Shown here piece by piece: positions 1-64,000 of a DNA stretch of 64,000 nt (its first letter is position 1; each line of letters starts with the position of its first letter). The notes beneath the pieces were generated by a model, which had not been told where the DNA came from, ran no database searches, and saw only the letters and a list, made by a program, of their open reading frames with translations. The translations under genes were made by a program, and so were the position numbers. The stretch spans positions 124,001 to 188,000 of the forward strand of contig JAOTOM010004564.1 of NCBI GenBank assembly GCA_034440615.1, given 5' to 3'. The DNA is from Ashinkailepas kermadecensis (taxonomy: Eukaryota > Arthropoda > Thecostraca > Neolepadidae).

Positions 1-3000
1 TTGAGCCAGTAGTGTAGGCACTTATGACTGTACCTTTGTCATTTGTTTTGAGATTTATAATTTCAGAAGAGATTCGGGATAGGGAGAATAATAACTATGC
101 TATGAACTGGCATTGTATGCCATATCATATTATAGGTTATCTCTTTACCTGAAATTGCATTGCAAAATGTTCGTGCATGCGAAATGTTCGTGTCACCATT
201 CCTTATCGAGAGCATGCACATGCTACTCATAAACGAGATACTGTTAGAAAGAACACATGAAGACTTCATCGGCATGCATCAAGGAGCAGGATGTCGCCTG
301 AGTGTTCCGAAAGTGGTATATTCCACCTTATTTCGCGAATAATTTATCACTGCCATGTTGGGTCGTGCACCAACGTCTTGCGGTCGACAGATTCATTCGT
401 GGCTGCCACGTGGCTGCTTCAGGCCTCTACCAGCGTTCATGCTGAACGCCGACCACCAAGGAAAAGAAAAGACCTAATTTTCAGCTTATCAGATCATGTA
501 CTGGCCTGTATCGTCCGCAATCCCGAGATGTTCCTGTCCGATCGAGGGCCATGGCTCACGTCATGGCCGTTCCAATAGTTCCTAGGGGGGGGGGGGCTGT
601 TCAGCACATCAAGTCACCACCACACTATCCAGTCTAACGAGCGAGCTGAGGCCGCAGTGAAGAGAGCCTCAGTTCACCAGACGCTGCTGGGACGAACACA
701 TTTCCACCCTGGACGTGTAGACTTGGACGTGTGGAGTCATGTGGCGCCACAACCCTCCTGATCTGGATGGCAGATGGCCGGGGCAGATCCTGTAAGGAGT
801 CTGTGCACCACACACTGCCAGCACACTGTGTTGCCTCGCACCCTGCTGGCAGTGGGCGGTCGACGAGGCTGAAACCTGAAGCTGGCGCTGAGGATTACTG
901 CGGCTCACGATCAGCATGCACCACCAGACCATTCCAACGCTCCAAGTCGGACATCAGTTTCCACTGCAAACTCCTGCCACCGGCACATGACAGGAATTTG
1001 CCAACCAGTTATTTGGCCAGCCAAACAATGTGACCACCACCAAGACTGGCTGGAGAATCTTAACTGATGCCCATGCCACTCTGCCACCAGCATGTGCTCC
1101 GGATCTGTTCCCAGCCACCACTAACGCACCTCGCCATTTGAGCCATGTATGTTGCCATCCGTGTTCCAATGAGGTCATATGGATCCTTGATCTCCCAATC
1201 CAGGAGGGGAGGAAGTGAGAGCATGAAATGAATGTGCTACTTGTCACTTATCAGAAGAGCTTGTCTGCAGAGAAGATGGGTGTTTTGCTCATTGTTTATG
1301 AAAACAATGAGCATGAGTATTTCCTTACATTCACTGATTATGGTGAACTAGGGGGCTGTGGTGTGCAGTCATATGCTAAGTGACATGAGTGAACACCACC
1401 ACACTACTCAGCTATTTTATCAACATTTGACCCACAGATACTGTGTTGCTCCTTTGCTCCACTCCAATCACTAAACTAAGAGAAATAATGATAATATTCA
1501 GGTTGAGCTGTGAATGTGCATGAAGGAATACAGGCATCTTCCAAAATGTTATGAAGAGTAACACAGACAAACATATGGCCTTTGACATTTGCTGACCACC
1601 TGCTACCAACATATGAAGGAAGCATTCATTTTTAATGCATGAGATAAACATGGAATTGAAAGCATCAATTGTAATATTTACATTAGAAAAGGAATATAGG
1701 CTTTCATTCAGAAATTCACCTTAAATGATGTCAACACAAAATTGGCACTGGTATCAATATAGGTATCTCATCCACTTCAAGCTGTGTAGTGCTTCTACAC
1801 TATGCTATTTTTGTTCACATTAAGAAGGGATAATGAAATACTCCATTGAGACCAATAAACCTACAGTACTGAGCATCATAATATAGGATGACAGTAATTA
1901 CTTTGGAATGTCCAGAAGAGCCCTGAACTTCCCTCTCCATTCCTCAACTGGTGCTGCTGAGATCATTTCTTCAGTCTCCATGTCATGGTTTTCTGTGGAC
2001 AAAGTTGCATGTTAGCAGGGTAGGATTTGTGCTTTGTAAAAAAATTATAACTGTAGAAAGGGTACACATGGCTGAGAAAAAAAAATGCATTCAGCAGCAG
2101 GGGTGTGCATTCAAGCTTTCCCAAATGGTGCCTTTAACAGTTGGAGGGCCCCCACCTTTCCACCATGGAGAGGCACATCATGCGACAGTAGATAGGTATC
2201 TCCCCTTGCATCCGACCCCGACCATCCCTTAGCGACATCAAGAAGAGAATTGGAAAGCCGAACCTCTGATGAAGTCTTCCGGATCTTCGTCTCCATTTGT
2301 CACTGAAGTGTGATTTACTCTATAATAAGCACCATCAATCCAGATAAGCTTCGGTCGCATTACATCCATCCCGTCCTGGTTATTTCAGCACATCTTGATC
2401 TCTTGGGTATATGCACGGGTGCACTATGCACCAAGCCTATAAAATTCCCATGCACAACCTCCAAGTACTACCTTACACCAGCGGCTCCAGCTTAACATCT
2501 CAAGGTCAACCAGCCAGCCAGGTAGGTAGACACTGGGTACTAATACTAAAGGGTACAAAGGAATCTAGTAGGTTTTCTAGTTCCAGCCCTTGTGACGTAA
2601 ATTTCAATTTTTTCAAAAATTTCAAGTAAATTTCATCAGTTCAGTTCATCAGTTTCAGTTTCATCAGTTGGTCACCTTGTGGCCTCGCTCTGGAATACAC
2701 TCATGGTCAGTGCTATGGACAGGCCTTCAAGGCTGGTGCAGGGGAAAAGTCAAGCTTTTTATCCAAATGTCTCCAAATCTTTGCTTGGAAAAAAACAACG
2801 AATCCACAGCTTTAAGCTGCAGTGTTTTGAGGTTGTGGGAGGAACTGCTCTTACTGTTCACACTACCTTCCCTTCCCCAACGACAGAAACACCTACATAT
2901 CATGGGCTGGATTTTACATTAGAGGTCTTCAGTGATTAATGCTCAAAGTTCACACATCCCAGATAGAGTAGCATGGACAGTGGCATACCTGGTATATGCA

Positions 3001-3215
3001 TGTGGGGGCAAACAGATTTCGAGATGGCTCAAGCAACACTCATACAAATAGTCGCCAGATTTGGACCGGTATTTTTCATAAGTACCCATTATGATTTTAT
3101 GCTAAGATGAGTAGGAACAACTTAACTTGGCGCTGCAAGGTGCCAAACCTATCACCATCGTAACGAAGTCAGTGGATCCACCCTCTCCCTCCTGTTCAAA
3201 TGCTTTCGTAATGGC
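1..3215. other. No recognised gene
   Basis: Only short spurious ORFs. There is a G homopolymer near 587 and AT-rich, repeat-like DNA from 1.4 kb on. I found no conserved domain, RNA gene or complete element. Confidence 0.5.
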
Positions 3216-3217
3216 CG

Positions 3218-3515
<298 letters not shown>

Positions 3516-3537
3516 TAATGATTATTACACCATAGAT

Positions 3538-3693
3538 TATTGGGGTGCGAAATACATGAAGTTAATGGGAAGCCACACATCGATGGAACGCATGTTCCTT
3601 GGTACCCCATGTTAAAAGTTTAAATTATTGGAGGACAGAGCCAACACTTAGGGGGCATTTGCCCCTCAAAAATATATCAAAGAACACCCCTGG
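3538..3693 (-). repeat. Dispersed repeat family A, copy 1
   Basis: Ends in aacacccctggtc and contains gagccaacactta, gggggcatttgcccc and aaatacatgaag. It is a diverged reverse copy of 4938-5122 and 13848-14011 and lies in the same orientation as 10627-10825. The CAGGGGTGTT-type end is like that of small hAT-type elements (inference). Confidence 0.7.
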
Positions 3694-3845
3694 TCTAGAC
3701 GCATATGAATGAAAAATGGGGGAAAATCATGAAAACCAGCTGCAGGTTCCGTATCTGCACATGTGGGTGATAAGGGCGTGGCATTCCAACCAGTATCGGT
3801 ACCTCGTCTGGTAGCCTAAATATAATGTTGGCGCCTTTTGCTATA

Positions 3846-3989
3846 TAGGCTGCGATATATAGCTTCCTAGGAACTTGAGATAAGGGATTGATTGGGCTGA
3901 GAGTATGTACATTTCTAGTACCTTTTCCAGATAGGCTTAACCCAGATGGGCCACTGTGGCTTTTATTAAGCCTTAACACTTTATGACTC
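3846..3989. repeat. Dispersed repeat family B, copy 1
   Basis: About 145 bp starting taggctgcgatatatagctt and ending near aacactttatgactc. It is over 90% identical by eye to 45906-46050, 42 kb away in VPS13D intron 15. No coding potential. Confidence 0.88.
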
Positions 3990-4937
3990 TATGACTTTTC
4001 CTGGCCGGAGGGGTACCACATTCGCATGGGAGGCACATGCCCCCAGTGCCCCCACCCTTGTTTACGCCCCTGCACCGAGTGGGGAGGAATTATGTTGGAA
4101 CAGTTATCTCTTACGTGCTCCTACCCCTCCGTCCCAGCCGTGATCTTGAGTTGTCCTGTCTCATCACACTGCTACTACCCGTGGCACCGCGCAATTCCTT
4201 CGGCGCTCGACATGGATGCAGTCAGCGCGGGTCCAAGCAAAAAGTCCTAGTGTTAGTGGAAGATAAGGCTCATATTTGTGGACAAGATTCTTCAAGCTAT
4301 CAAATGAACCCGATTTTGTCCCATTTTGATGGTATTTAAGTTCGGAAATGTCGGGTGGAAAACACAGAAGTTTGGCTGGAGCGCCTACGGGACTGAGCAA
4401 TTGTCCAGCCCATGTGACGTCACCGGTTGCCAAACGATATTGGAGGGCCCCGGGTAGACACACCAGATTTCAAGACCTAACCGTGACGTCACATGTTCAT
4501 TGAATGCCAAAGACTGATATGGGGATCCATGTGTAGACGGGTGACGTCATGGTCCCGCGCGTCGCCTTGGCGACGCGTGCCTTCCCATTGGCTGGTTGGT
4601 TTCGCGCCGAAACACCCCGACCGCGGGGAGTGTGAGAATAAAGCTGGCTGCGAGCGGACGTGCGGTCCGCCGTGCGGTGTGGACTCGAAATCTGTCATAC
4701 GTGTTAGGAATTCGGACCCAGCGACTATACATGGATGGATGGACAGGTGTTCGATGACTTTTCGCAGACATTCATCTTGCTACCGTTCATGTTGTGACAT
4801 ATGGCTAAAGTTAATGATTGCTTCTGAGTGTGACTAAATACTGTGCAAACTAACGCCATCCATTCACTTTAATCACAAGTGTGGAATGGTTGCATGTCTT
4901 CCCACAGAAAACAATCCATTATAAAAAAAATCAGGAA
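3990..4937. other. No recognised gene
   Basis: Contains tgacgtca-like motifs and cgcgccgaaa-rich sequence around 4530-4620. No supported gene. Confidence 0.4.
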
Positions 4938-5122
4938 CAACGGGTGTTATTTTATATGCTTTTGAGGGGCAAGTTTCCCCTCACTGTTGGCTTTGTCCCC
5001 CCCCATCCCCTCAATGACTTCAACAATTATCACTGGACCATTTGGAGCGTGCAAGTTTCCAATCCATCCAATCCCCTTAATCTATTTGGGTTCAAAGCCT
5101 TCATGTATTGTGCCCCCCCCAC
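4938..5122 (+). repeat. Dispersed repeat family A, copy 2
   Basis: Plus-oriented copy: cgggtgttattttatatg, ggggcaagtttcccc, actgttggctttgtcc, then ccttcatgtattgtg. Compare 13848-14011 and the minus copies at 3538 and 10627. Confidence 0.72.
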
Positions 5123-6265
5123 AAAAAAAACACCCGTGTCAGGAAACATTAGGATTTCCAGAGTGGCTGGTTGTTTCTATGGTGGTTTCTGTGGTTTTTA
5201 AGCGCACTTGCCTAGCACTGTAATAGTCCAAACGGTTATAACACTATTCTTACCGGATCAATTAGAATTCTCATTAGGAAGATGTTGTTCATAGCACTAT
5301 GTTCCTAGCACTAGGAAAATAACACTGCCATTTTGGTTGCAATGGTGTTAATGGCTGTCTGACTAAAGCAAGTGGTAATTGCCGCAAGGAATTGCCAGGC
5401 ATTCTCCGAAAACCTTACGAGATCTACTGCTTTCACCCATTGTATTATTGATTCGTACAAGGTATAGGAGTGGCACAGGAGCGGATCGAGAATGACCAAT
5501 TGATGGGAGGGGGAATTCCGAAAATCAAGAATCAACCAAAAACTTTGAAGATAAATTATATGTCGAAGAACTTCGCATTTCAACCGCCGGCATTTGTCTG
5601 GATTGCTTAATACAATATGTATGTAACAGAATGTTTTGATATTTATAGAACTTCATTGCGAAAATTCGGGGAAATTTGTATCGGGTGAGGGTCAGGAAGG
5701 CTCACGTCGACACCCCCCCCCCCCCCCCTCCCCCTTTCAGATCCACCAGTGGGGAAGCATGGACAAAGATTATTATATGGTACTTAGTTAATGGCCCATA
5801 ACTCTCTCCATCTTTGAAGCAAAAACAAAACGAAAAGATCTTAACGTAAACCAGTTCGCTTCCCTTCCCGGGTACGCTAACTCCCGGCAGCAAATGCACA
5901 ACGACGTTACATCACGTCACCTCATAATTTGGTCGTGTTTTGCTACGCGTCGTGGGCGTGTTGTCACAAAGTCGCGAAGGCAACTGTCGGGCGTATACAT
6001 TGCTGTGGCCGTCATATTATAGTGCTAGCGACACCTGCATGACCTGGCGGCAACGTTGCGTACGTGCGGATGTGCATAATACGTAGTATGTAAGTCTTCT
6101 CGTAAACGCATCGTCTTCCTTTTTAATATGTTGATTGAGCCGAATAGTCGGCAACATAATCATATTGATACGTAATCGAAGACAACACTACTGCAGTGCT
6201 TTCAGTGCTCGACACTGCTAGAGGCGTGTGCCCGCACGCTCCCAATGGCGTAACCAAGGGAGCAA
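5123..6265. other. No recognised gene
   Basis: Holds a C homopolymer tract at about 5710-5735. No conserved ORF. Confidence 0.4.
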
Positions 6266-6269
6266 AGGG

Positions 6270-7745
6270 GGCAACCGCCCTCTGGAGGATTCAAGGGACC
6301 CACAGGGCCCCTCAAGGCGTAGGCGCAGGAGGCCCTTGCGGGCCCCCTGGAAAGATGCGAAGGGTCCCTGGTCCAACTTGAAAGGCCCTTGGGCCGACGT
6401 GAAGGGCTCCTGATCCAACGTGAAGGGCCCCTGGACTAACGTAAATGGCTCCTGCGCCAACGTAAATGGCCCCTGGGCCAACGTAAAGGGCCCCTGCGCC
6501 AGCTAAAGGGGCCCTGAGCTGACGGAAATAGTCCCGAACCAATGACGAGGGCCGGAGTCAACGGAAAGTGCCATCAGGAAGATGTTGAGGACCTTTGGCT
6601 GGGCTAACGTGAATGGCTTCTAGGGGCCCCGGATGATTGAAAGGGACCCGGGCTGACGGAGAGGGCCCGATCCAATATGAAGGGCCCCTGGGCTGTCGGC
6701 GGAGCGCAAGCCGAGAGTCGACCGGAAAAGGCCCTGGGTCGTCAAAGAGGTGACAGCGGGCTTCAGGCCGGTAAAGAGAGGCTCCCGAGCTAAGGAGACG
6801 ATCTGGGGTGAATGGGAGGGTTCCTGGTGCTCCCGAGCCCCTCCCAGCCTCTAAGCCCATGGAGGGCCCGGACTGCCAAACAGTAGTGGCGTTTCCAAGA
6901 GATGAAGGGGCACCCGCCCTCCTGGCGAGTCCAATGGGGCTTTCCAGGCGACCGCCATGAGGGGCAGAGATATATCCGAAGAAAAATGTAAACGCATCTC
7001 GCAGTGCGTGTGAAAAGGGCCCTTGAGACCCGGACACGTCTATCCTGAGGGCTAGCAAGGGCCGTGGAGACAAGAGAGGACCCGCCCGAGAGCTGGAATG
7101 CCCACCCCAGCTGGAAAGAGTAGTGTCATCTGGAATGGGCTCCTTACAGCAGAGGAATAAACAGGGCGCCTGAGGATTAGATAAGACTGGAATGATCTTT
7201 GGGTTTGAAAGGGTCCCTAAAGAATGAACAGGACCCCTAAAAGCTGAAGAGGACTGGTGAGGGCTCATTTCAGATTTGAAATTCCTCCGAGATGAAAGCT
7301 AGACAAGACTATTGATAACTGTGATGGGCCCCTACATGTACATGAGGGACATACAGGAGAGAGCCCCGATGGATGAAGATCTAGTGAGAGTCAGAGGAGA
7401 CTAGACTGGCATTGTTCCGATATTGAGAGCGTTCCCCAATGGATGAACAAGGTTCCATGAGAAGAAAAAACCATTCCCTGTTGGCTGAACGATTTAGGTG
7501 ATGAATACCGAAGGCCAGCCTCAGATCTGAGGCTGAGCTAGAATGTTCTCGAAACGATAAGAGATGTCAATAAATAGGAAGGGCCCTGAGGGCTAACAGA
7601 GCCCCTTGAGAGCTAAGAAGAGTCCCTAAGGCTAACGATGGCTGTGAGAAATACTGAGGGCCAATGTCAGAGCTAGAAAGGTTTTCATGGGAAGGGCCCC
7701 GAACAGCTGGAGAGGACCCATGACTATTCAAAATGGTCACTGAGC
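6270..7745. repeat. Degenerate GGGCCC-rich tandem repeat
   Basis: A ~30-bp unit of the type aagggcccctgggctaacgt is clear at 6370-6510 and fades toward 7.7 kb into scattered gggccc/gagggc motifs. A 236-codon minus-strand ORF (6558-7268) crosses it but is best explained by the composition. Confidence 0.8.
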
Positions 7746-8446
7746 ACTAGGGATGACGGCCGCTTCAGCGGTGTTAGTTGCTTCGCCTTGAACCCGGGCG
7801 ACACCGGTTAAGCAAGCTGAAGGAAAATACAATATGCAGGATGCTGTGTGTTCGGCATAGCTGGTCAGGCATAGCTCCAGTCCTTCCCACGTCCCCAAAT
7901 CTTGCACTTATCTTTCCCCATTAGTATTCATGCATTATCTTGAGAAAGTATGACGGTGTTGAAAAGGCACAATACGGACCAACAGGGGTGCAGCCAAGGG
8001 TGGATGTCCCCCCCTTATGAACTTAACATACACTAGATCAAAGAAAAAATAAATTATTCACCACGCAAAACCTTAAATTTTCGGCGCGCGAAGCGCGCCG
8101 GTACCTTTCCGTCCTTCGCTCCATCTTTTGGTCTGACCCCCTTAGGAAAATCCTGGATGCGGCATTGGCTTCACCCTTATCATGAACACCTTCCCTATTC
8201 AACTATTCCTGAACGTACCGAAGAACAGAAAGAAGTAATTGTGTCCATTGAGATGAGCACTCGTATTTTTACTCAAGTTATGCCTTCATTAGAGATGTGC
8301 TCACGTTCCTTTGTTTTCCAGAATAAGTTTCCTTTTCTTGGTTGTTGTCGACGGCTAAATGGCTTGTTTTTCTTTCTGGTCTTTACCGGGGACGGTTGGA
8401 CTTTCTTTGCAGGTCTCGAATTAGCCAGGCCAGCGCATAGTGCCTA

Positions 8447-8447
<1 letters not shown>
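7746..8447. other. No recognised gene; perfect GC hairpin
   Basis: At 8080-8100 the sequence cggcgcgcgaagcgcgccg forms an 8-bp GC stem with a 3-nt loop, set in AT-rich DNA. Nothing else recognised. Confidence 0.5.

Positions 8448-8448
<1 letters not shown>

Positions 8449-8518
<70 letters not shown>
8449..8518. repeat. (TA)n microsatellite
   Basis: About 68 bp of TA, followed by a short inverted repeat (gacgcttgacc / ggtcaagcgtc). Confidence 0.97.
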
Positions 8519-8520
<2 letters not shown>

Positions 8521-8856
8521 GACGCTTGACCCAAATGGTCAAGCGTCACTGTCGTGCTGCTAGGACGGTTGGACTATCGATGATAGCTTGATTCAATTGA
8601 CAATTGTGGTATGTGAAGGAAGTATATTTTCTTCCCAGCCTTCGATCTTTTCCCAGGAGGGGAGAATGCAATACACTAGTATTTGTACTTGGTTTGAAGT
8701 TTCAGACAAGTTCAATCATGGCCTGCCTACATCGAATAAATCCTTATTGAGAAACGGCGGGTAGTCGTCTCAATCGATGAAGACGCAGTTCGGCACGGCA
8801 TTACAGCACAAGGCACCAGGTCACCAGGTCACGGCACGTCAGTCGCCCAAGCCGCT
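8519..8856. other. 3' flank of NSMCE1
   Basis: Likely holds the NSMCE1 3' UTR. No clear minus-strand AATAAA was found. Confidence 0.4.
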
Positions 8857-9579
8857 CTAACGCCGGCTGGCCGCGTGCGACGGCCGTGGATCAGGCAGCA
8901 CGCTGCCGCACCCGACGCATGCCACCTTTCCCTCCTGCTGCGGAATCTTCTTCACACAGTGCACGTGGTACTTCTCGTCGCACCGGTAACAGCGCACGCC
9001 GCGCACCGACACTCGGCGGCAGAAGCGGCACGCGCGCACGTCGTCGGGAAACTGGTTCGCCAGGTAGGATGCCATCTCGACGAGGCAGCGCGTGTGCAGT
9101 GCCACGCGGCCGGCGGCCGACTCCTCCAGCCAATGGTCGGCCACGAACTTCTGCAGAAGCACCTCGGCGCCCGAGCGCGACAGCGGCCGCTGCAGCTTGC
9201 TCACCAGGTTGATGGCGTTTATCGACGAGATGTCGCCGCTCTCCTGCGTCACCACCTCCTCGATGATGACCTGCAGGAAGCGCAGCTCCAGCTCCGGGTA
9301 GCCGGCGCAGAGTTGCGTCTCGGCGCCGACGCCCTGATTGACAAGCACGTAGAACTTGCTGCCGTCCTGCTCGGACCGGCCGACGGTGATGAGCAGGTCG
9401 AACGTGCGCAGCTGAGCGTTGACCGTCTTGAGGAAGGCGTCGCGCTGGCTGGCGCTGGTCTCCGGCTGTACTCGACTGCAGGAATCTTTGTACAGGGCGT
9501 CTACCTCGGACTCGGAGAGGATACGCCGACACATGAACGCTTGCACAAAGCGCCGGTGGGAATCACTGTACTCTTCCAT
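8857..9579 (-). CDS. NSMCE1: Nse1/NSMCE1, SMC5/6 complex RING-like subunit
   Basis: A 240-aa protein, close to the ~266 aa of the human one. Nse1 binds the MAGE protein Nse3 and Nse4 in the SMC5/6 complex that repairs and untangles DNA; its variant RING stimulates ubiquitin ligase activity. Seen: HRRFVQAFM near the N-terminus (winged-helix region), SINAINLVSKLQ and VLLQKFVADHWLEE (about residues 118-152), LHTRCLVEMASYL, then a RING-like cluster with Cys 184, 187, 197, 200, His 205/207, Cys 208, 221 and 224. The start is the ATG facing EEYSDSHRRF. The frame stays open 28 codons upstream, but a cttcag acceptor-like site just before the ATG suggests a spliced 5' UTR. The coding region has no intron, unlike VPS13D; this may be an ancestral state or a retrocopy (no poly-A trace seen). 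Confidence 0.92.
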   Translation of the reverse strand: MEEYSDSHRRFVQAFMCRRILSESEVDALYKDSCSRVQPETSASQRDAFLKTVNAQLRTFDLLITVGRSEQDGSKFYVLVNQGVGAETQLCAGYPELELRFLQVIIEEVVTQESGDISSINAINLVSKLQRPLSRSGAEVLLQKFVADHWLEESAAGRVALHTRCLVEMASYLANQFPDDVRACRFCRRVSVRGVRCYRCDEKYHVHCVKKIPQQEGKVACVGCGSVLPDPRPSHAASRR

Positions 9580-10057
9580 AGCGCCTTCGCTCGGGACACC
9601 TGAAGGACAGAGGCCAGTTACCAAGAGGAAGTTACCGAGCTGCCAGTTAACAAGTGGAGTCAATCCATCACATAGATCGAATCCACTGCTGAACCCTCGC
9701 CGGGCCGGCCGGAAAATCCACCTTTCCCGAGCCGGGGGTGGGGTGGGGGCCTTGAATTGGCTCTTCTAACATCCGATCTAAGTAAACTATGATGAAATCC
9801 AGCAGAACACCGTTTGAAAGCTCTGGTCATAGAGTGCCCAGAGCATACCCCATTGAACTTTATACACACCTAGACGGCCGACTCGACTTTTCAAAAAGAA
9901 CCCGACGGCGCCACCACATAAGGCCAAAACGGCGGCGCTTGTAGGCGCTGCGCAGTGTGTTGTGGATGTACAGCGGTGATGCTGGCGCGTTCTAGATGTT
10001 GAAAATGACTATCACCTTCAAATGATACAGTCATATATGAAGCAAAAACCCTTTGCT
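9580..10057. other. 5' flank of NSMCE1
   Basis: Upstream region of NSMCE1 on the minus strand. A cttcag acceptor-like site lies ~20 bp before the ATG. No TATA box recognised. Confidence 0.4.
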
Positions 10058-10114
<57 letters not shown>

Positions 10115-10121
10115 TATATCC
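10058..10121. repeat. (TA)n microsatellite flanked by an inverted repeat
   Basis: The TA tract sits between ttttgcttgatata and tatatcaagcaaaa-like flanks, so the whole forms a hairpin. Confidence 0.9.
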
Positions 10122-10289
10122 ATTCATATATCAAGCAAAAAACACATCACCTATTCCACATTAAGCCTGTACTCCGCCTTCCACGTCCCTGCCGTTCATC
10201 CCCTTGCGGAGACAGATACAGAGGGCACAGGGGACATGTTTCCGTTCATGGCAAGGTGGCGCCCATCTTACCAGGAAAAGTGGTCCTAC

Positions 10290-10626
10290 AGTGAGGCTCG
10301 GGTGCAACCCTTTCAAATTTTTCAGCTAAAGGCGCCACTCGAGATGAAAATGTGCCCCTTGGAATCATTGAGTGCATCCCCTTGAATTTGCAGCCAAAGT
10401 ATCCCTTCCAAGACACTCGAGTGCGCCCCTCTCGAAATTTTCAGCTGAAGGCACCCCTGAGGGCTGATCCAGTAGCTCCAGACATGCCCCATCCATGAAA
10501 AAAAAATCCTGGATCCTCGCCTGCGGTCTTGGCTACTCCCTTGGAAGAGGTATCGGGCTCATTGAAAGATCTACAATTAAAGAGGAAGCCCTGAGCACAC
10601 GGATGTTGATTTCTGAAAATTATTTG
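10290..10626. repeat. Degenerate tandem region with ctcgag motifs
   Basis: Diverged ~55-60-bp units carrying cactcgag, gcgcccct and attttcagct. Similar motifs resume at 10900-11110. No coding capacity. Confidence 0.5.
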
Positions 10627-10825
10627 GGCGGTGGGGGGCCAAAATACATGAAGGCAATGGGCAGGCCAAAATACATGAAGGCAATGGGCAGGCCAAAATT
10701 TATTGGGGAGCACACTCCATATGTTAAAGCTTGAAATTATTGGTGGGGAGAGGGGGGGGGGGGCAAAGCCAACATTGATGGGGCACTTGCTCCCACGAAA
10801 GTATATAAAGCAACACCACTGCCTG
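10627..10825 (-). repeat. Dispersed repeat family A, copy 3
   Basis: Contains aaagccaacattga, ggggcacttgctccc and a CAACACCACTG end, as in copy 1. A 31-bp piece carrying aaaatacatgaaggcaatgg is duplicated in tandem inside it. Confidence 0.72.
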
Positions 10826-11957
10826 AGTGTCAACCCGTGCCCTGCAGAATGGTCGTGCGGATTCAGGGATGGTCGGAAGATTCAGGGACATGTCCCCATG
10901 GAATTTGGAACCTGCGCCCCTCTGGGAAGGCTCGAGTGCTCCCCTCATATTTTTTCAGCCAGAAGCACCCATCCAGTGTGCTCAAGTGCATGCCCCCTCC
11001 CCTACTAAACGGATTTTAGGCCGAAGTTTTTCAGATACCCTTCAGGTATTTTCGCAGGGTGCACCTCCTAAGAAATGGCACCCCTATACAAATATCCCTC
11101 CCCCATGACAATTCCTGGATCCGCCCCTGATTAGGATATAGGATGCACACACAGTACACATATGCTGTCAACTACAAACATTCCCAGCATTACTTCGCTA
11201 GCATTTATGGGGTATCCAGGGTCTTAATTACATGGGGGTACACATGCCAAATACTACATAAAGTTGGCAAAACGATGACACAAGTTAGACCTCCAAAGAA
11301 CAATTGCAATATTTTACAAGGTGTTTCACCATTTCAATCTGCTCATCATGAACACAGCATCATTTTGCACCACTTTTATCAAAATCTATCAACAACTTTT
11401 CATTTTGCAACATTTCATTCCAGAGCCAAAATGCATGGGAGCGGGCGACGCGCCCGATCTTTTGCCCATGTACCGCTGCTCCAGCCGGGACCGGTCGGAA
11501 TAGGACGCTGAGCGTGTGGCTGGCGGCGAGTCGGCTGTCTAGGTATATATAGAGGTCAATGGCATACCTTATATTTGCATTTTGACTCATAATGAAATCA
11601 CCAGAGGTCATATCAGATCAATGTAAGGACCCTGATGAAGTCCCTGGAAATGATGGAAAAGGCAATACTTGTGTTATTTTGACATTTTTTCAAGAATGAA
11701 CATATATGAATGCATTTATATTGAGCATGGTGAAAAAGGGTCCAGATAGGATAGGTCAGATCAGGTCAGAGTCAGGTTTGAAAACCAGCTTCCAAAATAT
11801 GCATGTTACAGACACAGGGAAAATGTCATTGGTAATTCAATATAGCCTAGAGCACATATCACATCATATTTCTCCATGTTTGGCCATGGTGAGATTGCTA
11901 AAGGTCATAATAGGCCAATCCAGTGGCATAACCTTTACCTTGGAGAATGACCTGGAT
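10826..11957. other. No recognised gene; possible element end at ~11113
   Basis: aattcctggatccgcccctg at 11108-11127 is the reverse complement of the ggggcggatccagg end seen at ~17473, suggesting a decayed inverted-repeat element. The rest is AT-rich and anonymous. Confidence 0.4.
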
Positions 11958-11962
11958 AATAT

Positions 11963-12021
<59 letters not shown>
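11958..12021. repeat. (TA)n microsatellite
   Basis: TA dinucleotide tract inside anonymous AT-rich DNA. Confidence 0.95.
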
Positions 12022-12024
<3 letters not shown>

Positions 12025-13338
12025 AGGAACTTCCAACCAAACCATTCAAGCAAAAAATTAATATCTGATTGACATCCAAAAATGTTAAGGTCAGGTCAGA
12101 TCATACCATATGGTCAGGTCCAGTAAGTTCAAGCTGGCATACATTGATATATCACTTTTGAAGTATAAAATTGCATTCCAAGAAGAACTGTGATATCATA
12201 CTGGAACATCCTTGTAAACTGTACAGCTTCTGACCTCGTGATCTGATCTCACCTCATGCCAGGACAATGCACAAATTGATACACTGATCTCTTCAGCATT
12301 TGCCTAAGTGTGCAGTGTTTGGGAAGTAATTTCAAAGAAAGATCAAATCAAGTCACAACATGTCAACTTGCATGGCATCAGGACATCTCAGGTACTTGAT
12401 TGTCATCCAATGTGATGTTGCATGACTTAGGTGGTACTGAAACCAAATTCAGACATTGCTTGGTGAGGAACAGCAACATACTGTATAAGATGGTATTTTG
12501 TAGAATATACATAGGTGGCTTGACCTTGTCATTGACTTTTGAGACACAAAATAACCCAGGATGCTTCATTCATGCTTTTTGGCATGACAAATTACCACAA
12601 ATTGAATTTCCCTCACTGAGCATGGCAAAAATGAAAGGAAATTGGACTGATGTCATACCATAACTTGACCTTACTTAGCACTTCAAGATTAAGTTTGTTT
12701 ATCTTCATGAAAGGACAGTATGCTCCAAGTTTGGTGCTTATATTTTTGGGGATCTTTTTTAAATCATTTTTTGTTTTGCTCTTTGAAGCATTTCAGGGTA
12801 GGTTTGGTTATATTTTTTAGTTTTTGAGAAAAAGAAAATCAGTTGGAATCATTCCATTAAAAAAAGAAGTTTTTTGCATGGAAGGTTAGGCTAGGAGAAG
12901 TTAGGTTATGTTACATTTTTGTTCCATATTTTGAACCTTACTTTTCATACCGTGTCATCCAACTCTAAGCCACTTTCTGTGTGTTATTTTGCCAGTATTA
13001 TTGCAGTTTAAGGCATCTATGTGACAAGTTTTACACTCATTTTACCTGCATGAAGCAAACAAAGGGGTTAGGTTTGGTTAGGTTTGGCTAGGCTTTCATT
13101 TGAAGTTCAATTTTCTGAAGTTGGAAATTCCTCACAAAAAAAAGTTTTTTTTCTTAAAAACTCATCAGACTAGGTTAGGTTAGGTTTGATTTTTGAATAT
13201 GAAAATTTATAAGAAAAAACTTGAAAATTTTCAACTTTAAAGAAAATAATTTGTTTTCCTGCATGGATGGTTAGGCTAGATTAGGTTAGGTTAGGTTGTT
13301 ACTTTTGTTTTTGTTTGCTACTTATGCTACATTACCCC

Positions 13339-13500
13339 TTGGTTGGTTATTGGTTTTACGACACGTCGACCGTTGAGTCATGTAGCGTTGCCAATCTCTC
13401 ACGCTGATTGGTCGTGGGCGAAGAGTAGCGACAGGTGAGACTCGAACCCACAACCTTTTGATTGTGAGACGAGCATCCTACCCCTAGACCACTCGCCCCC
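13339..13500 (-). mobile_element. tRNA-derived SINE, reverse copy
   Basis: About 162 bp. On the minus strand it starts like a tRNA: A box TGGTCTAGGGG, loop CTCACAA, B box GGTTCGAGTC. A ~90-bp body and an aaccaaccaa tail follow. Flanked by a 15-bp TSD, atgctacattacccc (13324-13338) and atgctacatcacccc (13501-13515), one mismatch. Same family as 61681-61847. Confidence 0.92.
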
Positions 13501-13847
13501 ATGCTACATCACCCCACTGCAAGCCAATTTTTGGGTGTTATGCTGCCTCCCAAGTGAAGGTTATGAATTTGCAGAGGAAATGAGTGGTTACATTATGTTT
13601 ATCACATCCATACACTGCATTGAAAATTGTTTTTTTTTCTTCAAGAATTCAACATTTGCCTTACACTGCAAATTTACCATTTTCCCTCCAAACTGAAAAG
13701 CATGCATTTGTAGTGGAAATGCATGCCTGTATCATGTTAACCACATTCATAAGCATTGCATTTGAAAAATAAATTCCAAGAATTCAAGAATTACCTTTAA
13801 ACTGCAAATTTACTGTGAAAACAATCTTTCCACACATCAGTTTGTAC

Positions 13848-14011
13848 CAGGGGTGTTGCTATAAATACTCTTGCGGGGACAAGTGCCACCTTAATGTTGG
13901 CTTTTTCTCCCAATTAATTTCAATTTTTAACATAGTACCCTATGGAGTGTGCCCCCGAATCAATTTGGGCCTGCACATTGCATTCATGTATCTTAACCCC
14001 CCCCCCCCCAG
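13848..14011 (+). repeat. Dispersed repeat family A, copy 4
   Basis: Starts accaggggtgttgctata, then gcggggacaagtgcc and aatgttggctttttct, and ends in a C tract after ttcatgtatctt. Same order as copy 2. Confidence 0.72.
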
Positions 14012-14660
14012 ATAATTTTCAGAACTCAACACCCATGGCTCGTACCCATTTGTTCAGGTATTTCATTTGGGCAAATTTGTCTTAAAATGTGTTTTGTGAT
14101 TTTTTTGAATTTTTCTTTGGAAGACCATGCTTATGAAGATGACAAAGATTATGGGACCACTTATTTTCTGTGCAAATGCTTACTTTTCAGGTTGTGAGCA
14201 AAATAATGCCAAAGAGGCTTTGAGTTAGGCAACATGGCATAAAGGGAATGTAAAAAAGCAACATAACCTAACGTAACATAGCCTAACCTATCTTTGGAAA
14301 TTTTTGTATTATAAAAATGTTGAGCAATCTATTTTCTGAAAATTCTCAAAATTAAAAAGAAACCTAACCCAGCCTAAGCTAACCTAAGCTGTTTTTTTAA
14401 AAATAATTTTCTTTTATTATGAATTTTATTTTCGGAAACTGGTATTATGTGCTTTTTAGGTGGTAACAAGATAAGTTCTTATATGCATTTGCCTCCGTAA
14501 AGCAAACAAATGGGTTAGGTTTGGGTTAGGTTGGGTTATTTTAGGTTTTTTAAGTTGGACAATTTTTCAAAAAATCTCCCTACAAAATCAAAAACAATTT
14601 ATATTTGCAGAGAGAATAAGTGGTCCCATCAAGTTAGTCACCTTCATAAACATAGTATTC

Positions 14661-16845
14661 TTCAGAAAAAAAAACACCTTTTAAGACAATAATAGGTACC
14701 TACCTACCTACCTAGGTACCGAAAGTATTTTTTCAGCATCCCATCTAACATCCTTTAACCAAACATCAACGCCCGACATACACATTTTCCAACCCGCGGC
14801 TGTCCGTGCTCTTCAAAGCACTGAACAAGGCCCTTGCACTGAAGGCTTTCTATATGAGATGAGACAAATGCAATATGCGAAGCAAGCTTCCCATAACAGA
14901 TTATATTAAAGAACGGGTACACCCAAGTTTAGTATATTCTCAGATCTAGTATATACTGTGCCTTGGTGACGTCACAGCTATAATATGCGATATTCTACTA
15001 GAATGTGGTGGACGTCTGGCGGATTATAGAATCCTATAGTATTCCAAATCTAGCAGATTCCTGGCAATTGGTGATATAGTGCCGCAACCGCGGCACAAAT
15101 TTCAGATCCTTCATTTTTCTTATTTTGCTATAATTTTCATTAGAAAAGAGCATATGGTGCTATGGCATGCTTTACTTTCTCCTGTATTCAGCTGACACGA
15201 GAAAGCAAAGGATGACATGAAAAAGAGTACAAAGAATGAGAAAGAACGTTCAATTTCATTTAACAGCAGCTTCCTTTTCTGCCGAAGCTCGACGCACGAC
15301 CGGCCTTGAGGGCCAGCCGGTCGTCATGGCAACGACTTAGGCCCCGCCCTCCGGGAGTCGGCCGGTCGGTTTTGTGTAATGTCCTCGTTTACCGGCAAGG
15401 AAACATACTTTTTCGGGGTGATACAAGTAAAAACGATCCGGATTCGTATGTAGAATTCTTTACGAATTCGCATGGTATCAAATTTGCCTATATACAATAA
15501 AAATTGTCTGCGTAAAGCCGTGGAAAATATTGGCTATTTTGGCTTGAGACGCACGCAAAGTGCTGCCGAGTATCGCCTTGGCTACGTCACAGACCCGGAA
15601 CAACTTTGCCCCCCCCGTCCCATAATGCTGTGGAAAATGACGTCTTTGAAAATATGCATCGCCTTTGGTTCATTGACATCTTGTACTAATCTCAAGGGAG
15701 GTTACCAACGCACCCTGTCCGGGTTTTCTCGGGCCCTTTATTTCAATACACTCACTCTACCAACCTCCTCACTACCTTTATCCTAAACATGTATTGCCGT
15801 ATTATTGTATCAATATCGGATGTGTAAGTTTAAATCAAACGTCATTAACTTCAATGTAGCGCCTATTTCCGCCAAGTCCATTGGCTAACTTTGGCTATTC
15901 TATACGAAGGCGCGGGCAATTCTGCCTGGGGCCCTCGGAAGCTGCTCGAGGACCCCAACTGAACATGGGCGTTACTACCGCGGGGAAGGGGTGGGGTGAA
16001 CTAGATCCCGCGCAAAATGTGCAGACTTACAGTGGGAATTGTTGATGCTCAAATATTTCTGGAGGTGGCTCGCAGTGATCTGACCTACCCGAGGTGAACA
16101 CTTTCACGATAGATGTACAATCGTTCACGAAAAGAGACCAAAAATTTGGCACCACCCACTGCGCGCCGCAACTGTTTTTTTTCACTATCGCGGAAAATCT
16201 TGACGGGATGTTTGAACACCATGCCCTCCTATGACACGGGAGGGAAACTTACATATGTCACCACGGAAGTGACACACTTCTGGATTTTCAGGTGGAGTAT
16301 AGAACCAAGCGCAATATTTCGTTTTAGTGCATATTTTTGGAGTACTTTGCCTCCAAAGTGGAATATTCTTACACATGTTCTTGGTGCACTCTCCCCATCC
16401 CCATCTTCGATAAAAAGGAGGTGTGGGCGTAGTCGCACTTCCGGTGCTAGTGTTATCACGCGCACCGGAGGGGGGTGGAACCCGTCCACCCCTCCTGTTT
16501 TTTGACAATATCTCATAAACGGGCCGGGATATTGCAATGAAATGTTGTGACATAAAAATTGATCAGCGCATCCTACTCAGAAATCAAAATCCGTTGGTAA
16601 ATATATAGGGATTGCCGGGGTGCACAGTTGACAGACCGGCCGGCCGCCCGACCTACGAGCGTTCAATGTCACAAAGGTATTGTCGGTGCGGTGTGTGACG
16701 CGGCGGCGTGGTGTAGTGGCGCGTCCAATCTCGACCTCATCTGACCCTGTAGGCTCATAAAAGAACCTATTATCATGAAATGTATTATAAAGTGAGCTCA
16801 CTACAGCAGTAATCTACCCTCAAAGTTTTGTTCTTCTTCGCATCA
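14661..16845. other. No recognised gene
   Basis: Includes a small palindromic ggtacctacc...ctaggtacc at ~14695-14720 and segments that look like old repeats. No conserved ORF. Confidence 0.4.
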
Positions 16846-16930
16846 GTAGTTTCCGAGACCTTAGGGCGGGGGGGGGCTAATCTGTCTCCCCCATCCGGTG
16901 AGCGTTATGTGAGGGGCCTCCGGTGCGGTG
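16846..16930 (-). repeat. Dispersed repeat family C, copy 1
   Basis: Carries tttccgagaccttaggg, a G tract, aatctgtctcccc and gaggggcctccggtgcg. It is the reverse complement of 40918-41005 and 42046-42128. Confidence 0.7.
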
Positions 16931-18250
16931 GTTCAATAGTTCCATACTTCTCGATGAAACAATCATCACTTACTTATTATTACCTCCGTGTGCGGTCTGG
17001 AGAGTCACCATAGAACGAGAATGCTCCCTTTTAGCGTTCGTATGTGCCAGTGGACGTTCGTCATGGTCTACATGTAGACTTTGCAAAGGGCCCAAGACGT
17101 TCGCAATGGTCGATGCACGTTCTAAATGGTCCATAAACTTTCATGATTTGGCCAGTAAACGTTCGTAGGGGCTTGATGACGTGCCTATAAAAGGCCCCAA
17201 GAGCCTCGGCGGCCATACAAAGTGTTTGCTCTTTTTGTCTTCGCCACGGTGATCTAGATCACCGTGGCGAAGACAACCACGTACGGGCTCGTAGACGACT
17301 ACGTACGGGGCCTTGCCACGGCCCGAAGAGTCGCGCCAGATGCCTGTAACCGAAGACGGGGGAGTGGGAGTGACCGCACCCACGAACCCCCTGGCTGCGT
17401 CTATGGATAGAGATATGATGTATGTGGAGTGTGAAGTCTAATGAAGTGGGCCTTCTGGATCCGCCACTAGGGGCGGATCCAGGAATTATCATTGCGGGGA
17501 GGGGGCGCATTTCATGGGAAGAACGCCTTCGACGAAAATAATTCGTTGAGGGGGAGTGCACTCGATAATGGTGAAGGGGCACTTTTCCCCTGAACAAGGG
17601 CGTTTTAGTTGGCAAATCATTTGAGCGAGTGGGGATGAAATCTAGCTTCCTTGAAGGGTGAATTTCATGGCCGGAGAGATGTCACCGTTCAATGGGGGTG
17701 GGGGGGGGGTCAGATTCCCCCTGCACCCCCACCCTGCATCCGCCTCTGTACCTTTCGTGCAAGTTCTATATGCGATTATCTGCTTCAGTTAAGGAGGAAT
17801 GCATGATGTAAAGGTGCATGAGGGTCAGCAATTTGATAACATGTAAAGTGTGCTGCGCATTGCTTCTTAACATTCATCATGCCGGCGGAGTTGAACACTT
17901 TTGATACGTTTGTGTCTACACAGGTGATTGGTGTGGCTGACAGATGGGATGCTGTTCGCTGGATGCTGAATATGGGCTATTTATTGCTCGCTTGCTCACC
18001 TTGACTTAATTGCTGAGTTGTATATAGCAATGGCCTGTCGAAGTGCTTAGGTACCGTGAATTTGCATGTGCAACGTCCACCACGTAAACCAGCACAATTT
18101 GTTCTGCGCACTCCTTTGTATACTATCTGTGCAGCCTGTCATTGGATTGGATTTGCTGTAGAAACCATACCCACCCACACACACTGCATATCAATGCATG
18201 TTTAGCTCTGGCTCCTGCGTGCTCCTAAGTTCATGCTGGCTCTGACTGCC
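16931..18250. other. No recognised gene; contains 42-bp perfect palindrome
   Basis: A perfect spacerless palindrome spans 17235-17276 (centre gatct|agatc). A TATAAAA box-like motif lies at ~17187 (cctataaaaggcc), but no gene follows it. Confidence 0.5.
17466..17752. mobile_element. Small inverted-repeat DNA element (tentative)
   Basis: Starts taggggcggatccagg and ends ccctgcatccgcctctgta, giving imperfect terminal inverted repeats around GGCGGAT[C/G]CAGG, of the kind found at hAT-type non-autonomous elements. No clear 8-bp TSD. A second ggatccgcc end abuts it on the left. Confidence 0.45.
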
Positions 18251-18259
18251 CTGGTATTT

Positions 18260-21200
18260 ACGTCCGTAAAGTTGGCACACGTATTCATATTCGTATTCAG
18301 CACACACAACCGATTGCACCCAAATTATCGTCCATGGTCAAACCGACCTCGCTGTTTACGAATCTGAACTTCGTTTTGCGTTAACTGCAACCGTTTGACC
18401 TCGACATCATAAAATGTCAAGGTCAACCAGCGGGACAGCTCTAACTTACAAATGAAGGCGAAAACATACATGCAGTCGCTATTTTCAGATAGCCCATTAC
18501 AACGTGCAACTTTTAATCATAACTTTACTTCGATCCGGGTCAAATGTCAAGGTCAAAAATCACTTAGAATGACGGGGACAGGTATAGCTCATGCACGATG
18601 ACATGCACACTACCAAATTGTTCCTAGCAGAAGAGGTGATCACCGTGCACAACTTTCAGTTGAATACTTCATTGGGTCACGGTCAATTACAAAGGTCAGA
18701 ATGCATTAAAAACTACGGGAACGGTTAAGCCTCCTGACATATGCGACCGATGCGCACACAAAGGGCATTGACGGACAGCACCTGGCGGTGTGCATCATTT
18801 CGTCGCACATTGCGGCAGGTCAAGGTCAATCGTAAAGGTAAAAAATGTCATAGAATGATGGGGACAGTCATAGCTCCCCAGCTAAGAAATATCTATCCTT
18901 GTAATCGTCATTGTCATGGAGCTGACCACTGTGCACAACTTTTAGTCATATTTTTTAGACCGCTCAAGGTCAAGTTGAAGGTCATAGTTCACTTGAAATA
19001 ACAGGGACAGCTCTAGCTCATGAGCGAGAGTATGCACACTACCAAATTGTTACTTGCAGAATAGGTTATCACAGTGCACAACTTTCAGTTGCATACTTCT
19101 TTAGGTCAAGGTCAAGTACAAAGGTCAGAATGCACTAAAACTTACGGGAACGGTTGTGCCTCCTGAAATATGGGACCGATGCGCACAAAAAGGGTATTGA
19201 CGGACAGCACCTGGCGGTGCGCATCATTTCATCGCACATTGCGGCAGGCCAAGGTCAATCATCAAGGTCAAAATGTCCTAGAATGATGGGGACAGCCATA
19301 GATCTCCAGCTAAGGCACATCAATCCTTGTGATCGCCATTCTCAGGAGGTTGACCGTCGTGCGCAGCTTTTAGTCGTATTTTTAGACCGCTCCAGGTCAA
19401 GGTTAAGGTCACAGTGCACTTGAAATGACCGGGACAGCTCTAGCTCATGAGCGATAGCATGCACGCTACCAGATTGTTACTTGCAGAATAGGTGATCACC
19501 GTACACAACTTTCAGTTGCATACTTCATTAGGTCAAGGTCAATTACAAAGGTCAGAATGCATTAAAACCTACGGGAACGGTTGCGCCTCCCGACATATGG
19601 GATCGACGCACACAAAATGGGTATTGACCGACAGCACCTGCCGGTGTGCATCTTTTCATTGTACATTGCGGCAGGTCAAGGACAATCATCAAGGTCAAAG
19701 ATGTTCTAGAATGATGGGGACAGTCATAGATCTCCAGCTAAGGCACATCAATCCATATAATTGTCATTGTCAGGAAGCTGACCACTGTGCGCAACTTTTA
19801 GTCATATTTTCAGACCAATCGAGGTCAAGGTGAAGGTCACAGTGCACTTGAAATGACCGGGACAGCCCAAGCTCATGAGCGATTGCATGCACACTACCAA
19901 ATTGTTCCTTGCAGCATAGGTGATCACCGTGCACAACTTTCAGTTGTATACTTCATTAGGTCAAGGTCAATTACAAAGGTCAGAATGCATTAAAATCTTC
20001 GGGAACGGCTGTGCATTCTGACATATGGGACTGATGAGCACAAAAGGGGTATTGACGGACAGCACCTGGCATTGCGCATCTTTTCGTCGCATATTGCAGC
20101 AGGTCAAGGTCAATCATGAAGGTCAAAATTAGCCTAGAATGATTGGGACAGTCATAGATCTCCAACTAAGGCACATCAATCCATATAATTGTCATTGTCA
20201 GGAAGCTGACCACTGTGCGCAACCCTTAGTCATATTTTTAGACCAATCGAGGTGAAGGTGAAGGTCATAGTGCACTTGAAATGAACGGGAGAGATCTAGC
20301 TCATTAGCGATAGTATGCACAGTACCAAATTGCTACTAGCAGAAGAGGTGATCACCGTACACAACTTTCAGTTGCATTCTTCATTAGGTCAAGGTCAAGT
20401 ACAAAGGTCAGATGCATTAAAAGTTACGGGATCGGTTGCGCCTCCTGACATATGGGACCGATGCACACACAAATGGTATTTACGGACAGCACCTGGCATT
20501 GTGCATCTTTTCGTCGCACGTTGCAGCAGGTCAAGGTCAATCATGAAGGTCAAAATTGTCCTAGAATGATGGGGACAGTCATAGCTCCCTAACTAAGGCA
20601 CATCAATCCTTTTAATCGTCATTGTCATGGAGCTGACCACTGTGCACAACTTTCAGTCATATTTGTACAACGCTCAAGGTCAAGTTGAAAGTCATCGTGC
20701 ACTTGAAATGACCGGGACAGCTCTAGCTTATGAGCGATAGTATGCACACCACCAAATTGTTACTTGCAGAATGGGTGATCACCGTGCACAACTTTCAGTT
20801 GCATACTTAATTAGGTCAAGGTCAATTACAAAGGTCAGAATGCATTAAAATATACGGGAACGGCTGTGCCTTCTGACATATGCGACTGATGCGCACACAA
20901 GGGGTATTGACGGACAGCTCCTGGCGGTGCGCATCTTTTCATCGCACATTGCGGCAGGTCAAGGTCAATCATGAAGGTAAAATGTCCTAGAATGATGGGG
21001 ACAGTCATAGCTCCCCAGCTAAGGCACATCCATCCTTCTAATCGTCATTCTCAGGAGGCTGACCATCGTGTGCAGCTTTTAGTCATATTTTTAGACCGCT
21101 CCAGGTCAAGGTTAAGGTCACAGTGCACTTCAAATGACCGGAACAGCTCTAGCTCATAAGCGATAGTATGCACACTACCAAATTGTTACTTGCAGAATGG

Positions 21201-23034
21201 GTGATCACCGTGCACAAGTTCCAGTTGCATACTTAATTAGGTCAAGGTCAACTACAAAGGTCAGAATGCATTAAAACCTACGGGAACGGTTGTGCCTCCT
21301 GACATAAGGGACCGATGCGCACCAAAATGGTATTGACGGACAGCACCTGGCGGTGTGCATCTTTTCATCGCACATTGTGGCAGGTCAAGGTCAATGGTGA
21401 AGGTAAAATATATCCTAAAATGATGGGGACAGTCATAGCTCCCCAGCTAAGGCACATCAATCCTTGCAATAGTCATTCTCAGGGAGCTGACCACTGTGCC
21501 CCACTTTCAGTCATATTTTTACAATGCTCAAGGTCAAGTTGAAGGTTAAAGTTAATCACAGCAGGCACACTACCATACCATCACTCTATGACATTTTGAC
21601 CTTCATGATTGACCTTGACCTGCCGCAATGTGCGATGAAATGATGCGCACCGCCAGGTGCTGTCCGTCGATACCCTTTTTGTGCGCATCGGTCCCATATG
21701 TCAGGAGGCACAACCGTTCCCGTAGGCTTTGGTGCATTCTGACCTTTGTACTTGACCTTGACCTAATGAAGTATGCAACTGAAAGTTGTGCACGGTAATA
21801 ACCTATTCTGCAAGTAACAATTTGGTAGTGTGCATACTATCGCTTATGAGCTAGAGCTGTCCCGGTCATTTGAAGTGCACTGTGACCTTAACCTTGACCT
21901 GGAGCGGTCTAAAAATACGACTAAAAGCTGCGCACGATGGTCAACCTCCTGAGAATGGCGATTACAAGGATTGATGTGCCTTAGCTGGAGATCTATGACT
22001 GTCCCCATCATTCTAGGACATTTTGACCTTGATGATTGACCTTGACCTGCCGCAATGTGCGATGAAATGATGCGCACCGCCAGGTGCTGTCCGTCAATAC
22101 CCTCTTTGTGCGCATCGGTCCCATATTTCAGTAGGCACAACCGTTCCCGTAGGTTTTAGTGCATTCTGACCTTTGTACTTGACCTTGACCTAATGAAGTA
22201 TGCAACTGAAAGTTGTGCACGGTGATAACCTATTCTGCAAGTAACAATTTGGTAGTGTGCATACTCTCGCTCATGAGCTAGAGCTGTCCCTGTCATTTCA
22301 AGTGAACTATGACCTTCCACTTGACCTTGAGCGGTCTAAAAAATATGACTAAAAGTTGTGCACAGTGGTCAGCTCCATGACAATGACGATTACAAGGATA
22401 GATATTTCTTAGCTGGGGAGCTATGACTGTCCCCATCATTCTATGACATTTTTTACCTTTACGATTGACCTTGACCTGCCGCAATGTGCGACGAAATGAT
22501 GCACACCGCCAGGTGCTGTCCGTCAATGCCCTTTTTGTGCGCATCGGTCGCATATGTCAGGAGGCTTAACCGTTCCCGTAGATTTTAATGCATTCTGACC
22601 TTTGTAATTGACCGTGACCGAATGAAGTATGCAACTGAAAGTTGTGCACGGTGATCACCTCTTCTGCTAGTAACAATTTGGTAGCGTGCATGTCATCGTG
22701 CATGAGCTATAGCTGTCCCCGTCATTCTAAGTGATTTTTGACCTTGACATTTGACCCGGATCGAAGTAAAGTTATGATTAAAAGTTGCGCGTTGTAATGG
22801 GCTATCTGAAAATAGCGACTGCATGTATGTTTTCGCCTTCATTTGTAAGTTAGAGCTGTCCCGCTGGTTGACCTTGACATTTTATGATGTCGAGGTCAAA
22901 CGGTTGCAGTTAACGCAAAACGAAGTTCAGATTCGTAAACAGCGAGGTCGGTTTGACCATGGACGATAATTTGGGTGCAATCGGTTGTGTGTGCTGAATA
23001 CGAATATGAATACGTGTGCCAACTTTACGGACGT
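18260..23034. mobile_element. Foldback transposon, 4.8 kb, 9-bp TSD
   Basis: Starts acgtccgtaaagttgg and ends with the exact reverse complement. Flanked by a perfect 9-bp TSD, ctggtattt (18251-18259 and 23035-23043). The arms mirror each other without net indels for at least 1.16 kb: corresponding positions always sum to 41,294. The arms and the centre consist of a ~0.4-kb tandem unit rich in aggtcaaggtcaa. No transposase is encoded. A 9-bp TSD with very long inverted repeats fits a non-autonomous Mutator-like (MULE) foldback (inference). Confidence 0.9.
18540..21590. repeat. ~0.4-kb satellite units inside the foldback element
   Basis: About seven diverged units, each with gtgcacaactttcagttg, aggtcaaggtcaa, a cgggaacggttg block, ggacagcacctgg and gatggggacagtcatag in the same order. 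The small ORFs seen in several units are repeat shadows. Confidence 0.88.
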
Positions 23035-23043
23035 CTGGTATTT

Positions 23044-23931
23044 ATGTTCGGGTGCCTCGTCTGTATGCCTAACACATCCTGTGTTGCCGCACATGCATCA
23101 GGAACCTGAAGGCAACTTCAATAAATGCAGCAAGGTGTGTGTCTACAAACGACCTTACTGGCGTTGATGACACTTGCTTGTTAGATTAGGTTGGCTAATC
23201 ACTCATGATTACGCGAAAAGCAATATGTATATCACAGTATTTAATCCATGGGTAATTTTGACGTCACAGTACTTTTTATTTTGTGAACTACACCATTTGG
23301 TATCCCTGAGCGTTGAAGATCTGCGACAGACTCCCCGCATCTGCTACAGTGACGATTTTCTCGTATTACATGATACAGCCTGACATGGAAGCAACCTGAT
23401 GGGTTATTTTTTGGGCAATTGTTTCATTTACAAGGTAGTTGCAGCAGTGCTGTGGTGTCATGGATGTTCACCACATATTAACAATTAACTTAATAGTGTG
23501 TTTATTGAATTGTGCCATACTTGTTCGATAAACAGCATTTTCTTGAATGGTTCAGTACTCTAGGCCCAACCTAGAAGTAGTTTAAGTTCAGGTCCAGTCA
23601 GAATATTATGACAGCAGAACATGACAACAAAGATGTACTTCATGGATGCCAACCAAGTTTATGCATCTATGCCTAGTACTCCCAACATGCTTGCACTGCC
23701 CAAACAATGAATATTTGCACCACAACTCACAAGTAGGATGCTCATACATTACAATGTTTGATGCTGCATACCAGAGTGTGGGTTTGGGAATATGAAATAG
23801 TTGAATTAAGATTATGCCAAAAACACTGTCTGGCATCATATTCTGCCCACTATCAAATAATTCATTCTTGTTCATAAGCTGAAAACTATAATAACTGATT
23901 GAAACTAGCTACCAGTGATAAATTGGTAATC
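23044..23931. other. No recognised gene
   Basis: Anonymous, moderately AT-rich DNA between two mobile elements. Confidence 0.4.
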
Positions 23932-24262
23932 TTTACCTTTCAGCCGACATATACTGCCAAGGTTAGTGATTTGTAAAGAGGTGTACAGTGACGTCACAGG
24001 AGTCAAGGAAATGACGTCACAGGAGTCTGGTGTCGATGACGGGCACGAACATAACCTAACCTAACCTTACCTAAATTAACCTAACTTAACCTAACCTAAC
24101 CCAACCTAACCTAACCCAACCCAACCTAACCTAACCTAAGCTAACCTAACTTAGCACATCGACACCCAACTCCTGTGACGTTACTTCCTGACTCCTGTGA
24201 CGTCACTGTACACCTCTTTACAAATCACTAACCTTGGCAGTATGTGTTGGCCGAAAGGTAAA
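23932..24262. mobile_element. Inverted-repeat element with CCTAA telomere-like core
   Basis: Terminal inverted repeats of ~110 bp: ctttacctttc...tgccaaggttagtgattt, with gtgacgtcacaggagtc twice. They enclose ~100 bp of (CCTAA)n-type sequence at 24050-24150. No TSD could be fixed. Each arm carries two TGACGTCA palindromes; one is mutated in the right arm. Confidence 0.82.
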
Positions 24263-24269
24263 GAAAGCC

Positions 24270-24600
24270 GATAAATTATTCATGAAATAGGTTGGAATAT
24301 GCCACATTCTCAGCATGGAATAGACATCCTTTTCAAGAAAGTATCAACATCATGCTTGTTGATGTGTGTTTATGAAGCCTCCATGACTTGCTTCTGAGTA
24401 TTTCATGTATAAATATGCTCATGCTCACCATCACAGATTGTGATATGCAAGCATCTTGTAGCACAATTCCAAGTACAGAGATTATCTGTGATGTGGTCTG
24501 CTAAACATTGCATCTACTGATACCATGGTATTGCAACCAGTATTATTGGTATAGGTATCCCTATTTTATGTCCCCCACAAGTTAAATGAAAAAACATGCA
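24270..24600 (+). repeat. Dispersed repeat family D, copy 1
   Basis: Shares attattcatgaaata, gaagtatcaacatc, gttgatgtgtgtttatgaag and a ccatggtat block with 25790-26140, in the same order and orientation. Confidence 0.75.
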
Positions 24601-25498
24601 CTTATGAGTGCACTATTGGCTCAAAATTAAGCCTCAAGAACTGAAGCAATATCTTAATTGGCCATGACAAAATTTTGGTGTCCTACTTTACTCCTTTCAA
24701 CATCTCACACCTTATGAGAAAAAAAACATCATTTGAACACTGCTAACTACTTATGGATATTGAATTCTGTATAATATGCATTTTCAGTTCACATCTGGAA
24801 TATTTTAGTTGAAACCAAGATTGATGTTATTTATACTTGGAAGAACCTTCAGTGACCTCATGAGGAACAAATTGCCACTGTAGACATTCGTAATATCCTC
24901 ATGTTCTTGAGGCCCAATTTTCCATTTTTTGCCTTGCATCTAAATATTACCACAATTATTGCACAACAGACAATTTCCTTTCCACAGCCTTCTAATGACT
25001 AATTCAGCATAGGTTGCATGTTTCAGACATCATTAAGAAGATGTGACCACTCATTTCTGGTGCAAATCCATACCCTTCAGTTTGTGAGCAAAGTAATACC
25101 AAAAAGGAGGCTTTAGTGAAGTAATATATAATGAAGAATAGTGCAAAATTTAAACAACAAAAACTGATCTATCCTAACCTACTCTAACCAAGCCTAGCCC
25201 AGCATCCTTCTGACTTGTCTTCCAAAGATATCAACAATGTGCATTCATTAATGAGCATACATGCTGTAGACAACCAACTCAATTTCCTGTAACTTATCTT
25301 TAAAAATGTATTCATTAACTTATTCCTCAGTTGTGCCTACCAAATGTAGTTCTTTTCAGATGGCAAATACACATACAATTCCACACATTTATTTCTGTCA
25401 CTTAGTTGTGAATCATCTCCAGGTCACATGATGCCCCATGAAGATAAGTGACACAACTGTCAGGGCAGTGGAGGTGACACCCTAACACCAGTACAATC
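24601..25498. other. Upstream region of VPS13D
   Basis: AT-rich; includes a family of ctaacc motifs at ~25170. The VPS13D 5' UTR and promoter should lie here or further upstream. No TATA box or CpG-rich promoter recognised. Confidence 0.4.
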
Positions 25499-25595
25499 AT
25501 GCTGGAGAGCTTGGCAGCATGGGTGCTCAACAATTACCTTGGGCAGTACCTGGAGAACCTCAACACGGATCAACTCTCCGTGGGACTTCTATCAG
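25499..25595 (+). CDS. VPS13D: VPS13D exon 1 (start codon, chorein N-terminus)
   Basis: Encodes [20 protein letters not shown] and continues [13 protein letters not shown], the hallmark start of VPS13 proteins (residues 1-33). The ATG is the first in frame. The donor is G|gtatgc (phase 1) and the split Gly codon is completed in exon 2. No TATA box or clear transcription start was recognised upstream. Confidence 0.93.
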
Positions 25596-28500
25596 GTATG
25601 CTGGCACAACTTGTTGGCATGTTGTCCATTGGCATACTTGCCAGGTGATCAATGTCGACCTCTGGTTTGAAATTTTAAAGTCAATCTTGTTTCTATTTTT
25701 AAAGCATTCGAATACCAAGGTTGCTTTGTCACTTGGCACCTGCTGTGCACCAGCTAATGCTGCATCGTGATGTGTGCTACGCAGTGATTAATTATTCATG
25801 AAATAAGGTGGAATATACCACCTATTGAACAATGAGGAGACATCCTTCCCAAAGAAGTATCAACATCGTGCCTCTTGATGTGTGTTTATGAAGTCTCCAT
25901 GCCTTGTTTCTAATGGTGGTTTGTGTGTAAGTATCATGCTTATGCTCATCATTACATATTGTGAAACATAAACATCTTCTAACTAACGCGATTTCAGGCA
26001 ATGAGATTACCATGGTATGGTCTACTGTTCAATACAATTTGCTGATAGTATAGCAGTCTTATCATTATCATTAACATAAGTATCCATATATTAGGTGTCT
26101 CCAAGATGAACTAGAAAGATGCACATATAAGCAGGCTATGGGCTAAAAATTGAATTTAAAGGACTTATATGATGTTCTAAATGACCTCGTTTCCATGGGA
26201 ACTTTCGACATCTTAGTGGACTCGTTTCGACATCTCACACCTAACGAAAAACCAATATTTTAACGCTGGTGCTACATGATGCTGATAACATTACATCACC
26301 CATGATACACCCACTACTCGTCTCTTATGACGTGCGTGAGTTATCCATGACTTATGACAGGTCCGTTGCCTCCTGATGATGGTCTTCTCGTGGTCCCAGA
26401 AACCCATGATCACTCCCGTGAGCCAACCATGGCTCGTTATTATTCTCATGACATGTTCGTGACCTGTGGTCACTCTCGTGACCCATTCGTAACCCGTGAT
26501 TGCTCTCATGATCCGTAAGTGAGCAATAATCACTCGTGGCTCGTCCATAGCCCGTGATTACTCTCATGACCCGTCCGTGATCAGTAATCACTCGTGACCC
26601 GTCCATACTCCATGGTCACTCCGTAGCCCGTGATGATGTCCGTAACCCGTTCGTGGCCTGTGATGACTCCCGTGATCTATCGGTAACCCGCGTTTGGTCT
26701 GATGAGATGTCCATGAGCCATGATTGCTCCATGTAGCCTTTCTGCGACCCGTGATTTCTATCGTGGCACATCCGGTTCGATCGTGATGGTGGAGGCCTGA
26801 AAGCCCTCCACGTCGAGCTGAACCCCCACCCCGACCCATATGTTCCCCGACCTCGAGTCGCGCAACGGAGTGGGCTCTACCGAGAGGGAGTCGCCAACCG
26901 AGTTTTGCTGTCGGCGGTCGCGATCGCGGAACCAAGCACCCCCTGCTGTGGAAACTGGAACAAAGATTTTACCTCACTCTAGTCTCCCCAGTTTTTAGCT
27001 TACGACTTTCACAGCCGTGAACGTGCAGTGGAACAGTTTATCTGAAATCGCCCTCTCCGTATTCTTAGCATGGGAACCTTTTATCACATTTTACATTGCC
27101 AATTTGGCAGACCTCCGTGCTGAGCTCATCCTCTGCAGTTCAGAGATTGTGGATGTGGATATGCACCTTTTTAGTGTGGTTCGTGGAGGAGGATGTCGGC
27201 AATAGTGGCAATTTTCCTGTCTGGTCCGTTTTATCACTCGTGTTGTGTTGTGTTGTCGACCTTTGAAGTGGTTAATCAAGCTGACTGGCAGTCTTGTCAA
27301 TCAGATCATGAAGGTAGACCCCGTGACCACTCCGACTAATCCGTCTCGGCGGAAACATTCGCAACGACAACTGCAGAGTGCTCAGCAGCGCATGTCTCGC
27401 TCATCGAGGACTTCGCTCCGAATACCAGTCCTGTGGTGGTCGGAGAAGTGTCGAGGGGCATTGCGTGCCAGGAAGAGGGCGCTTCACACTTTCAATCGCA
27501 GTAGTTGTACGTCAAGTTTGATAGTTTCTCTCAAAGCACGGCGTTTTTTAGGCGGGACTCGTGGAAAGCGTACGTATGCACGTTAAATCGTCTCACATGA
27601 TTGCCATCTGTTGGTCCCGCATAAAGCGCTTCAATTGAAAGCACACTCCAGTTTCCCTTCTCTCTTTGCACATGGATGGATGAGACAGCATTGACCCGAA
27701 AGAAGTAGCCGACAATATAGGACGTGCTTTGACCGCACTCTCAGAAAATAGGAACAGCCTGCGTTTTTCGAGCCACATGACTCGGGCGAGGCACGTTTTC
27801 TTGATTTTTTTATCAATTGAAGCCTCCTTGAATACAGCAGTCCACTATCTATTGATGAATTGGCTGTAGCAATCAGCATTCTCAAGAGCGAGGGGCTGGA
27901 TACACCACATAATGATATCATTAAACGTCTACCAGCGGCAGTTTTAAGCATACTGCCATAAGCCATAAATATGAAGTGTGGGCAACAGGCGCATTTCCAT
28001 CTTCGTGGCAGGGATGCAATTACAGTGTCTATATGCACGGATCCAGAAGCCAGGCTAGAGGGGCAGTTAAAAAACATTGATTTATTAAATAAAAAACACA
28101 CCCTGGATCCGCTCCTGCGCATATGTAAACCAAATAAAACTGGCAAGGATCCACTTCATTATCGCCCCATGTCGCTTACTTGCTCCTTATACAAGTTCCA
28201 TGAGAAAATGGTGAATGTCCGACTGATGTGGTTTTCATAATGTGAGTCTCCTCACTATGATACAGAACAATTTCCGAAAATATCGCAGTACCCTTAGCCA
28301 CAGCTTAACACTCGATTCCGTTGCGTGCTCTGGTTTTATGAAACGATGCCATACCGGTGCAATATTTTTCGCGTTGACAGCGCATATGATGCGACATGGT
28401 AACACGGTATTCCGATGAAGTTGCACCGCATAGGTGTCAGGCGCTCTATGTGGTATTTCTTAACCAACTCTTTAGCTGTCAGAACCTTCCGTATTAGAGT

Positions 28501-31500
28501 AGGAGAGTTCCTCTCTGACACATTGGAACAAGTTGGTGAAGTACCACATGGAGGTTTATTGAATGTCGCTTTGTTCGCTATTGTCATGAACAATATGGGT
28601 ACTATTACTTACTTCCGTAGGGAAAGCACTATTTGTGGGTGATTTCGCCATTTGGTGTTCTTCACACACTGTGCACGTTGTAGAGATGCAACTCCAGCTG
28701 GCTGTCCTGAAGGCGTAGAGTTGTTGTCACAAAATATGATTTGCCATGTCCACATCGAAAACCACTGCTGTTCATTTTTTGCCGCAATTGCTCTTGCATT
28801 GGTCTGGTGATTAAGATAAACGGAAACTATTTCATTCAAACCAGTTGCCAAGTTTCTAGGTGTGTGGATTGGCCGACGACTGACACACAGCACCCAATTG
28901 AATGCCCCTGCGCAGAAATGCGCAAATAGACTGCAGGTGTCGAGGACTGTCTCCAGAAACTCCTAGGATTGACTATGGGTGTTTTATTTATGACAGAACG
29001 TGTATCACGATCAAGCGTCGTCTTGACGTTCATAATGAAGCCCTTCGTATTATCGTATTTCACCAGCTGATAGTTTAGTGGCAGAGGCGGATGAGCCTCC
29101 TCTTGCGTTGCGCTGTAGGTTATTGGGAGTGAGATATGCGTGGAAGGTTGCCCATAGCCGAAAACATCCAGCCTGTCGGTGGATGTCATCGGGGCCCTCA
29201 ATGCCACGTCAGTTGCCCCGTAGTCAGCTTGGCTTACCTTTTTCCGCCCGCATAGTCTCGACCCTCTGTAACTGCAAAATTCGACCGGGTTATGTCTCAC
29301 GTGCTGTTACTCCAAGCACTCCCCCTTGGCAGGCTATCCCACCACATATTAACGTAACTTTGGCATGTTCAAATAAATAGATGTAAACTACGAGGAACTC
29401 CTGATGAAAAGAACAACATCGTGATTTCTCACGGGTCTATACAGACGGCTCTAGGTCCATTTCTGGAGTTGGAGGCGCTTGCGTCAGTTGATATGGTGTT
29501 GGATCCTTTTGTCTGCCGCAACACTCATCAATTTTTGCTGCTGAACTGTATGCCAATTTGCAAGCTCTTTATTTTGTCTAAGATGACCAGTTCACAAAGT
29601 ACATGGTTTTCACTGGTTCCCTAAGCAGTCTTTGGACAATTAAATATTTCAACCAGGATAATACGCTTGCCCGCGGGGTCATACGGGTCGTTCAATCTCT
29701 AAATGGCGTGGGCCAAAACATCTTCTGCGAGATCCCCAGCCATGTCGGACTTGCTGGAAATGAAGCTGCTGCCATGGCCGCATAGCACAGCAATGGTCGT
29801 GAATTTTGCTTATCTCTCCATTAAAGATATCTATATCCTTTTATATTATCATGTATTCGGGCAGAATGGGAACGAGTCTGGGGCTCCAAGTGTCGTAAGC
29901 CGAGGGTTCTGAAGCCGGCACTGGGACTGCGGCGGCCCTCACACCGGACCCCACGACGGGAGGAAGTTACGCTCTGCCACTTGAGGATAAGCATTCCTTG
30001 GCGAGACACATAGCTACGTGCTGATTAGAGGTGACTGACCTTTATGTCCACGTTGTTCCGGCCCACTTACTGTGTACCATGTTTTGGTAGACTGCGTACG
30101 GTTTGAACCCCCACGCCGCCAGCTTTTAGGACAGCTGAACGCCGACGCCTCTTTGCGTACCCTATTAGATAACGACTCTGAGGTCGTGGCATCTTGCGAC
30201 ATTTTTCCCTTCCTCCAAAAAGTAACTTCTGATGTGATATAACGTTGTTCCTGACGACTAACATCTGGCTACTGTAACAACATTGTAGATTGTCTGAAGA
30301 AATCACAGCGTAAAATGATTTGAGCTCAAATTCATCATAACCTGGTGACCCACTTGCATATCCCGCAGGTGCGGTGGAGATGGAGAACGTGCCGCTGCGG
30401 CGCGACGCCCTGGCCAGCCTGGATCTGCCGGTGCGCGTCACTGCCGGCTTCGTCGGCAAGATCCGGCTGTCGATCCCGGTGCGCCGGCTGAGCAGCGAGC
30501 CCTGGTCAATCTGCATCGAGCAGCTGTACCTGGTGCTCGGGCCCGTCCGTCCCGAGGAGGTAAGGTCACTGGTGGGGCACTCCTTCCTCTCCCTCCCCCC
30601 ACGTCCCTCTTCGAGCATTGACTTTGTTCGGTGTGAACCAATAAAAGTGTATTCTACGTATTTCTTGGAGAATCACAAATTTGCAGGTTGGGTGCTGTGT
30701 GACCAACGCAGTCGAATGCGCCCATAAGCCCAAATAGCCAACCAACCAACACATTTTTGGGCTGGTCGCCTGTGCGGTGTGCTCCAGTCTGTTGAGTTAC
30801 GCGGACTGATGCGGAGTACACTGTGATGGGTGCCATGTGTGGCAGATGGACGCATTGCACTATGATGGGTACCGTGTGTGTGACAAATGGACGCAGTACA
30901 CTGTGATGGGTGCCGTGTGTGGTAGATGGACGCAGTACACTGTGATGGGTGCCGTGTGTGGCAGATGGACGCAGTACACTGTGATGGGTGCCGTGTGTGT
31001 GGCAGATGGACGCAGTACACTGTGATGGGTGCCGTGTGTGTGGCAGATGGACGCAGTACACTGTGATGGATGCCGTGTGTGGCAGATGGACGCAGTACAC
31101 TGTGATGGGTGCCGTGTGTGTGGCAGATGGACGCAGTACACTGTGATGGGTGCCGTGTGTGTGGCAGATGGACGCAGTACACTGTGATGGATGCCGTGTG
31201 TGGCAGATGGACGCAGTACACTGGGATGGATGCCGTGTGTGTGACAGATGGACGCAGTACACTGTGATGGGTGCCGTGTGTGTGGCAGATGGACGCAGTA
31301 CACTGTGATGGATGCCGTGTGTGGCAGATGGACGCAGTACACTGGGATGGATGCCGTGTGTGTGACAGATGGACGCAGTACACTGTGATGGGTGCCGTGT
31401 GTGTGGCAGATGGACGCAGTACACTGTGATGTGTGCCGTGTGTGTGGCAGATGGACGCAGTACACTGTGATGGGTGCCGTGTGTGTGGCAGATGGACGCA

Positions 31501-34500
31501 GTACACTGTGATGGGTGCCGTGTGTGTGGCAGATGGACGCAGTACACTGTGATGTGTGCCGTGTGTGTGGCAGATGGACGCAGTACACTGTGATGGGTGC
31601 CGTGTGTGTGGCAGATGGACGCAGTACACTGTGATGGGTGCCGTGTGTGTGGCAGATGGACGCAGTACACTGTGATGTGTGCCGTGTGTGTGGCAGATGG
31701 ACGCAGTACACTGTGATGTGTGCCGTGTGTGTGGCAGATGGACGCAGTACACTGTGATGGGTGCCGTGTGTGTGGCAGATGGACGCAGTACACTGTGACG
31801 TGTGCCGTGTGTGTGGCAGATGGACGCAGTACACTGTGATGGGTGCCGTGTGTGTGGCAGATGGACGCAGTACACTGTGATGTGTGCCGTGTGTGTGGCA
31901 GATGGACGCAGTACACTGTGACGTGTGCCGTGTGTGTGTGGCAGATGGACGCAGTACACTGTGATGGGTGCCGTGTGTGTGGCAGATGGACGCAGTACAC
32001 TGTGACGTGTGCCGTGTGTGTGGCAGATGGACGCAGACGCAGAGGAGGCGGCCGCACGGCAGCGCCACATGTGGCAGCTGGACGCAGTACACTGTGATGG
32101 GTGCCGTGTGTGTGGCAGATGGACGCAGTACACTGTGACGTGTGCCGTGTGTGTGGCAGATGGACGCAGTACACTGTGATGGGTGCCGTGTGTGTGTGGC
32201 AGATGGACGCGGACGCAGAGGAGGCGGCCGCACGGCAGCGCCACATGTGGCAGCTGGACGCCGTGGAAGCCGCCTGGCGTGCCGAGCACGAGGCCAAGCA
32301 GGAGACATCCTACTACGCGGCCAGCTACAGCAGCTGGGTTAACTACGGCAGCAGCATTGTCGGCAACATCGTCGCCAATCTGCAGGTGGTGGTTAGCTCT
32401 GACAAGGAAAATTGAGCGAGCTAATCAATGAAAGAACAAAAGATTATGTGATGGAATAGATTAATGGGCTCTTTAACATAAATATATGGGTCCAAGGATG
32501 AATGCAGATAGGAATGTTGTTAAGGACGGAGATGTCCAGAGTCGCTCCATCCACTGTTCGCAACGTACGCATATGATCCGAGGAGTCTCCTCTAATCTGA
32601 CTTCGCCGTGCTCTCCCAGTTGACGACCAGTGATGTGCACGTACAGTGCGAGGAGTCTCCTACCTTCTGACCCCACCATATACCCCCAGCTCACGACCAG
32701 TGATGTGTACGTGCGGCGAGGAGTCCCCTTCCCTCCGACCCCACCATCCACTCCCAGCTGATGATCAGGGATGTGCACGTGCGGTGCGAGGAGTCCCTGC
32801 CCTCTAACCCCCCTCCTGCAGCTGACGATCAGAGATGTGCACGTGTGGTATGGTGAGTCCCCTACCTTCTGACTCCACCCTCCGCACCCAGCTGACTATT
32901 AGAGATGTGCTGTATGGTAAGTCCCCTGCCCTCTGACCCCACCCCCTCCCCCAGCTGACGATTCGGGACGTACACGTGAGGTACGAAGAGTCTGGGTTTG
33001 CGGCCGGTCTGACGATAGCGGCGCTGACGGCGCAAAGCTGCGACGATCGCTGGGTGCCCGGCTTCGTGACCGAAAGTCGCGACAACATGCGCTTCAAGCT
33101 ACTGGAGCTGCAGCAGCTGGACGTCTACTGGGACACCAAGGCAGAGATGTACTCTGACCTCAGCATTGGACAGCTCGCTGTAGGTGGCGCAAGGCGTGAG
33201 CCGCACTAACGGTTAGGTCACTGTCTTGAAACTGTGCTACTGCATGCTTCGGGGGACAGCGGTCGTCAGAGATGGCCGGTGTTGAGTTAGGGGGTAGTCT
33301 GGTCTCGGTGGGTGGGCAATGACTGAGTCACATGGTTCTATATTGAGGAGAAGATGACCAGACAAGACTGTAGGTTGATGACGGGACAATGCTTCGTTAT
33401 GATGTTTGGGGCTGGATGGTCTCGCGACGATCTCGGGCCATTTGTCAACAGGTGACAGTATCGGACTGTGATCCGGGGCGTGGCAATGTCGGGCCGTGTT
33501 TCGGGTGATGATCTTGGGCCGTGTCTCGGGAGGTGATGATCTTGGGCCGTGTCTCAGGAGGTGATGATCTTGGGCCGTGTCTCAGGAGGTGATGATCTTG
33601 GGCCGTGTCTGAGGAGGTGATGATCTTGGGCCGTGTCTCAGGAGGTGATGATCTTGGGCCGTGTCTCGGGAGGTGATGATCTTGGGCCGTGTCTCAGGAG
33701 GTGATGATACTGTGCCGTATTTCAGGAGGTGATGATCTCAGGCAGGCAGCACGAGTTTCTGCTGTCGCCGGTGACGGTGCAGGCGCGGCTGAAGCGAGAC
33801 TGCTGCGAGCGGCCGCTGCGCTCGCGGGCCCGGCCGCGCCACGTGCTGGACCTGCAGTGCGAGCGGCTGTGCCTGTCGCTGGCCGACTCGCAGTTCCGCC
33901 AGGCGGTGCGCTGCGCGCGTAGCATGGAGGTGCTGAACCGACGGCGCCGCTGTCTGCGCCACCGGCCGGCCAGTCCGGTCGGCGCCGCTCCCGCCGCCTG
34001 GTGGCGGTTCGCCATCCTGACGCACGTGGATCGGATCGAGCGCCGCCGCCGGAACCGCACGTGGCCGGCGGCGGTGGCGCGCGCCGCCGAGGCGGTGCAG
34101 TACGCGGCCGTCTACTCCGAGCATCTGCGCTGCCCCGCCACCCTGTCAGCCGAGCAGCGCGCGCTGCAGCAGCACGTGGAGGCGCACTGGGAGTACGACT
34201 CGCTGGCGGCTCTGCGCGAGTGGTGCATGCTGCGCGTGGAGCGCGAGGAGGCGCGACGTCGCGAGGCGGGCGCGACGACGGCCGGCAGCGGGCGCAGTCT
34301 GCTGCAGTCGTGGTTCCCGCTCTGGGGCGGCTGGTACGCCAGCACGGACGACTCGGAGCGGGCGGATGCCGAGAGGCCCGAGCTGGAGCAGGCGCTCGAT
34401 CAGATGGTCGACACACTGGACAACAGCTCGGCGCTGCGACGGGACGCCGTATTCGGCCAGCTGAACTTCAGCCTCAGCCAGGCCGAGATGAAGCTTGTCC

Positions 34501-37500
34501 ACACATCCAGCGCGGGCCCTGAGAGGTAAGCTTTGGATGCTGTCTCAAATTGGCTTGATGACGAGTTCTCTTTTTCTCGGTGGTATTGGGTATTCCGCTC
34601 AGTACCTTCAAACTAACAATGATTTTGCGCTGTATTATAAATGTATTGCTCGAGGCCCAGGATGTCACTATCCAGTTTTCATTTACATGGGTGCCTCTGT
34701 TCGGTCGTCAGCTGCCTGCTACGTTTGAGTTCAAAATCGTAATTCCTACCTTTTCATTAGTCATCTAGTTGATGCACTTGAAACAATTGTCATTCTTCTA
34801 TGTAACGAATATGTTCTATGTCTCCCTGTGTGTAACGTTAGTCGTCGGTTATCGATCCGTTCACGGTGATCGTTGCGACATATTGGAAACCGTTTGGGCC
34901 ATCCAATGCGGAATTCTCCTCGGTCAGGGAAGACCGAGCCCGATACCACTGGTGTGCGACAGAGGCATCCCGCACTTTGAGCACGGTCCTTGTGCCGCTG
35001 GTGTGCGCTATAGACAGCCCCACCTCGAGTAGGGCTAGGCGGCCCCGATGTCACTGGTCCGGCCGCGTTGGCAGGCGGGCGCTGTTCGACCTGGCGTTCG
35101 AGAAGGTGGAGGTGGGCGTGGAGTCGCGGCCCCGCTCCGGCTCGCACCTGCTGCAGGTGTCGCTGGGCGCAGTGTTCCTGCACGACCACGCCACCGCCGG
35201 GTCGGCGTTCCCGCGGCTGGTGGCGCCGCAGCAGAGGCCGCTGCCGGCCGGCGCTCTCCGCTCGCTGGCGCGGCTGTCCGGCCTCAGCTCGCTGTTGGCC
35301 GGCGCCGCGCCCGCCGCCGACCAGCCGCCCCTCTTCGAGCTCATCTACGAGAAGAGACCGTTCAACAGCCGGGCCGACTACAAGTACGTGAGCCGTTTAT
35401 GTGGGCAAGAAACGCGTGGTGGTCCCTATGCGTGTTCGCGTGTTTTTTTTGTGGGGAGGGGGCGTGTGTTATCTTTTCTCCTTTGGTGTTGTTGCTGTAT
35501 AAACGGCGTATGGTGCATTTTATCAGAATATTAACACAACTCGGTGTGTCCTCTTCCTGATAGGGTACTGGAGGCTATTGGTGTAATATATCCCCATCTC
35601 ACCAGATCTTACTGGCCCAACGAGATCATGGGGTAATAGGCTTAAGCCTCATATGTGAGTACATCAGCTAGTTGTTTCCTCCTCATAAAGCACGTTGCCA
35701 CCTGTTTGATGTTGTCTATAGCCAAAGCTAGACCGTGGCGAGGCATGACGCCGCCTGATTTACAAGCGACACGTGACTTCCATGTGCAGTCGTTCCATAT
35801 GCAGGCTGTGCATGGCGTCGCTGTTCTCGGGCTGCTGGTGACACCACTCTGTGTGCAGGCTTCACGTGACCTCCCGGTCGCTGGACGTCGTCTACAATCC
35901 GGAGGCGTTTCGGGTGATGCGTCAATTTTTATCGGTAGTGGAGTCGGACGCCGAGCGGCTGGCGCAGCTTGGTAACGCTGCCCGCATTAGGTCAGTGACG
36001 CCGACTTCTTCCGTCGGAACTCGGTGGGGTGCGACGGACCAGCTCCATCTATAGGTGCTGCAGTTTGAATATACAGAGGAGTTTTAGATTCACTTGGGTT
36101 CTCAAGTGTGCATTGACCTCCCATGCAGCGCAATCTGCCTACTAGCACGACTTGCAATACCATTACGAACCGGCATCGAGTTTCGAAGTTGGAGTGCAAC
36201 GCGCAAAATAATCAACAAGTTTTGATATTGTGTTACTTCGTTATTAGCAGGAAGATGCCTAATTATACAAATGTGTTCTTATTTAAGAATTTGCTTCTGG
36301 TATAGCACCTGCATCTGGTAGACAACCACAACACACTCTTGGTACTTAAAAATTGGTCACCTTTTTGTTTGGTAAAAGCGAAGTTTGTTTCTGAATAATG
36401 AATATGAGACGTACGAAGGCCAGGTGGTATGAAGTAAGCGTAGCTATTCGTTAGCTATGTCGGTTTCAATAAGTATCACCCCAAATTTCCGTCGGTGGTA
36501 ACTGACAATTAAAAAGTATGCGAACAAGAAGAACTGCACAAACCAAAGTTCCCTCTTCGTACTGCAAGAAGCAAACGACACGACCGTTGTGCAGGCTTGA
36601 TGAAGTGTGTCCGGTAAGGCTGTGTCAGGCGTCCGCCTGGTATGACTCTAACCCCGCCCGGTCACCATTTTGTCAGATACGAGTCCCTGAAGCGACAGAC
36701 GCGAGAGGAGCTGATGCAGACATGGGATCAGATGCTGGAGGGCGACAGCATCTCCAGGAAGCTCTGGGACGTCATGTTCAACATTTCCGCTCCACACATC
36801 ATCCTGCCGGAGTCGTTGCAGGTGAGTGTGCCGTCTTCGCCGCCGCGCCGGCTGCCGTCGCCAAAACTGCTCATCGGATCCCGGAATGCTTCTCGGTTTG
36901 ATGTGTTTGGTCTCTATGTTGTCCATCAGTTGGCCTGGGTGGGTGAAACTATGCGTTGGTTAAAATAAGAACAGTGAGCCTGGCGATCTGTTAGTTCATT
37001 GGTTTTGACTTTATCTTGGGGACGAAGGCTGTACGTTTTGAGAATGCGATTGTGGAATCCGATCCTCAGTCGCGTTTTGCAATCCGATCCCGATAACTTA
37101 ACCCTTGTCATTCTTCGTGTTGAGATCGAGTGGTGCGGAAACTATTAGCGGATTGCTGAACACCCGCCTACTCCAGCGATACTCATTACCAAGTTTGACT
37201 TGTTCAGGTTACTTACCAAATCAAAAGGTTAAAAACATCGTCAAAGTCGATCGTCAAGATCGTTTCAAAGGTCACGTGATTCGAATGCTATGATTGATAA
37301 ACACTATTTTGCAGAACAGTTCTAAGTGAGATTTGCCGTATCCATATATCTGTCGTAACAAGGACTCACTCGGATGGAGATATAACCCGCTCCATCATTC
37401 TGATGTAGAGAGAATTCAACGAGCCGTTTTTAATTGTAAAACCTTAAAAATCACTGGAGACCAGGGAATAGAAGAACCCATTTTCTTAGGAGGTTGAACA

Positions 37501-40500
37501 GGAAATATGCTGGAATAGATAAGCATATTGATGATGTGTGCTCATCGATGGAACTTGATGCCAAGTTGAAAGTAATCTTCCCTTGTGAGATATCATGTGA
37601 CACGTTTTTGCTGATCTGTTAGCTTCTATCATCACTTTTTCTTAGTCATCATCATAGATGCTCACTGTCCCCCAATTTATGAAGCTTACGTTGAAGCCAA
37701 TACCTAGCAGCATCGTGTTTCTACATTCTGGGAGGTAGGATTTTATTTCGCTGATCAGTTTCAATGAAATCCTGCAGTATTCAATGGGAATAGCAAGTAC
37801 CAGCCCAATATGTTCCATCATTGCAATGATGAGCGCATAAAATTCGCGATGCATTGGCGTATTTGTCTCAAATGTTTGTAGACGTTTTTCTTCACATTTC
37901 AACGTTATTTTATTATTGTGCATTGACAGCTTTTTCGACGCCATTGCAAGTTCTGACATTTTAGGTTTCCCAGGTACCCAGGTACACTGGCGTCCATTAC
38001 AGTAGCAAAACAAAATCTAGCTTAGCAAACAGAAACGAACAGCCGATAACCTATACAGAAACTTACAAGGGACACAAACAAGTGAGTGCAGTGAATGGCT
38101 AAATGGCACTAGCCTAACAGGCCCTGGTAAAGAGAGGGCTTGTTGGAAAGTAAGTATGGTTGGAAACACTGGCGTTAGTTGCTAGGGGTATGTGAATTGC
38201 TTGGTATCAGACAAAACAAAGCACAGTTTTCTTGAACAGATCGCCGTCAGCCACCCGCGGTCATCCGCTGATGGATCGTGCGCTCTGGCGGCGGCGGCGG
38301 CGGCGGCGGCAGCGGCAGCGGCACAGGACGCGGTCGTCCACGCCAGCCGTAGACGATGTAGGTCGTCGACGTAGACGAGGCGGCGGTCGGCGACGTCACC
38401 TCCTCCGGTCTTCGCTTGATGTACTCCACTCCACGAAGATGATCGCAAAATAACCAGCGCAGTCGCTTCGCCCCACAGTTCCAAAATCAGTTGATAGAGG
38501 TGCTCTACGAAGCATTAATTCGGCGTCACCGCTGAGCCGTCCGACTGTGTGCCGCCTAAACATCACTCGCGCAGTGGCTGGGTATATATCTGTGTTGGCG
38601 TCACCGCTGAGCCGTCCGACTGTGTGCCGCCTAAACATCACTCGCGCAGTGGCTGGGTATATATCTGTGTTGGCGTCACCGCTGAGCCGTCCGACTGTGT
38701 GCCGCCTAAACATCACTCGCGCAGTGGCTGGGTATATATGTGTGTTGGCGTCACCGCTGAGCCGTCCGACTGTGTGCCGCCTAAACATCACTCGCGCAGT
38801 GGCTGGGTTATATCTGTGTTGGCGTCACCGCTGAGCCGTCCGACTGTGTGCCGCCTAAACATCACTCGCGCAGTGGCTGGGTATATATCTGTGTTGGCGT
38901 CACCGCTGAGCCGTCCGACTGTGTGCCGCCTAAACATCACTCGCGCAGTGGCTGGGTATATATCTGTGTTTGTGTGTCTGTGTCTGTGATTGTGTTTGTG
39001 TCTGTAGCTATATGTATCCCGATGTGTGTCTGTGTGTGTTTGTGTCTGCAGCTATATGTATCCCGATGTGTGTCTGTGTGTGACCCTGCAGGACACGTCC
39101 GGGCTGCTGCTGGTGCTCGACTTCGGCCACCTGAAGCTCAACAACGACCAGTTCTACGAGGAGGAGGCCCGCCGTCTGGCGGCGGCCGCATCCTCACCGG
39201 TCGGCGCCGACGACGAGCTCGACGACGACGGTACGACGTCGGTGGTGGACGCCGAGTGGTGCGACAGTGGTGGTGATGCTGGTGGTACTGCCGCGGACCG
39301 GCCGGGCGCTGGGTCAGGTCGGCTGGGCTCGTGCTGGCCTGACTGCAAGAAGGGTTCTCCGTGGTATACTCTTGTAGAGTTATTTCGCCGCTCGGCAGCA
39401 ATCGTTTTGATGTATTGGCGAAGCCAAGCAATGCCAGCTCAGTTCACTTGTCGCCATAAAGCTGTCCGCCTTAGTGGCGCTGGGCTTCCCTTGCTATTGT
39501 TCCGTCTTGTCGGTTCTTTTGAAGAGCTGAGAAATTATGATGATATATTTGAATTATGATTGTAGATTAGGTGACCTTTTGATTATATTAATCAAGAATT
39601 ACTTCATAGCGATGTGTGATATCTCGGTAAATGGCAACGGCATCTTCGTACAGAGCTAGTCGTGGTGGGTGTTGAATTTGTATGTCTGCCCTGTCCCGAC
39701 CTCTGACCTCATGACCTCGGTAGCTCTTCTCGGCCGGAGACTGGTTATCGCTGACTCCAGTGACCTTTCATGTCTAAATTTGGAAATTTGATGAAGGAGA
39801 AACAGCATATAGCTGGAACAATATTTAACCTTAAGAAAATATTTCATTTGTGTTATTACTAGCTGTTTGCCTGTTGTGTCTATGTCATTCCGACGAGTGT
39901 GGCGACTGCCCACTAGTTTACAGAATAATGTACTGACTTCTTTCGAATCAGCCGGACGGGCGTGTCCGCCGCCGCAGCGCTGTCTGCGTGCAGCGCGGGG
40001 CTGACAGTTGGGGTCATGGCGGCGTGTACAGCCGGCCGAGGAGTTCCTATGACGTGGTCGTCCCGCAGACGACTTCCGCACGCCGTGCTCCACCCCACCG
40101 AACGAGGAGGACACGGCCAACGCCGAGTCGCCGTCGGCCGACACCGTGTCCATGGCGACGGCCGCGTCCGTGGAGGTCGTCTCGCCGACGGCGGCCGCCG
40201 AGCCGACGATCGCTCAGGCAGCCCGCTCCGAGCTGCAGAAGAGGATGTATGACAGGTGAGCGGCGTCTGTCCCTGTCAAGGGTCACGGACAGGACACGGT
40301 CGGGTGTGGCAGGGGTGGTGAGCGGCATCTGTCTCCGTCTGGGTCACAGCTCGCCAACTCGCCTGGGGTCACAGACAGGACACGGTCGGGTGTGGCAGGG
40401 GTGGGCGCCGTCTGTCTCCGTCTGGGTCACAGCTCGCCAGCTCGCCTGGGGTCACAGACACGACACGGTCGGGTGTGGCAGGGGTGGGCGCCGTCTGTCT

Positions 40501-43500
40501 CCGTCTGGGGTCACGGACTTATGGAGAGCATCTCACAGAAGACAAAGCGGGACACGGTTTCCCATTGGTGGGTGGGGGTGGGGAAAGGGTGCTAGGTAGT
40601 GGTTGGAGCCGTTGTCGTGTTCGTACTTGACACCTAACTACACCGTGAGTGTGGTTGGGTCCAGCTAGATGTGTGTGGCATGTTGCTCAAGTCATGAAGC
40701 AACTTTTTCATTTTCAGTGTGATTGGATTTCATAGCGTGCTGGATATTGAACAAGAATAGGTCGAAGCCATCCCGCTTGCTCCCTTGCGTGGATTGAGTT
40801 TAGGAAAAAAAGGAATACAAATAACTCCATGTCGCGTGGCATCATTAAGAACATGATGAACATTTTTGTGTCACTGTGCTGGTGGGATAACTGGCAGACC
40901 GTTTTCCTCTTCAACACGCGCATCGGAGGGCCTCTCATAACGCGCACCGGAGGGGAGACAGATTCGCCCCCCCCCACCTAAGGTCTTTGGAACTACTGAA
41001 GCTAGACGCAAGTCCGGTCCGCCAGGTCAACAGGTCAACAGCTGCCAGTCTCTCGCTGCTCCGAGATCGCACTGTCCCAGCGGTACTATCAAGTACAGAA
41101 TCGCTGCGATCCGAGGGACGTTTGGCAGAATTTTCCAGGTGATTGAATCTGTCCCACCACAAACTCTAGCACCTGTGTGCTGTTGCAGGTTCTCGCTGAA
41201 CTTCAGCGACCTGCAGGTGCTGGTGGGTCGTGTCAAGGACAACTGGCGGCACGCGCTGGCCAAGGGCAGCAGCACGCTGCACGTGCTGGACCGGTTCACC
41301 ATCTCGTTACAGGTGCGTGGTCTGTGGACGGTGTCTGCCGGCGCGTGAGGTGCGCTATAATGTCCACCAGCTGAGGCGTGCGGTGGGTGGGCTCGTCTGT
41401 CGAGAACAGATGAGAAATGCGGCTGGTGGGTGACTGAGCTGAACTGACCGGTGGTTAAGTGAAGGGCTGCGGGATGGGGGGGGGGGGCTGTGATGAAATG
41501 CCTGAATTATTCTAGTACATGAGGCAACGTTTTGTGTTTTGTATATTGTTCAACAATGACTTCCTGGCAGTGTACGATATCTCACAGGCGGCGGTCATCG
41601 CTAGTGCTGGCATGGCATGTCAGCCGTGCCCTGACCCCGACCCCGAGTGGCCCCTGTGACCGACCTCTGACCTTCCCCAGCTGGAGTGGCGGCGACTGGC
41701 CACCTCTGATCCCGAGTGGCCGCTGGTTACACTCAGCGGCAACCTCAGCCACCTGATGGTGCACATCAGCGAGCAGAAGGTGCAGGCCCTGCGCACCCTG
41801 GCCGTCCGGCTGCTGCTCAGCGACAGGTCAGTCCGGCGACTGGTCAGGGCGGCTCAGTTGTAGGACATGTCAGTCCGGTATCGGGTCAGCCAGTACAGTG
41901 GCGGGCCAGGCTAGTCTAATGTTTTAACATACATTTTTTGGGGCCCCTACCCGATATTTTTATACTGTACACACTCGCAAACACGTGCAAGGCAGACTCA
42001 TTTTCGGCTCGGCTCGGATAAGTGGCAGACCGTTTTCTTCTTCAACACGCGCATCGGAGGGCCTCTCATAACTCGCACAGGAGGGGAGGCGGATTCGCCC
42101 CCCCCAGATATGGAACTACGGAAGCCAGAAACACAAAATATGTAGAGAGATTACTGCTGCAGTGAACTCGGCAGTATTAATGTTGCGCCCCTAGGTCAGT
42201 GCCTTCAGGGTCAAATGAAGTCCAATAAGTGAAGTGTTGATGATTTCGTGGTTGATAGCTTCATTGGGTCATATCCACGGACAAAAAGTGGGGGAAACTG
42301 AATTCCGAATGTCAAAGTATGTATGCAGTACCTGAAATGGGATACAGCAGTTGAAAAGAGTGTTATGTAGGTCATTATTATATAGGACCATCATTATAAG
42401 TCAAAAGATGGGAAATACGATTTTTCAATGCAGTCTTAATACGCGTAATATAACTGCATGGTATGCATAATTGACTGCAGATTGACCAGCAATTAGCAAA
42501 GTATACTATGTTGTACGTAAATATACGAACGATAGCATAAGTATTTTTTCGGCTGGTAAATACTTTATATCCAACAGTTACTATTCAGTCATTGAGGCCA
42601 TTCAGTTTTCTTATCAACACAAAACTGAAGTAAGATTTGCCGTGTCGCTAGAGGATGTGCGGTGGCCGAGGGTGGTGTAGTTCAATGCCATCAAAGCGAA
42701 CCCATGGGAAACATATATTCACGGCCATTATGTCCTGCGCAATGAACCTAACAATGTGCTAAGCAGCCGACGCCCGGCTGTGGGGGACCCGGCCGGCGCG
42801 CTACACCGCCACGCCACTGCACCGACCTTTGTTGGGGCCGAATGGTCGACTTTGCACCCCGCAGGTCCCATGTTTACCAACGGATTTCAAAATTCCTGTT
42901 GCATACGATGCACTTATCAAGTTGCAAAATGTCACAATATTTATTGCAATATGTGTGCGTGTTAAGCGTGTTAAGATTCAATTAGTATCGAATGCTGAAC
43001 AGACTTGGTTAATGTATAGGGTCAGATTCGTGCAGAATAGGAACGTAATTCACCACAGAACCGATAATCCTAGACGGGTCTGAATTATTTGAAGTACACA
43101 CCATTAGTGATGTGGTTGTTCACTGTTCACTGTGCGTTGTGTGCTCGCGGGTGTGCCGACGTGCCAACTTGTGTACGATCTGGTGTGCGTGTGTGTTCGC
43201 AATGGAGATTGTGGCGCGTGTGCTCCGACCTTATATGATCTGTCTGTGTGCGTTCTGATCTGGCCTGTTGGCCTGTGTGTTACCTGATCTGACCGCCTGT
43301 GTGCGACACGACCTGACCATCTGTGTATGTCACGACCTCGCGTGACCTTCTCTGTGACTTGGCCTGACCTGACCTGACCTGACCTGCCTGTGTGCGCGCG
43401 CACGTGCGTGCGTGCGTGAACTGACCGTGGGAGACCTGTGACCCAGCCACAGCGATGACGGCGGCGAGCCGGAGCCCGCCGGACTGGCCGAGGCGTGTGC

Positions 43501-46500
43501 TCCACCACACCGGGCGTCGCCGTCGCCGGCGGCCGAGCCGGCCGGCCGGGGCGAGGCGGCGCGGCTGCTGGTGGCCACCTTCTGCGCCGGCCAGATGTCG
43601 CTGGCGGTGCAGTCTCGCGGCCGCGCCGTGGCCGAGCTGCAGGTATGCGGCGTGCGCGGCCAGCTGTGCCGCCGCCGCCGCCGGCTGACGGTCGGCCTCA
43701 GCGTGCACAGTCTGCTGCTGGTGGACGCCCTGCAGACGTACGGGCCCGACTTCGAGATCCTGGTGGCCAGCCACCGCAGTGTCACGTGAGTGAGAGTGTC
43801 ACGTGAGTGGCCGGTTGCCGTAGTGTCGTGTGAGTGGCCTGCGGTGTCACGAGATGTCGTGGGGCGGCCAGTTACCGCAGTGTCACGGAGTGGCCTGCGG
43901 TGTCACGAGGTGAAGCGCTGTGCCGTCAGGTGTCTGGGACGATAAGGGTTCAGCCTTGATCATGACAGCTGGTGTTCGTCGGAAGACTGATGGTGTCGCA
44001 GGTTCCCAATAAGTCACCGCATCGCAATGTCGTCTGATATAGGAGCGCGTGCGGTGTGGGGCGAGCTTGACGTGGCGTGTCGTGTCCGGCAGTGTGGACA
44101 GCGTGAGTGGCTCTCTGATGGACTCTGAGCCGTGCAGTCCCGGCTCGTGACGTGTCGTGTCCTGCAGTGTGGACAGCGTGAGAGGTTCTCTGATGGACTC
44201 GGAGCCGTGCAGTTTTGGCTCGTGACGTGTCGTGTCCGGCAGTGTGGACAGCGTGAGCGGCTCTCTGATGGACTCTGAGCCGTGCAGTCCCGGCTCGTGA
44301 CGTGTCGTGTCCAGCAGTGTGGACAGCGTGAGCGGCTCACTGATGGACTCTGAGCCGTGCAGTCCCGGCTCGTGACGTGTCGTGTCCTGCAGTGTGGACA
44401 GTGTGAGCGGCTCTCTGATGGACTCAGGTGGACTGCTCGTGACGTGTCGTGTCCTGCAGTGTGGACAGTGTGAGCGGCTCTCTGATGGACTCGGAGCCGT
44501 GCAGCCCGTGCAGTCCCGGCTCGCCGGACGCCGCCGACCGACCACCTTCGCCGCTGACACTGAGCCGCGCCGTCAGTCAACGACTGGAGACCACGGCCGA
44601 CCTCAGAGGTACGTCAGCAGTGCCGGCCGGCCGCAGGTGTCCATCTGTCTCGTACACTGATATAGATGAGTGCATAGTCTGTACACCTCGCTGTATGAGT
44701 GTACGCAGACTTACACTGGCACACTGTACACAGTCGGGTATCTCAATTCTGAGGTGCGTCGATCGGAACTGATCATTTAGCGTCCATGTGAGTGCACTGT
44801 GTACGGCGTTGTGGCGTGGAAGGAATGACTGCAGCCGGAATTACCGGTAAATAGAGGTGAGAAGGCATAGCAGTGTGTAGCAGTGACCTCTGTGCCGATC
44901 GAGTTTGTTCGTTGATTTGCTTTGCTCCGATGCTGTTTTCTGTTATATTCGAAGTAGGTGTGGTGTACACAGCCTTTGATTTTTAATCTTGGGGGGGAGG
45001 AGGGGCCTTGATTACCAGCGGTGGTTTAATAGCACACCAACCGGTGACATGTATTGTGGCTGGGAAATCCACCGACCAGCGCAGACACTGATCGGTATTG
45101 TAGTGTTACTGTCATAGAATTCAGGCTCCAGTACTGTTGTTTTGTACATGGACAAGAAGAAGTGGGTAGATGGCAGTTGCACCTTCTTGCGAGAGGAGTG
45201 GCATATCACCCCGCGTCTGTATCCCTGGCAGTGACGTCCCCAGACGTGACCTCTGGCCCCTCTCCGCCGCCGGAGCCGGCAGCGAGTCACGCCCATGACG
45301 CTCTCATCACGCTGGACGTGACGATCGTGCTGCCATCTCCCGACCAGAACCACAACTATACTCTGCGTACCGTCTCCGTCAGGTTCAACACTCTTGACGT
45401 GATTGGTTAGTTACGTGGCGGGGTGGGCTGGTGGAATGACATTGCGACCAATGCTTTATAACTTTATATAGGGTGTACCTAGCAGTGGATTCAGCACCTT
45501 CCTTCGGGATGTGATACTGATGAGATTGTCTATGGTGCAAATGGGTTGGTGGGGGTTTGTAATTGTTGAGTTGTTATGAATAGGAAGTGAGTTTTTTATT
45601 AGTTAAACGCTTTATAACTTTATATAGGGTGTACCTAGCAGTGGATTCAGCACCTTCCTTCGGGATGTGATACTGATGAGATTGTCTATGGTAGCACAAT
45701 GGGTATGATGGAAGGAGTTTGTAATTGTTGAGTGTGTTATGCAATAGGAAGTGAGTATCTTATTAAGTCTAAACACTTTATAACTTTATATGGGGTGTAC
45801 CTAGCAGTGGATTCAGCACCCTCCTTCGGGATGTGATACTGATGAGATTGTCTATGGTAGCACAATGGGAGTGTGTTATGCAATAGCAAGTGAATTGGTG
45901 CTAGATAGGCTGCGATATATAGCTTCCTAGGAACTTGAGGTAAGGGATTGATTGGGGTGAGAGTATGTACATTTCTAGTACCTTTTCCAGATAGGCTTAA
46001 CCCAGATGGGCCCCTGTGGCTCTTATTAAGCCTTAACACTTTATGACTTTAATGGCACGGCAGCACAATGGGCCGCAGATTTGACGTCCTGGTCAGTCGG
46101 CTACCTCACGACGTGAGCTCATGTGCGATGCTGCTGAATGCGATAGCATAATGCATCCGATTTCTGTCGTACGGATGAAGGAAGCTGCCGGCCAAATAAC
46201 ACTGGAACGACTCGGGTTGTTGGAAGCGAAACAGTTCAGTGCTGAGTCACGAAACAGCCACACATTTATATGCGTACCACGCACACAGTGCGTGCAACAC
46301 AGTGAGTGTCAGCTGAAAACGTTCTATCCAGTTTAGACAGTGACGAGGTGTGGTATGACTGTACCGGGCCAGTCTTCCCAAGCGGTCTGACACTGAGCGG
46401 GCTGTTGGGTCGACAGCCAACCAGGAGACCATAGTGGAGCTGGGTGGATTTCTGAACCGGATCAGCGTGGCGCAGACTGAACCGCCCGATCCGAACGGGT

Positions 46501-49500
46501 CACCGCAGTGTGCAGAAGGTACGTCGCCCGTGGTGGAAGGCATGTACTGGTCTCGCCGCAACTCGCCCGCCTCTGATTCTTCCCGACATCATCGGGCCGG
46601 CGTCCAGCGAGCTCCGGTAATCTTGTCGAGCGGATTGTGTCATTAGTGTGTAATGCTTTGTCTGTCCCATGGGCGCCAAATGACCCTGTAGTCGGCGCGC
46701 CCTTGAACCCAAATAATCAATCAATTTGTCTGGCCCAGTGTGGCGCTGATCGTGACTCAGAGTGACGATGACTGACTTATTGTGACGCAGTGTGACGCTG
46801 ACCGTGACGCAGTGTGACGCTGACCGTGACGCAGTGTGACGCTGACCGTGACTCGGTGTTACGCTGACCGTGACGCAGTGTGACGCTGACCGTGACTCAG
46901 TGTGACGCTGACCGTGACGCAGTGTGACGCTGACCGTGACGCAGTGTGATGCTGACCGTGACTCGGTGTTACGCTGACCGTGACGCAGTGTGACGCGGAC
47001 CGTAACTCGGTGTTACGCTGACCGTGACGCTGACCGTGACTAAGTGTGACGCAGTGTGACGCTGACCGTGACTCGGTGTTACGCTGACCGTGACTCGGTG
47101 TTACGCTGACCGTGACGCAGTGTGACGCTGACCGTGACTCGGTGTTACGCTGGCCGTGACTCGGTGTGACGCTGACCATGACGCAGTGTGACGCAGCGTG
47201 ACGCTGACCGTGACGCAGTGTGACGCTGACCGTGACTCAGTGTGACGCTGACCGTGACGCAGTGTGACGCTGACCGTGACTCGGTGTGACGCTGACCATG
47301 ACGCAGTGTGACGCTGACCGTCACTCGGTGTGACGCTGACTGTGACTCGGTGTTACGCTGACCGTGACTCGGTGTGACGCTGACCGCGACGCAGTGTGAC
47401 GCTGACCGTGACGCTGACCGTGACGCAGTGTGACGCTGACCGTGACTCGGTGTTACGCTGACAGTGACGCAGTGTGACGCTGACCGTGACGCAGTGTGAC
47501 GCTGACCGTGACTCAGTGTGACACAGTGTGACGCAGTGTGACGCTGACCGTGACTCAGTGTGACACAGTGTGACGCTGACCGTGACTCAGTGTTACGCTG
47601 ACCGTGACTCAGTGTAACGATGACTGTGACGCAGTGTGACGCTGACCGTGACTCAGTGTGACGCTGACCGTGACTCAGTGTGACGCTGACCGTGACGCAG
47701 TGTGACGCTGACCGTGACTCAGTGTGACGATGACTGACGCAGTGTGACGATGACTGACGCAGTGTGACGCTGACCGTGACGCTGACCGTGACGCAGTGTG
47801 ACGCTGACCGTGACTCAGTGTGACGCAGTGTGACGCTGACCGTGACGCAGTGTGACGCTGACCGTGACGCAGTGTGACGCTGACCGTGACTCAGTGTGAC
47901 GCTGACCGTGACTCAGTGTGACGCAGTGTGACGCTGACCGTGACGCAGTGTGACGCTGACCGTGACTCAGTGTGACGCTGACCGTGACTCAGTGTGACGC
48001 TGACCGTGACGCAGTGTGACGCTGACCGTGACGCAGTGTGACGCTGACCGTGACGCAGTGTGACGCTGACCGTGACACAGTGTGACGCTGACCGTGACGC
48101 AGTGTGACACAGTGTGACGCTGACTGTGACTCAGTGTGACGCAGTGTGACGCTGACCGTGACGCAGTGTGACGCTGACCGTGACTCGGTGTGACGCTGAC
48201 CGTGACTCAGTGTGACAGTGTGACGCTGACCGTGACGCAGTGTGACGCTGACCGTGACGCAGTGTGACGCTGACCGTGACGCAGTGTGACGCTGACCGTG
48301 ACTCAGTGTGACACAGTGTGACGCTGACCGTGACACAGTGTGACGCTGACCGTGACTCAGTGTGACGCAGTGTGACGCTGACCGTGACACAGTGCGACGC
48401 TGACCGTGACGCAGTGTGACACAGTGTGACGCAGTGTGACGCTGACCGTGACTCAGTGTGACGCTGACCGTGACGCAGTGTGACACAGTGTGACACAGTG
48501 TGACGCTGACCGTGACGCAGTGTGACGCTGACCGTGACGCAGTGTGACGCTGACCGTGACGCAGTGTGACGCTGACCGTGACTCAGTGTGACACAGTGTG
48601 ACGCTGACCGTGACTCAGTGTGACAGTGTGACGCTGACCGTGACGCAGTGTGACGCTGACCGTGACGCAGTGTGACGCTGACCGTGACGCAGTGTGACGC
48701 TGACCGTGACTCAGTGTGACGCTGACTGTGACTCGGTGTTACGCTGACTGTCACGGCATCCCGTGCCGCCCGCCAGAGGCGGTATCGTCTGCTCCGGGAG
48801 ACGCCGCTCGGGCGGCCTCTCGTCCACCACAGGCAGACGACGAGGACCCGACCTCCAGTCGTACCGAGCTCACATTCGACTTCCACAAGTAAGTGTCGCT
48901 CACCATAATCTCTCGGTTCTTCATTATTATCCAGGATAATGGGAAGGGAAATGAGCGTTGCATCAAGTACGTAGCATATGAATAACAGACTGATATTAAT
49001 TTGGAGAGGTTGATGCCGTGTATGAAATGCAGATGAGGTCTCTTCCCTTCCATAGTGCGGTCATTGGCGTGACGGTGTTGAGACGAAAACTTTCCAGGTA
49101 GATCATAGATGCCGCTAAATAGTTGTCCCAGCTAAGATTGGAGTGTAATCTTGCGTCTGTTATATTCCTGCCTGGACTTCCTGGGAACAGAGTTTTAGCT
49201 CTCCGAATTATCCTCCATAGAATTGTGTGGCACTCATCTACGGAAATGGTTAGCAATTTCAACATTCGTAACCTACTGGCATTTGCTTCATTACAATTTT
49301 GCAAACAGTGACGATTTTTCTTTCTCTAACAATATCTTACGCACGTTGTATTTTCAACATCTTCAATATCTTCTTTCCACATCATTGCTGGCTTTCATGT
49401 GCTTGTTTGATTCCCCGTATTTTGTTTTTTTTAATACAACACTGCACTAAGCCCAAATAACTAACTACAACACTGCACTAAACACCATTCGTACCAGCGC

Positions 49501-52500
49501 AGAACTGAGACCGCAGCCAGACAGGAGCTCAAAATATCGCTCAGATCACTATGAACTGCAGCTCAGACCATCCATGAGCCACAGCTCAGACCCTGTGCCA
49601 GCCCCATTAATGCATTTGGCAGCGACACGACATGGGTCGTGCCCCAGGATATTTACATAATTCGACCATGCAAAGCTCTGACTCTCACACAACGTTTCCA
49701 CAATTCAATATCGTATAATTGTAATACATGTGTGGTCATTACAAATTATAGCCAATGTTGTACCTGAACATTAGGCTCATTTGACTTTAAGCACACTGCA
49801 GCTCAACATAATCCTCGGTTGTAACTTCTCTCCCGTCTTCGAGTTGGTTGCACCGCAGCTGGAGGTAGGAGCGAATAAGTAAAATAGGCCATCTATGTTC
49901 GGTTAGGTAGGTGTAAGTATGCTGAGTGGATAATTAGGGTATCAGTATGTCGAGTGGATAATTAGTGTATCAATATGCGATAATAATTACGCAGAGTGAA
50001 GACTGGAGTAATGGATGTTGTATTAAAACACATATGGGTGTCTACACGAGCAGTCTTGACCAGCAGCGTACCCAGAGCTTTTATGGGAGAGAGGGAGTCT
50101 CCTGGATCATTCCCAGACCAGTGCGTGGTGTCTTTCGAACTATGCGTCCTCTAGAGTGGTTCATTTGCCATCAAAATTAGGGTGTGATATAAAAATACAC
50201 TCATGTGAAGTACCTACATTATCCCACGATCAGTCAGGTCTGTTCAGATATAAAAATGCATCTGCTCAACTCCTTTCGTAAATCGATGACATATTCAGAA
50301 GATATTTGACATAGCTGGTAAATTCATCCGGCATGGATACATTTAAAATGGAAGCTTTCATTGGGTGTTAGGCCCCTTTCTACAACCATTACACCAACGT
50401 CCCCATTAAAGTACTTGTTGCTTGCACCAGTAGCTGGCGTTCCTGATGTATATGCTTCCTACTAGGTGTGGCATGCTGTCACTAAGGTTTTGAATAATGT
50501 TCAACTAATCCAGGTTCTGGTAATATGTAATAGGAACCTGATTGTATCATCAGGGCTATTACTAAAAATCTGATTTTTTGTTGTTGTGAACTTAGTCATG
50601 GTACCACACAAGTGTGCACTTCAGCTCAAACATTGGATTGTATGTCCTGGACCTCATCCATACCACCGTTCGAGATCAATTACGGATCATATATCAGACC
50701 ATGCATGGGCTAGAGCTTTAGATCATTAGGATGCAAATTCAGGGCATGCATGAGGGCCAGAAGTTATGCATAATCCGCAGTTCAGGTCGTAAATAAACCG
50801 CATTTCAGACCATGCACAGACTGCAGATGAGACAATGCAGACCATGTACTTCTGTACGGGCCAGTATTGAGGCCACGTGCAGACCGGTTGCCGGCAGGCA
50901 GTCCTGCTGCCGCCGTGACGCTGCCGTGACGCTGCTGTGACTGTCGTGACGCTGCCCGCAGGCTGAACGTGCTGCTGCTGCGCTCGGCGGCCGACCGTCA
51001 CGGTGTGACGGGCCGCAAGGTGGCCGTGGCCACAGTCAGCGGCGCGCGCATCCAGGCCACGCTGGCGGCGCACGTGTCCGTGAGCGGCGCGCTGGGCGGC
51101 CTGCAGGTGCGCAACCTGACGCCGCTCGGACAGCGACACCCCAGCGTCGTGTCGGTCGGCTTCGACCCGGTGGCCGACCAGTCTCAGGTGGGTGTGGAGG
51201 TTGTAAACCAGCCTCAGATGAGTGCGGCGGTGGTGGACCAGTCTCAGGTAGGTGTGGTGCTGGACCAGCCTCTGTTTGGTGTGGCTGTCTCGTGTTCCCG
51301 CTCTTGTTCCGGTTCTCTCGCAGATCAATGCTGTGTTTAGGTTATGTCAGCTGAGGACTACTCTACCCCCCCCCCCCCTCCCCTCCCGGATATAAAATAA
51401 GTGTCATAGTTGTCAACAGATTCTGCGTTCAAAAGTCGTTTTGCTGGTCCAACTCACCGATGTGGAGCCGCTTAGTATTTCTCGAGCCTTCTGCTTCTCT
51501 CCAGCTAACATGTCTTCCATCCTGCTGCCATATTCATCTACGGTCATCAACAAGTCTGTCTACCACAGAAATATCCGGTAGCATCTAGCCTCCCTAACCT
51601 GATTTCCATGCGACCTGGTTTGACTTGGCTGTGACTTGTGACTTCGTCTAGCCAGACCTCCGTCTGACCTAGCTTTACCTCGCCCTGACAGGACCTGCTG
51701 CGGCGACTGAATGCGGACCTGTATCGCGACAATGACCAGTGCCCCCGGGCGCTGCAGTTCTCGGCGTCTCGTCCCTCGGGGCCCGACCAGACCGCGCAAC
51801 TGCAGGTACGCACAGACCATATTCTCGTGGATATTATCGAGTATCTTTGAGATCATATTTGGGATATCTGTGGTGGAACTGGGCGGCGTGTGGCTGCCGA
51901 CGTGCCGGCAGCCAGTCGCGTGTCTCACGCACCGTCTCGCTCTTGGTAGAGCTAGGCGGATTACGATAGCTCGTGCCAGCATCGTTGTGATGCCAAGCAA
52001 TGTGTTGTACATATTCTGCCATTCTTGGCGAATTGCCGATGCTCGTGCTGGTAGTGCCACCAAGGTACGTATGCTACACGTGGACTGTAGGATAATTGTG
52101 GTGTGTGTAGCACACATTGTAATTCCGTTGTCGAACCGGGCAGTAAAAGTCGATGAGTTGTAGGTCTCAAGACTGTAGGATAATTACAATGTGTAGCACA
52201 CACTGCAATTCTGTTATCGAGCCGGGCTGATGACGGTCGTGCCGCCAGGTGCGCCTGGCGTCGGTGTGCTACACACACAGCGCACCGTTCTTGGCGGAAC
52301 TGGGCGGCTGTGTGGACGAGTTCAAGCAGTACATCACGGAGCTGGCACTCTCGGTGGGCTACGCCGCCGCCGAGATCGCCCGCGAAATGGTCCACATCAG
52401 GTGAGCGGCCGCTGCCACCACTCACTCAACCACCACCAAAAACCACCACCGCCACCATCACCACCACCACCACCACCACCACTCACTCAACCACCACTCA

Positions 52501-55500
52501 CTCAACCACTCACCACCGCCACCATCACCACCAATCACTCACCCACTCACCACCACCACCACCACTCACTCAACCACCACCACCACCACTCACTCAACCA
52601 CCACCACCACCACCACCACTCACTCAACCACTCACCAACACCACTCACTAGCTTCCGCTCTATGTGCGACAATGTTGACGACATGAAAACCAGTATTTGG
52701 CTCGTATTGCGCTGTTTATCTCGAGAGCAAGACGTATGGTTTATGAATTTCTTATCATGAATTGACGCACATGATCGCCAACGTTGTACCAACGTGTAGT
52801 GCCTGCATAGTGGCAACAGAGACTCGCCGTTGCCCGCCAACCTTGTGTTAGACTAGTCGGTTGGGCGCCAAATGACCGAGTAGTCGGCGCGCCCTTAAGC
52901 CCAAATAATCAATCAATCGATTAGACTAGTCGGTTCCGATGTCTGTCGCTTTCGCCACGTTGGACGACCATGATGGTGACGCGACGTGGCGTGGTCTGGT
53001 GGGAAGGTGACGTCGTTCGGTGGTACAGTGACGTGATCTGGTGACAGTGATGTCGTTTAGTGGTGCAGTGACGTGGTCTGGTGATACAGTGCCGTGTTTC
53101 GGAGATACAGTAATGTGTTTTGGAGATACGTTGACCTAACCTGGTCTGGTGGTGCGGCAGAACTGAAGCCACCGGCGACGGTGACCCCCAGTCGCCACGG
53201 ACACAAGATGCCCAGTCGCCACCCGACTCGACGCCGGTCGCCGGCTCAGCGGAGACGTCCGACCTCGACCTCAGGTCAGCCGGATGTGTCAACAGTGAAG
53301 AGCTGCGAACGGCACCGCTCCCCTCTGGTTCTTCCAGTAGCTGTATTGTGATGGTGTTATTCCGCGAAATCTACTAGTTAGCATTTGGACTTGACATCCC
53401 TGCATCAGTCATTTTATACCGGCAACGTTGCCGATAGCAGTCGATGCTGCGACGAGGGCTTGTATTCAGCGCAATGTTCCTCGTGGACGAAAGCCGTGCT
53501 TCCTCATAGATAACGTGCTCAACTTTAAATCTAAACGTGTTAGAAGCTCGGTACCTATCGGATTGTCTACTCTACCCTCACCAAGGCGGTGTCGATGGTT
53601 TCAATCTCTACATGGCATTTGCAGTCGATTGCGTCGAAACGAATGAGGTGTGAACGAATGAGGTAGGTGGCTTATTTTCTGCTGCAGTAGTTCATAAGTC
53701 AGAAGCTGTGGCCCCTAGGGCCGGTTGTACCCTATTTATGAGGCTGTTCAAAGATAGGCTGAGCGGTGGTACCTGCTGTGAGTCTGACACCGTGACGGTG
53801 ACCGTCCGTGCCTTTGGCCCCGTGACCGACGGTGGCTTTGGCCGGCGCAGTGTGGTGCTGGAGACGCCAATCGTGGTGGTACCCGAGGGCGCCGGCAGTC
53901 GGCGAGTGCTGGTGGCCCACCTGGGCCGGATCGCGCTCACCAGTCGGCCGGCCGACCTGCAGCGATTCGAGGTGCGCGGCATGAACCTGTACTCGCTCGA
54001 CCTGGATCGCGTCCTGCGCGCCAGAAACCTCAGGTCAGTGACGCAGCAGCGAAGGCCGGGGCCCTTGGGTCAGTGTAACTGGTGACACTGACTGAGACCG
54101 GGGACTTTGGGTCAGTATAACTCGTGACAGGGACTGGGGACCTCAAGTGAGTGTTACTGGTGGCAGGGACTGAGACCGGGGACTTTGGGTCAGTATAACT
54201 CGTGACAGGGACTGGGGACCTCAAGTGAGTGTTACTGGTGACAGGGACTGAGACCGGGGACCTTGAGTCAGTGTAACTGGTGACAGGGACTGGGGACCTC
54301 GGGTGAGTGTTACTGGTGGCAGGGACTGAGACCAGGGACGGTGAGTCAGTGTGACTGGTGACAGGGACTGGGGACCTCGGGTGAGTATGACTGGTGGCAG
54401 GGACTGAGACCAGGGACCGTGAGTCAGTGTGACTGGTGACAGGGACTGAGGACCTCGGGTGAGTATGACTGGTGGCAGGGATTGAGACCGGGGACCTCGG
54501 GTCAGTGTGACGGCGACTGGGACTGGGGATCTTTCATCGGTAAGATCGGTGACAGGGAGTGAGATCGTGAACCTTGGGTCATCGTCATGGGAACTAAGGA
54601 ACTCAGAGACTTTAGGAGCTAAGCAATATAGCCAGTATTTCTGAGTTATATCACACATCCGTTATTAAGTAGACGGATGATGTACCCCTGAGTACATTGC
54701 GCGCCAGTGCAGCTTAATACCGTGTGTTAAGCTGCATTGCAATTCACTGTGTGGTAGAACACTGACTATCTCCCCTCGCTATAATCGGTTGTGTAGCGCC
54801 CCTGCCATAGTCCGCTGTGTAACGGCCGGCCCCCTTCTGCAGTCCGCGGCGCGCGTTCACCACGCTGCGCGCTGACGAGCTGTACGACGCGCGCTGTTGC
54901 GGTGACCCCATCCTGTACGACACGGCTCTGGAGGTGTCGCTGCGCCGGGTGGACCTGCCTGATCCGATCACACCGGCCACACACCGGCAGACACTGCAGG
55001 TCAGGGTCGCCACTGGTCAAGTCAAGGTCGGCACGTGAGCCGGTCCTGCGGACATACAGCCGCTCCTCCCGTGGATCAGCCGATCATGTCAGAGGAAATA
55101 TTGATCCGGAATATTAAGCCGGAGAAGCCATCGTTTAGGGACTGTTGGCGAGGCGTATTTCTACGTCCGGAAGTGGTTTGCTAGGGATGAACTCTCGGCG
55201 ATGCGCTGCGGGACATCTCAGGTTCGAGGGTACCTCTGGTTGATCATAGTCGAGCGAACGGGAGTGGCCCGTGGCGGAGAGCGACACGTGTGATGCGAGG
55301 CGGCCGGTGGTGGTGTGGCTCATGGCAATTGACGTTGTTGTGACAGACGGACGGTGATGACGTTTGATTAGAAGTAAATCGATTGGCGTGGATCATTATG
55401 ACCCGTGATGGCGAGTAATCCTCTCGTCGTGGCTCTGATGCCGCAGCTAGAGGAGACTGGCGGTGACATCTGTCGGCCAGTAGCGGTCGCGCCGTGACCC

Positions 55501-58500
55501 CAGGTGGACGGCCAGAGGTGGCTGCTGGTGACTTCTGGCGGCTGGTAACAGTCGCGCCGTGACCCCAGGTGGACGGCCGGAGGTGACTTCTGGTGGTGAC
55601 CTCTGGCGGCCAGTAACGGTCGCGCCGTGACCCCAGGTGGACGGCCGGAGGTGACTTCTGGTGGTGACCTCTGGCGGCCAGTAACGGTCGCGCCGTGACC
55701 CCAGGTGGACGGCCGGAAGTGACTTCTGGTGGTGACCTCTGTCGGCCAGTAACGGTCGCGCCGTGACCTGAGGTGCACGGCCTGACTTCTGGCGGCCAGT
55801 AACGGCCGCGCCGTGACCCCAGGTGGACGGCGAGAGGTGGCTGTCGGTGACTTCGGGCGGTCAGTAACGGCCGCGCCGTGACCCCAGGTGGACGGCCAGA
55901 GGTGACTGGCGGTGACCTCTGTCGACCAGTAACGGTCGCGCTGTGACCTCAGGTGGACGGCCAGTTCGTCACTCCGGTGCGGCTGTCGGTGCTGAAGTCG
56001 CAGTATGAGCAGATCCTGCGGACGCTGGACCAGCTGACCGTGCCGTCGGCCGACGACGACGGTGTCGGCGCCGACGACGGGCAGTCGCAGCAGGAGGGTA
56101 CGTGGCGGCCCGATCGGCAGCCGACGCCACCGACGGCCGGGCTGCTGACGTGGCGTTCGACTTTCCCGGCGCTATTGCGGTGTGGGAAAGTGACGACGTC
56201 GCGTGGTTCTCGCAGCTAAGCTCATCGTAGCGGGACTGCACGGTTTTCTCTGGACTGCGCAGCACTCGGGAGTGTCAATTTAAGCACTGTGTTCAACTAT
56301 GGCCGACTGAGTTATACATTCGATTCGGTTGTGGTGTGTGCACCTGTGCGTTTTGCTGAGCATGAGTCGAGTGGGCGGTATGTTGTGACGGTGACTGATT
56401 CGCTGTTTCGTCCCTCGTTCCGACCAGACGAAGGTGACGCGGCCGGAATTGCCGCTGAAGACGCACCGGATAGGAAAGTGCCTGTCACGCAGAGCCTGAG
56501 CGTACCCATCCATGGTGAGGATATACAGAACCAGGACATCCATGCGATATGAGGACATACGGTACCAGGGCATGTGCATGCATGGGGAAGACATGCAATA
56601 ACTAGAGCATACACATGCATGACGAATACATACAGAACCAGGCATCCCCAGCCCTGGTAAGGTCGCACAGAGTTAGGGCATACTGTGAGGATATTGAGAA
56701 CCAGGTATGCTCATTCAGGATTAGCTGGAACCAGCGACTGCTTTTGATCATAAAGCTTGTTGAATATACGCATGACGTTTCGACTACTCTGACATGCTGC
56801 AGTCCCCATGGAATAGAACCATTTTACTTCAAAACCGGAAAACACCGATGAGACGTATTTCTCATGGAATGCTTAATTCAAGTGGTCCATGTTTTGGAAA
56901 TATCGCTGTTTTGTGATGGCCTGCACACGGGCGTGGAGCGACCTCTTTGCTCTTACTGGCACCGGGGGTAACCACTGTTGGTTTTCGTTATTAATTTCGC
57001 ATTGCTGGACCGAATAAGGACCTATCCTCCATCACATCGCAGCCGACCCTGCCCCCTCCCCCCTGTGAGTTAACCTCAAGCCTGGCATTCCCTCGCAGGC
57101 TCGTTCCAGCTGCCCGAGTTCGAGATGGAGCTGCGCAGTGACATGGGCGGCGGCGAGGCGCGAGGTCTGGTGACCCTCACCCTCAGTCGGCTGTCGCTGA
57201 CGTACGACCGTCTGCAGACAGAGCTGACCCAACTGGAGGTCACACTGCAGGAGGTCACCATGGAGGACCTGCTGCAGGAGCCGACGGCGGCGCACAGATA
57301 CCTGCTGACCTCGCACGATTCGTGAGTCACGCCACAAATACCTGCTGGCCTCACATGACTCGTGAGTCACGGCACAGATACCTGCTGACCTCACACGACT
57401 CGTGAGTCGTACCACATATACCTGCTGACCTCACACGACTCGTGAGTCGTACCACATATACCTGCTGACCTCACACGACTCGTGAGTCACACCACGGATA
57501 CCAGCTGACCTCACACGACTCGTGAGTCGCACAATAGATACCTACTGTGTGGTGGCCTACCGTCGCCCTTACTTGACACCGATACGTTTATGCATGGCCC
57601 GACTGACGTAGTTATGGGCGCTGTATTGCCCATGCGGTTGATGCGCCCTTAAACCCTAATCACAACTGTGTGGTGGCAGTGCTCGTGTTGTGTCGTCGGG
57701 CAGCTGCGGTATTGTGGTGTTTGCTTGCTGTGTGTTTTTTTCGTGTCTGACAGCTGCTGAGTAGCAGTGTGCTGTTTGTCCGTCTGACTGCAGCTACTGT
57801 GTGCTGTTTGTCCGTCTGACTGCAGCTATTGTGTGCTGTTTGTCGGTTTGATAGCAGCTATTATGTGTTGTTTGTCCGTCTGACAGCAGCCATTATGTAC
57901 AGTTTGTCCGTCTGACGGCAGCTGTTGTGTGGTGTTTGCCTAGTGTTTTGGCCGTGGTGGGGCGTGTGTGTTACATTTACGGCTGCCGTGTGGTGTTTGT
58001 CTCGTCTGATGCCTGCCCTGTGACCGTCAGCCGTGTGTGTCACATTGACGGCTGCCGTGTGGTGTTTGTCTCGTCTGATGCCTGCCCTGTGACCGTCAGC
58101 CGTGTGTGTCACATTGACGGCTGCCGTGTGGTGTTTGTCTCGTCTGATGCCTGCCTTGTGACCGTCAGCCGTGTGTGTCACATTGACGGCTGCCGTGTGG
58201 TGTTTGTCTCGTCTGATGCCTGCCTGTGACCGTCAGCCGGTGTGTCACATTAACGGCTGCCGTGTGGTGTTTGTCTCGTCTGATGCCTGCCCTGTGACCG
58301 TCAGCCGTGTGTGTCACATTGACGGCTGCCGTGTGGTGTTTGTCTCGTCTGATGCCTACCCTGTGACCGTCAGACGGTCGGTGCGGCGGCCGTCGGCGGT
58401 CAGCTCGTTCCTGTCCGCCTCGTGTCCGGACATTGCCGCCGTACTGGTGGACCGCGAGGAGAGCGGCCCGCTGGAGACTCCCAGCGGCAGTCTGCCTGCC

Positions 58501-61500
58501 AGACTCAACGGTGTTGGTCTCCTCGGTGCTGGTGGCGGACCACGGCGTCTGCAAGGTATGCTGACACTCCACGCGACCACACCGGTCACTTCGTCTAAAG
58601 ACCAAATACCTTTTACGTAGATGTTATTCTGATAAATTATGCAAAGGATGGAGATTAAATGTTTTTTCTTCATTTGATAGTGTCATGAGCAACTGATATA
58701 TCAAATCAAGTAGGTCACGGCAAGCCGGCTTTATGATTACTAGGCAGTGACATTTGCACTATTTTTAAAGATGTCGAAGATAGTCGAAGTCGCACTCAAT
58801 CGCTCCGTTGCGCTTGTAACTTTGCACGAATAGCCAAGTGTGGCGACTACGGCACGCACGTGACTAGGGTTACTACTAGATTTATTTATGTCTGCCACTT
58901 CACCAGCGATAACTGAACGCGGTTTTGTGGAGAGGTCATGACCTAATCAATGCGTAAACCATCGAGCAATGAATCAAATGTCATGACAATGTATGCCTAA
59001 GGTGACAGCGTCTGATGTTAACCCGGTGTTAGCCGACATAGGTCGGGCCTGACTTCTGACCCGAGGCTGGCCACCGAGCCCTCATGTCTTTCGATGTCAC
59101 CTTGACCTGACCTGAATTTGAGCTGATTTGACCGCTGACCCGTGATTTGTGACCCTTCGTCAACGTCCTTGCGCCTACCGACACTGCATTGACCTGACAT
59201 TTGACCCGCCGCTAGTGCGCCGGTTTCCGCCGACGTGGCACTGATCTGAATTCTGAGCCGACTTGACCTGACCTTTGGTCGGTCGCCAGAGTCCCGGTGT
59301 CCTCCGACACCGGCGGGCGGTCCGCGCCGGCCGACCTCGCCGCCACGGCCGCCGGAGCGCGCGCTGATCCAGTGCACGGCCGTCCTGCGGGGCGGCCGCG
59401 CCGCCGTCAGCCGCACCGTCGACCTCAACTTCAACTGTCTCGACGTGGTCGTCAGCCCACAGTCGTGGGTCATGGTGCTGGACTTCTTCGGCGGTCCGCC
59501 GCAACCCGAGATTACGGTGAGTCGCTGCGGGCTGTATGGCGGGAGCTCACGGTGGGTCTCGCTGCGGACTGTATAGCGGGAGCTCACGGTAGGTCTCACC
59601 GCGGACTGTATGGCGGGAGCTCACGGTAGGTCTCGCTGCGGACTGTATGGCGAAAGCTCACGGTGAGTCGCTGCGGACTGTATGGCGGGAGCTCACGGTG
59701 GGTCTCGCTGCGGACTGTATGGCGAGAGCTCACGGTGGGTCTCGCTGCGCACTGTATGGCGGGAGCTCACGGTGGGTCTCGCTGTGGACTGTATGGCGGG
59801 AGTTCACGGTGGGTCTCGCTGCTGAATGTGTGGCGAGAGCTCACGGTGAGTCGCTGCGGACTGTATGGCGGGAGCTTACGGTTGGTTTGCTGCGATATGC
59901 GGTGTTCACGGTGAGTCGCTGCGGACTGTATGGCGGGAGCTTACGGTTGGTCTCACTGCGGACTGTATGGCGAGAGTTCACGGTGCGTCTCATTGTGGAC
60001 TGTATGGCGGGAGCTCACGGTAGGTCTTAGTGTGGACTGTGCGATTGGTGTTAGCCTCAGGTCTTGACGCCGCGTGAACGCGGCGTCTGCATGCGGTTGC
60101 GATTCATTTCACGACTCCATCTTATTTACGACTGCATTGCATATCCTGCTAGCGCTCATTGTCTGTGCCATGATCGGCCCGATCTCGGCTTGCTATGTGA
60201 GATCAATAGGGTCTACACATGTTCTACCATCTTGCTGCTCCGTATCGGACGGTACCACGGCCGACACCGCGTGCTCCGTGTCCGGGGTGTAGTCGCCGAG
60301 CGGTGACCAGCACCGCGACCGACATCGCGTACCCCGTGTCCGGGGTGTAGTCGCCGAGCGGTGACGAGCACCGCGACCGACACTGCGTGCCTAGTCTCCG
60401 GAGTTTAGTCGCCGAGCGGTGACCAGCACCACGGCCGACACTTTGTGCCCCGTGTCGGGAGTGTAGTCGCCGAGCGGTGACCAGCACCACGGCCGACACT
60501 GCGTGATCCGTCTCAGGGGTGTAGTCGCCGAGCGGTGACCAGCACCACGGCCGACACTGCGTGCTCCGTCTCCGGGGTGTAGTCGCCGAGCGGTGACCAG
60601 CACCGCGACCGCTGCGCGCCGGCAGGTGTCTCCGGAGCCGGGCGCGCTGCGCAGCGCCTCCCGGCCCGCCTTCGCCGACGGCAGCCAGCAGGCGACGGAG
60701 ATCCTGGTGCGGGTACACTCGCTCAGTCTGCTGCTCAACCAGCCGGGCTGCGGCGCCCTGGCGCGCGCCACGGTCACCGACTACAGCAGCCGCACCGTCT
60801 CGTCGGCCGACCGGGCCGACACGTCCGGCCGCCTGGGCGCCCTCAGCATGGTGGACCTCACCGCTCACGGCGCCCTCTACAGGGAGAGATTCGTCACCAG
60901 CGGACCGGAGGCGGTGCATTTCGATTTTGTCAAGTGAGTGGCAGCAGCGGTTGTGTTTGCCGTGGTGTTGCACACACTTTGTGTGTGCTGTTTTGTCTCA
61001 GCGCGCGTAGTTGTGTCCAATATTTCGCGTTGGATTTGAATAGGCGTGCGACCGCACCAATGTGTTTCATATCATACGAAACAAACGCAGGCAAAGTATA
61101 AAAGAGTGATGGGACTTGCCTGTATTGTTATGCTTAGCACGGATCGCATTGTTCGATTTTGTCCGACCTCTGACTGGGGCGCGCCCCTGTCCGCCAGGTA
61201 CCACGCACCGGACGTGGCCCTGCGACGCGCGTGCGATATGGAGCTGCGCCTGCAGATGGCCTCGGTGCTGTACGTGCACACGCAGCGATTCCTGACGGAG
61301 CTGCTGCAGTTCTGCGCGCACTTCAGCCAGCTGCAGGACCTGCTGGACACGCTGCGAGCCGCCTCCGCCGGCGACGACGTGAGAGCACGCGAGAACGGCG
61401 GGAAATACCGAGCTGGTGCTCTCGTGCCACCCGTCCACACTGCATTACGTTCTGCAATATGTTCTGCCTGAAGTTTTAGGTTTTCTGACTGAAGTTTTTC

Positions 61501-63043
61501 TGAAGTTTTAGGTTGTCTTTTCGTGAAAACTACGAAATGTAGTCGCGATTGTTATTCGTGTCTGGAATTTTTCATCCACGTGTAGCACTTCGGCTAACGA
61601 ACTTGTGTTGCACACGTGTAGCACGGGTGTACTTCCCATATCGCACACTTGTAACACGGGTTTACTTCACATGTCCACGTGGGGGACGAGTGGTCTAGGG
61701 GTAAGATGCTCGTCTCGCAATCGAAAGATTGTGGGTTCGAATCTCACCTGTCGCTACTCTTCGCCCGCGACCAATCGGCGTGAGAGATTGGCGACGCTAT
61801 ATGACTCAACGGTCGACGTGTCGTAAAACCAATAACCAACCAACCAATCACATGTCCACGTGATAGATGTAATGAAACAGAGGTAAGCTCTCATGACAAC
61901 TGCGCCGTTTCAAAGCTTCGTAATTTGCTTCGGTTTTGTGATCTAATGTTCGTAGTCCGAACACTAATTGGTACGAAGCTGGTCTGGAGTCTCCGGCATG
62001 TGGAACTGAAAAAAGCCATCGGTGCCCCGCCAGATTGAGCTGGGAGATAACTAGCTGTTCTCCACGGGGTGGAGCTGGAGTATAACCAGCTATGGCTCAC
62101 CAGATGGAGCTGGGAGATATCTAGCCATTCTCCATGAGGTGGCGCTGTTGTATAACCATCTGTGGTTCACCAGGTGGAGCTGGGAGATAACTAGCCATTC
62201 TCCATGTGGTGGAGCTGGAGGATAACCAGCTGTGGCCCACCAGGTGGCGCTGGAGTATGACCAGCTGTGGCCCACCAGGTGGCGCTGGAGTATACTGGGG
62301 GGTGGGTGGTATGACCAGCTGTGGCCCACCAGGTGGCGCTGGAGTATGACCAGCTGTGGCCCACCAGGTGGAGCTGTCGTCGCGCGGCAGCCGCATCTCG
62401 CTGGACATCCAGGCGGGCTCGCCGGTGCTGCTGCTGCCCGTGTCCGCCGCGTCGCGGCAGGTGTTGGTGGCCGACCTGGGCCGACTGCGGGTCACAAACT
62501 CGTTCCGCTTCTCCGGACCGGAGCCGGCCGCCGCCGCCGCCAGGGACATACCCTTCTCCAGGAGGTGAGAGATACACTGCTCCGTGGCGTGAGAATGGTC
62601 GGGGGTGTGTGGTGATGCCTGTATGAAGCCTCACCTAGTGATGTCAGTATGGAGCATCACCTAGCGATGCCCATGTGAAGCCTCACCTAGTGATGCCCAT
62701 ATGGATCCTCACGTGGTAGATGGTAAATGCGTCGTACCACCGGAGCACCAGAGTTCGTTCTGGGTACTGATGTTGGTTAGTGCCAGCAGGATTGCTCCGC
62801 GCGGCCGGATATCTCCCGTGCTGCGGCCTGCGTTGTTTCGGTACTGATGTTGGTTGGGGTCGGCAGGATTGCCCCGCGCGGCCGGGTATCTCCCGTGCCG
62901 CGGCCCGCGTTGTCTCGGTACTGATGTTGGTTGGTGTCGGCAGGATTGCCCCGCGCGGCCGGGTATCTCCCGTGCTGCGACCCGGAGCCCGCGAGAGGCC
63001 TGCCTCGCCGGACGCCGAGCCATGTCTACTCGATGTCATGGAG
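25499..63043 (+). CDS. VPS13D: VPS13D orthologue, 5' half (32 exons; continues beyond window)
   Basis: Bridge-like lipid transfer protein of the VPS13/chorein family. In animals VPS13D moves phospholipids between ER and mitochondria or peroxisomes and is needed for mitochondrial size and clearance. The joined exons give 2,074 codons with no stop, and the phases fit at all 31 junctions. Similarity to animal VPS13D is co-linear: chorein N-terminus (residues 1-96), extended chorein region with the VPS13D-like [11 protein letters not shown] stretch (residues 233-498), then groove repeats such as [16 protein letters not shown] and [12 protein letters not shown]. The UBA, VAB and C-terminal DH-like/PH parts lie past the right edge (known family layout, not seen). 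Intron 1 is 4.8 kb. Exons are very GC-rich. The paralogue call D, rather than A/C or B, rests on remembered family sequence, not on an alignment that was run. Confidence 0.93.
25790..26140 (+). repeat. Dispersed repeat family D, copy 2 (VPS13D intron 1)
   Basis: Diverged direct copy of 24270-24600, lying just after exon 1. Confidence 0.75.
26290..26760. repeat. Degenerate ~35-bp tandem repeat (intron 1)
   Basis: Repeats of the type cccgtgatcactctcgtgac with many substitutions. Minus-strand ORFs here are artefacts. Confidence 0.7.
27330..30115 (+). mobile_element. Decayed non-LTR retrotransposon in VPS13D intron 1
   Basis: In order along one strand: the endonuclease-RT linker ([20 protein letters not shown], ~27430-27490); RT pieces [14 protein letters not shown] (~28160) and [12 protein letters not shown] then VPHGGLL (~28480-28570); the catalytic strand as LFVGDFAIW (~28626), where the usual second Asp-box residue is Gly; a C-terminal DYGCFIYD...HNEALRII part (~28970-29060); and an RNase H domain with [10 protein letters not shown] (29438), AAELYA (29537), TGSLSSLW and [11 protein letters not shown] (~29735). 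It is broken by several stops and at least one frameshift. The RNase H points to an I/Jockey/R1-like group. Inactive. Confidence 0.85.
30369..30559 (+). CDS. VPS13D: VPS13D exon 2 (chorein domain)
   Basis: Acceptor cccgcag. Encodes [20 protein letters not shown] and on to GPVRPEE (residues 33-96), the second part of the chorein domain that forms the lipid-groove entrance. Donor gtaagg, phase 0. Confidence 0.95.
30690..30750 (+). mobile_element. Short retroposed tail, copy 1 (no clear TSD)
   Basis: A ~60-bp piece starting gggtgctgtgtgacc and ending atgcgcccataagccc and an aaccaac-rich tail. Same 3' end as the copies at 46670, 49451, 52863 and 57557. Confidence 0.6.
30790..32202 (+). repeat. 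41-bp minisatellite copied from the exon 3 splice acceptor
   Basis: About 32 units (mostly 41 bp, some 39) from intron 2 up to exon 3. Each unit contains ggcagatggacgca, which is the exon 3 acceptor plus its first codons, followed by gtacactgtgatgg. All three minus-strand frames are open across it (480-550 codons) because the unit lacks stops. Confidence 0.97.
32027..32085 (+). pseudogene. Duplicate of the exon 3 head inside the array
   Basis: 59 bp identical to the start of exon 3 except one substitution, with the acceptor gtgtggcag intact. It then runs straight into array sequence at ctggacgcag. There is no donor and no exon body, so it cannot be a complete exon. Confidence 0.95.
32203..32385 (+). 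CDS. VPS13D: VPS13D exon 3
   Basis: Acceptor gtgtggcag, then [20 protein letters not shown] through [10 protein letters not shown] (residues 97-157); donor gtggtg. The acceptor is the last of about 32 near-identical copies in a 41-bp array, and only this copy leads into the full exon. Confidence 0.92.
32545..32954 (+). repeat. Five to six degenerate copies of the exon 4 acceptor and head
   Basis: ~66-72-bp units. Each has a C-rich tract, cag, then ctgacgatcagagatgtgca-like sequence (exon 4 begins ctgacgattcgggacgta). Copies start near 32620, 32686, 32757, 32820 and 32894. The two nearest exon 4 have gained gtgagt and gtaagt donors. Confidence 0.9.
32955..33179 (+). CDS. VPS13D: VPS13D exon 4
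   Basis: Acceptor ctcccccag, then [14 protein letters not shown] and on to [10 protein letters not shown] and SIGQLA (residues 158-232), matching the conserved core that follows chorein_N. Donor gtaggt, phase 0. Degenerate copies of its first ~40 nt lie upstream. Confidence 0.94.
33490..33725 (+). repeat. 28-bp array copied from the exon 5 acceptor
   Basis: Eight units of tctcaggaggtgatgatctt plus gggccgtg. Exon 5 itself begins after tttcag with gaggtgatgatctc. The acceptor AG is preserved in most units. Confidence 0.95.
33726..34525 (+). CDS. VPS13D: VPS13D exon 5 (largest exon)
   Basis: An 800-nt exon (residues 233-498) encoding [15 protein letters not shown], the RPLRSR motif, [13 protein letters not shown] and [11 protein letters not shown]; the last is a distinctive VPS13 signature. 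Ends GPER|gtaagc in phase 2. The reverse-strand ORFs over it are GC-rich shadows. Confidence 0.95.
34526..35074. other. VPS13D intron 5
   Basis: No array or mobile element recognised. Confidence 0.5.
35075..35383 (+). CDS. VPS13D: VPS13D exon 6
   Basis: Acceptor gttggcag. Encodes [15 protein letters not shown] through [19 protein letters not shown] (residues 499-601), with family motifs [10 protein letters not shown] and FELIYE. Donor gtacgtg, phase 2. Confidence 0.92.
35384..35858. other. VPS13D intron 6
   Basis: Nothing recognised beyond splice signals. Confidence 0.5.
35859..35990 (+). CDS. VPS13D: VPS13D exon 7
   Basis: Acceptor ctgtgtgcag. Encodes [18 protein letters not shown], the strongly conserved VYNP block of VPS13 proteins (residues 602-645). 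Donor gtcagt, phase 2. Confidence 0.93.
35991..36676. other. VPS13D intron 7
   Basis: Anonymous AT-rich intron; nothing recognised. Confidence 0.5.
36677..36821 (+). CDS. VPS13D: VPS13D exon 8
   Basis: Acceptor ccattttgtcag. Encodes [20 protein letters not shown] and [14 protein letters not shown] (residues 646-694), the ISAP groove-repeat motif. Donor gtgagt, phase 0. Confidence 0.93.
36822..38520. other. VPS13D intron 8, 5' part
   Basis: Mostly anonymous. A GGC/GCA triplet tract lies at ~38287-38325. Confidence 0.5.
38521..38965 (+). repeat. 75-bp minisatellite, six copies (intron 8)
   Basis: Unit begins ggcgtcaccgctgagccgtc and ends ggtatatatctgtgtt. Copies are nearly identical. The length is a multiple of three, so several frames stay open; there is no evidence of coding. 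Confidence 0.96.
38998..39091 (+). repeat. Two-copy duplication at the exon 9 acceptor
   Basis: A ~50-bp unit gctatatgtatcccgatgtg + tgtctgtgtgtg occurs twice; the second copy runs into the exon 9 acceptor. Confidence 0.8.
39092..39230 (+). CDS. VPS13D: VPS13D exon 9
   Basis: Acceptor gtgaccctgcag. Encodes [18 protein letters not shown] and an acidic tail ending DELDDD (residues 695-740). Donor G|gtacga was chosen because it is the only one that joins in phase to exon 10 ([10 protein letters not shown]). The frame stays open downstream, so a longer form cannot be excluded. Confidence 0.85.
39231..40068. other. VPS13D intron 9
   Basis: Open for a while past the exon 9 donor (GC-rich), then AT-rich. 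Nothing else recognised. Confidence 0.5.
40069..40255 (+). CDS. VPS13D: VPS13D exon 10
   Basis: Acceptor gtcgtcccgcag. Encodes [14 protein letters not shown], an Ala/Ser/Thr-rich linker, then [12 protein letters not shown] (residues 740-802); the same loop in VPS13D relatives is acidic/TP-rich followed by a YER-like motif. Donor gtgagc, phase 2; tandem copies of the donor region follow. Confidence 0.9.
40256..40530 (+). repeat. Donor-side array after exon 10
   Basis: About four diverged units containing gtgagcggc or gtgggcgcc, tctgtctccgtctgggtcac, and acacggtcgggtgtggcagg. The first starts exactly at the exon 10 donor gtgagcggcgtctgt. Confidence 0.85.
40880..41005 (+). repeat. Dispersed repeat family C, copy 2
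   Basis: gataactggcagaccgtttt, cgcatcggagggcctctcat, a C tract, then taaggtctttggaact. In intron 10. Confidence 0.85.
41189..41312 (+). CDS. VPS13D: VPS13D exon 11
   Basis: Acceptor gctgttgcag. Encodes [20 protein letters not shown], a diagnostic VPS13D block, then [10 protein letters not shown] (residues 803-844). Donor gtgcgtgg, phase 0. Confidence 0.95.
41313..41680. other. VPS13D intron 11
   Basis: G tract at ~41476; otherwise nothing recognised. Confidence 0.5.
41681..41826 (+). CDS. VPS13D: VPS13D exon 12
   Basis: Acceptor accttccccag. Encodes [20 protein letters not shown] and [20 protein letters not shown] (residues 845-892), a conserved groove repeat. Donor gtcagtcc, phase 2; one diverged copy of the donor neighbourhood lies ~35 bp downstream. 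Confidence 0.93.
42012..42128 (+). repeat. Dispersed repeat family C, copy 3
   Basis: Close copy of 40880-41005 in intron 12: gataagtggcagaccgtttt, cgcatcggagggcctctcat, C tract, tggaactacggaag. Confidence 0.85.
42129..43452. other. VPS13D intron 12, 3' part
   Basis: Anonymous AT-rich DNA, then GT-rich simple sequence and a tgacctgacctgacc run (~43350-43390) before the exon 13 acceptor. Confidence 0.5.
43453..43785 (+). CDS. VPS13D: VPS13D exon 13
   Basis: Acceptor cagccacag. Encodes a Pro/Ala-rich linker ([11 protein letters not shown]) and then [33 protein letters not shown] and LVASHRSVT (residues 893-1003). The LLLVD..QTYG.DF block is diagnostic. Donor gtgagt, phase 2. Confidence 0.92.
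44075..44459 (+). repeat. 75-bp array copied from the exon 14 acceptor and head
   Basis: Five intronic copies with acceptors ending at 44092, 44167, 44242, 44317 and 44392 (exactly 75 bp apart), then the real one at 44459. Each carries ggcagtgtggacagcgtgag and the next ~40 nt of exon 14, then ctcgtgacgtgtcgtgt. Read in the exon frame, each copy meets a TGA. Confidence 0.97.
44460..44608 (+). CDS. VPS13D: VPS13D exon 14
   Basis: Acceptor cgtgtcctgcag. Encodes [20 protein letters not shown] and then a Ser/Pro/Ala loop to TTADLR (residues 1004-1053); SGSLMDS matches the GSLRDS of the vertebrate protein. Donor gtacgt, phase 1. Five intronic copies of its acceptor and head precede it. Confidence 0.9.
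44609..45231. other. VPS13D intron 14
   Basis: No array or element recognised; a G tract at ~44990. Confidence 0.5.
45232..45405 (+). CDS. VPS13D: VPS13D exon 15
   Basis: Acceptor atccctggcag. Encodes [16 protein letters not shown], then [20 protein letters not shown] and [13 protein letters not shown] (residues 1053-1111), the NxLDvI groove motif. Donor gttagt, phase 1. Confidence 0.88.
45450..45880 (+). repeat. ~165-bp tandem repeat, three copies (intron 15)
   Basis: Each copy has ctttataactttatatagg, gcagtggattcagcac and gatactgatgagattgtc. The third is shortened. Family B repeat follows directly. Confidence 0.95.
45906..46050. repeat. Dispersed repeat family B, copy 2
   Basis: Near-identical to 3846-3989: taggctgcgatatatagctt to cttaacactttatgac. 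Confidence 0.88.
46417..46518 (+). CDS. VPS13D: VPS13D exon 16
   Basis: Acceptor gggtcgacag. Encodes [20 protein letters not shown], corresponding to the PETIVELIGFL motif of VPS13D (residues 1112-1145). Donor gtacgt, phase 1. Confidence 0.93.
46670..46724 (+). mobile_element. Short retroposed tail, copy 2 (55 bp, TSD)
   Basis: Starts gggcgccaaatgacc and ends gcgcgcccttgaacccaaat plus aatcaatcaa. TSD tttgtctgtccca (46657-46669) and tttgtctggccca (46725-46737), one mismatch. In intron 16. Confidence 0.85.
46745..48760 (+). repeat. 22-bp satellite, ~2 kb (intron 16)
   Basis: About 90 units of gacgctgaccgtgacgcagt + gt, with 11-bp half-unit variants (gacgcagtgtgac) and cgtgactcggtgtt variants in patches. 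It stops ~20 bp before the exon 17 acceptor. The long minus-strand ORFs over it are artefacts. Confidence 0.97.
48777..48888 (+). CDS. VPS13D: VPS13D exon 17
   Basis: Acceptor gccgcccgccag, just after a 2-kb 22-bp satellite. Encodes [18 protein letters not shown] and [10 protein letters not shown] (residues 1146-1182). Donor gtaagtg, phase 2, joining to [14 protein letters not shown]. Confidence 0.87.
48889..49434. other. VPS13D intron 17, 5' part
   Basis: Anonymous; no element recognised. Confidence 0.5.
49451..49465 (+). mobile_element. Minimal retroposed tail, 15 bp with 16-bp TSD
   Basis: gcccaaataactaac lies between two perfect copies of tacaacactgcactaa (49435-49450 and 49466-49481). 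The 15 bp match the 3' end of the short retroposed tail family (aagcccaaataatcaatc). Confidence 0.7.
49482..50961. other. VPS13D intron 17, 3' part
   Basis: Loose repeats of cagctcagacc type (49500-49600, 50620-50890). Just before exon 18 come four imperfect copies of cgtgacgctgc, the last being part of the acceptor cgtgacgctgcccgcag. Confidence 0.55.
50962..51187 (+). CDS. VPS13D: VPS13D exon 18
   Basis: Acceptor gacgctgcccgcag. Encodes [38 protein letters not shown] and [16 protein letters not shown] (residues 1183-1258), a strong VPS13D match. Donor CAG|gtgggt, phase 0. A second, stronger-looking donor CAG|gtaggt 60 nt downstream stays in frame. Confidence 0.93.
51188..51290 (+). repeat. 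30-bp donor-side array after exon 18
   Basis: Exon 18 ends gaccagtctcag|gtgggtgt. Further copies at 51209-51225 (accagcctcag|atgagt) and 51238-51253 (gaccagtctcag|gtaggt) follow at exact 30-nt steps, then a fading third. The frame is open, so the 51248 donor would add 20 residues. Confidence 0.93.
51692..51805 (+). CDS. VPS13D: VPS13D exon 19
   Basis: Acceptor cgccctgacag. Encodes [18 protein letters not shown] and [19 protein letters not shown] (residues 1259-1296), in phase with exons 18 and 20. Donor gtacgc. Confidence 0.88.
51806..52248 (+). repeat. Degenerate copies of exon 20 and its acceptor (intron 19)
   Basis: Pieces like the exon 20 core ttcttggcggaactgggcgg occur at ~51868, ~51941 and ~52020. 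gtgccaccaaggtacg at ~52050 resembles the acceptor. A ~100-bp unit with gactgtaggataatt and gtagcacacattgtaattc occurs twice at 52085-52245. Confidence 0.6.
52249..52400 (+). CDS. VPS13D: VPS13D exon 20
   Basis: Acceptor cgtgccgccag. Encodes [20 protein letters not shown] and [17 protein letters not shown] (residues 1297-1346); VPS13 members have the ASLHYNHSAKFL-type motif here. Donor gtgagc, phase 2. Confidence 0.92.
52418..52650 (+). repeat. CAC/CCA-rich array after exon 20
   Basis: Units of ccaccaccaccactcactca, starting 17 nt after the exon 20 donor. Confidence 0.95.
52863..52920 (+). mobile_element. Short retroposed tail, copy 3 (58 bp, perfect TSD)
   Basis: Starts gggcgccaaatgaccgagta like copy 2 and ends gcccttaagcccaaataa plus tcaatcaatcga. 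Perfect 15-bp TSD ttagactagtcggtt at 52848-52862 and 52921-52935. In intron 20. Confidence 0.92.
52970..53160 (+). repeat. ~28-bp degenerate array up to the exon 21 acceptor
   Basis: Repeats of ggtggtgcagtgacgtggtc type. The acceptor of exon 21 (ctggtggtgcggcag) looks like one more unit. Confidence 0.65.
53161..53274 (+). CDS. VPS13D: VPS13D exon 21 (linker)
   Basis: Acceptor ggtgcggcag. Encodes a low-complexity Pro/Ser/Asp/Thr linker ending AETSDLDL (residues 1347-1384), a loop that is variable across the family. Supported mainly by phase and splice sites. Donor gtcagcc, phase 2. Confidence 0.75.
53275..53718. other. VPS13D intron 21
   Basis: No array recognised apart from a short gaatgaggt duplication at ~53642. 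Confidence 0.5.
53719..54033 (+). CDS. VPS13D: VPS13D exon 22
   Basis: Encodes [38 protein letters not shown] and [16 protein letters not shown] to [11 protein letters not shown] (residues 1385-1489), matching the VVSIP..LLVGHLGQI block. The acceptor is uncertain: gcccctag at 53718 or ggctgag at 53763 both keep the frame. Donor gtcagt, phase 2. Confidence 0.85.
54034..54535 (+). repeat. 36/42-bp donor-side array after exon 22
   Basis: Exon 22 ends aacctcag|gtcagtg. About twelve units follow, each with acctcgg|gtgagtg or ccttgag|tcagtg and actggtgacagggactg. Many contain a consensus-like gtgagt. Confidence 0.93.
54536..54842. other. VPS13D intron 22, 3' part
   Basis: No element recognised. 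Confidence 0.5.
54843..54999 (+). CDS. VPS13D: VPS13D exon 23
   Basis: Acceptor cccccttctgcag. Encodes [18 protein letters not shown] and [19 protein letters not shown] (residues 1490-1542), aligning with the NTTIQFKLEKI block. Donor gtcagg, phase 0. Confidence 0.9.
55441..55952 (+). repeat. 65-68-bp array copied from the exon 24 acceptor and head
   Basis: Seven intronic copies of gtgaccccag|gtggacggcc, the exon 24 junction being gtgacctcag|gtggacggcc. Copy junctions fall at 55504, 55569, 55637, 55705, 55773, 55823 and 55888, and the real one at 55953. Confidence 0.97.
55953..56097 (+). CDS. VPS13D: VPS13D exon 24
   Basis: Acceptor gctgtgacctcag. Encodes [20 protein letters not shown] and [17 protein letters not shown] (residues 1543-1590), matching the FVNPV...YEQVLQTLDNL motif. 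Donor G|gtacgt, phase 1. Seven diverged copies of its acceptor and head lie upstream. Confidence 0.94.
56098..56427. other. VPS13D intron 24
   Basis: Nothing recognised. Confidence 0.5.
56428..56514 (+). CDS. VPS13D: VPS13D exon 25 (small linker exon)
   Basis: Acceptor ctcgttccgaccag. Encodes [20 protein letters not shown] and TQSLSVPIH (residues 1591-1619). The family sequence is variable here, so support is phase 1 on both sides, the splice sites and the SLSV motif. Donor G|gtgagg. Confidence 0.78.
56515..56715 (+). repeat. Degenerate donor-side repeats after exon 25
   Basis: The exon 25 junction catccatg|gtgaggatat and the following cagaaccagg recur, diverged, four or five times (e.g. 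tgtgaggatattgagaacca at ~56685). Confidence 0.6.
56716..57098. other. VPS13D intron 25, 3' part
   Basis: Nothing recognised. Confidence 0.5.
57099..57321 (+). CDS. VPS13D: VPS13D exon 26
   Basis: Acceptor cattccctcgcag. Encodes [48 protein letters not shown] and [11 protein letters not shown] (residues 1620-1693). The MEDLL.E...YK.L..S motif is conserved. Donor gtgagt, phase 2, repeated five more times downstream at exact 40-bp steps. Confidence 0.94.
57322..57540 (+). repeat. 40-bp donor-side array after exon 26
   Basis: Five extra copies of acctgctgacctc...gactc|gtgagtc, with donors at 57362, 57402, 57442, 57482 and 57522, all exactly 40 bp apart, after the real donor at 57322. Each keeps a consensus gtgagt. 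Confidence 0.98.
57557..57664 (+). mobile_element. Short retroposed tail, copy 4 (~108 bp, TSD)
   Basis: Ends gatgcgcccttaaaccctaa plus tcaca, the longest copy of the family. Perfect 13-bp TSD actgtgtggtggc (57544-57556 and 57665-57677). In intron 26. Confidence 0.8.
57740..57935 (+). repeat. ~37-bp array (intron 26)
   Basis: About five units of gtccgtctgactgcagctat + tgtgtgctgttt, each with a cag. Confidence 0.88.
57936..58373 (+). repeat. 69-bp array copied from the exon 27 acceptor
   Basis: Acceptor copies cctgtgaccgtcag end at 58030, 58099, 58168, 58236 and 58304, and the real one at 58373. Between them is ccgtgtgtgtcacattgacg + gctgccgtgtggtg. Translated in the exon 27 frame the unit is open. 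Confidence 0.97.
58374..58555 (+). CDS. VPS13D: VPS13D exon 27
   Basis: Acceptor tgtgaccgtcag. Encodes [20 protein letters not shown] and then [18 protein letters not shown] (residues 1694-1754); FLSASCPDI corresponds to YLSQSCPSV. Donor gtatgc, phase 1. Five copies of the acceptor precede it at 68-69-bp spacing. Confidence 0.9.
58556..59289. other. VPS13D intron 27
   Basis: The last 250 bp hold loose tgacctgacc motifs. No clear array. Confidence 0.5.
59290..59516 (+). CDS. VPS13D: VPS13D exon 28
   Basis: Acceptor cggtcgccag. Encodes [31 protein letters not shown] and [20 protein letters not shown] then VLDFFGG (residues 1755-1830), a hallmark VPS13D block. Donor gtgagt, phase 0, followed by a donor-like array. 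Confidence 0.95.
59517..60045 (+). repeat. ~36-bp donor-side array after exon 28
   Basis: Exon 28 ends attacg|gtgagtcgctgcgg. About fourteen units of gagctcacg|gtgggtctcgctg follow, with gtgagt, gtgggt or gtaggt at the same place. Confidence 0.96.
60226..60625 (+). repeat. ~59-bp array related to the exon 29 acceptor
   Basis: Six units of gtgaccagcaccacggccga + tctccggggtgtagtcgcc. The real junction is gtgaccagcaccgcgacc ... ggcag|gtgtctccggag, so the copies resemble it but most lost the AG. Confidence 0.88.
60626..60933 (+). CDS. VPS13D: VPS13D exon 29
   Basis: Acceptor cgcgccggcag. Encodes [35 protein letters not shown] and [20 protein letters not shown] then [13 protein letters not shown] (residues 1831-1932). 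VHSLSL and YRERF.TSG are diagnostic. Donor gtgagt, phase 2. Confidence 0.96.
60934..61197. other. VPS13D intron 29
   Basis: Short intron without array. Confidence 0.5.
61198..61378 (+). CDS. VPS13D: VPS13D exon 30
   Basis: Acceptor ctgtccgccag. Encodes [20 protein letters not shown] and [19 protein letters not shown] (residues 1933-1993); MASV.YVHTQRF is nearly invariant in VPS13D. Donor gtgaga, phase 0. Confidence 0.96.
61681..61847 (+). mobile_element. tRNA-derived SINE (VPS13D intron 30)
   Basis: ~167 bp: A box TGGTCTAGGGG, anticodon-like loop CTCGCAA, B box GGTTCGAATC, then a body ending in cgtgtcgtaaaaccaataac and a ccaaccaa tail. A perfect 14-bp TSD, tcacatgtccacgt (61667-61680, 61848-61861), indicates a fairly recent insertion. 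Not a working tRNA gene: the acceptor and anticodon stems do not pair. Confidence 0.93.
62040..62367 (+). repeat. 35-bp array copied from the exon 31 acceptor
   Basis: Copies of gtggcccaccag|gtggcgctgg, the exon 31 junction being gtggcccaccag|gtggagctg. Junction copies at 62174, 62244, 62279 and 62333, then the real one at 62368; older 70-bp dimers lie further up. Confidence 0.95.
62368..62564 (+). CDS. VPS13D: VPS13D exon 31
   Basis: Acceptor gtggcccaccag. Encodes [40 protein letters not shown] and [13 protein letters not shown] (residues 1994-2058), the LDI.AG.PVLL.P and VA.LG.L blocks. Donor gtgaga, phase 2. Four copies of its acceptor lie within 200 bp upstream. Confidence 0.94.
62625..62715 (+). 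repeat. ~31-bp repeat (intron 31)
   Basis: Three to four units of agcctcacctagtgatgccc type after exon 31. Confidence 0.85.
62762..62990 (+). repeat. ~77-bp repeat, three copies, up to exon 32
   Basis: Units with tactgatgttggttggtgtc, ggcaggattgccccgcgc and gtatctcccgtgctgcg. The third runs into the tentative exon 32. Confidence 0.9.
62998..63043 (+). CDS. VPS13D: VPS13D exon 32 (short, tentative)
   Basis: A 46-nt exon giving [16 protein letters not shown], like the SPEDHVCLLD motif that follows the previous block in VPS13D. The acceptor (gcgagag) is poor but is the one that fits the phase. Donor gtgagg, phase 0. The next exon is not in the window, so the extent is uncertain. Confidence 0.6.
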
Positions 63044-63491
63044 GTGAGGTGGAGGTGGAGCATCCTGCGATACCCTCTCGTGCACAACGCAGCACATTCA
63101 GGGACATCTACTGTATGCACCATACCTGACCGAGATAAAGTTTCCTTCTGGTGTCCTCTGACCCCCTTCTTCATATCAGGTAACCTGCCGGACGATCCCA
63201 TTATGCCCCTCATCAAAAATGATATGCAATGATATGCATAAAAAGAAATGTGCAAACGTTACAGACACACCTCTCGGCAGCATGCATATAGCACCATCTT
63301 TGGTGGCGGCCCATAACGCCACCTGAGCCACCTATGGGGCGGAACACAGTTCAACATCACGCGGTACGTTGGAGGGACTATCGTCACACAGCGCCGCGTG
63401 AAGTATCCGCTCCCCCACACGTTGCCTCCACTGCCGGCGCCGACTACAATCTGACCCCACCGTGTTCCGCTGATGACTGCTGAGCTTCCAA

Positions 63492-63803
63492 CAGCTCGCA
63501 TCCAACGCTCCACAACGCCAACGTATCGGCTTTCTTCATCGGAACGCTGCGTCTCGTGTCATCACCCATATACCCGCTTAATATGTAAATACGTAGGCTG
63601 TAATAATGCTGTGTGGGCATGGCTGTCCGTGTTAGTGCTTTCGTAACCTTCAGCGCAACACATCACGTGACTGCACCGAGACTGCCTTCACTGCGCTGTT
63701 GCAGGGTATATCTTCGAATAGCTCGCATCCGGTACTGCACAACGCCAACGTATCTGTTTTCCTCAACGGAAAGCTGGGTCTCGTGTCACCACCCATATAC
63801 CCG
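63492..63803 (+). repeat. Local duplication (units at 63492-63575 and 63719-63803)
   Basis: agctcgcatcc, cacaacgccaacgtatc and gtctcgtgtcaccacccata occur in the same order twice, ~227 bp apart. A catacatacata / tatgtatg palindromic stretch follows at 63816-63860. Confidence 0.85.
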
Positions 63804-63861
63804 CAGATACCCTCATACATACATACATATGTATGAGGCTCATACATACATACATACATAT

Positions 63862-64000
63862 GGCGCCGCCGTGATTCGCGACCAGCTGATCGGCGTAGCC
63901 AACCAGGTGCACCGCGCGCGCCTACTCGCCGCCACTCAGCCGCATACCGCCGCCTGGCTGCAAGCTGTCACTGTGCCCAACCTCGGTCTTCACCTGGACG
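63862..64000 (+). mobile_element. Retroelement-like coding fragment, cut by window edge
   Basis: Open frame with VIRDQLIGVANQVHRARLLA then TQPHTAAWLQAVTVPNLGLH. The pattern RARLLA...PH...WL.A.PV..LGL is common in coding regions linked to invertebrate retrotransposon polyproteins (from memory). It is not VPS13D-like. Confidence 0.5.

What the first reader, a model, noticed from the sequence alone, without database searches (positions are those of the whole stretch)
30560..62997. VPS13D introns are filled by minisatellites copied from their own splice junctions
In about a dozen of 31 introns the tandem unit is the adjacent exon-intron junction itself. Acceptor type (introns 2, 3, 4, 13, 23, 26, 28, 30; weaker in 19, 20): polypyrimidine end + AG + exon head. 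Donor type (introns 10, 18, 22, 26, 28; weaker in 25): exon tail + GT. The arrays lie only on the intron side and the unit length differs each time (28 to 75 bp), so they arose independently. This looks like a recurrent process: tandem duplications spanning a splice junction survive because the outer site keeps working. It leaves dozens of decoy sites in one gene and lengthens introns from their ends. I know of no named class for this.
Basis: partly seen in the sequence, partly recalled or inferred. Interest (0 to 1): 0.93.

Follow-up and report, generated by a model that had tools for sequence, protein, structure and literature searches.

The report
Splice-border minisatellites in barnacle VPS13D
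In a VPS13D-like gene from a likely barnacle, 13 of the 60 intron ends examined are copied into their own intron, a pattern earlier named "mirages" in amphioxus, and it is likely tolerated because splicing would keep using the copy next to the exon.

Summary
I built a 31-exon gene model with an open frame of 2030 codons. Of 60 junctions, 13 have copies of themselves inside their own intron (5 donors, 8 acceptors, in 11 of 30 introns). None of 1740 junction-to-foreign-intron comparisons scores as high, nor does any of 55 pseudo-junctions 75 nt inside exons. Exon similarity is confined to about 60 nt (acceptor) or 30 nt (donor). Arrays of different introns are unrelated, so each arose locally. 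Of 88 decoy copies at 13 junctions, 78 keep AG or GT; only 3 of those would keep the frame open if used.

Four of its calls do not pass (acceptors 19, 20, 28; donor 22) and donor 10 is one-sided; it missed two (donor 13, acceptor 27). And the class has a name: "mirages", described in amphioxus genes. New here are the density in one gene and the host: the closest relative found is the barnacle Pollicipes, so this is likely an arthropod case. Array edges cluster at junctions more than uniform duplication predicts (17 of 26 against 7.6). RNA, reads and the rest of the genome could not be examined.

The parts
30369..63043 (+).
   Evidence: 2030 codons, no stop; VPS13 family; Pollicipes VPS13D-like hit
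30815..32202 (+). intron 2 acceptor array, 41-bp unit, 33 decoys, 32 with AG
32027..32088 (+). 62-nt copy of the head of exon 3 captured inside the intron 2 array
   Evidence: 116 of 122 aligned columns identical, flank included; position read
32615..32954 (+). intron 3 acceptor array, about 68-bp unit, carries 38 nt of exon 4 head
33504..33725 (+). intron 4 acceptor array, 28-bp unit, 13 nt of exon 5 head
43786..43913 (+). intron 13 donor: degenerate repeats of exon 13 tail plus donor, not found by TRF
   Evidence: score 40; best foreign for this probe 29
44071..44459 (+). intron 13 acceptor array, 75-bp unit, at least 49 nt of exon 14 head
51188..51284 (+). intron 18 donor array, 27/30-bp unit, 20 nt of exon 18 tail, 1 of 3 decoys with GT
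55457..55952 (+). intron 23 acceptor array, about 68-bp unit, 12 nt of exon 24 head; most decoys read CAG|GTGGAC
56515..56680 (+). intron 25 donor: degenerate repeats about 34-37 bp apart, 17 nt of exon 25 tail, 1 of 4 decoys with GT; not found by TRF
57322..57547 (+). intron 26 donor array, 40-bp unit, 29 nt of exon 26 tail
57963..58373 (+). intron 26 acceptor array, 69-bp unit, ends exactly at the acceptor AG; exon part about 5 nt
59189..59234 (+). intron 27: one diverged copy of the acceptor with 19 nt of exon 28 head
   Evidence: 35 of 46 identical
59517..60040 (+). intron 28 donor array, 37-bp unit, 9 nt of exon 28 tail
62022..62367 (+). intron 30 acceptor array, 35-bp unit, 9 nt of exon 31 head; several decoys read CAG|GTGGAG or CAG|GTGGCG
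40280..40514 (+). intron 10 array starting 24 nt after the donor; repeats the intron side only (below cut-off)
54056..54529 (+). intron 22 array starting 22 nt after the donor (below cut-off, rank 2)
60254..60611 (+). intron 28 array ending 14 nt before the acceptor (below cut-off, rank 3)

Best explanation
These are mirage-type minisatellites: 13 exon-intron borders of one VPS13D-like gene are repeated inside their own intron, and they likely began as separate small tandem duplications that spanned a splice site and were tolerated because splicing would keep using the copy next to the exon. Shown: the passing copies match their own junction better than any foreign pair; the exon part is confined to the border; the TRF arrays of different introns are unrelated; 78 of 88 decoys keep AG or GT. 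Inferred: a duplication that spans an acceptor leaves the last copy, and one that spans a donor leaves the first copy, as a working site, so the protein does not change; the array then grows by unequal exchange among its units. The intron 2 array holds a 62-nt piece of exon 3 head, which fits an exchange between the array and the real exon. Inferred: the exon-proximal site wins by position, through exon definition (shortest exon), because 35 of 55 decoys outside intron 2 score at least as high as their own real site.
For: Own-junction copies: 13 of 60 against 0 of 1740 foreign pairs and 0 of 55 pseudo-junctions 75 nt inside exons. Exon windows of 24 nt match the upstream intron at 2-3 of 29-30 exons per step for starts 0 to 48 nt from the acceptor, and the downstream intron at 3, then 1, of 30 for starts 0 and 12 nt from the donor; no window further in matches, and randomly chosen non-adjacent introns give 0 at every step. 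Of 26 intronic TRF arrays, 9 cross a junction. 78 of 88 decoys keep the dinucleotide. 36 of 88 decoys score at least as high as their own real site, 35 of 55 outside intron 2 and 1 of 33 in intron 2 (my sums of the rows). Use of 75 of the 78 intact decoys would shift the frame or meet a stop. At 10 of 11 array introns at least one of 7 relatives' proteins crosses the exon-proximal join without a nearby gap; introns 2, 3, 13 and 25 in every relative that spans them. Same pattern and name in amphioxus.
Against: No RNA, so use of the outer site is not shown. Array edges lie at junctions more often than uniform duplication plus selection gives (17 of 26 against 7.6; crossing 9 of 26 against 4.5, P 0.018), so something beyond tolerance may act. 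In acceptor 26 the exon part is about 5 nt, so that array may be intron-only. The join at intron 27 has no gap-free relative (0 of 4) and that at intron 30 only one (1 of 5). Acceptor 27 is a single diverged copy, not an array. One gene only.
Confidence: 0.77

Rival explanations
1. Splice junctions are true hotspots: sequence or transcription-linked damage at intron ends seeds duplications there, rather than random duplications filtered by selection.
For: 17 of 26 array edges within 25 nt of, or across, a junction against 7.6 expected; 9 of 26 cross against 4.5 expected. The acceptor ends of introns 2 and 8 are simple GT-rich tracts.
Against: The null rests on estimated pre-growth intron lengths and TRF edges, and two of the 26 rows are pieces of one array. 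One gene. No breakpoint homology was resolved.
Confidence: 0.3
2. The copies are kept because they do something: spare splice sites, or AG|GT units (introns 18, 23, 30) that would act as dual-specific or recursive splice sites so that wrong use is repaired.
For: AG/GT is kept in 46 of 55 decoys outside intron 2 against 38.4 expected from other dinucleotides of the same copies. AG|GT dual-specific sites, enriched in tandem repeat genes, are reported (PMC10809524, abstract).
Against: Copies within an array are not independent, so 46 against 38.4 is weak, and in acceptor 4 and donors 18 and 25 fewer are kept than expected. Exon and intron sides of copies are equally like the real one (0.878 and 0.883). 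Only 3 of 78 decoys give an open frame. Units at the other arrays are not AG|GT.
Confidence: 0.1
3. The introns themselves were created by tandem duplication of exonic AGGT segments (Rogers-type intron gain), and the arrays are the remains.
For: Tandem genomic duplication is an accepted route of intron gain (PMC3443670, passages), and the amphioxus authors propose it for mirages.
Against: In intron gain of that kind both ends of the intron derive from one duplicated segment; here donor and acceptor regions of the same intron do not resemble each other (30 introns, highest score 16, foreign maximum 25), and the donor-side and acceptor-side arrays of introns 26 and 28 are unrelated. Degeneration could hide old likeness. 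Intron age could not be tested.
Confidence: 0.05
4. Assembly artefact: false expansion or misjoining of repeats at intron ends.
For: Raw reads and the assembly could not be examined; the genome search did not complete. One amphioxus mirage was misassembled in its draft.
Against: Copies differ from one another (70 to 96% matches at the passing arrays that TRF finds), each array has its own unit, and the reading frame is intact.
Confidence: 0.04

Closest known systems
Amphioxus mirages (Adh3, globin BflGb6 and BflGb9, troponin C, PGBD5)
   Same: Minisatellite-like tandem duplications that span an intron/exon boundary, on the donor or the acceptor side, unit length different at each locus, AG/GT kept in many units, reported not to disturb mRNA splicing (PMC3087553, PMC3902484)
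   Different: Reported in cephalochordates in the papers seen; here the closest named relative is a barnacle, with 13 junctions in one gene and two introns (13, 26) passing at both ends
Intron gain by tandem genomic duplication (Rogers model)
   Same: Tandem duplication of a segment that holds splice-site letters
   Different: There a new intron is made within an exon; here existing introns would grow from their ends
Internal tandem repeats in human segmental duplications (PMC2812944, passages)
   Same: Minisatellite expansion, in some cases at exon-intron borders, changes gene structure
   Different: There the repeats expanded in recent primate paralogs and may form novel introns; no junction-derived unit series in one gene is described in the passages seen
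Dual-specific splice sites, polyubiquitin UBC (PMC10809524, abstract)
   Same: Tandem array of AGGT sites
   Different: UBC units are ubiquitin monomers; only introns 18, 23 and 30 here carry AG|GT units, and use is untested

Membership tests
Mirages | tandem repeats whose unit spans an intron/exon boundary | tested here: met
   13 of 60 junctions; exon part only about 5 nt in acceptor 26, and a single copy at acceptor 27
Mirages | both 5' and 3' boundaries can be affected | tested here: met
   5 donors, 8 acceptors
Mirages | unit length varies between loci | tested here: met
   TRF periods 27/30 to 75 bp at passing arrays
Mirages | many but not all repeats hold AG/GT | tested here: met
   78 of 88
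Mirages | regular mRNA splicing is not disturbed | not testable with these tools
   no RNA; relatives' proteins agree with outer-site joins at 10 of 11 array introns in at least one relative
Mirages | length instability between haplotypes or in the soma | not testable with these tools
   one haplotype only
Intron gain by tandem genomic duplication | donor and acceptor both come from one duplicated AGGT segment | tested here: not met
   own donor against own acceptor region: highest of 30 is 16, foreign maximum of 870 is 25; old, degenerate likeness is not excluded
Intron gain by tandem genomic duplication | intron absent from relatives | not tested
   no relative's gene sequence at hand
Dual-specific splice-site arrays | AGGT used as both donor and acceptor | not testable with these tools
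   AG|GT letters seen in introns 18, 23, 30; no RNA

The most novel reading that the evidence does not exclude
Splice junctions are hotspots of tandem duplication, and introns in some very polymorphic animal lineages grow from their ends by repeated copying of their own splice borders. The same process in cephalochordates and in a barnacle would make mirages a general, convergent route of intron lengthening, with exon definition strong enough to ignore dozens of near-perfect decoys.
Probability: 0.3. Interest if true: 0.82.

Novelty: new member of a known kind. Interest (0 to 1): 0.6.

Why it matters
If the outer sites are indeed the ones used, the gene is a natural competition test for splice-site choice: one real site against up to 33 close copies in a single intron, most of which would ruin the protein if used. 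It would move mirages, reported from amphioxus in the papers found here, to an arthropod, and it gives an in-gene statistical test. If the edge clustering holds genome-wide, it would tie intron length to duplication at splice borders. Gene finders may well stumble on such genes; the closest barnacle entry is labelled LOW QUALITY PROTEIN, for a reason I did not look into.

Tried and rejected
Chance or low complexity: rejected by foreign-intron, permutation and pseudo-junction controls. Mobile element or shared repeat: of 325 array pairs, only two pieces of one intron 30 array match (TRF arrays only, so donors 13 and 25 and acceptor 27 are not in it). Donor 10: intron side only. Amphioxus as host: not pursued, as the closest named protein is from a barnacle and an AACCT (TTAGG-type) array lies at 24048-24150. 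Purging of decoys: not seen; the dinucleotide is kept slightly more often than expected overall, too weak to build on. Breakpoint microhomology: looked at by eye in introns 3 and 13, edges too blurred, no result. One search's alignment display mostly fell on the junction itself and told nothing except for acceptor 26; redid it with the junction excluded, and gave none for acceptors 19, 20, 31 and donors 10, 22, and only a short, weak match for acceptor 28 and donor 13.

Choices that affect counts: the score cut-off of 30 was set after seeing the foreign maximum of 29. One search tested 17 junctions and found decoys at 13; acceptors 20, 27, 28 and donor 13 gave none at the ungapped cut-offs used, so they are not in the 88, while donors 10 and 22, which do not pass the junction test, are. 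Donor of exon 9 and acceptor of exon 22 each have a second possible position in frame (by eye). In one search four exons were given to Pfam and two matched.

Full report
Gene and host. I placed 31 exons from 30369 to 63043 on the + strand with an open frame of 2030 codons and GT/AG at all 30 introns. Of four exons given to Pfam, exon 5 and exon 11 match VPS13_N, below Pfam's own cut-off for whole proteins; the first 686 residues match four VPS13 structures. The best named relative for the second half is a VPS13D-like protein of the gooseneck barnacle Pollicipes pollicipes, with 66% identity over residues 910-1668, 71% over 1851-2030 and 89% over 1738-1784; its lineage is Thecostraca, Cirripedia. 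The window is therefore likely from a barnacle, and likely not from Pollicipes pollicipes itself; its species is not known. Recall of vertebrate VPS13D guided exon choice. Against seven relatives, 28 of 30 joins are crossed without a gap within 4 residues by at least one of them; introns 21 and 27 by none, and introns 22 and 30 by Pollicipes alone. In poorly conserved stretches such a crossing means little.

Test of the observation. For each of 60 junctions I took up to 30 nt on each side and asked for the best alignment that straddles the junction within the interior of its own intron and within the 29 other introns. Donors: 5 of 30 own scores reach 30, 0 of 870 foreign. Acceptors: 8 of 30, 0 of 870. 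Passing acceptors: 2, 3, 4, 13, 23, 26, 27, 30. Passing donors: 13, 18, 25, 26, 28. These lie in 11 introns. Pseudo-junctions 75 nt inside exons give 0 of 27 and 0 of 28, maximum 23. Windows of 24 nt of exon match the neighbouring intron only near the border.

Anatomy. Tandem Repeats Finder gives 26 intronic arrays of period 10 or more in this gene; 9 cross a junction. The exon part of the copies is 62 nt in acceptor 2, 38 in 3, 13 in 4, 49 in 13, 12 in 23, 5 in 26, 19 in 27 and 9 in 30; in donors 20 in 18, 17 in 25, 29 in 26 and 9 in 28. For donor 13 one search aligned only 7 exon nt, while the forced-span test gives an exon-side score of 33. The 62 nt in intron 2 come from a captured exon head at 32027-32088; the usual unit there holds 8 nt of exon. 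TRF arrays of different introns are unrelated. Three further TRF rows lie wholly in exons and are 36 to 46 bp long.

Decoys. Of 17 junctions examined, 13 gave decoys, 88 in all; 78 keep AG or GT. At acceptors 3, 4, 13, 23, 26 and 30 and donors 26 and 28, between 2 and 6 decoys score at least as high as the real site; at acceptor 2, 1 of 33; at donors 10 and 22 none. Using an intact decoy would keep the frame open in 3 of 78 cases. Exon and intron sides of the copies are equally like the real one (0.878 and 0.883), so there is no sign of coding constraint; AG/GT is kept in 46 of 55 outside intron 2 against 38.4 expected, which argues against purging but is weak.

How it likely works. A tandem duplication across a junction leaves one copy in the old relation to the exon. 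If that copy is used, the protein is unchanged, so the event would be tolerated, while one wholly inside an exon would not. The array would then grow by unequal exchange. That the exon-proximal site is the one used is inferred from frame and relatives, not seen in RNA; exon definition is the likeliest reason. Uniform duplication with such a filter would give 4.5 crossing arrays and 7.6 with an edge at or near a junction; 9 and 17 are seen (P 0.018 and 4.5e-5). The null depends on TRF edges and on estimated original intron lengths, and two of the 26 rows are one array, so a junction hotspot is possible, not shown. Creation of these introns by duplication is not supported: donor and acceptor regions of the same intron are no more alike than foreign pairs.

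Known class. [quoted passage not shown] a passage of PMC3902484 adds troponin C and PGBD5. The 2002 Adh paper itself is not held, and I have read nothing of it. In the listings I saw no report of mirages in an arthropod; some lists were cut (15 of 197 shown, 20 of 27, 15 of 26), only titles and starts of abstracts were seen there, and the library holds only openly licensed papers. "Tandem" occurs 0 times in the main texts of the Pollicipes and Balanus improvisus genome papers, of which I saw passages. The Balanus paper's title reports extreme nucleotide diversity in coding regions; amphioxus is also known, from recall, for high diversity. Whether that is linked is open.

Limits. One gene, one assembly, no reads, no RNA, no second species' introns. 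The genome search did not complete.

Noticed in passing
8857-9765, minus strand: Intronless ORF holding a protein of about 240 codons with one metagenome relative carrying PF07574 (47% identity); by recall it resembles NSMCE1 of the SMC5/6 complex.
   Followed up: partly
23950-24240: AACCT (TTAGG-type, arthropod telomere by recall) repeats enclosed by what looks by eye like inverted flanks, as in a foldback element.
   Followed up: no
18561-22790: Two large arrays of about 428 bp unit; the same translated stretch appears on the + strand in the first and the minus strand in the second, so they may be opposed arms.
   Followed up: no
46782-48755: Two-kilobase array of a 22-bp unit in intron 16 that ends 21 nt before the acceptor but does not match it.
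   Followed up: partly
57745-57938: 32-bp array in intron 26 whose unit contains CAGCAG, lying between the donor and acceptor arrays; could be an older acceptor-like series.
   Followed up: no
61682-61757: tRNA-Ala-like sequence inside intron 30, possibly the head of a SINE.
   Followed up: no
46667-46735, 52861-52920 and, weaker, 57612-57665: Similar short dispersed stretches (GGCGCCAAATGACC ... CGCGCCCTT ... AATCAATCAAT) in several introns, seen by eye.
   Followed up: no
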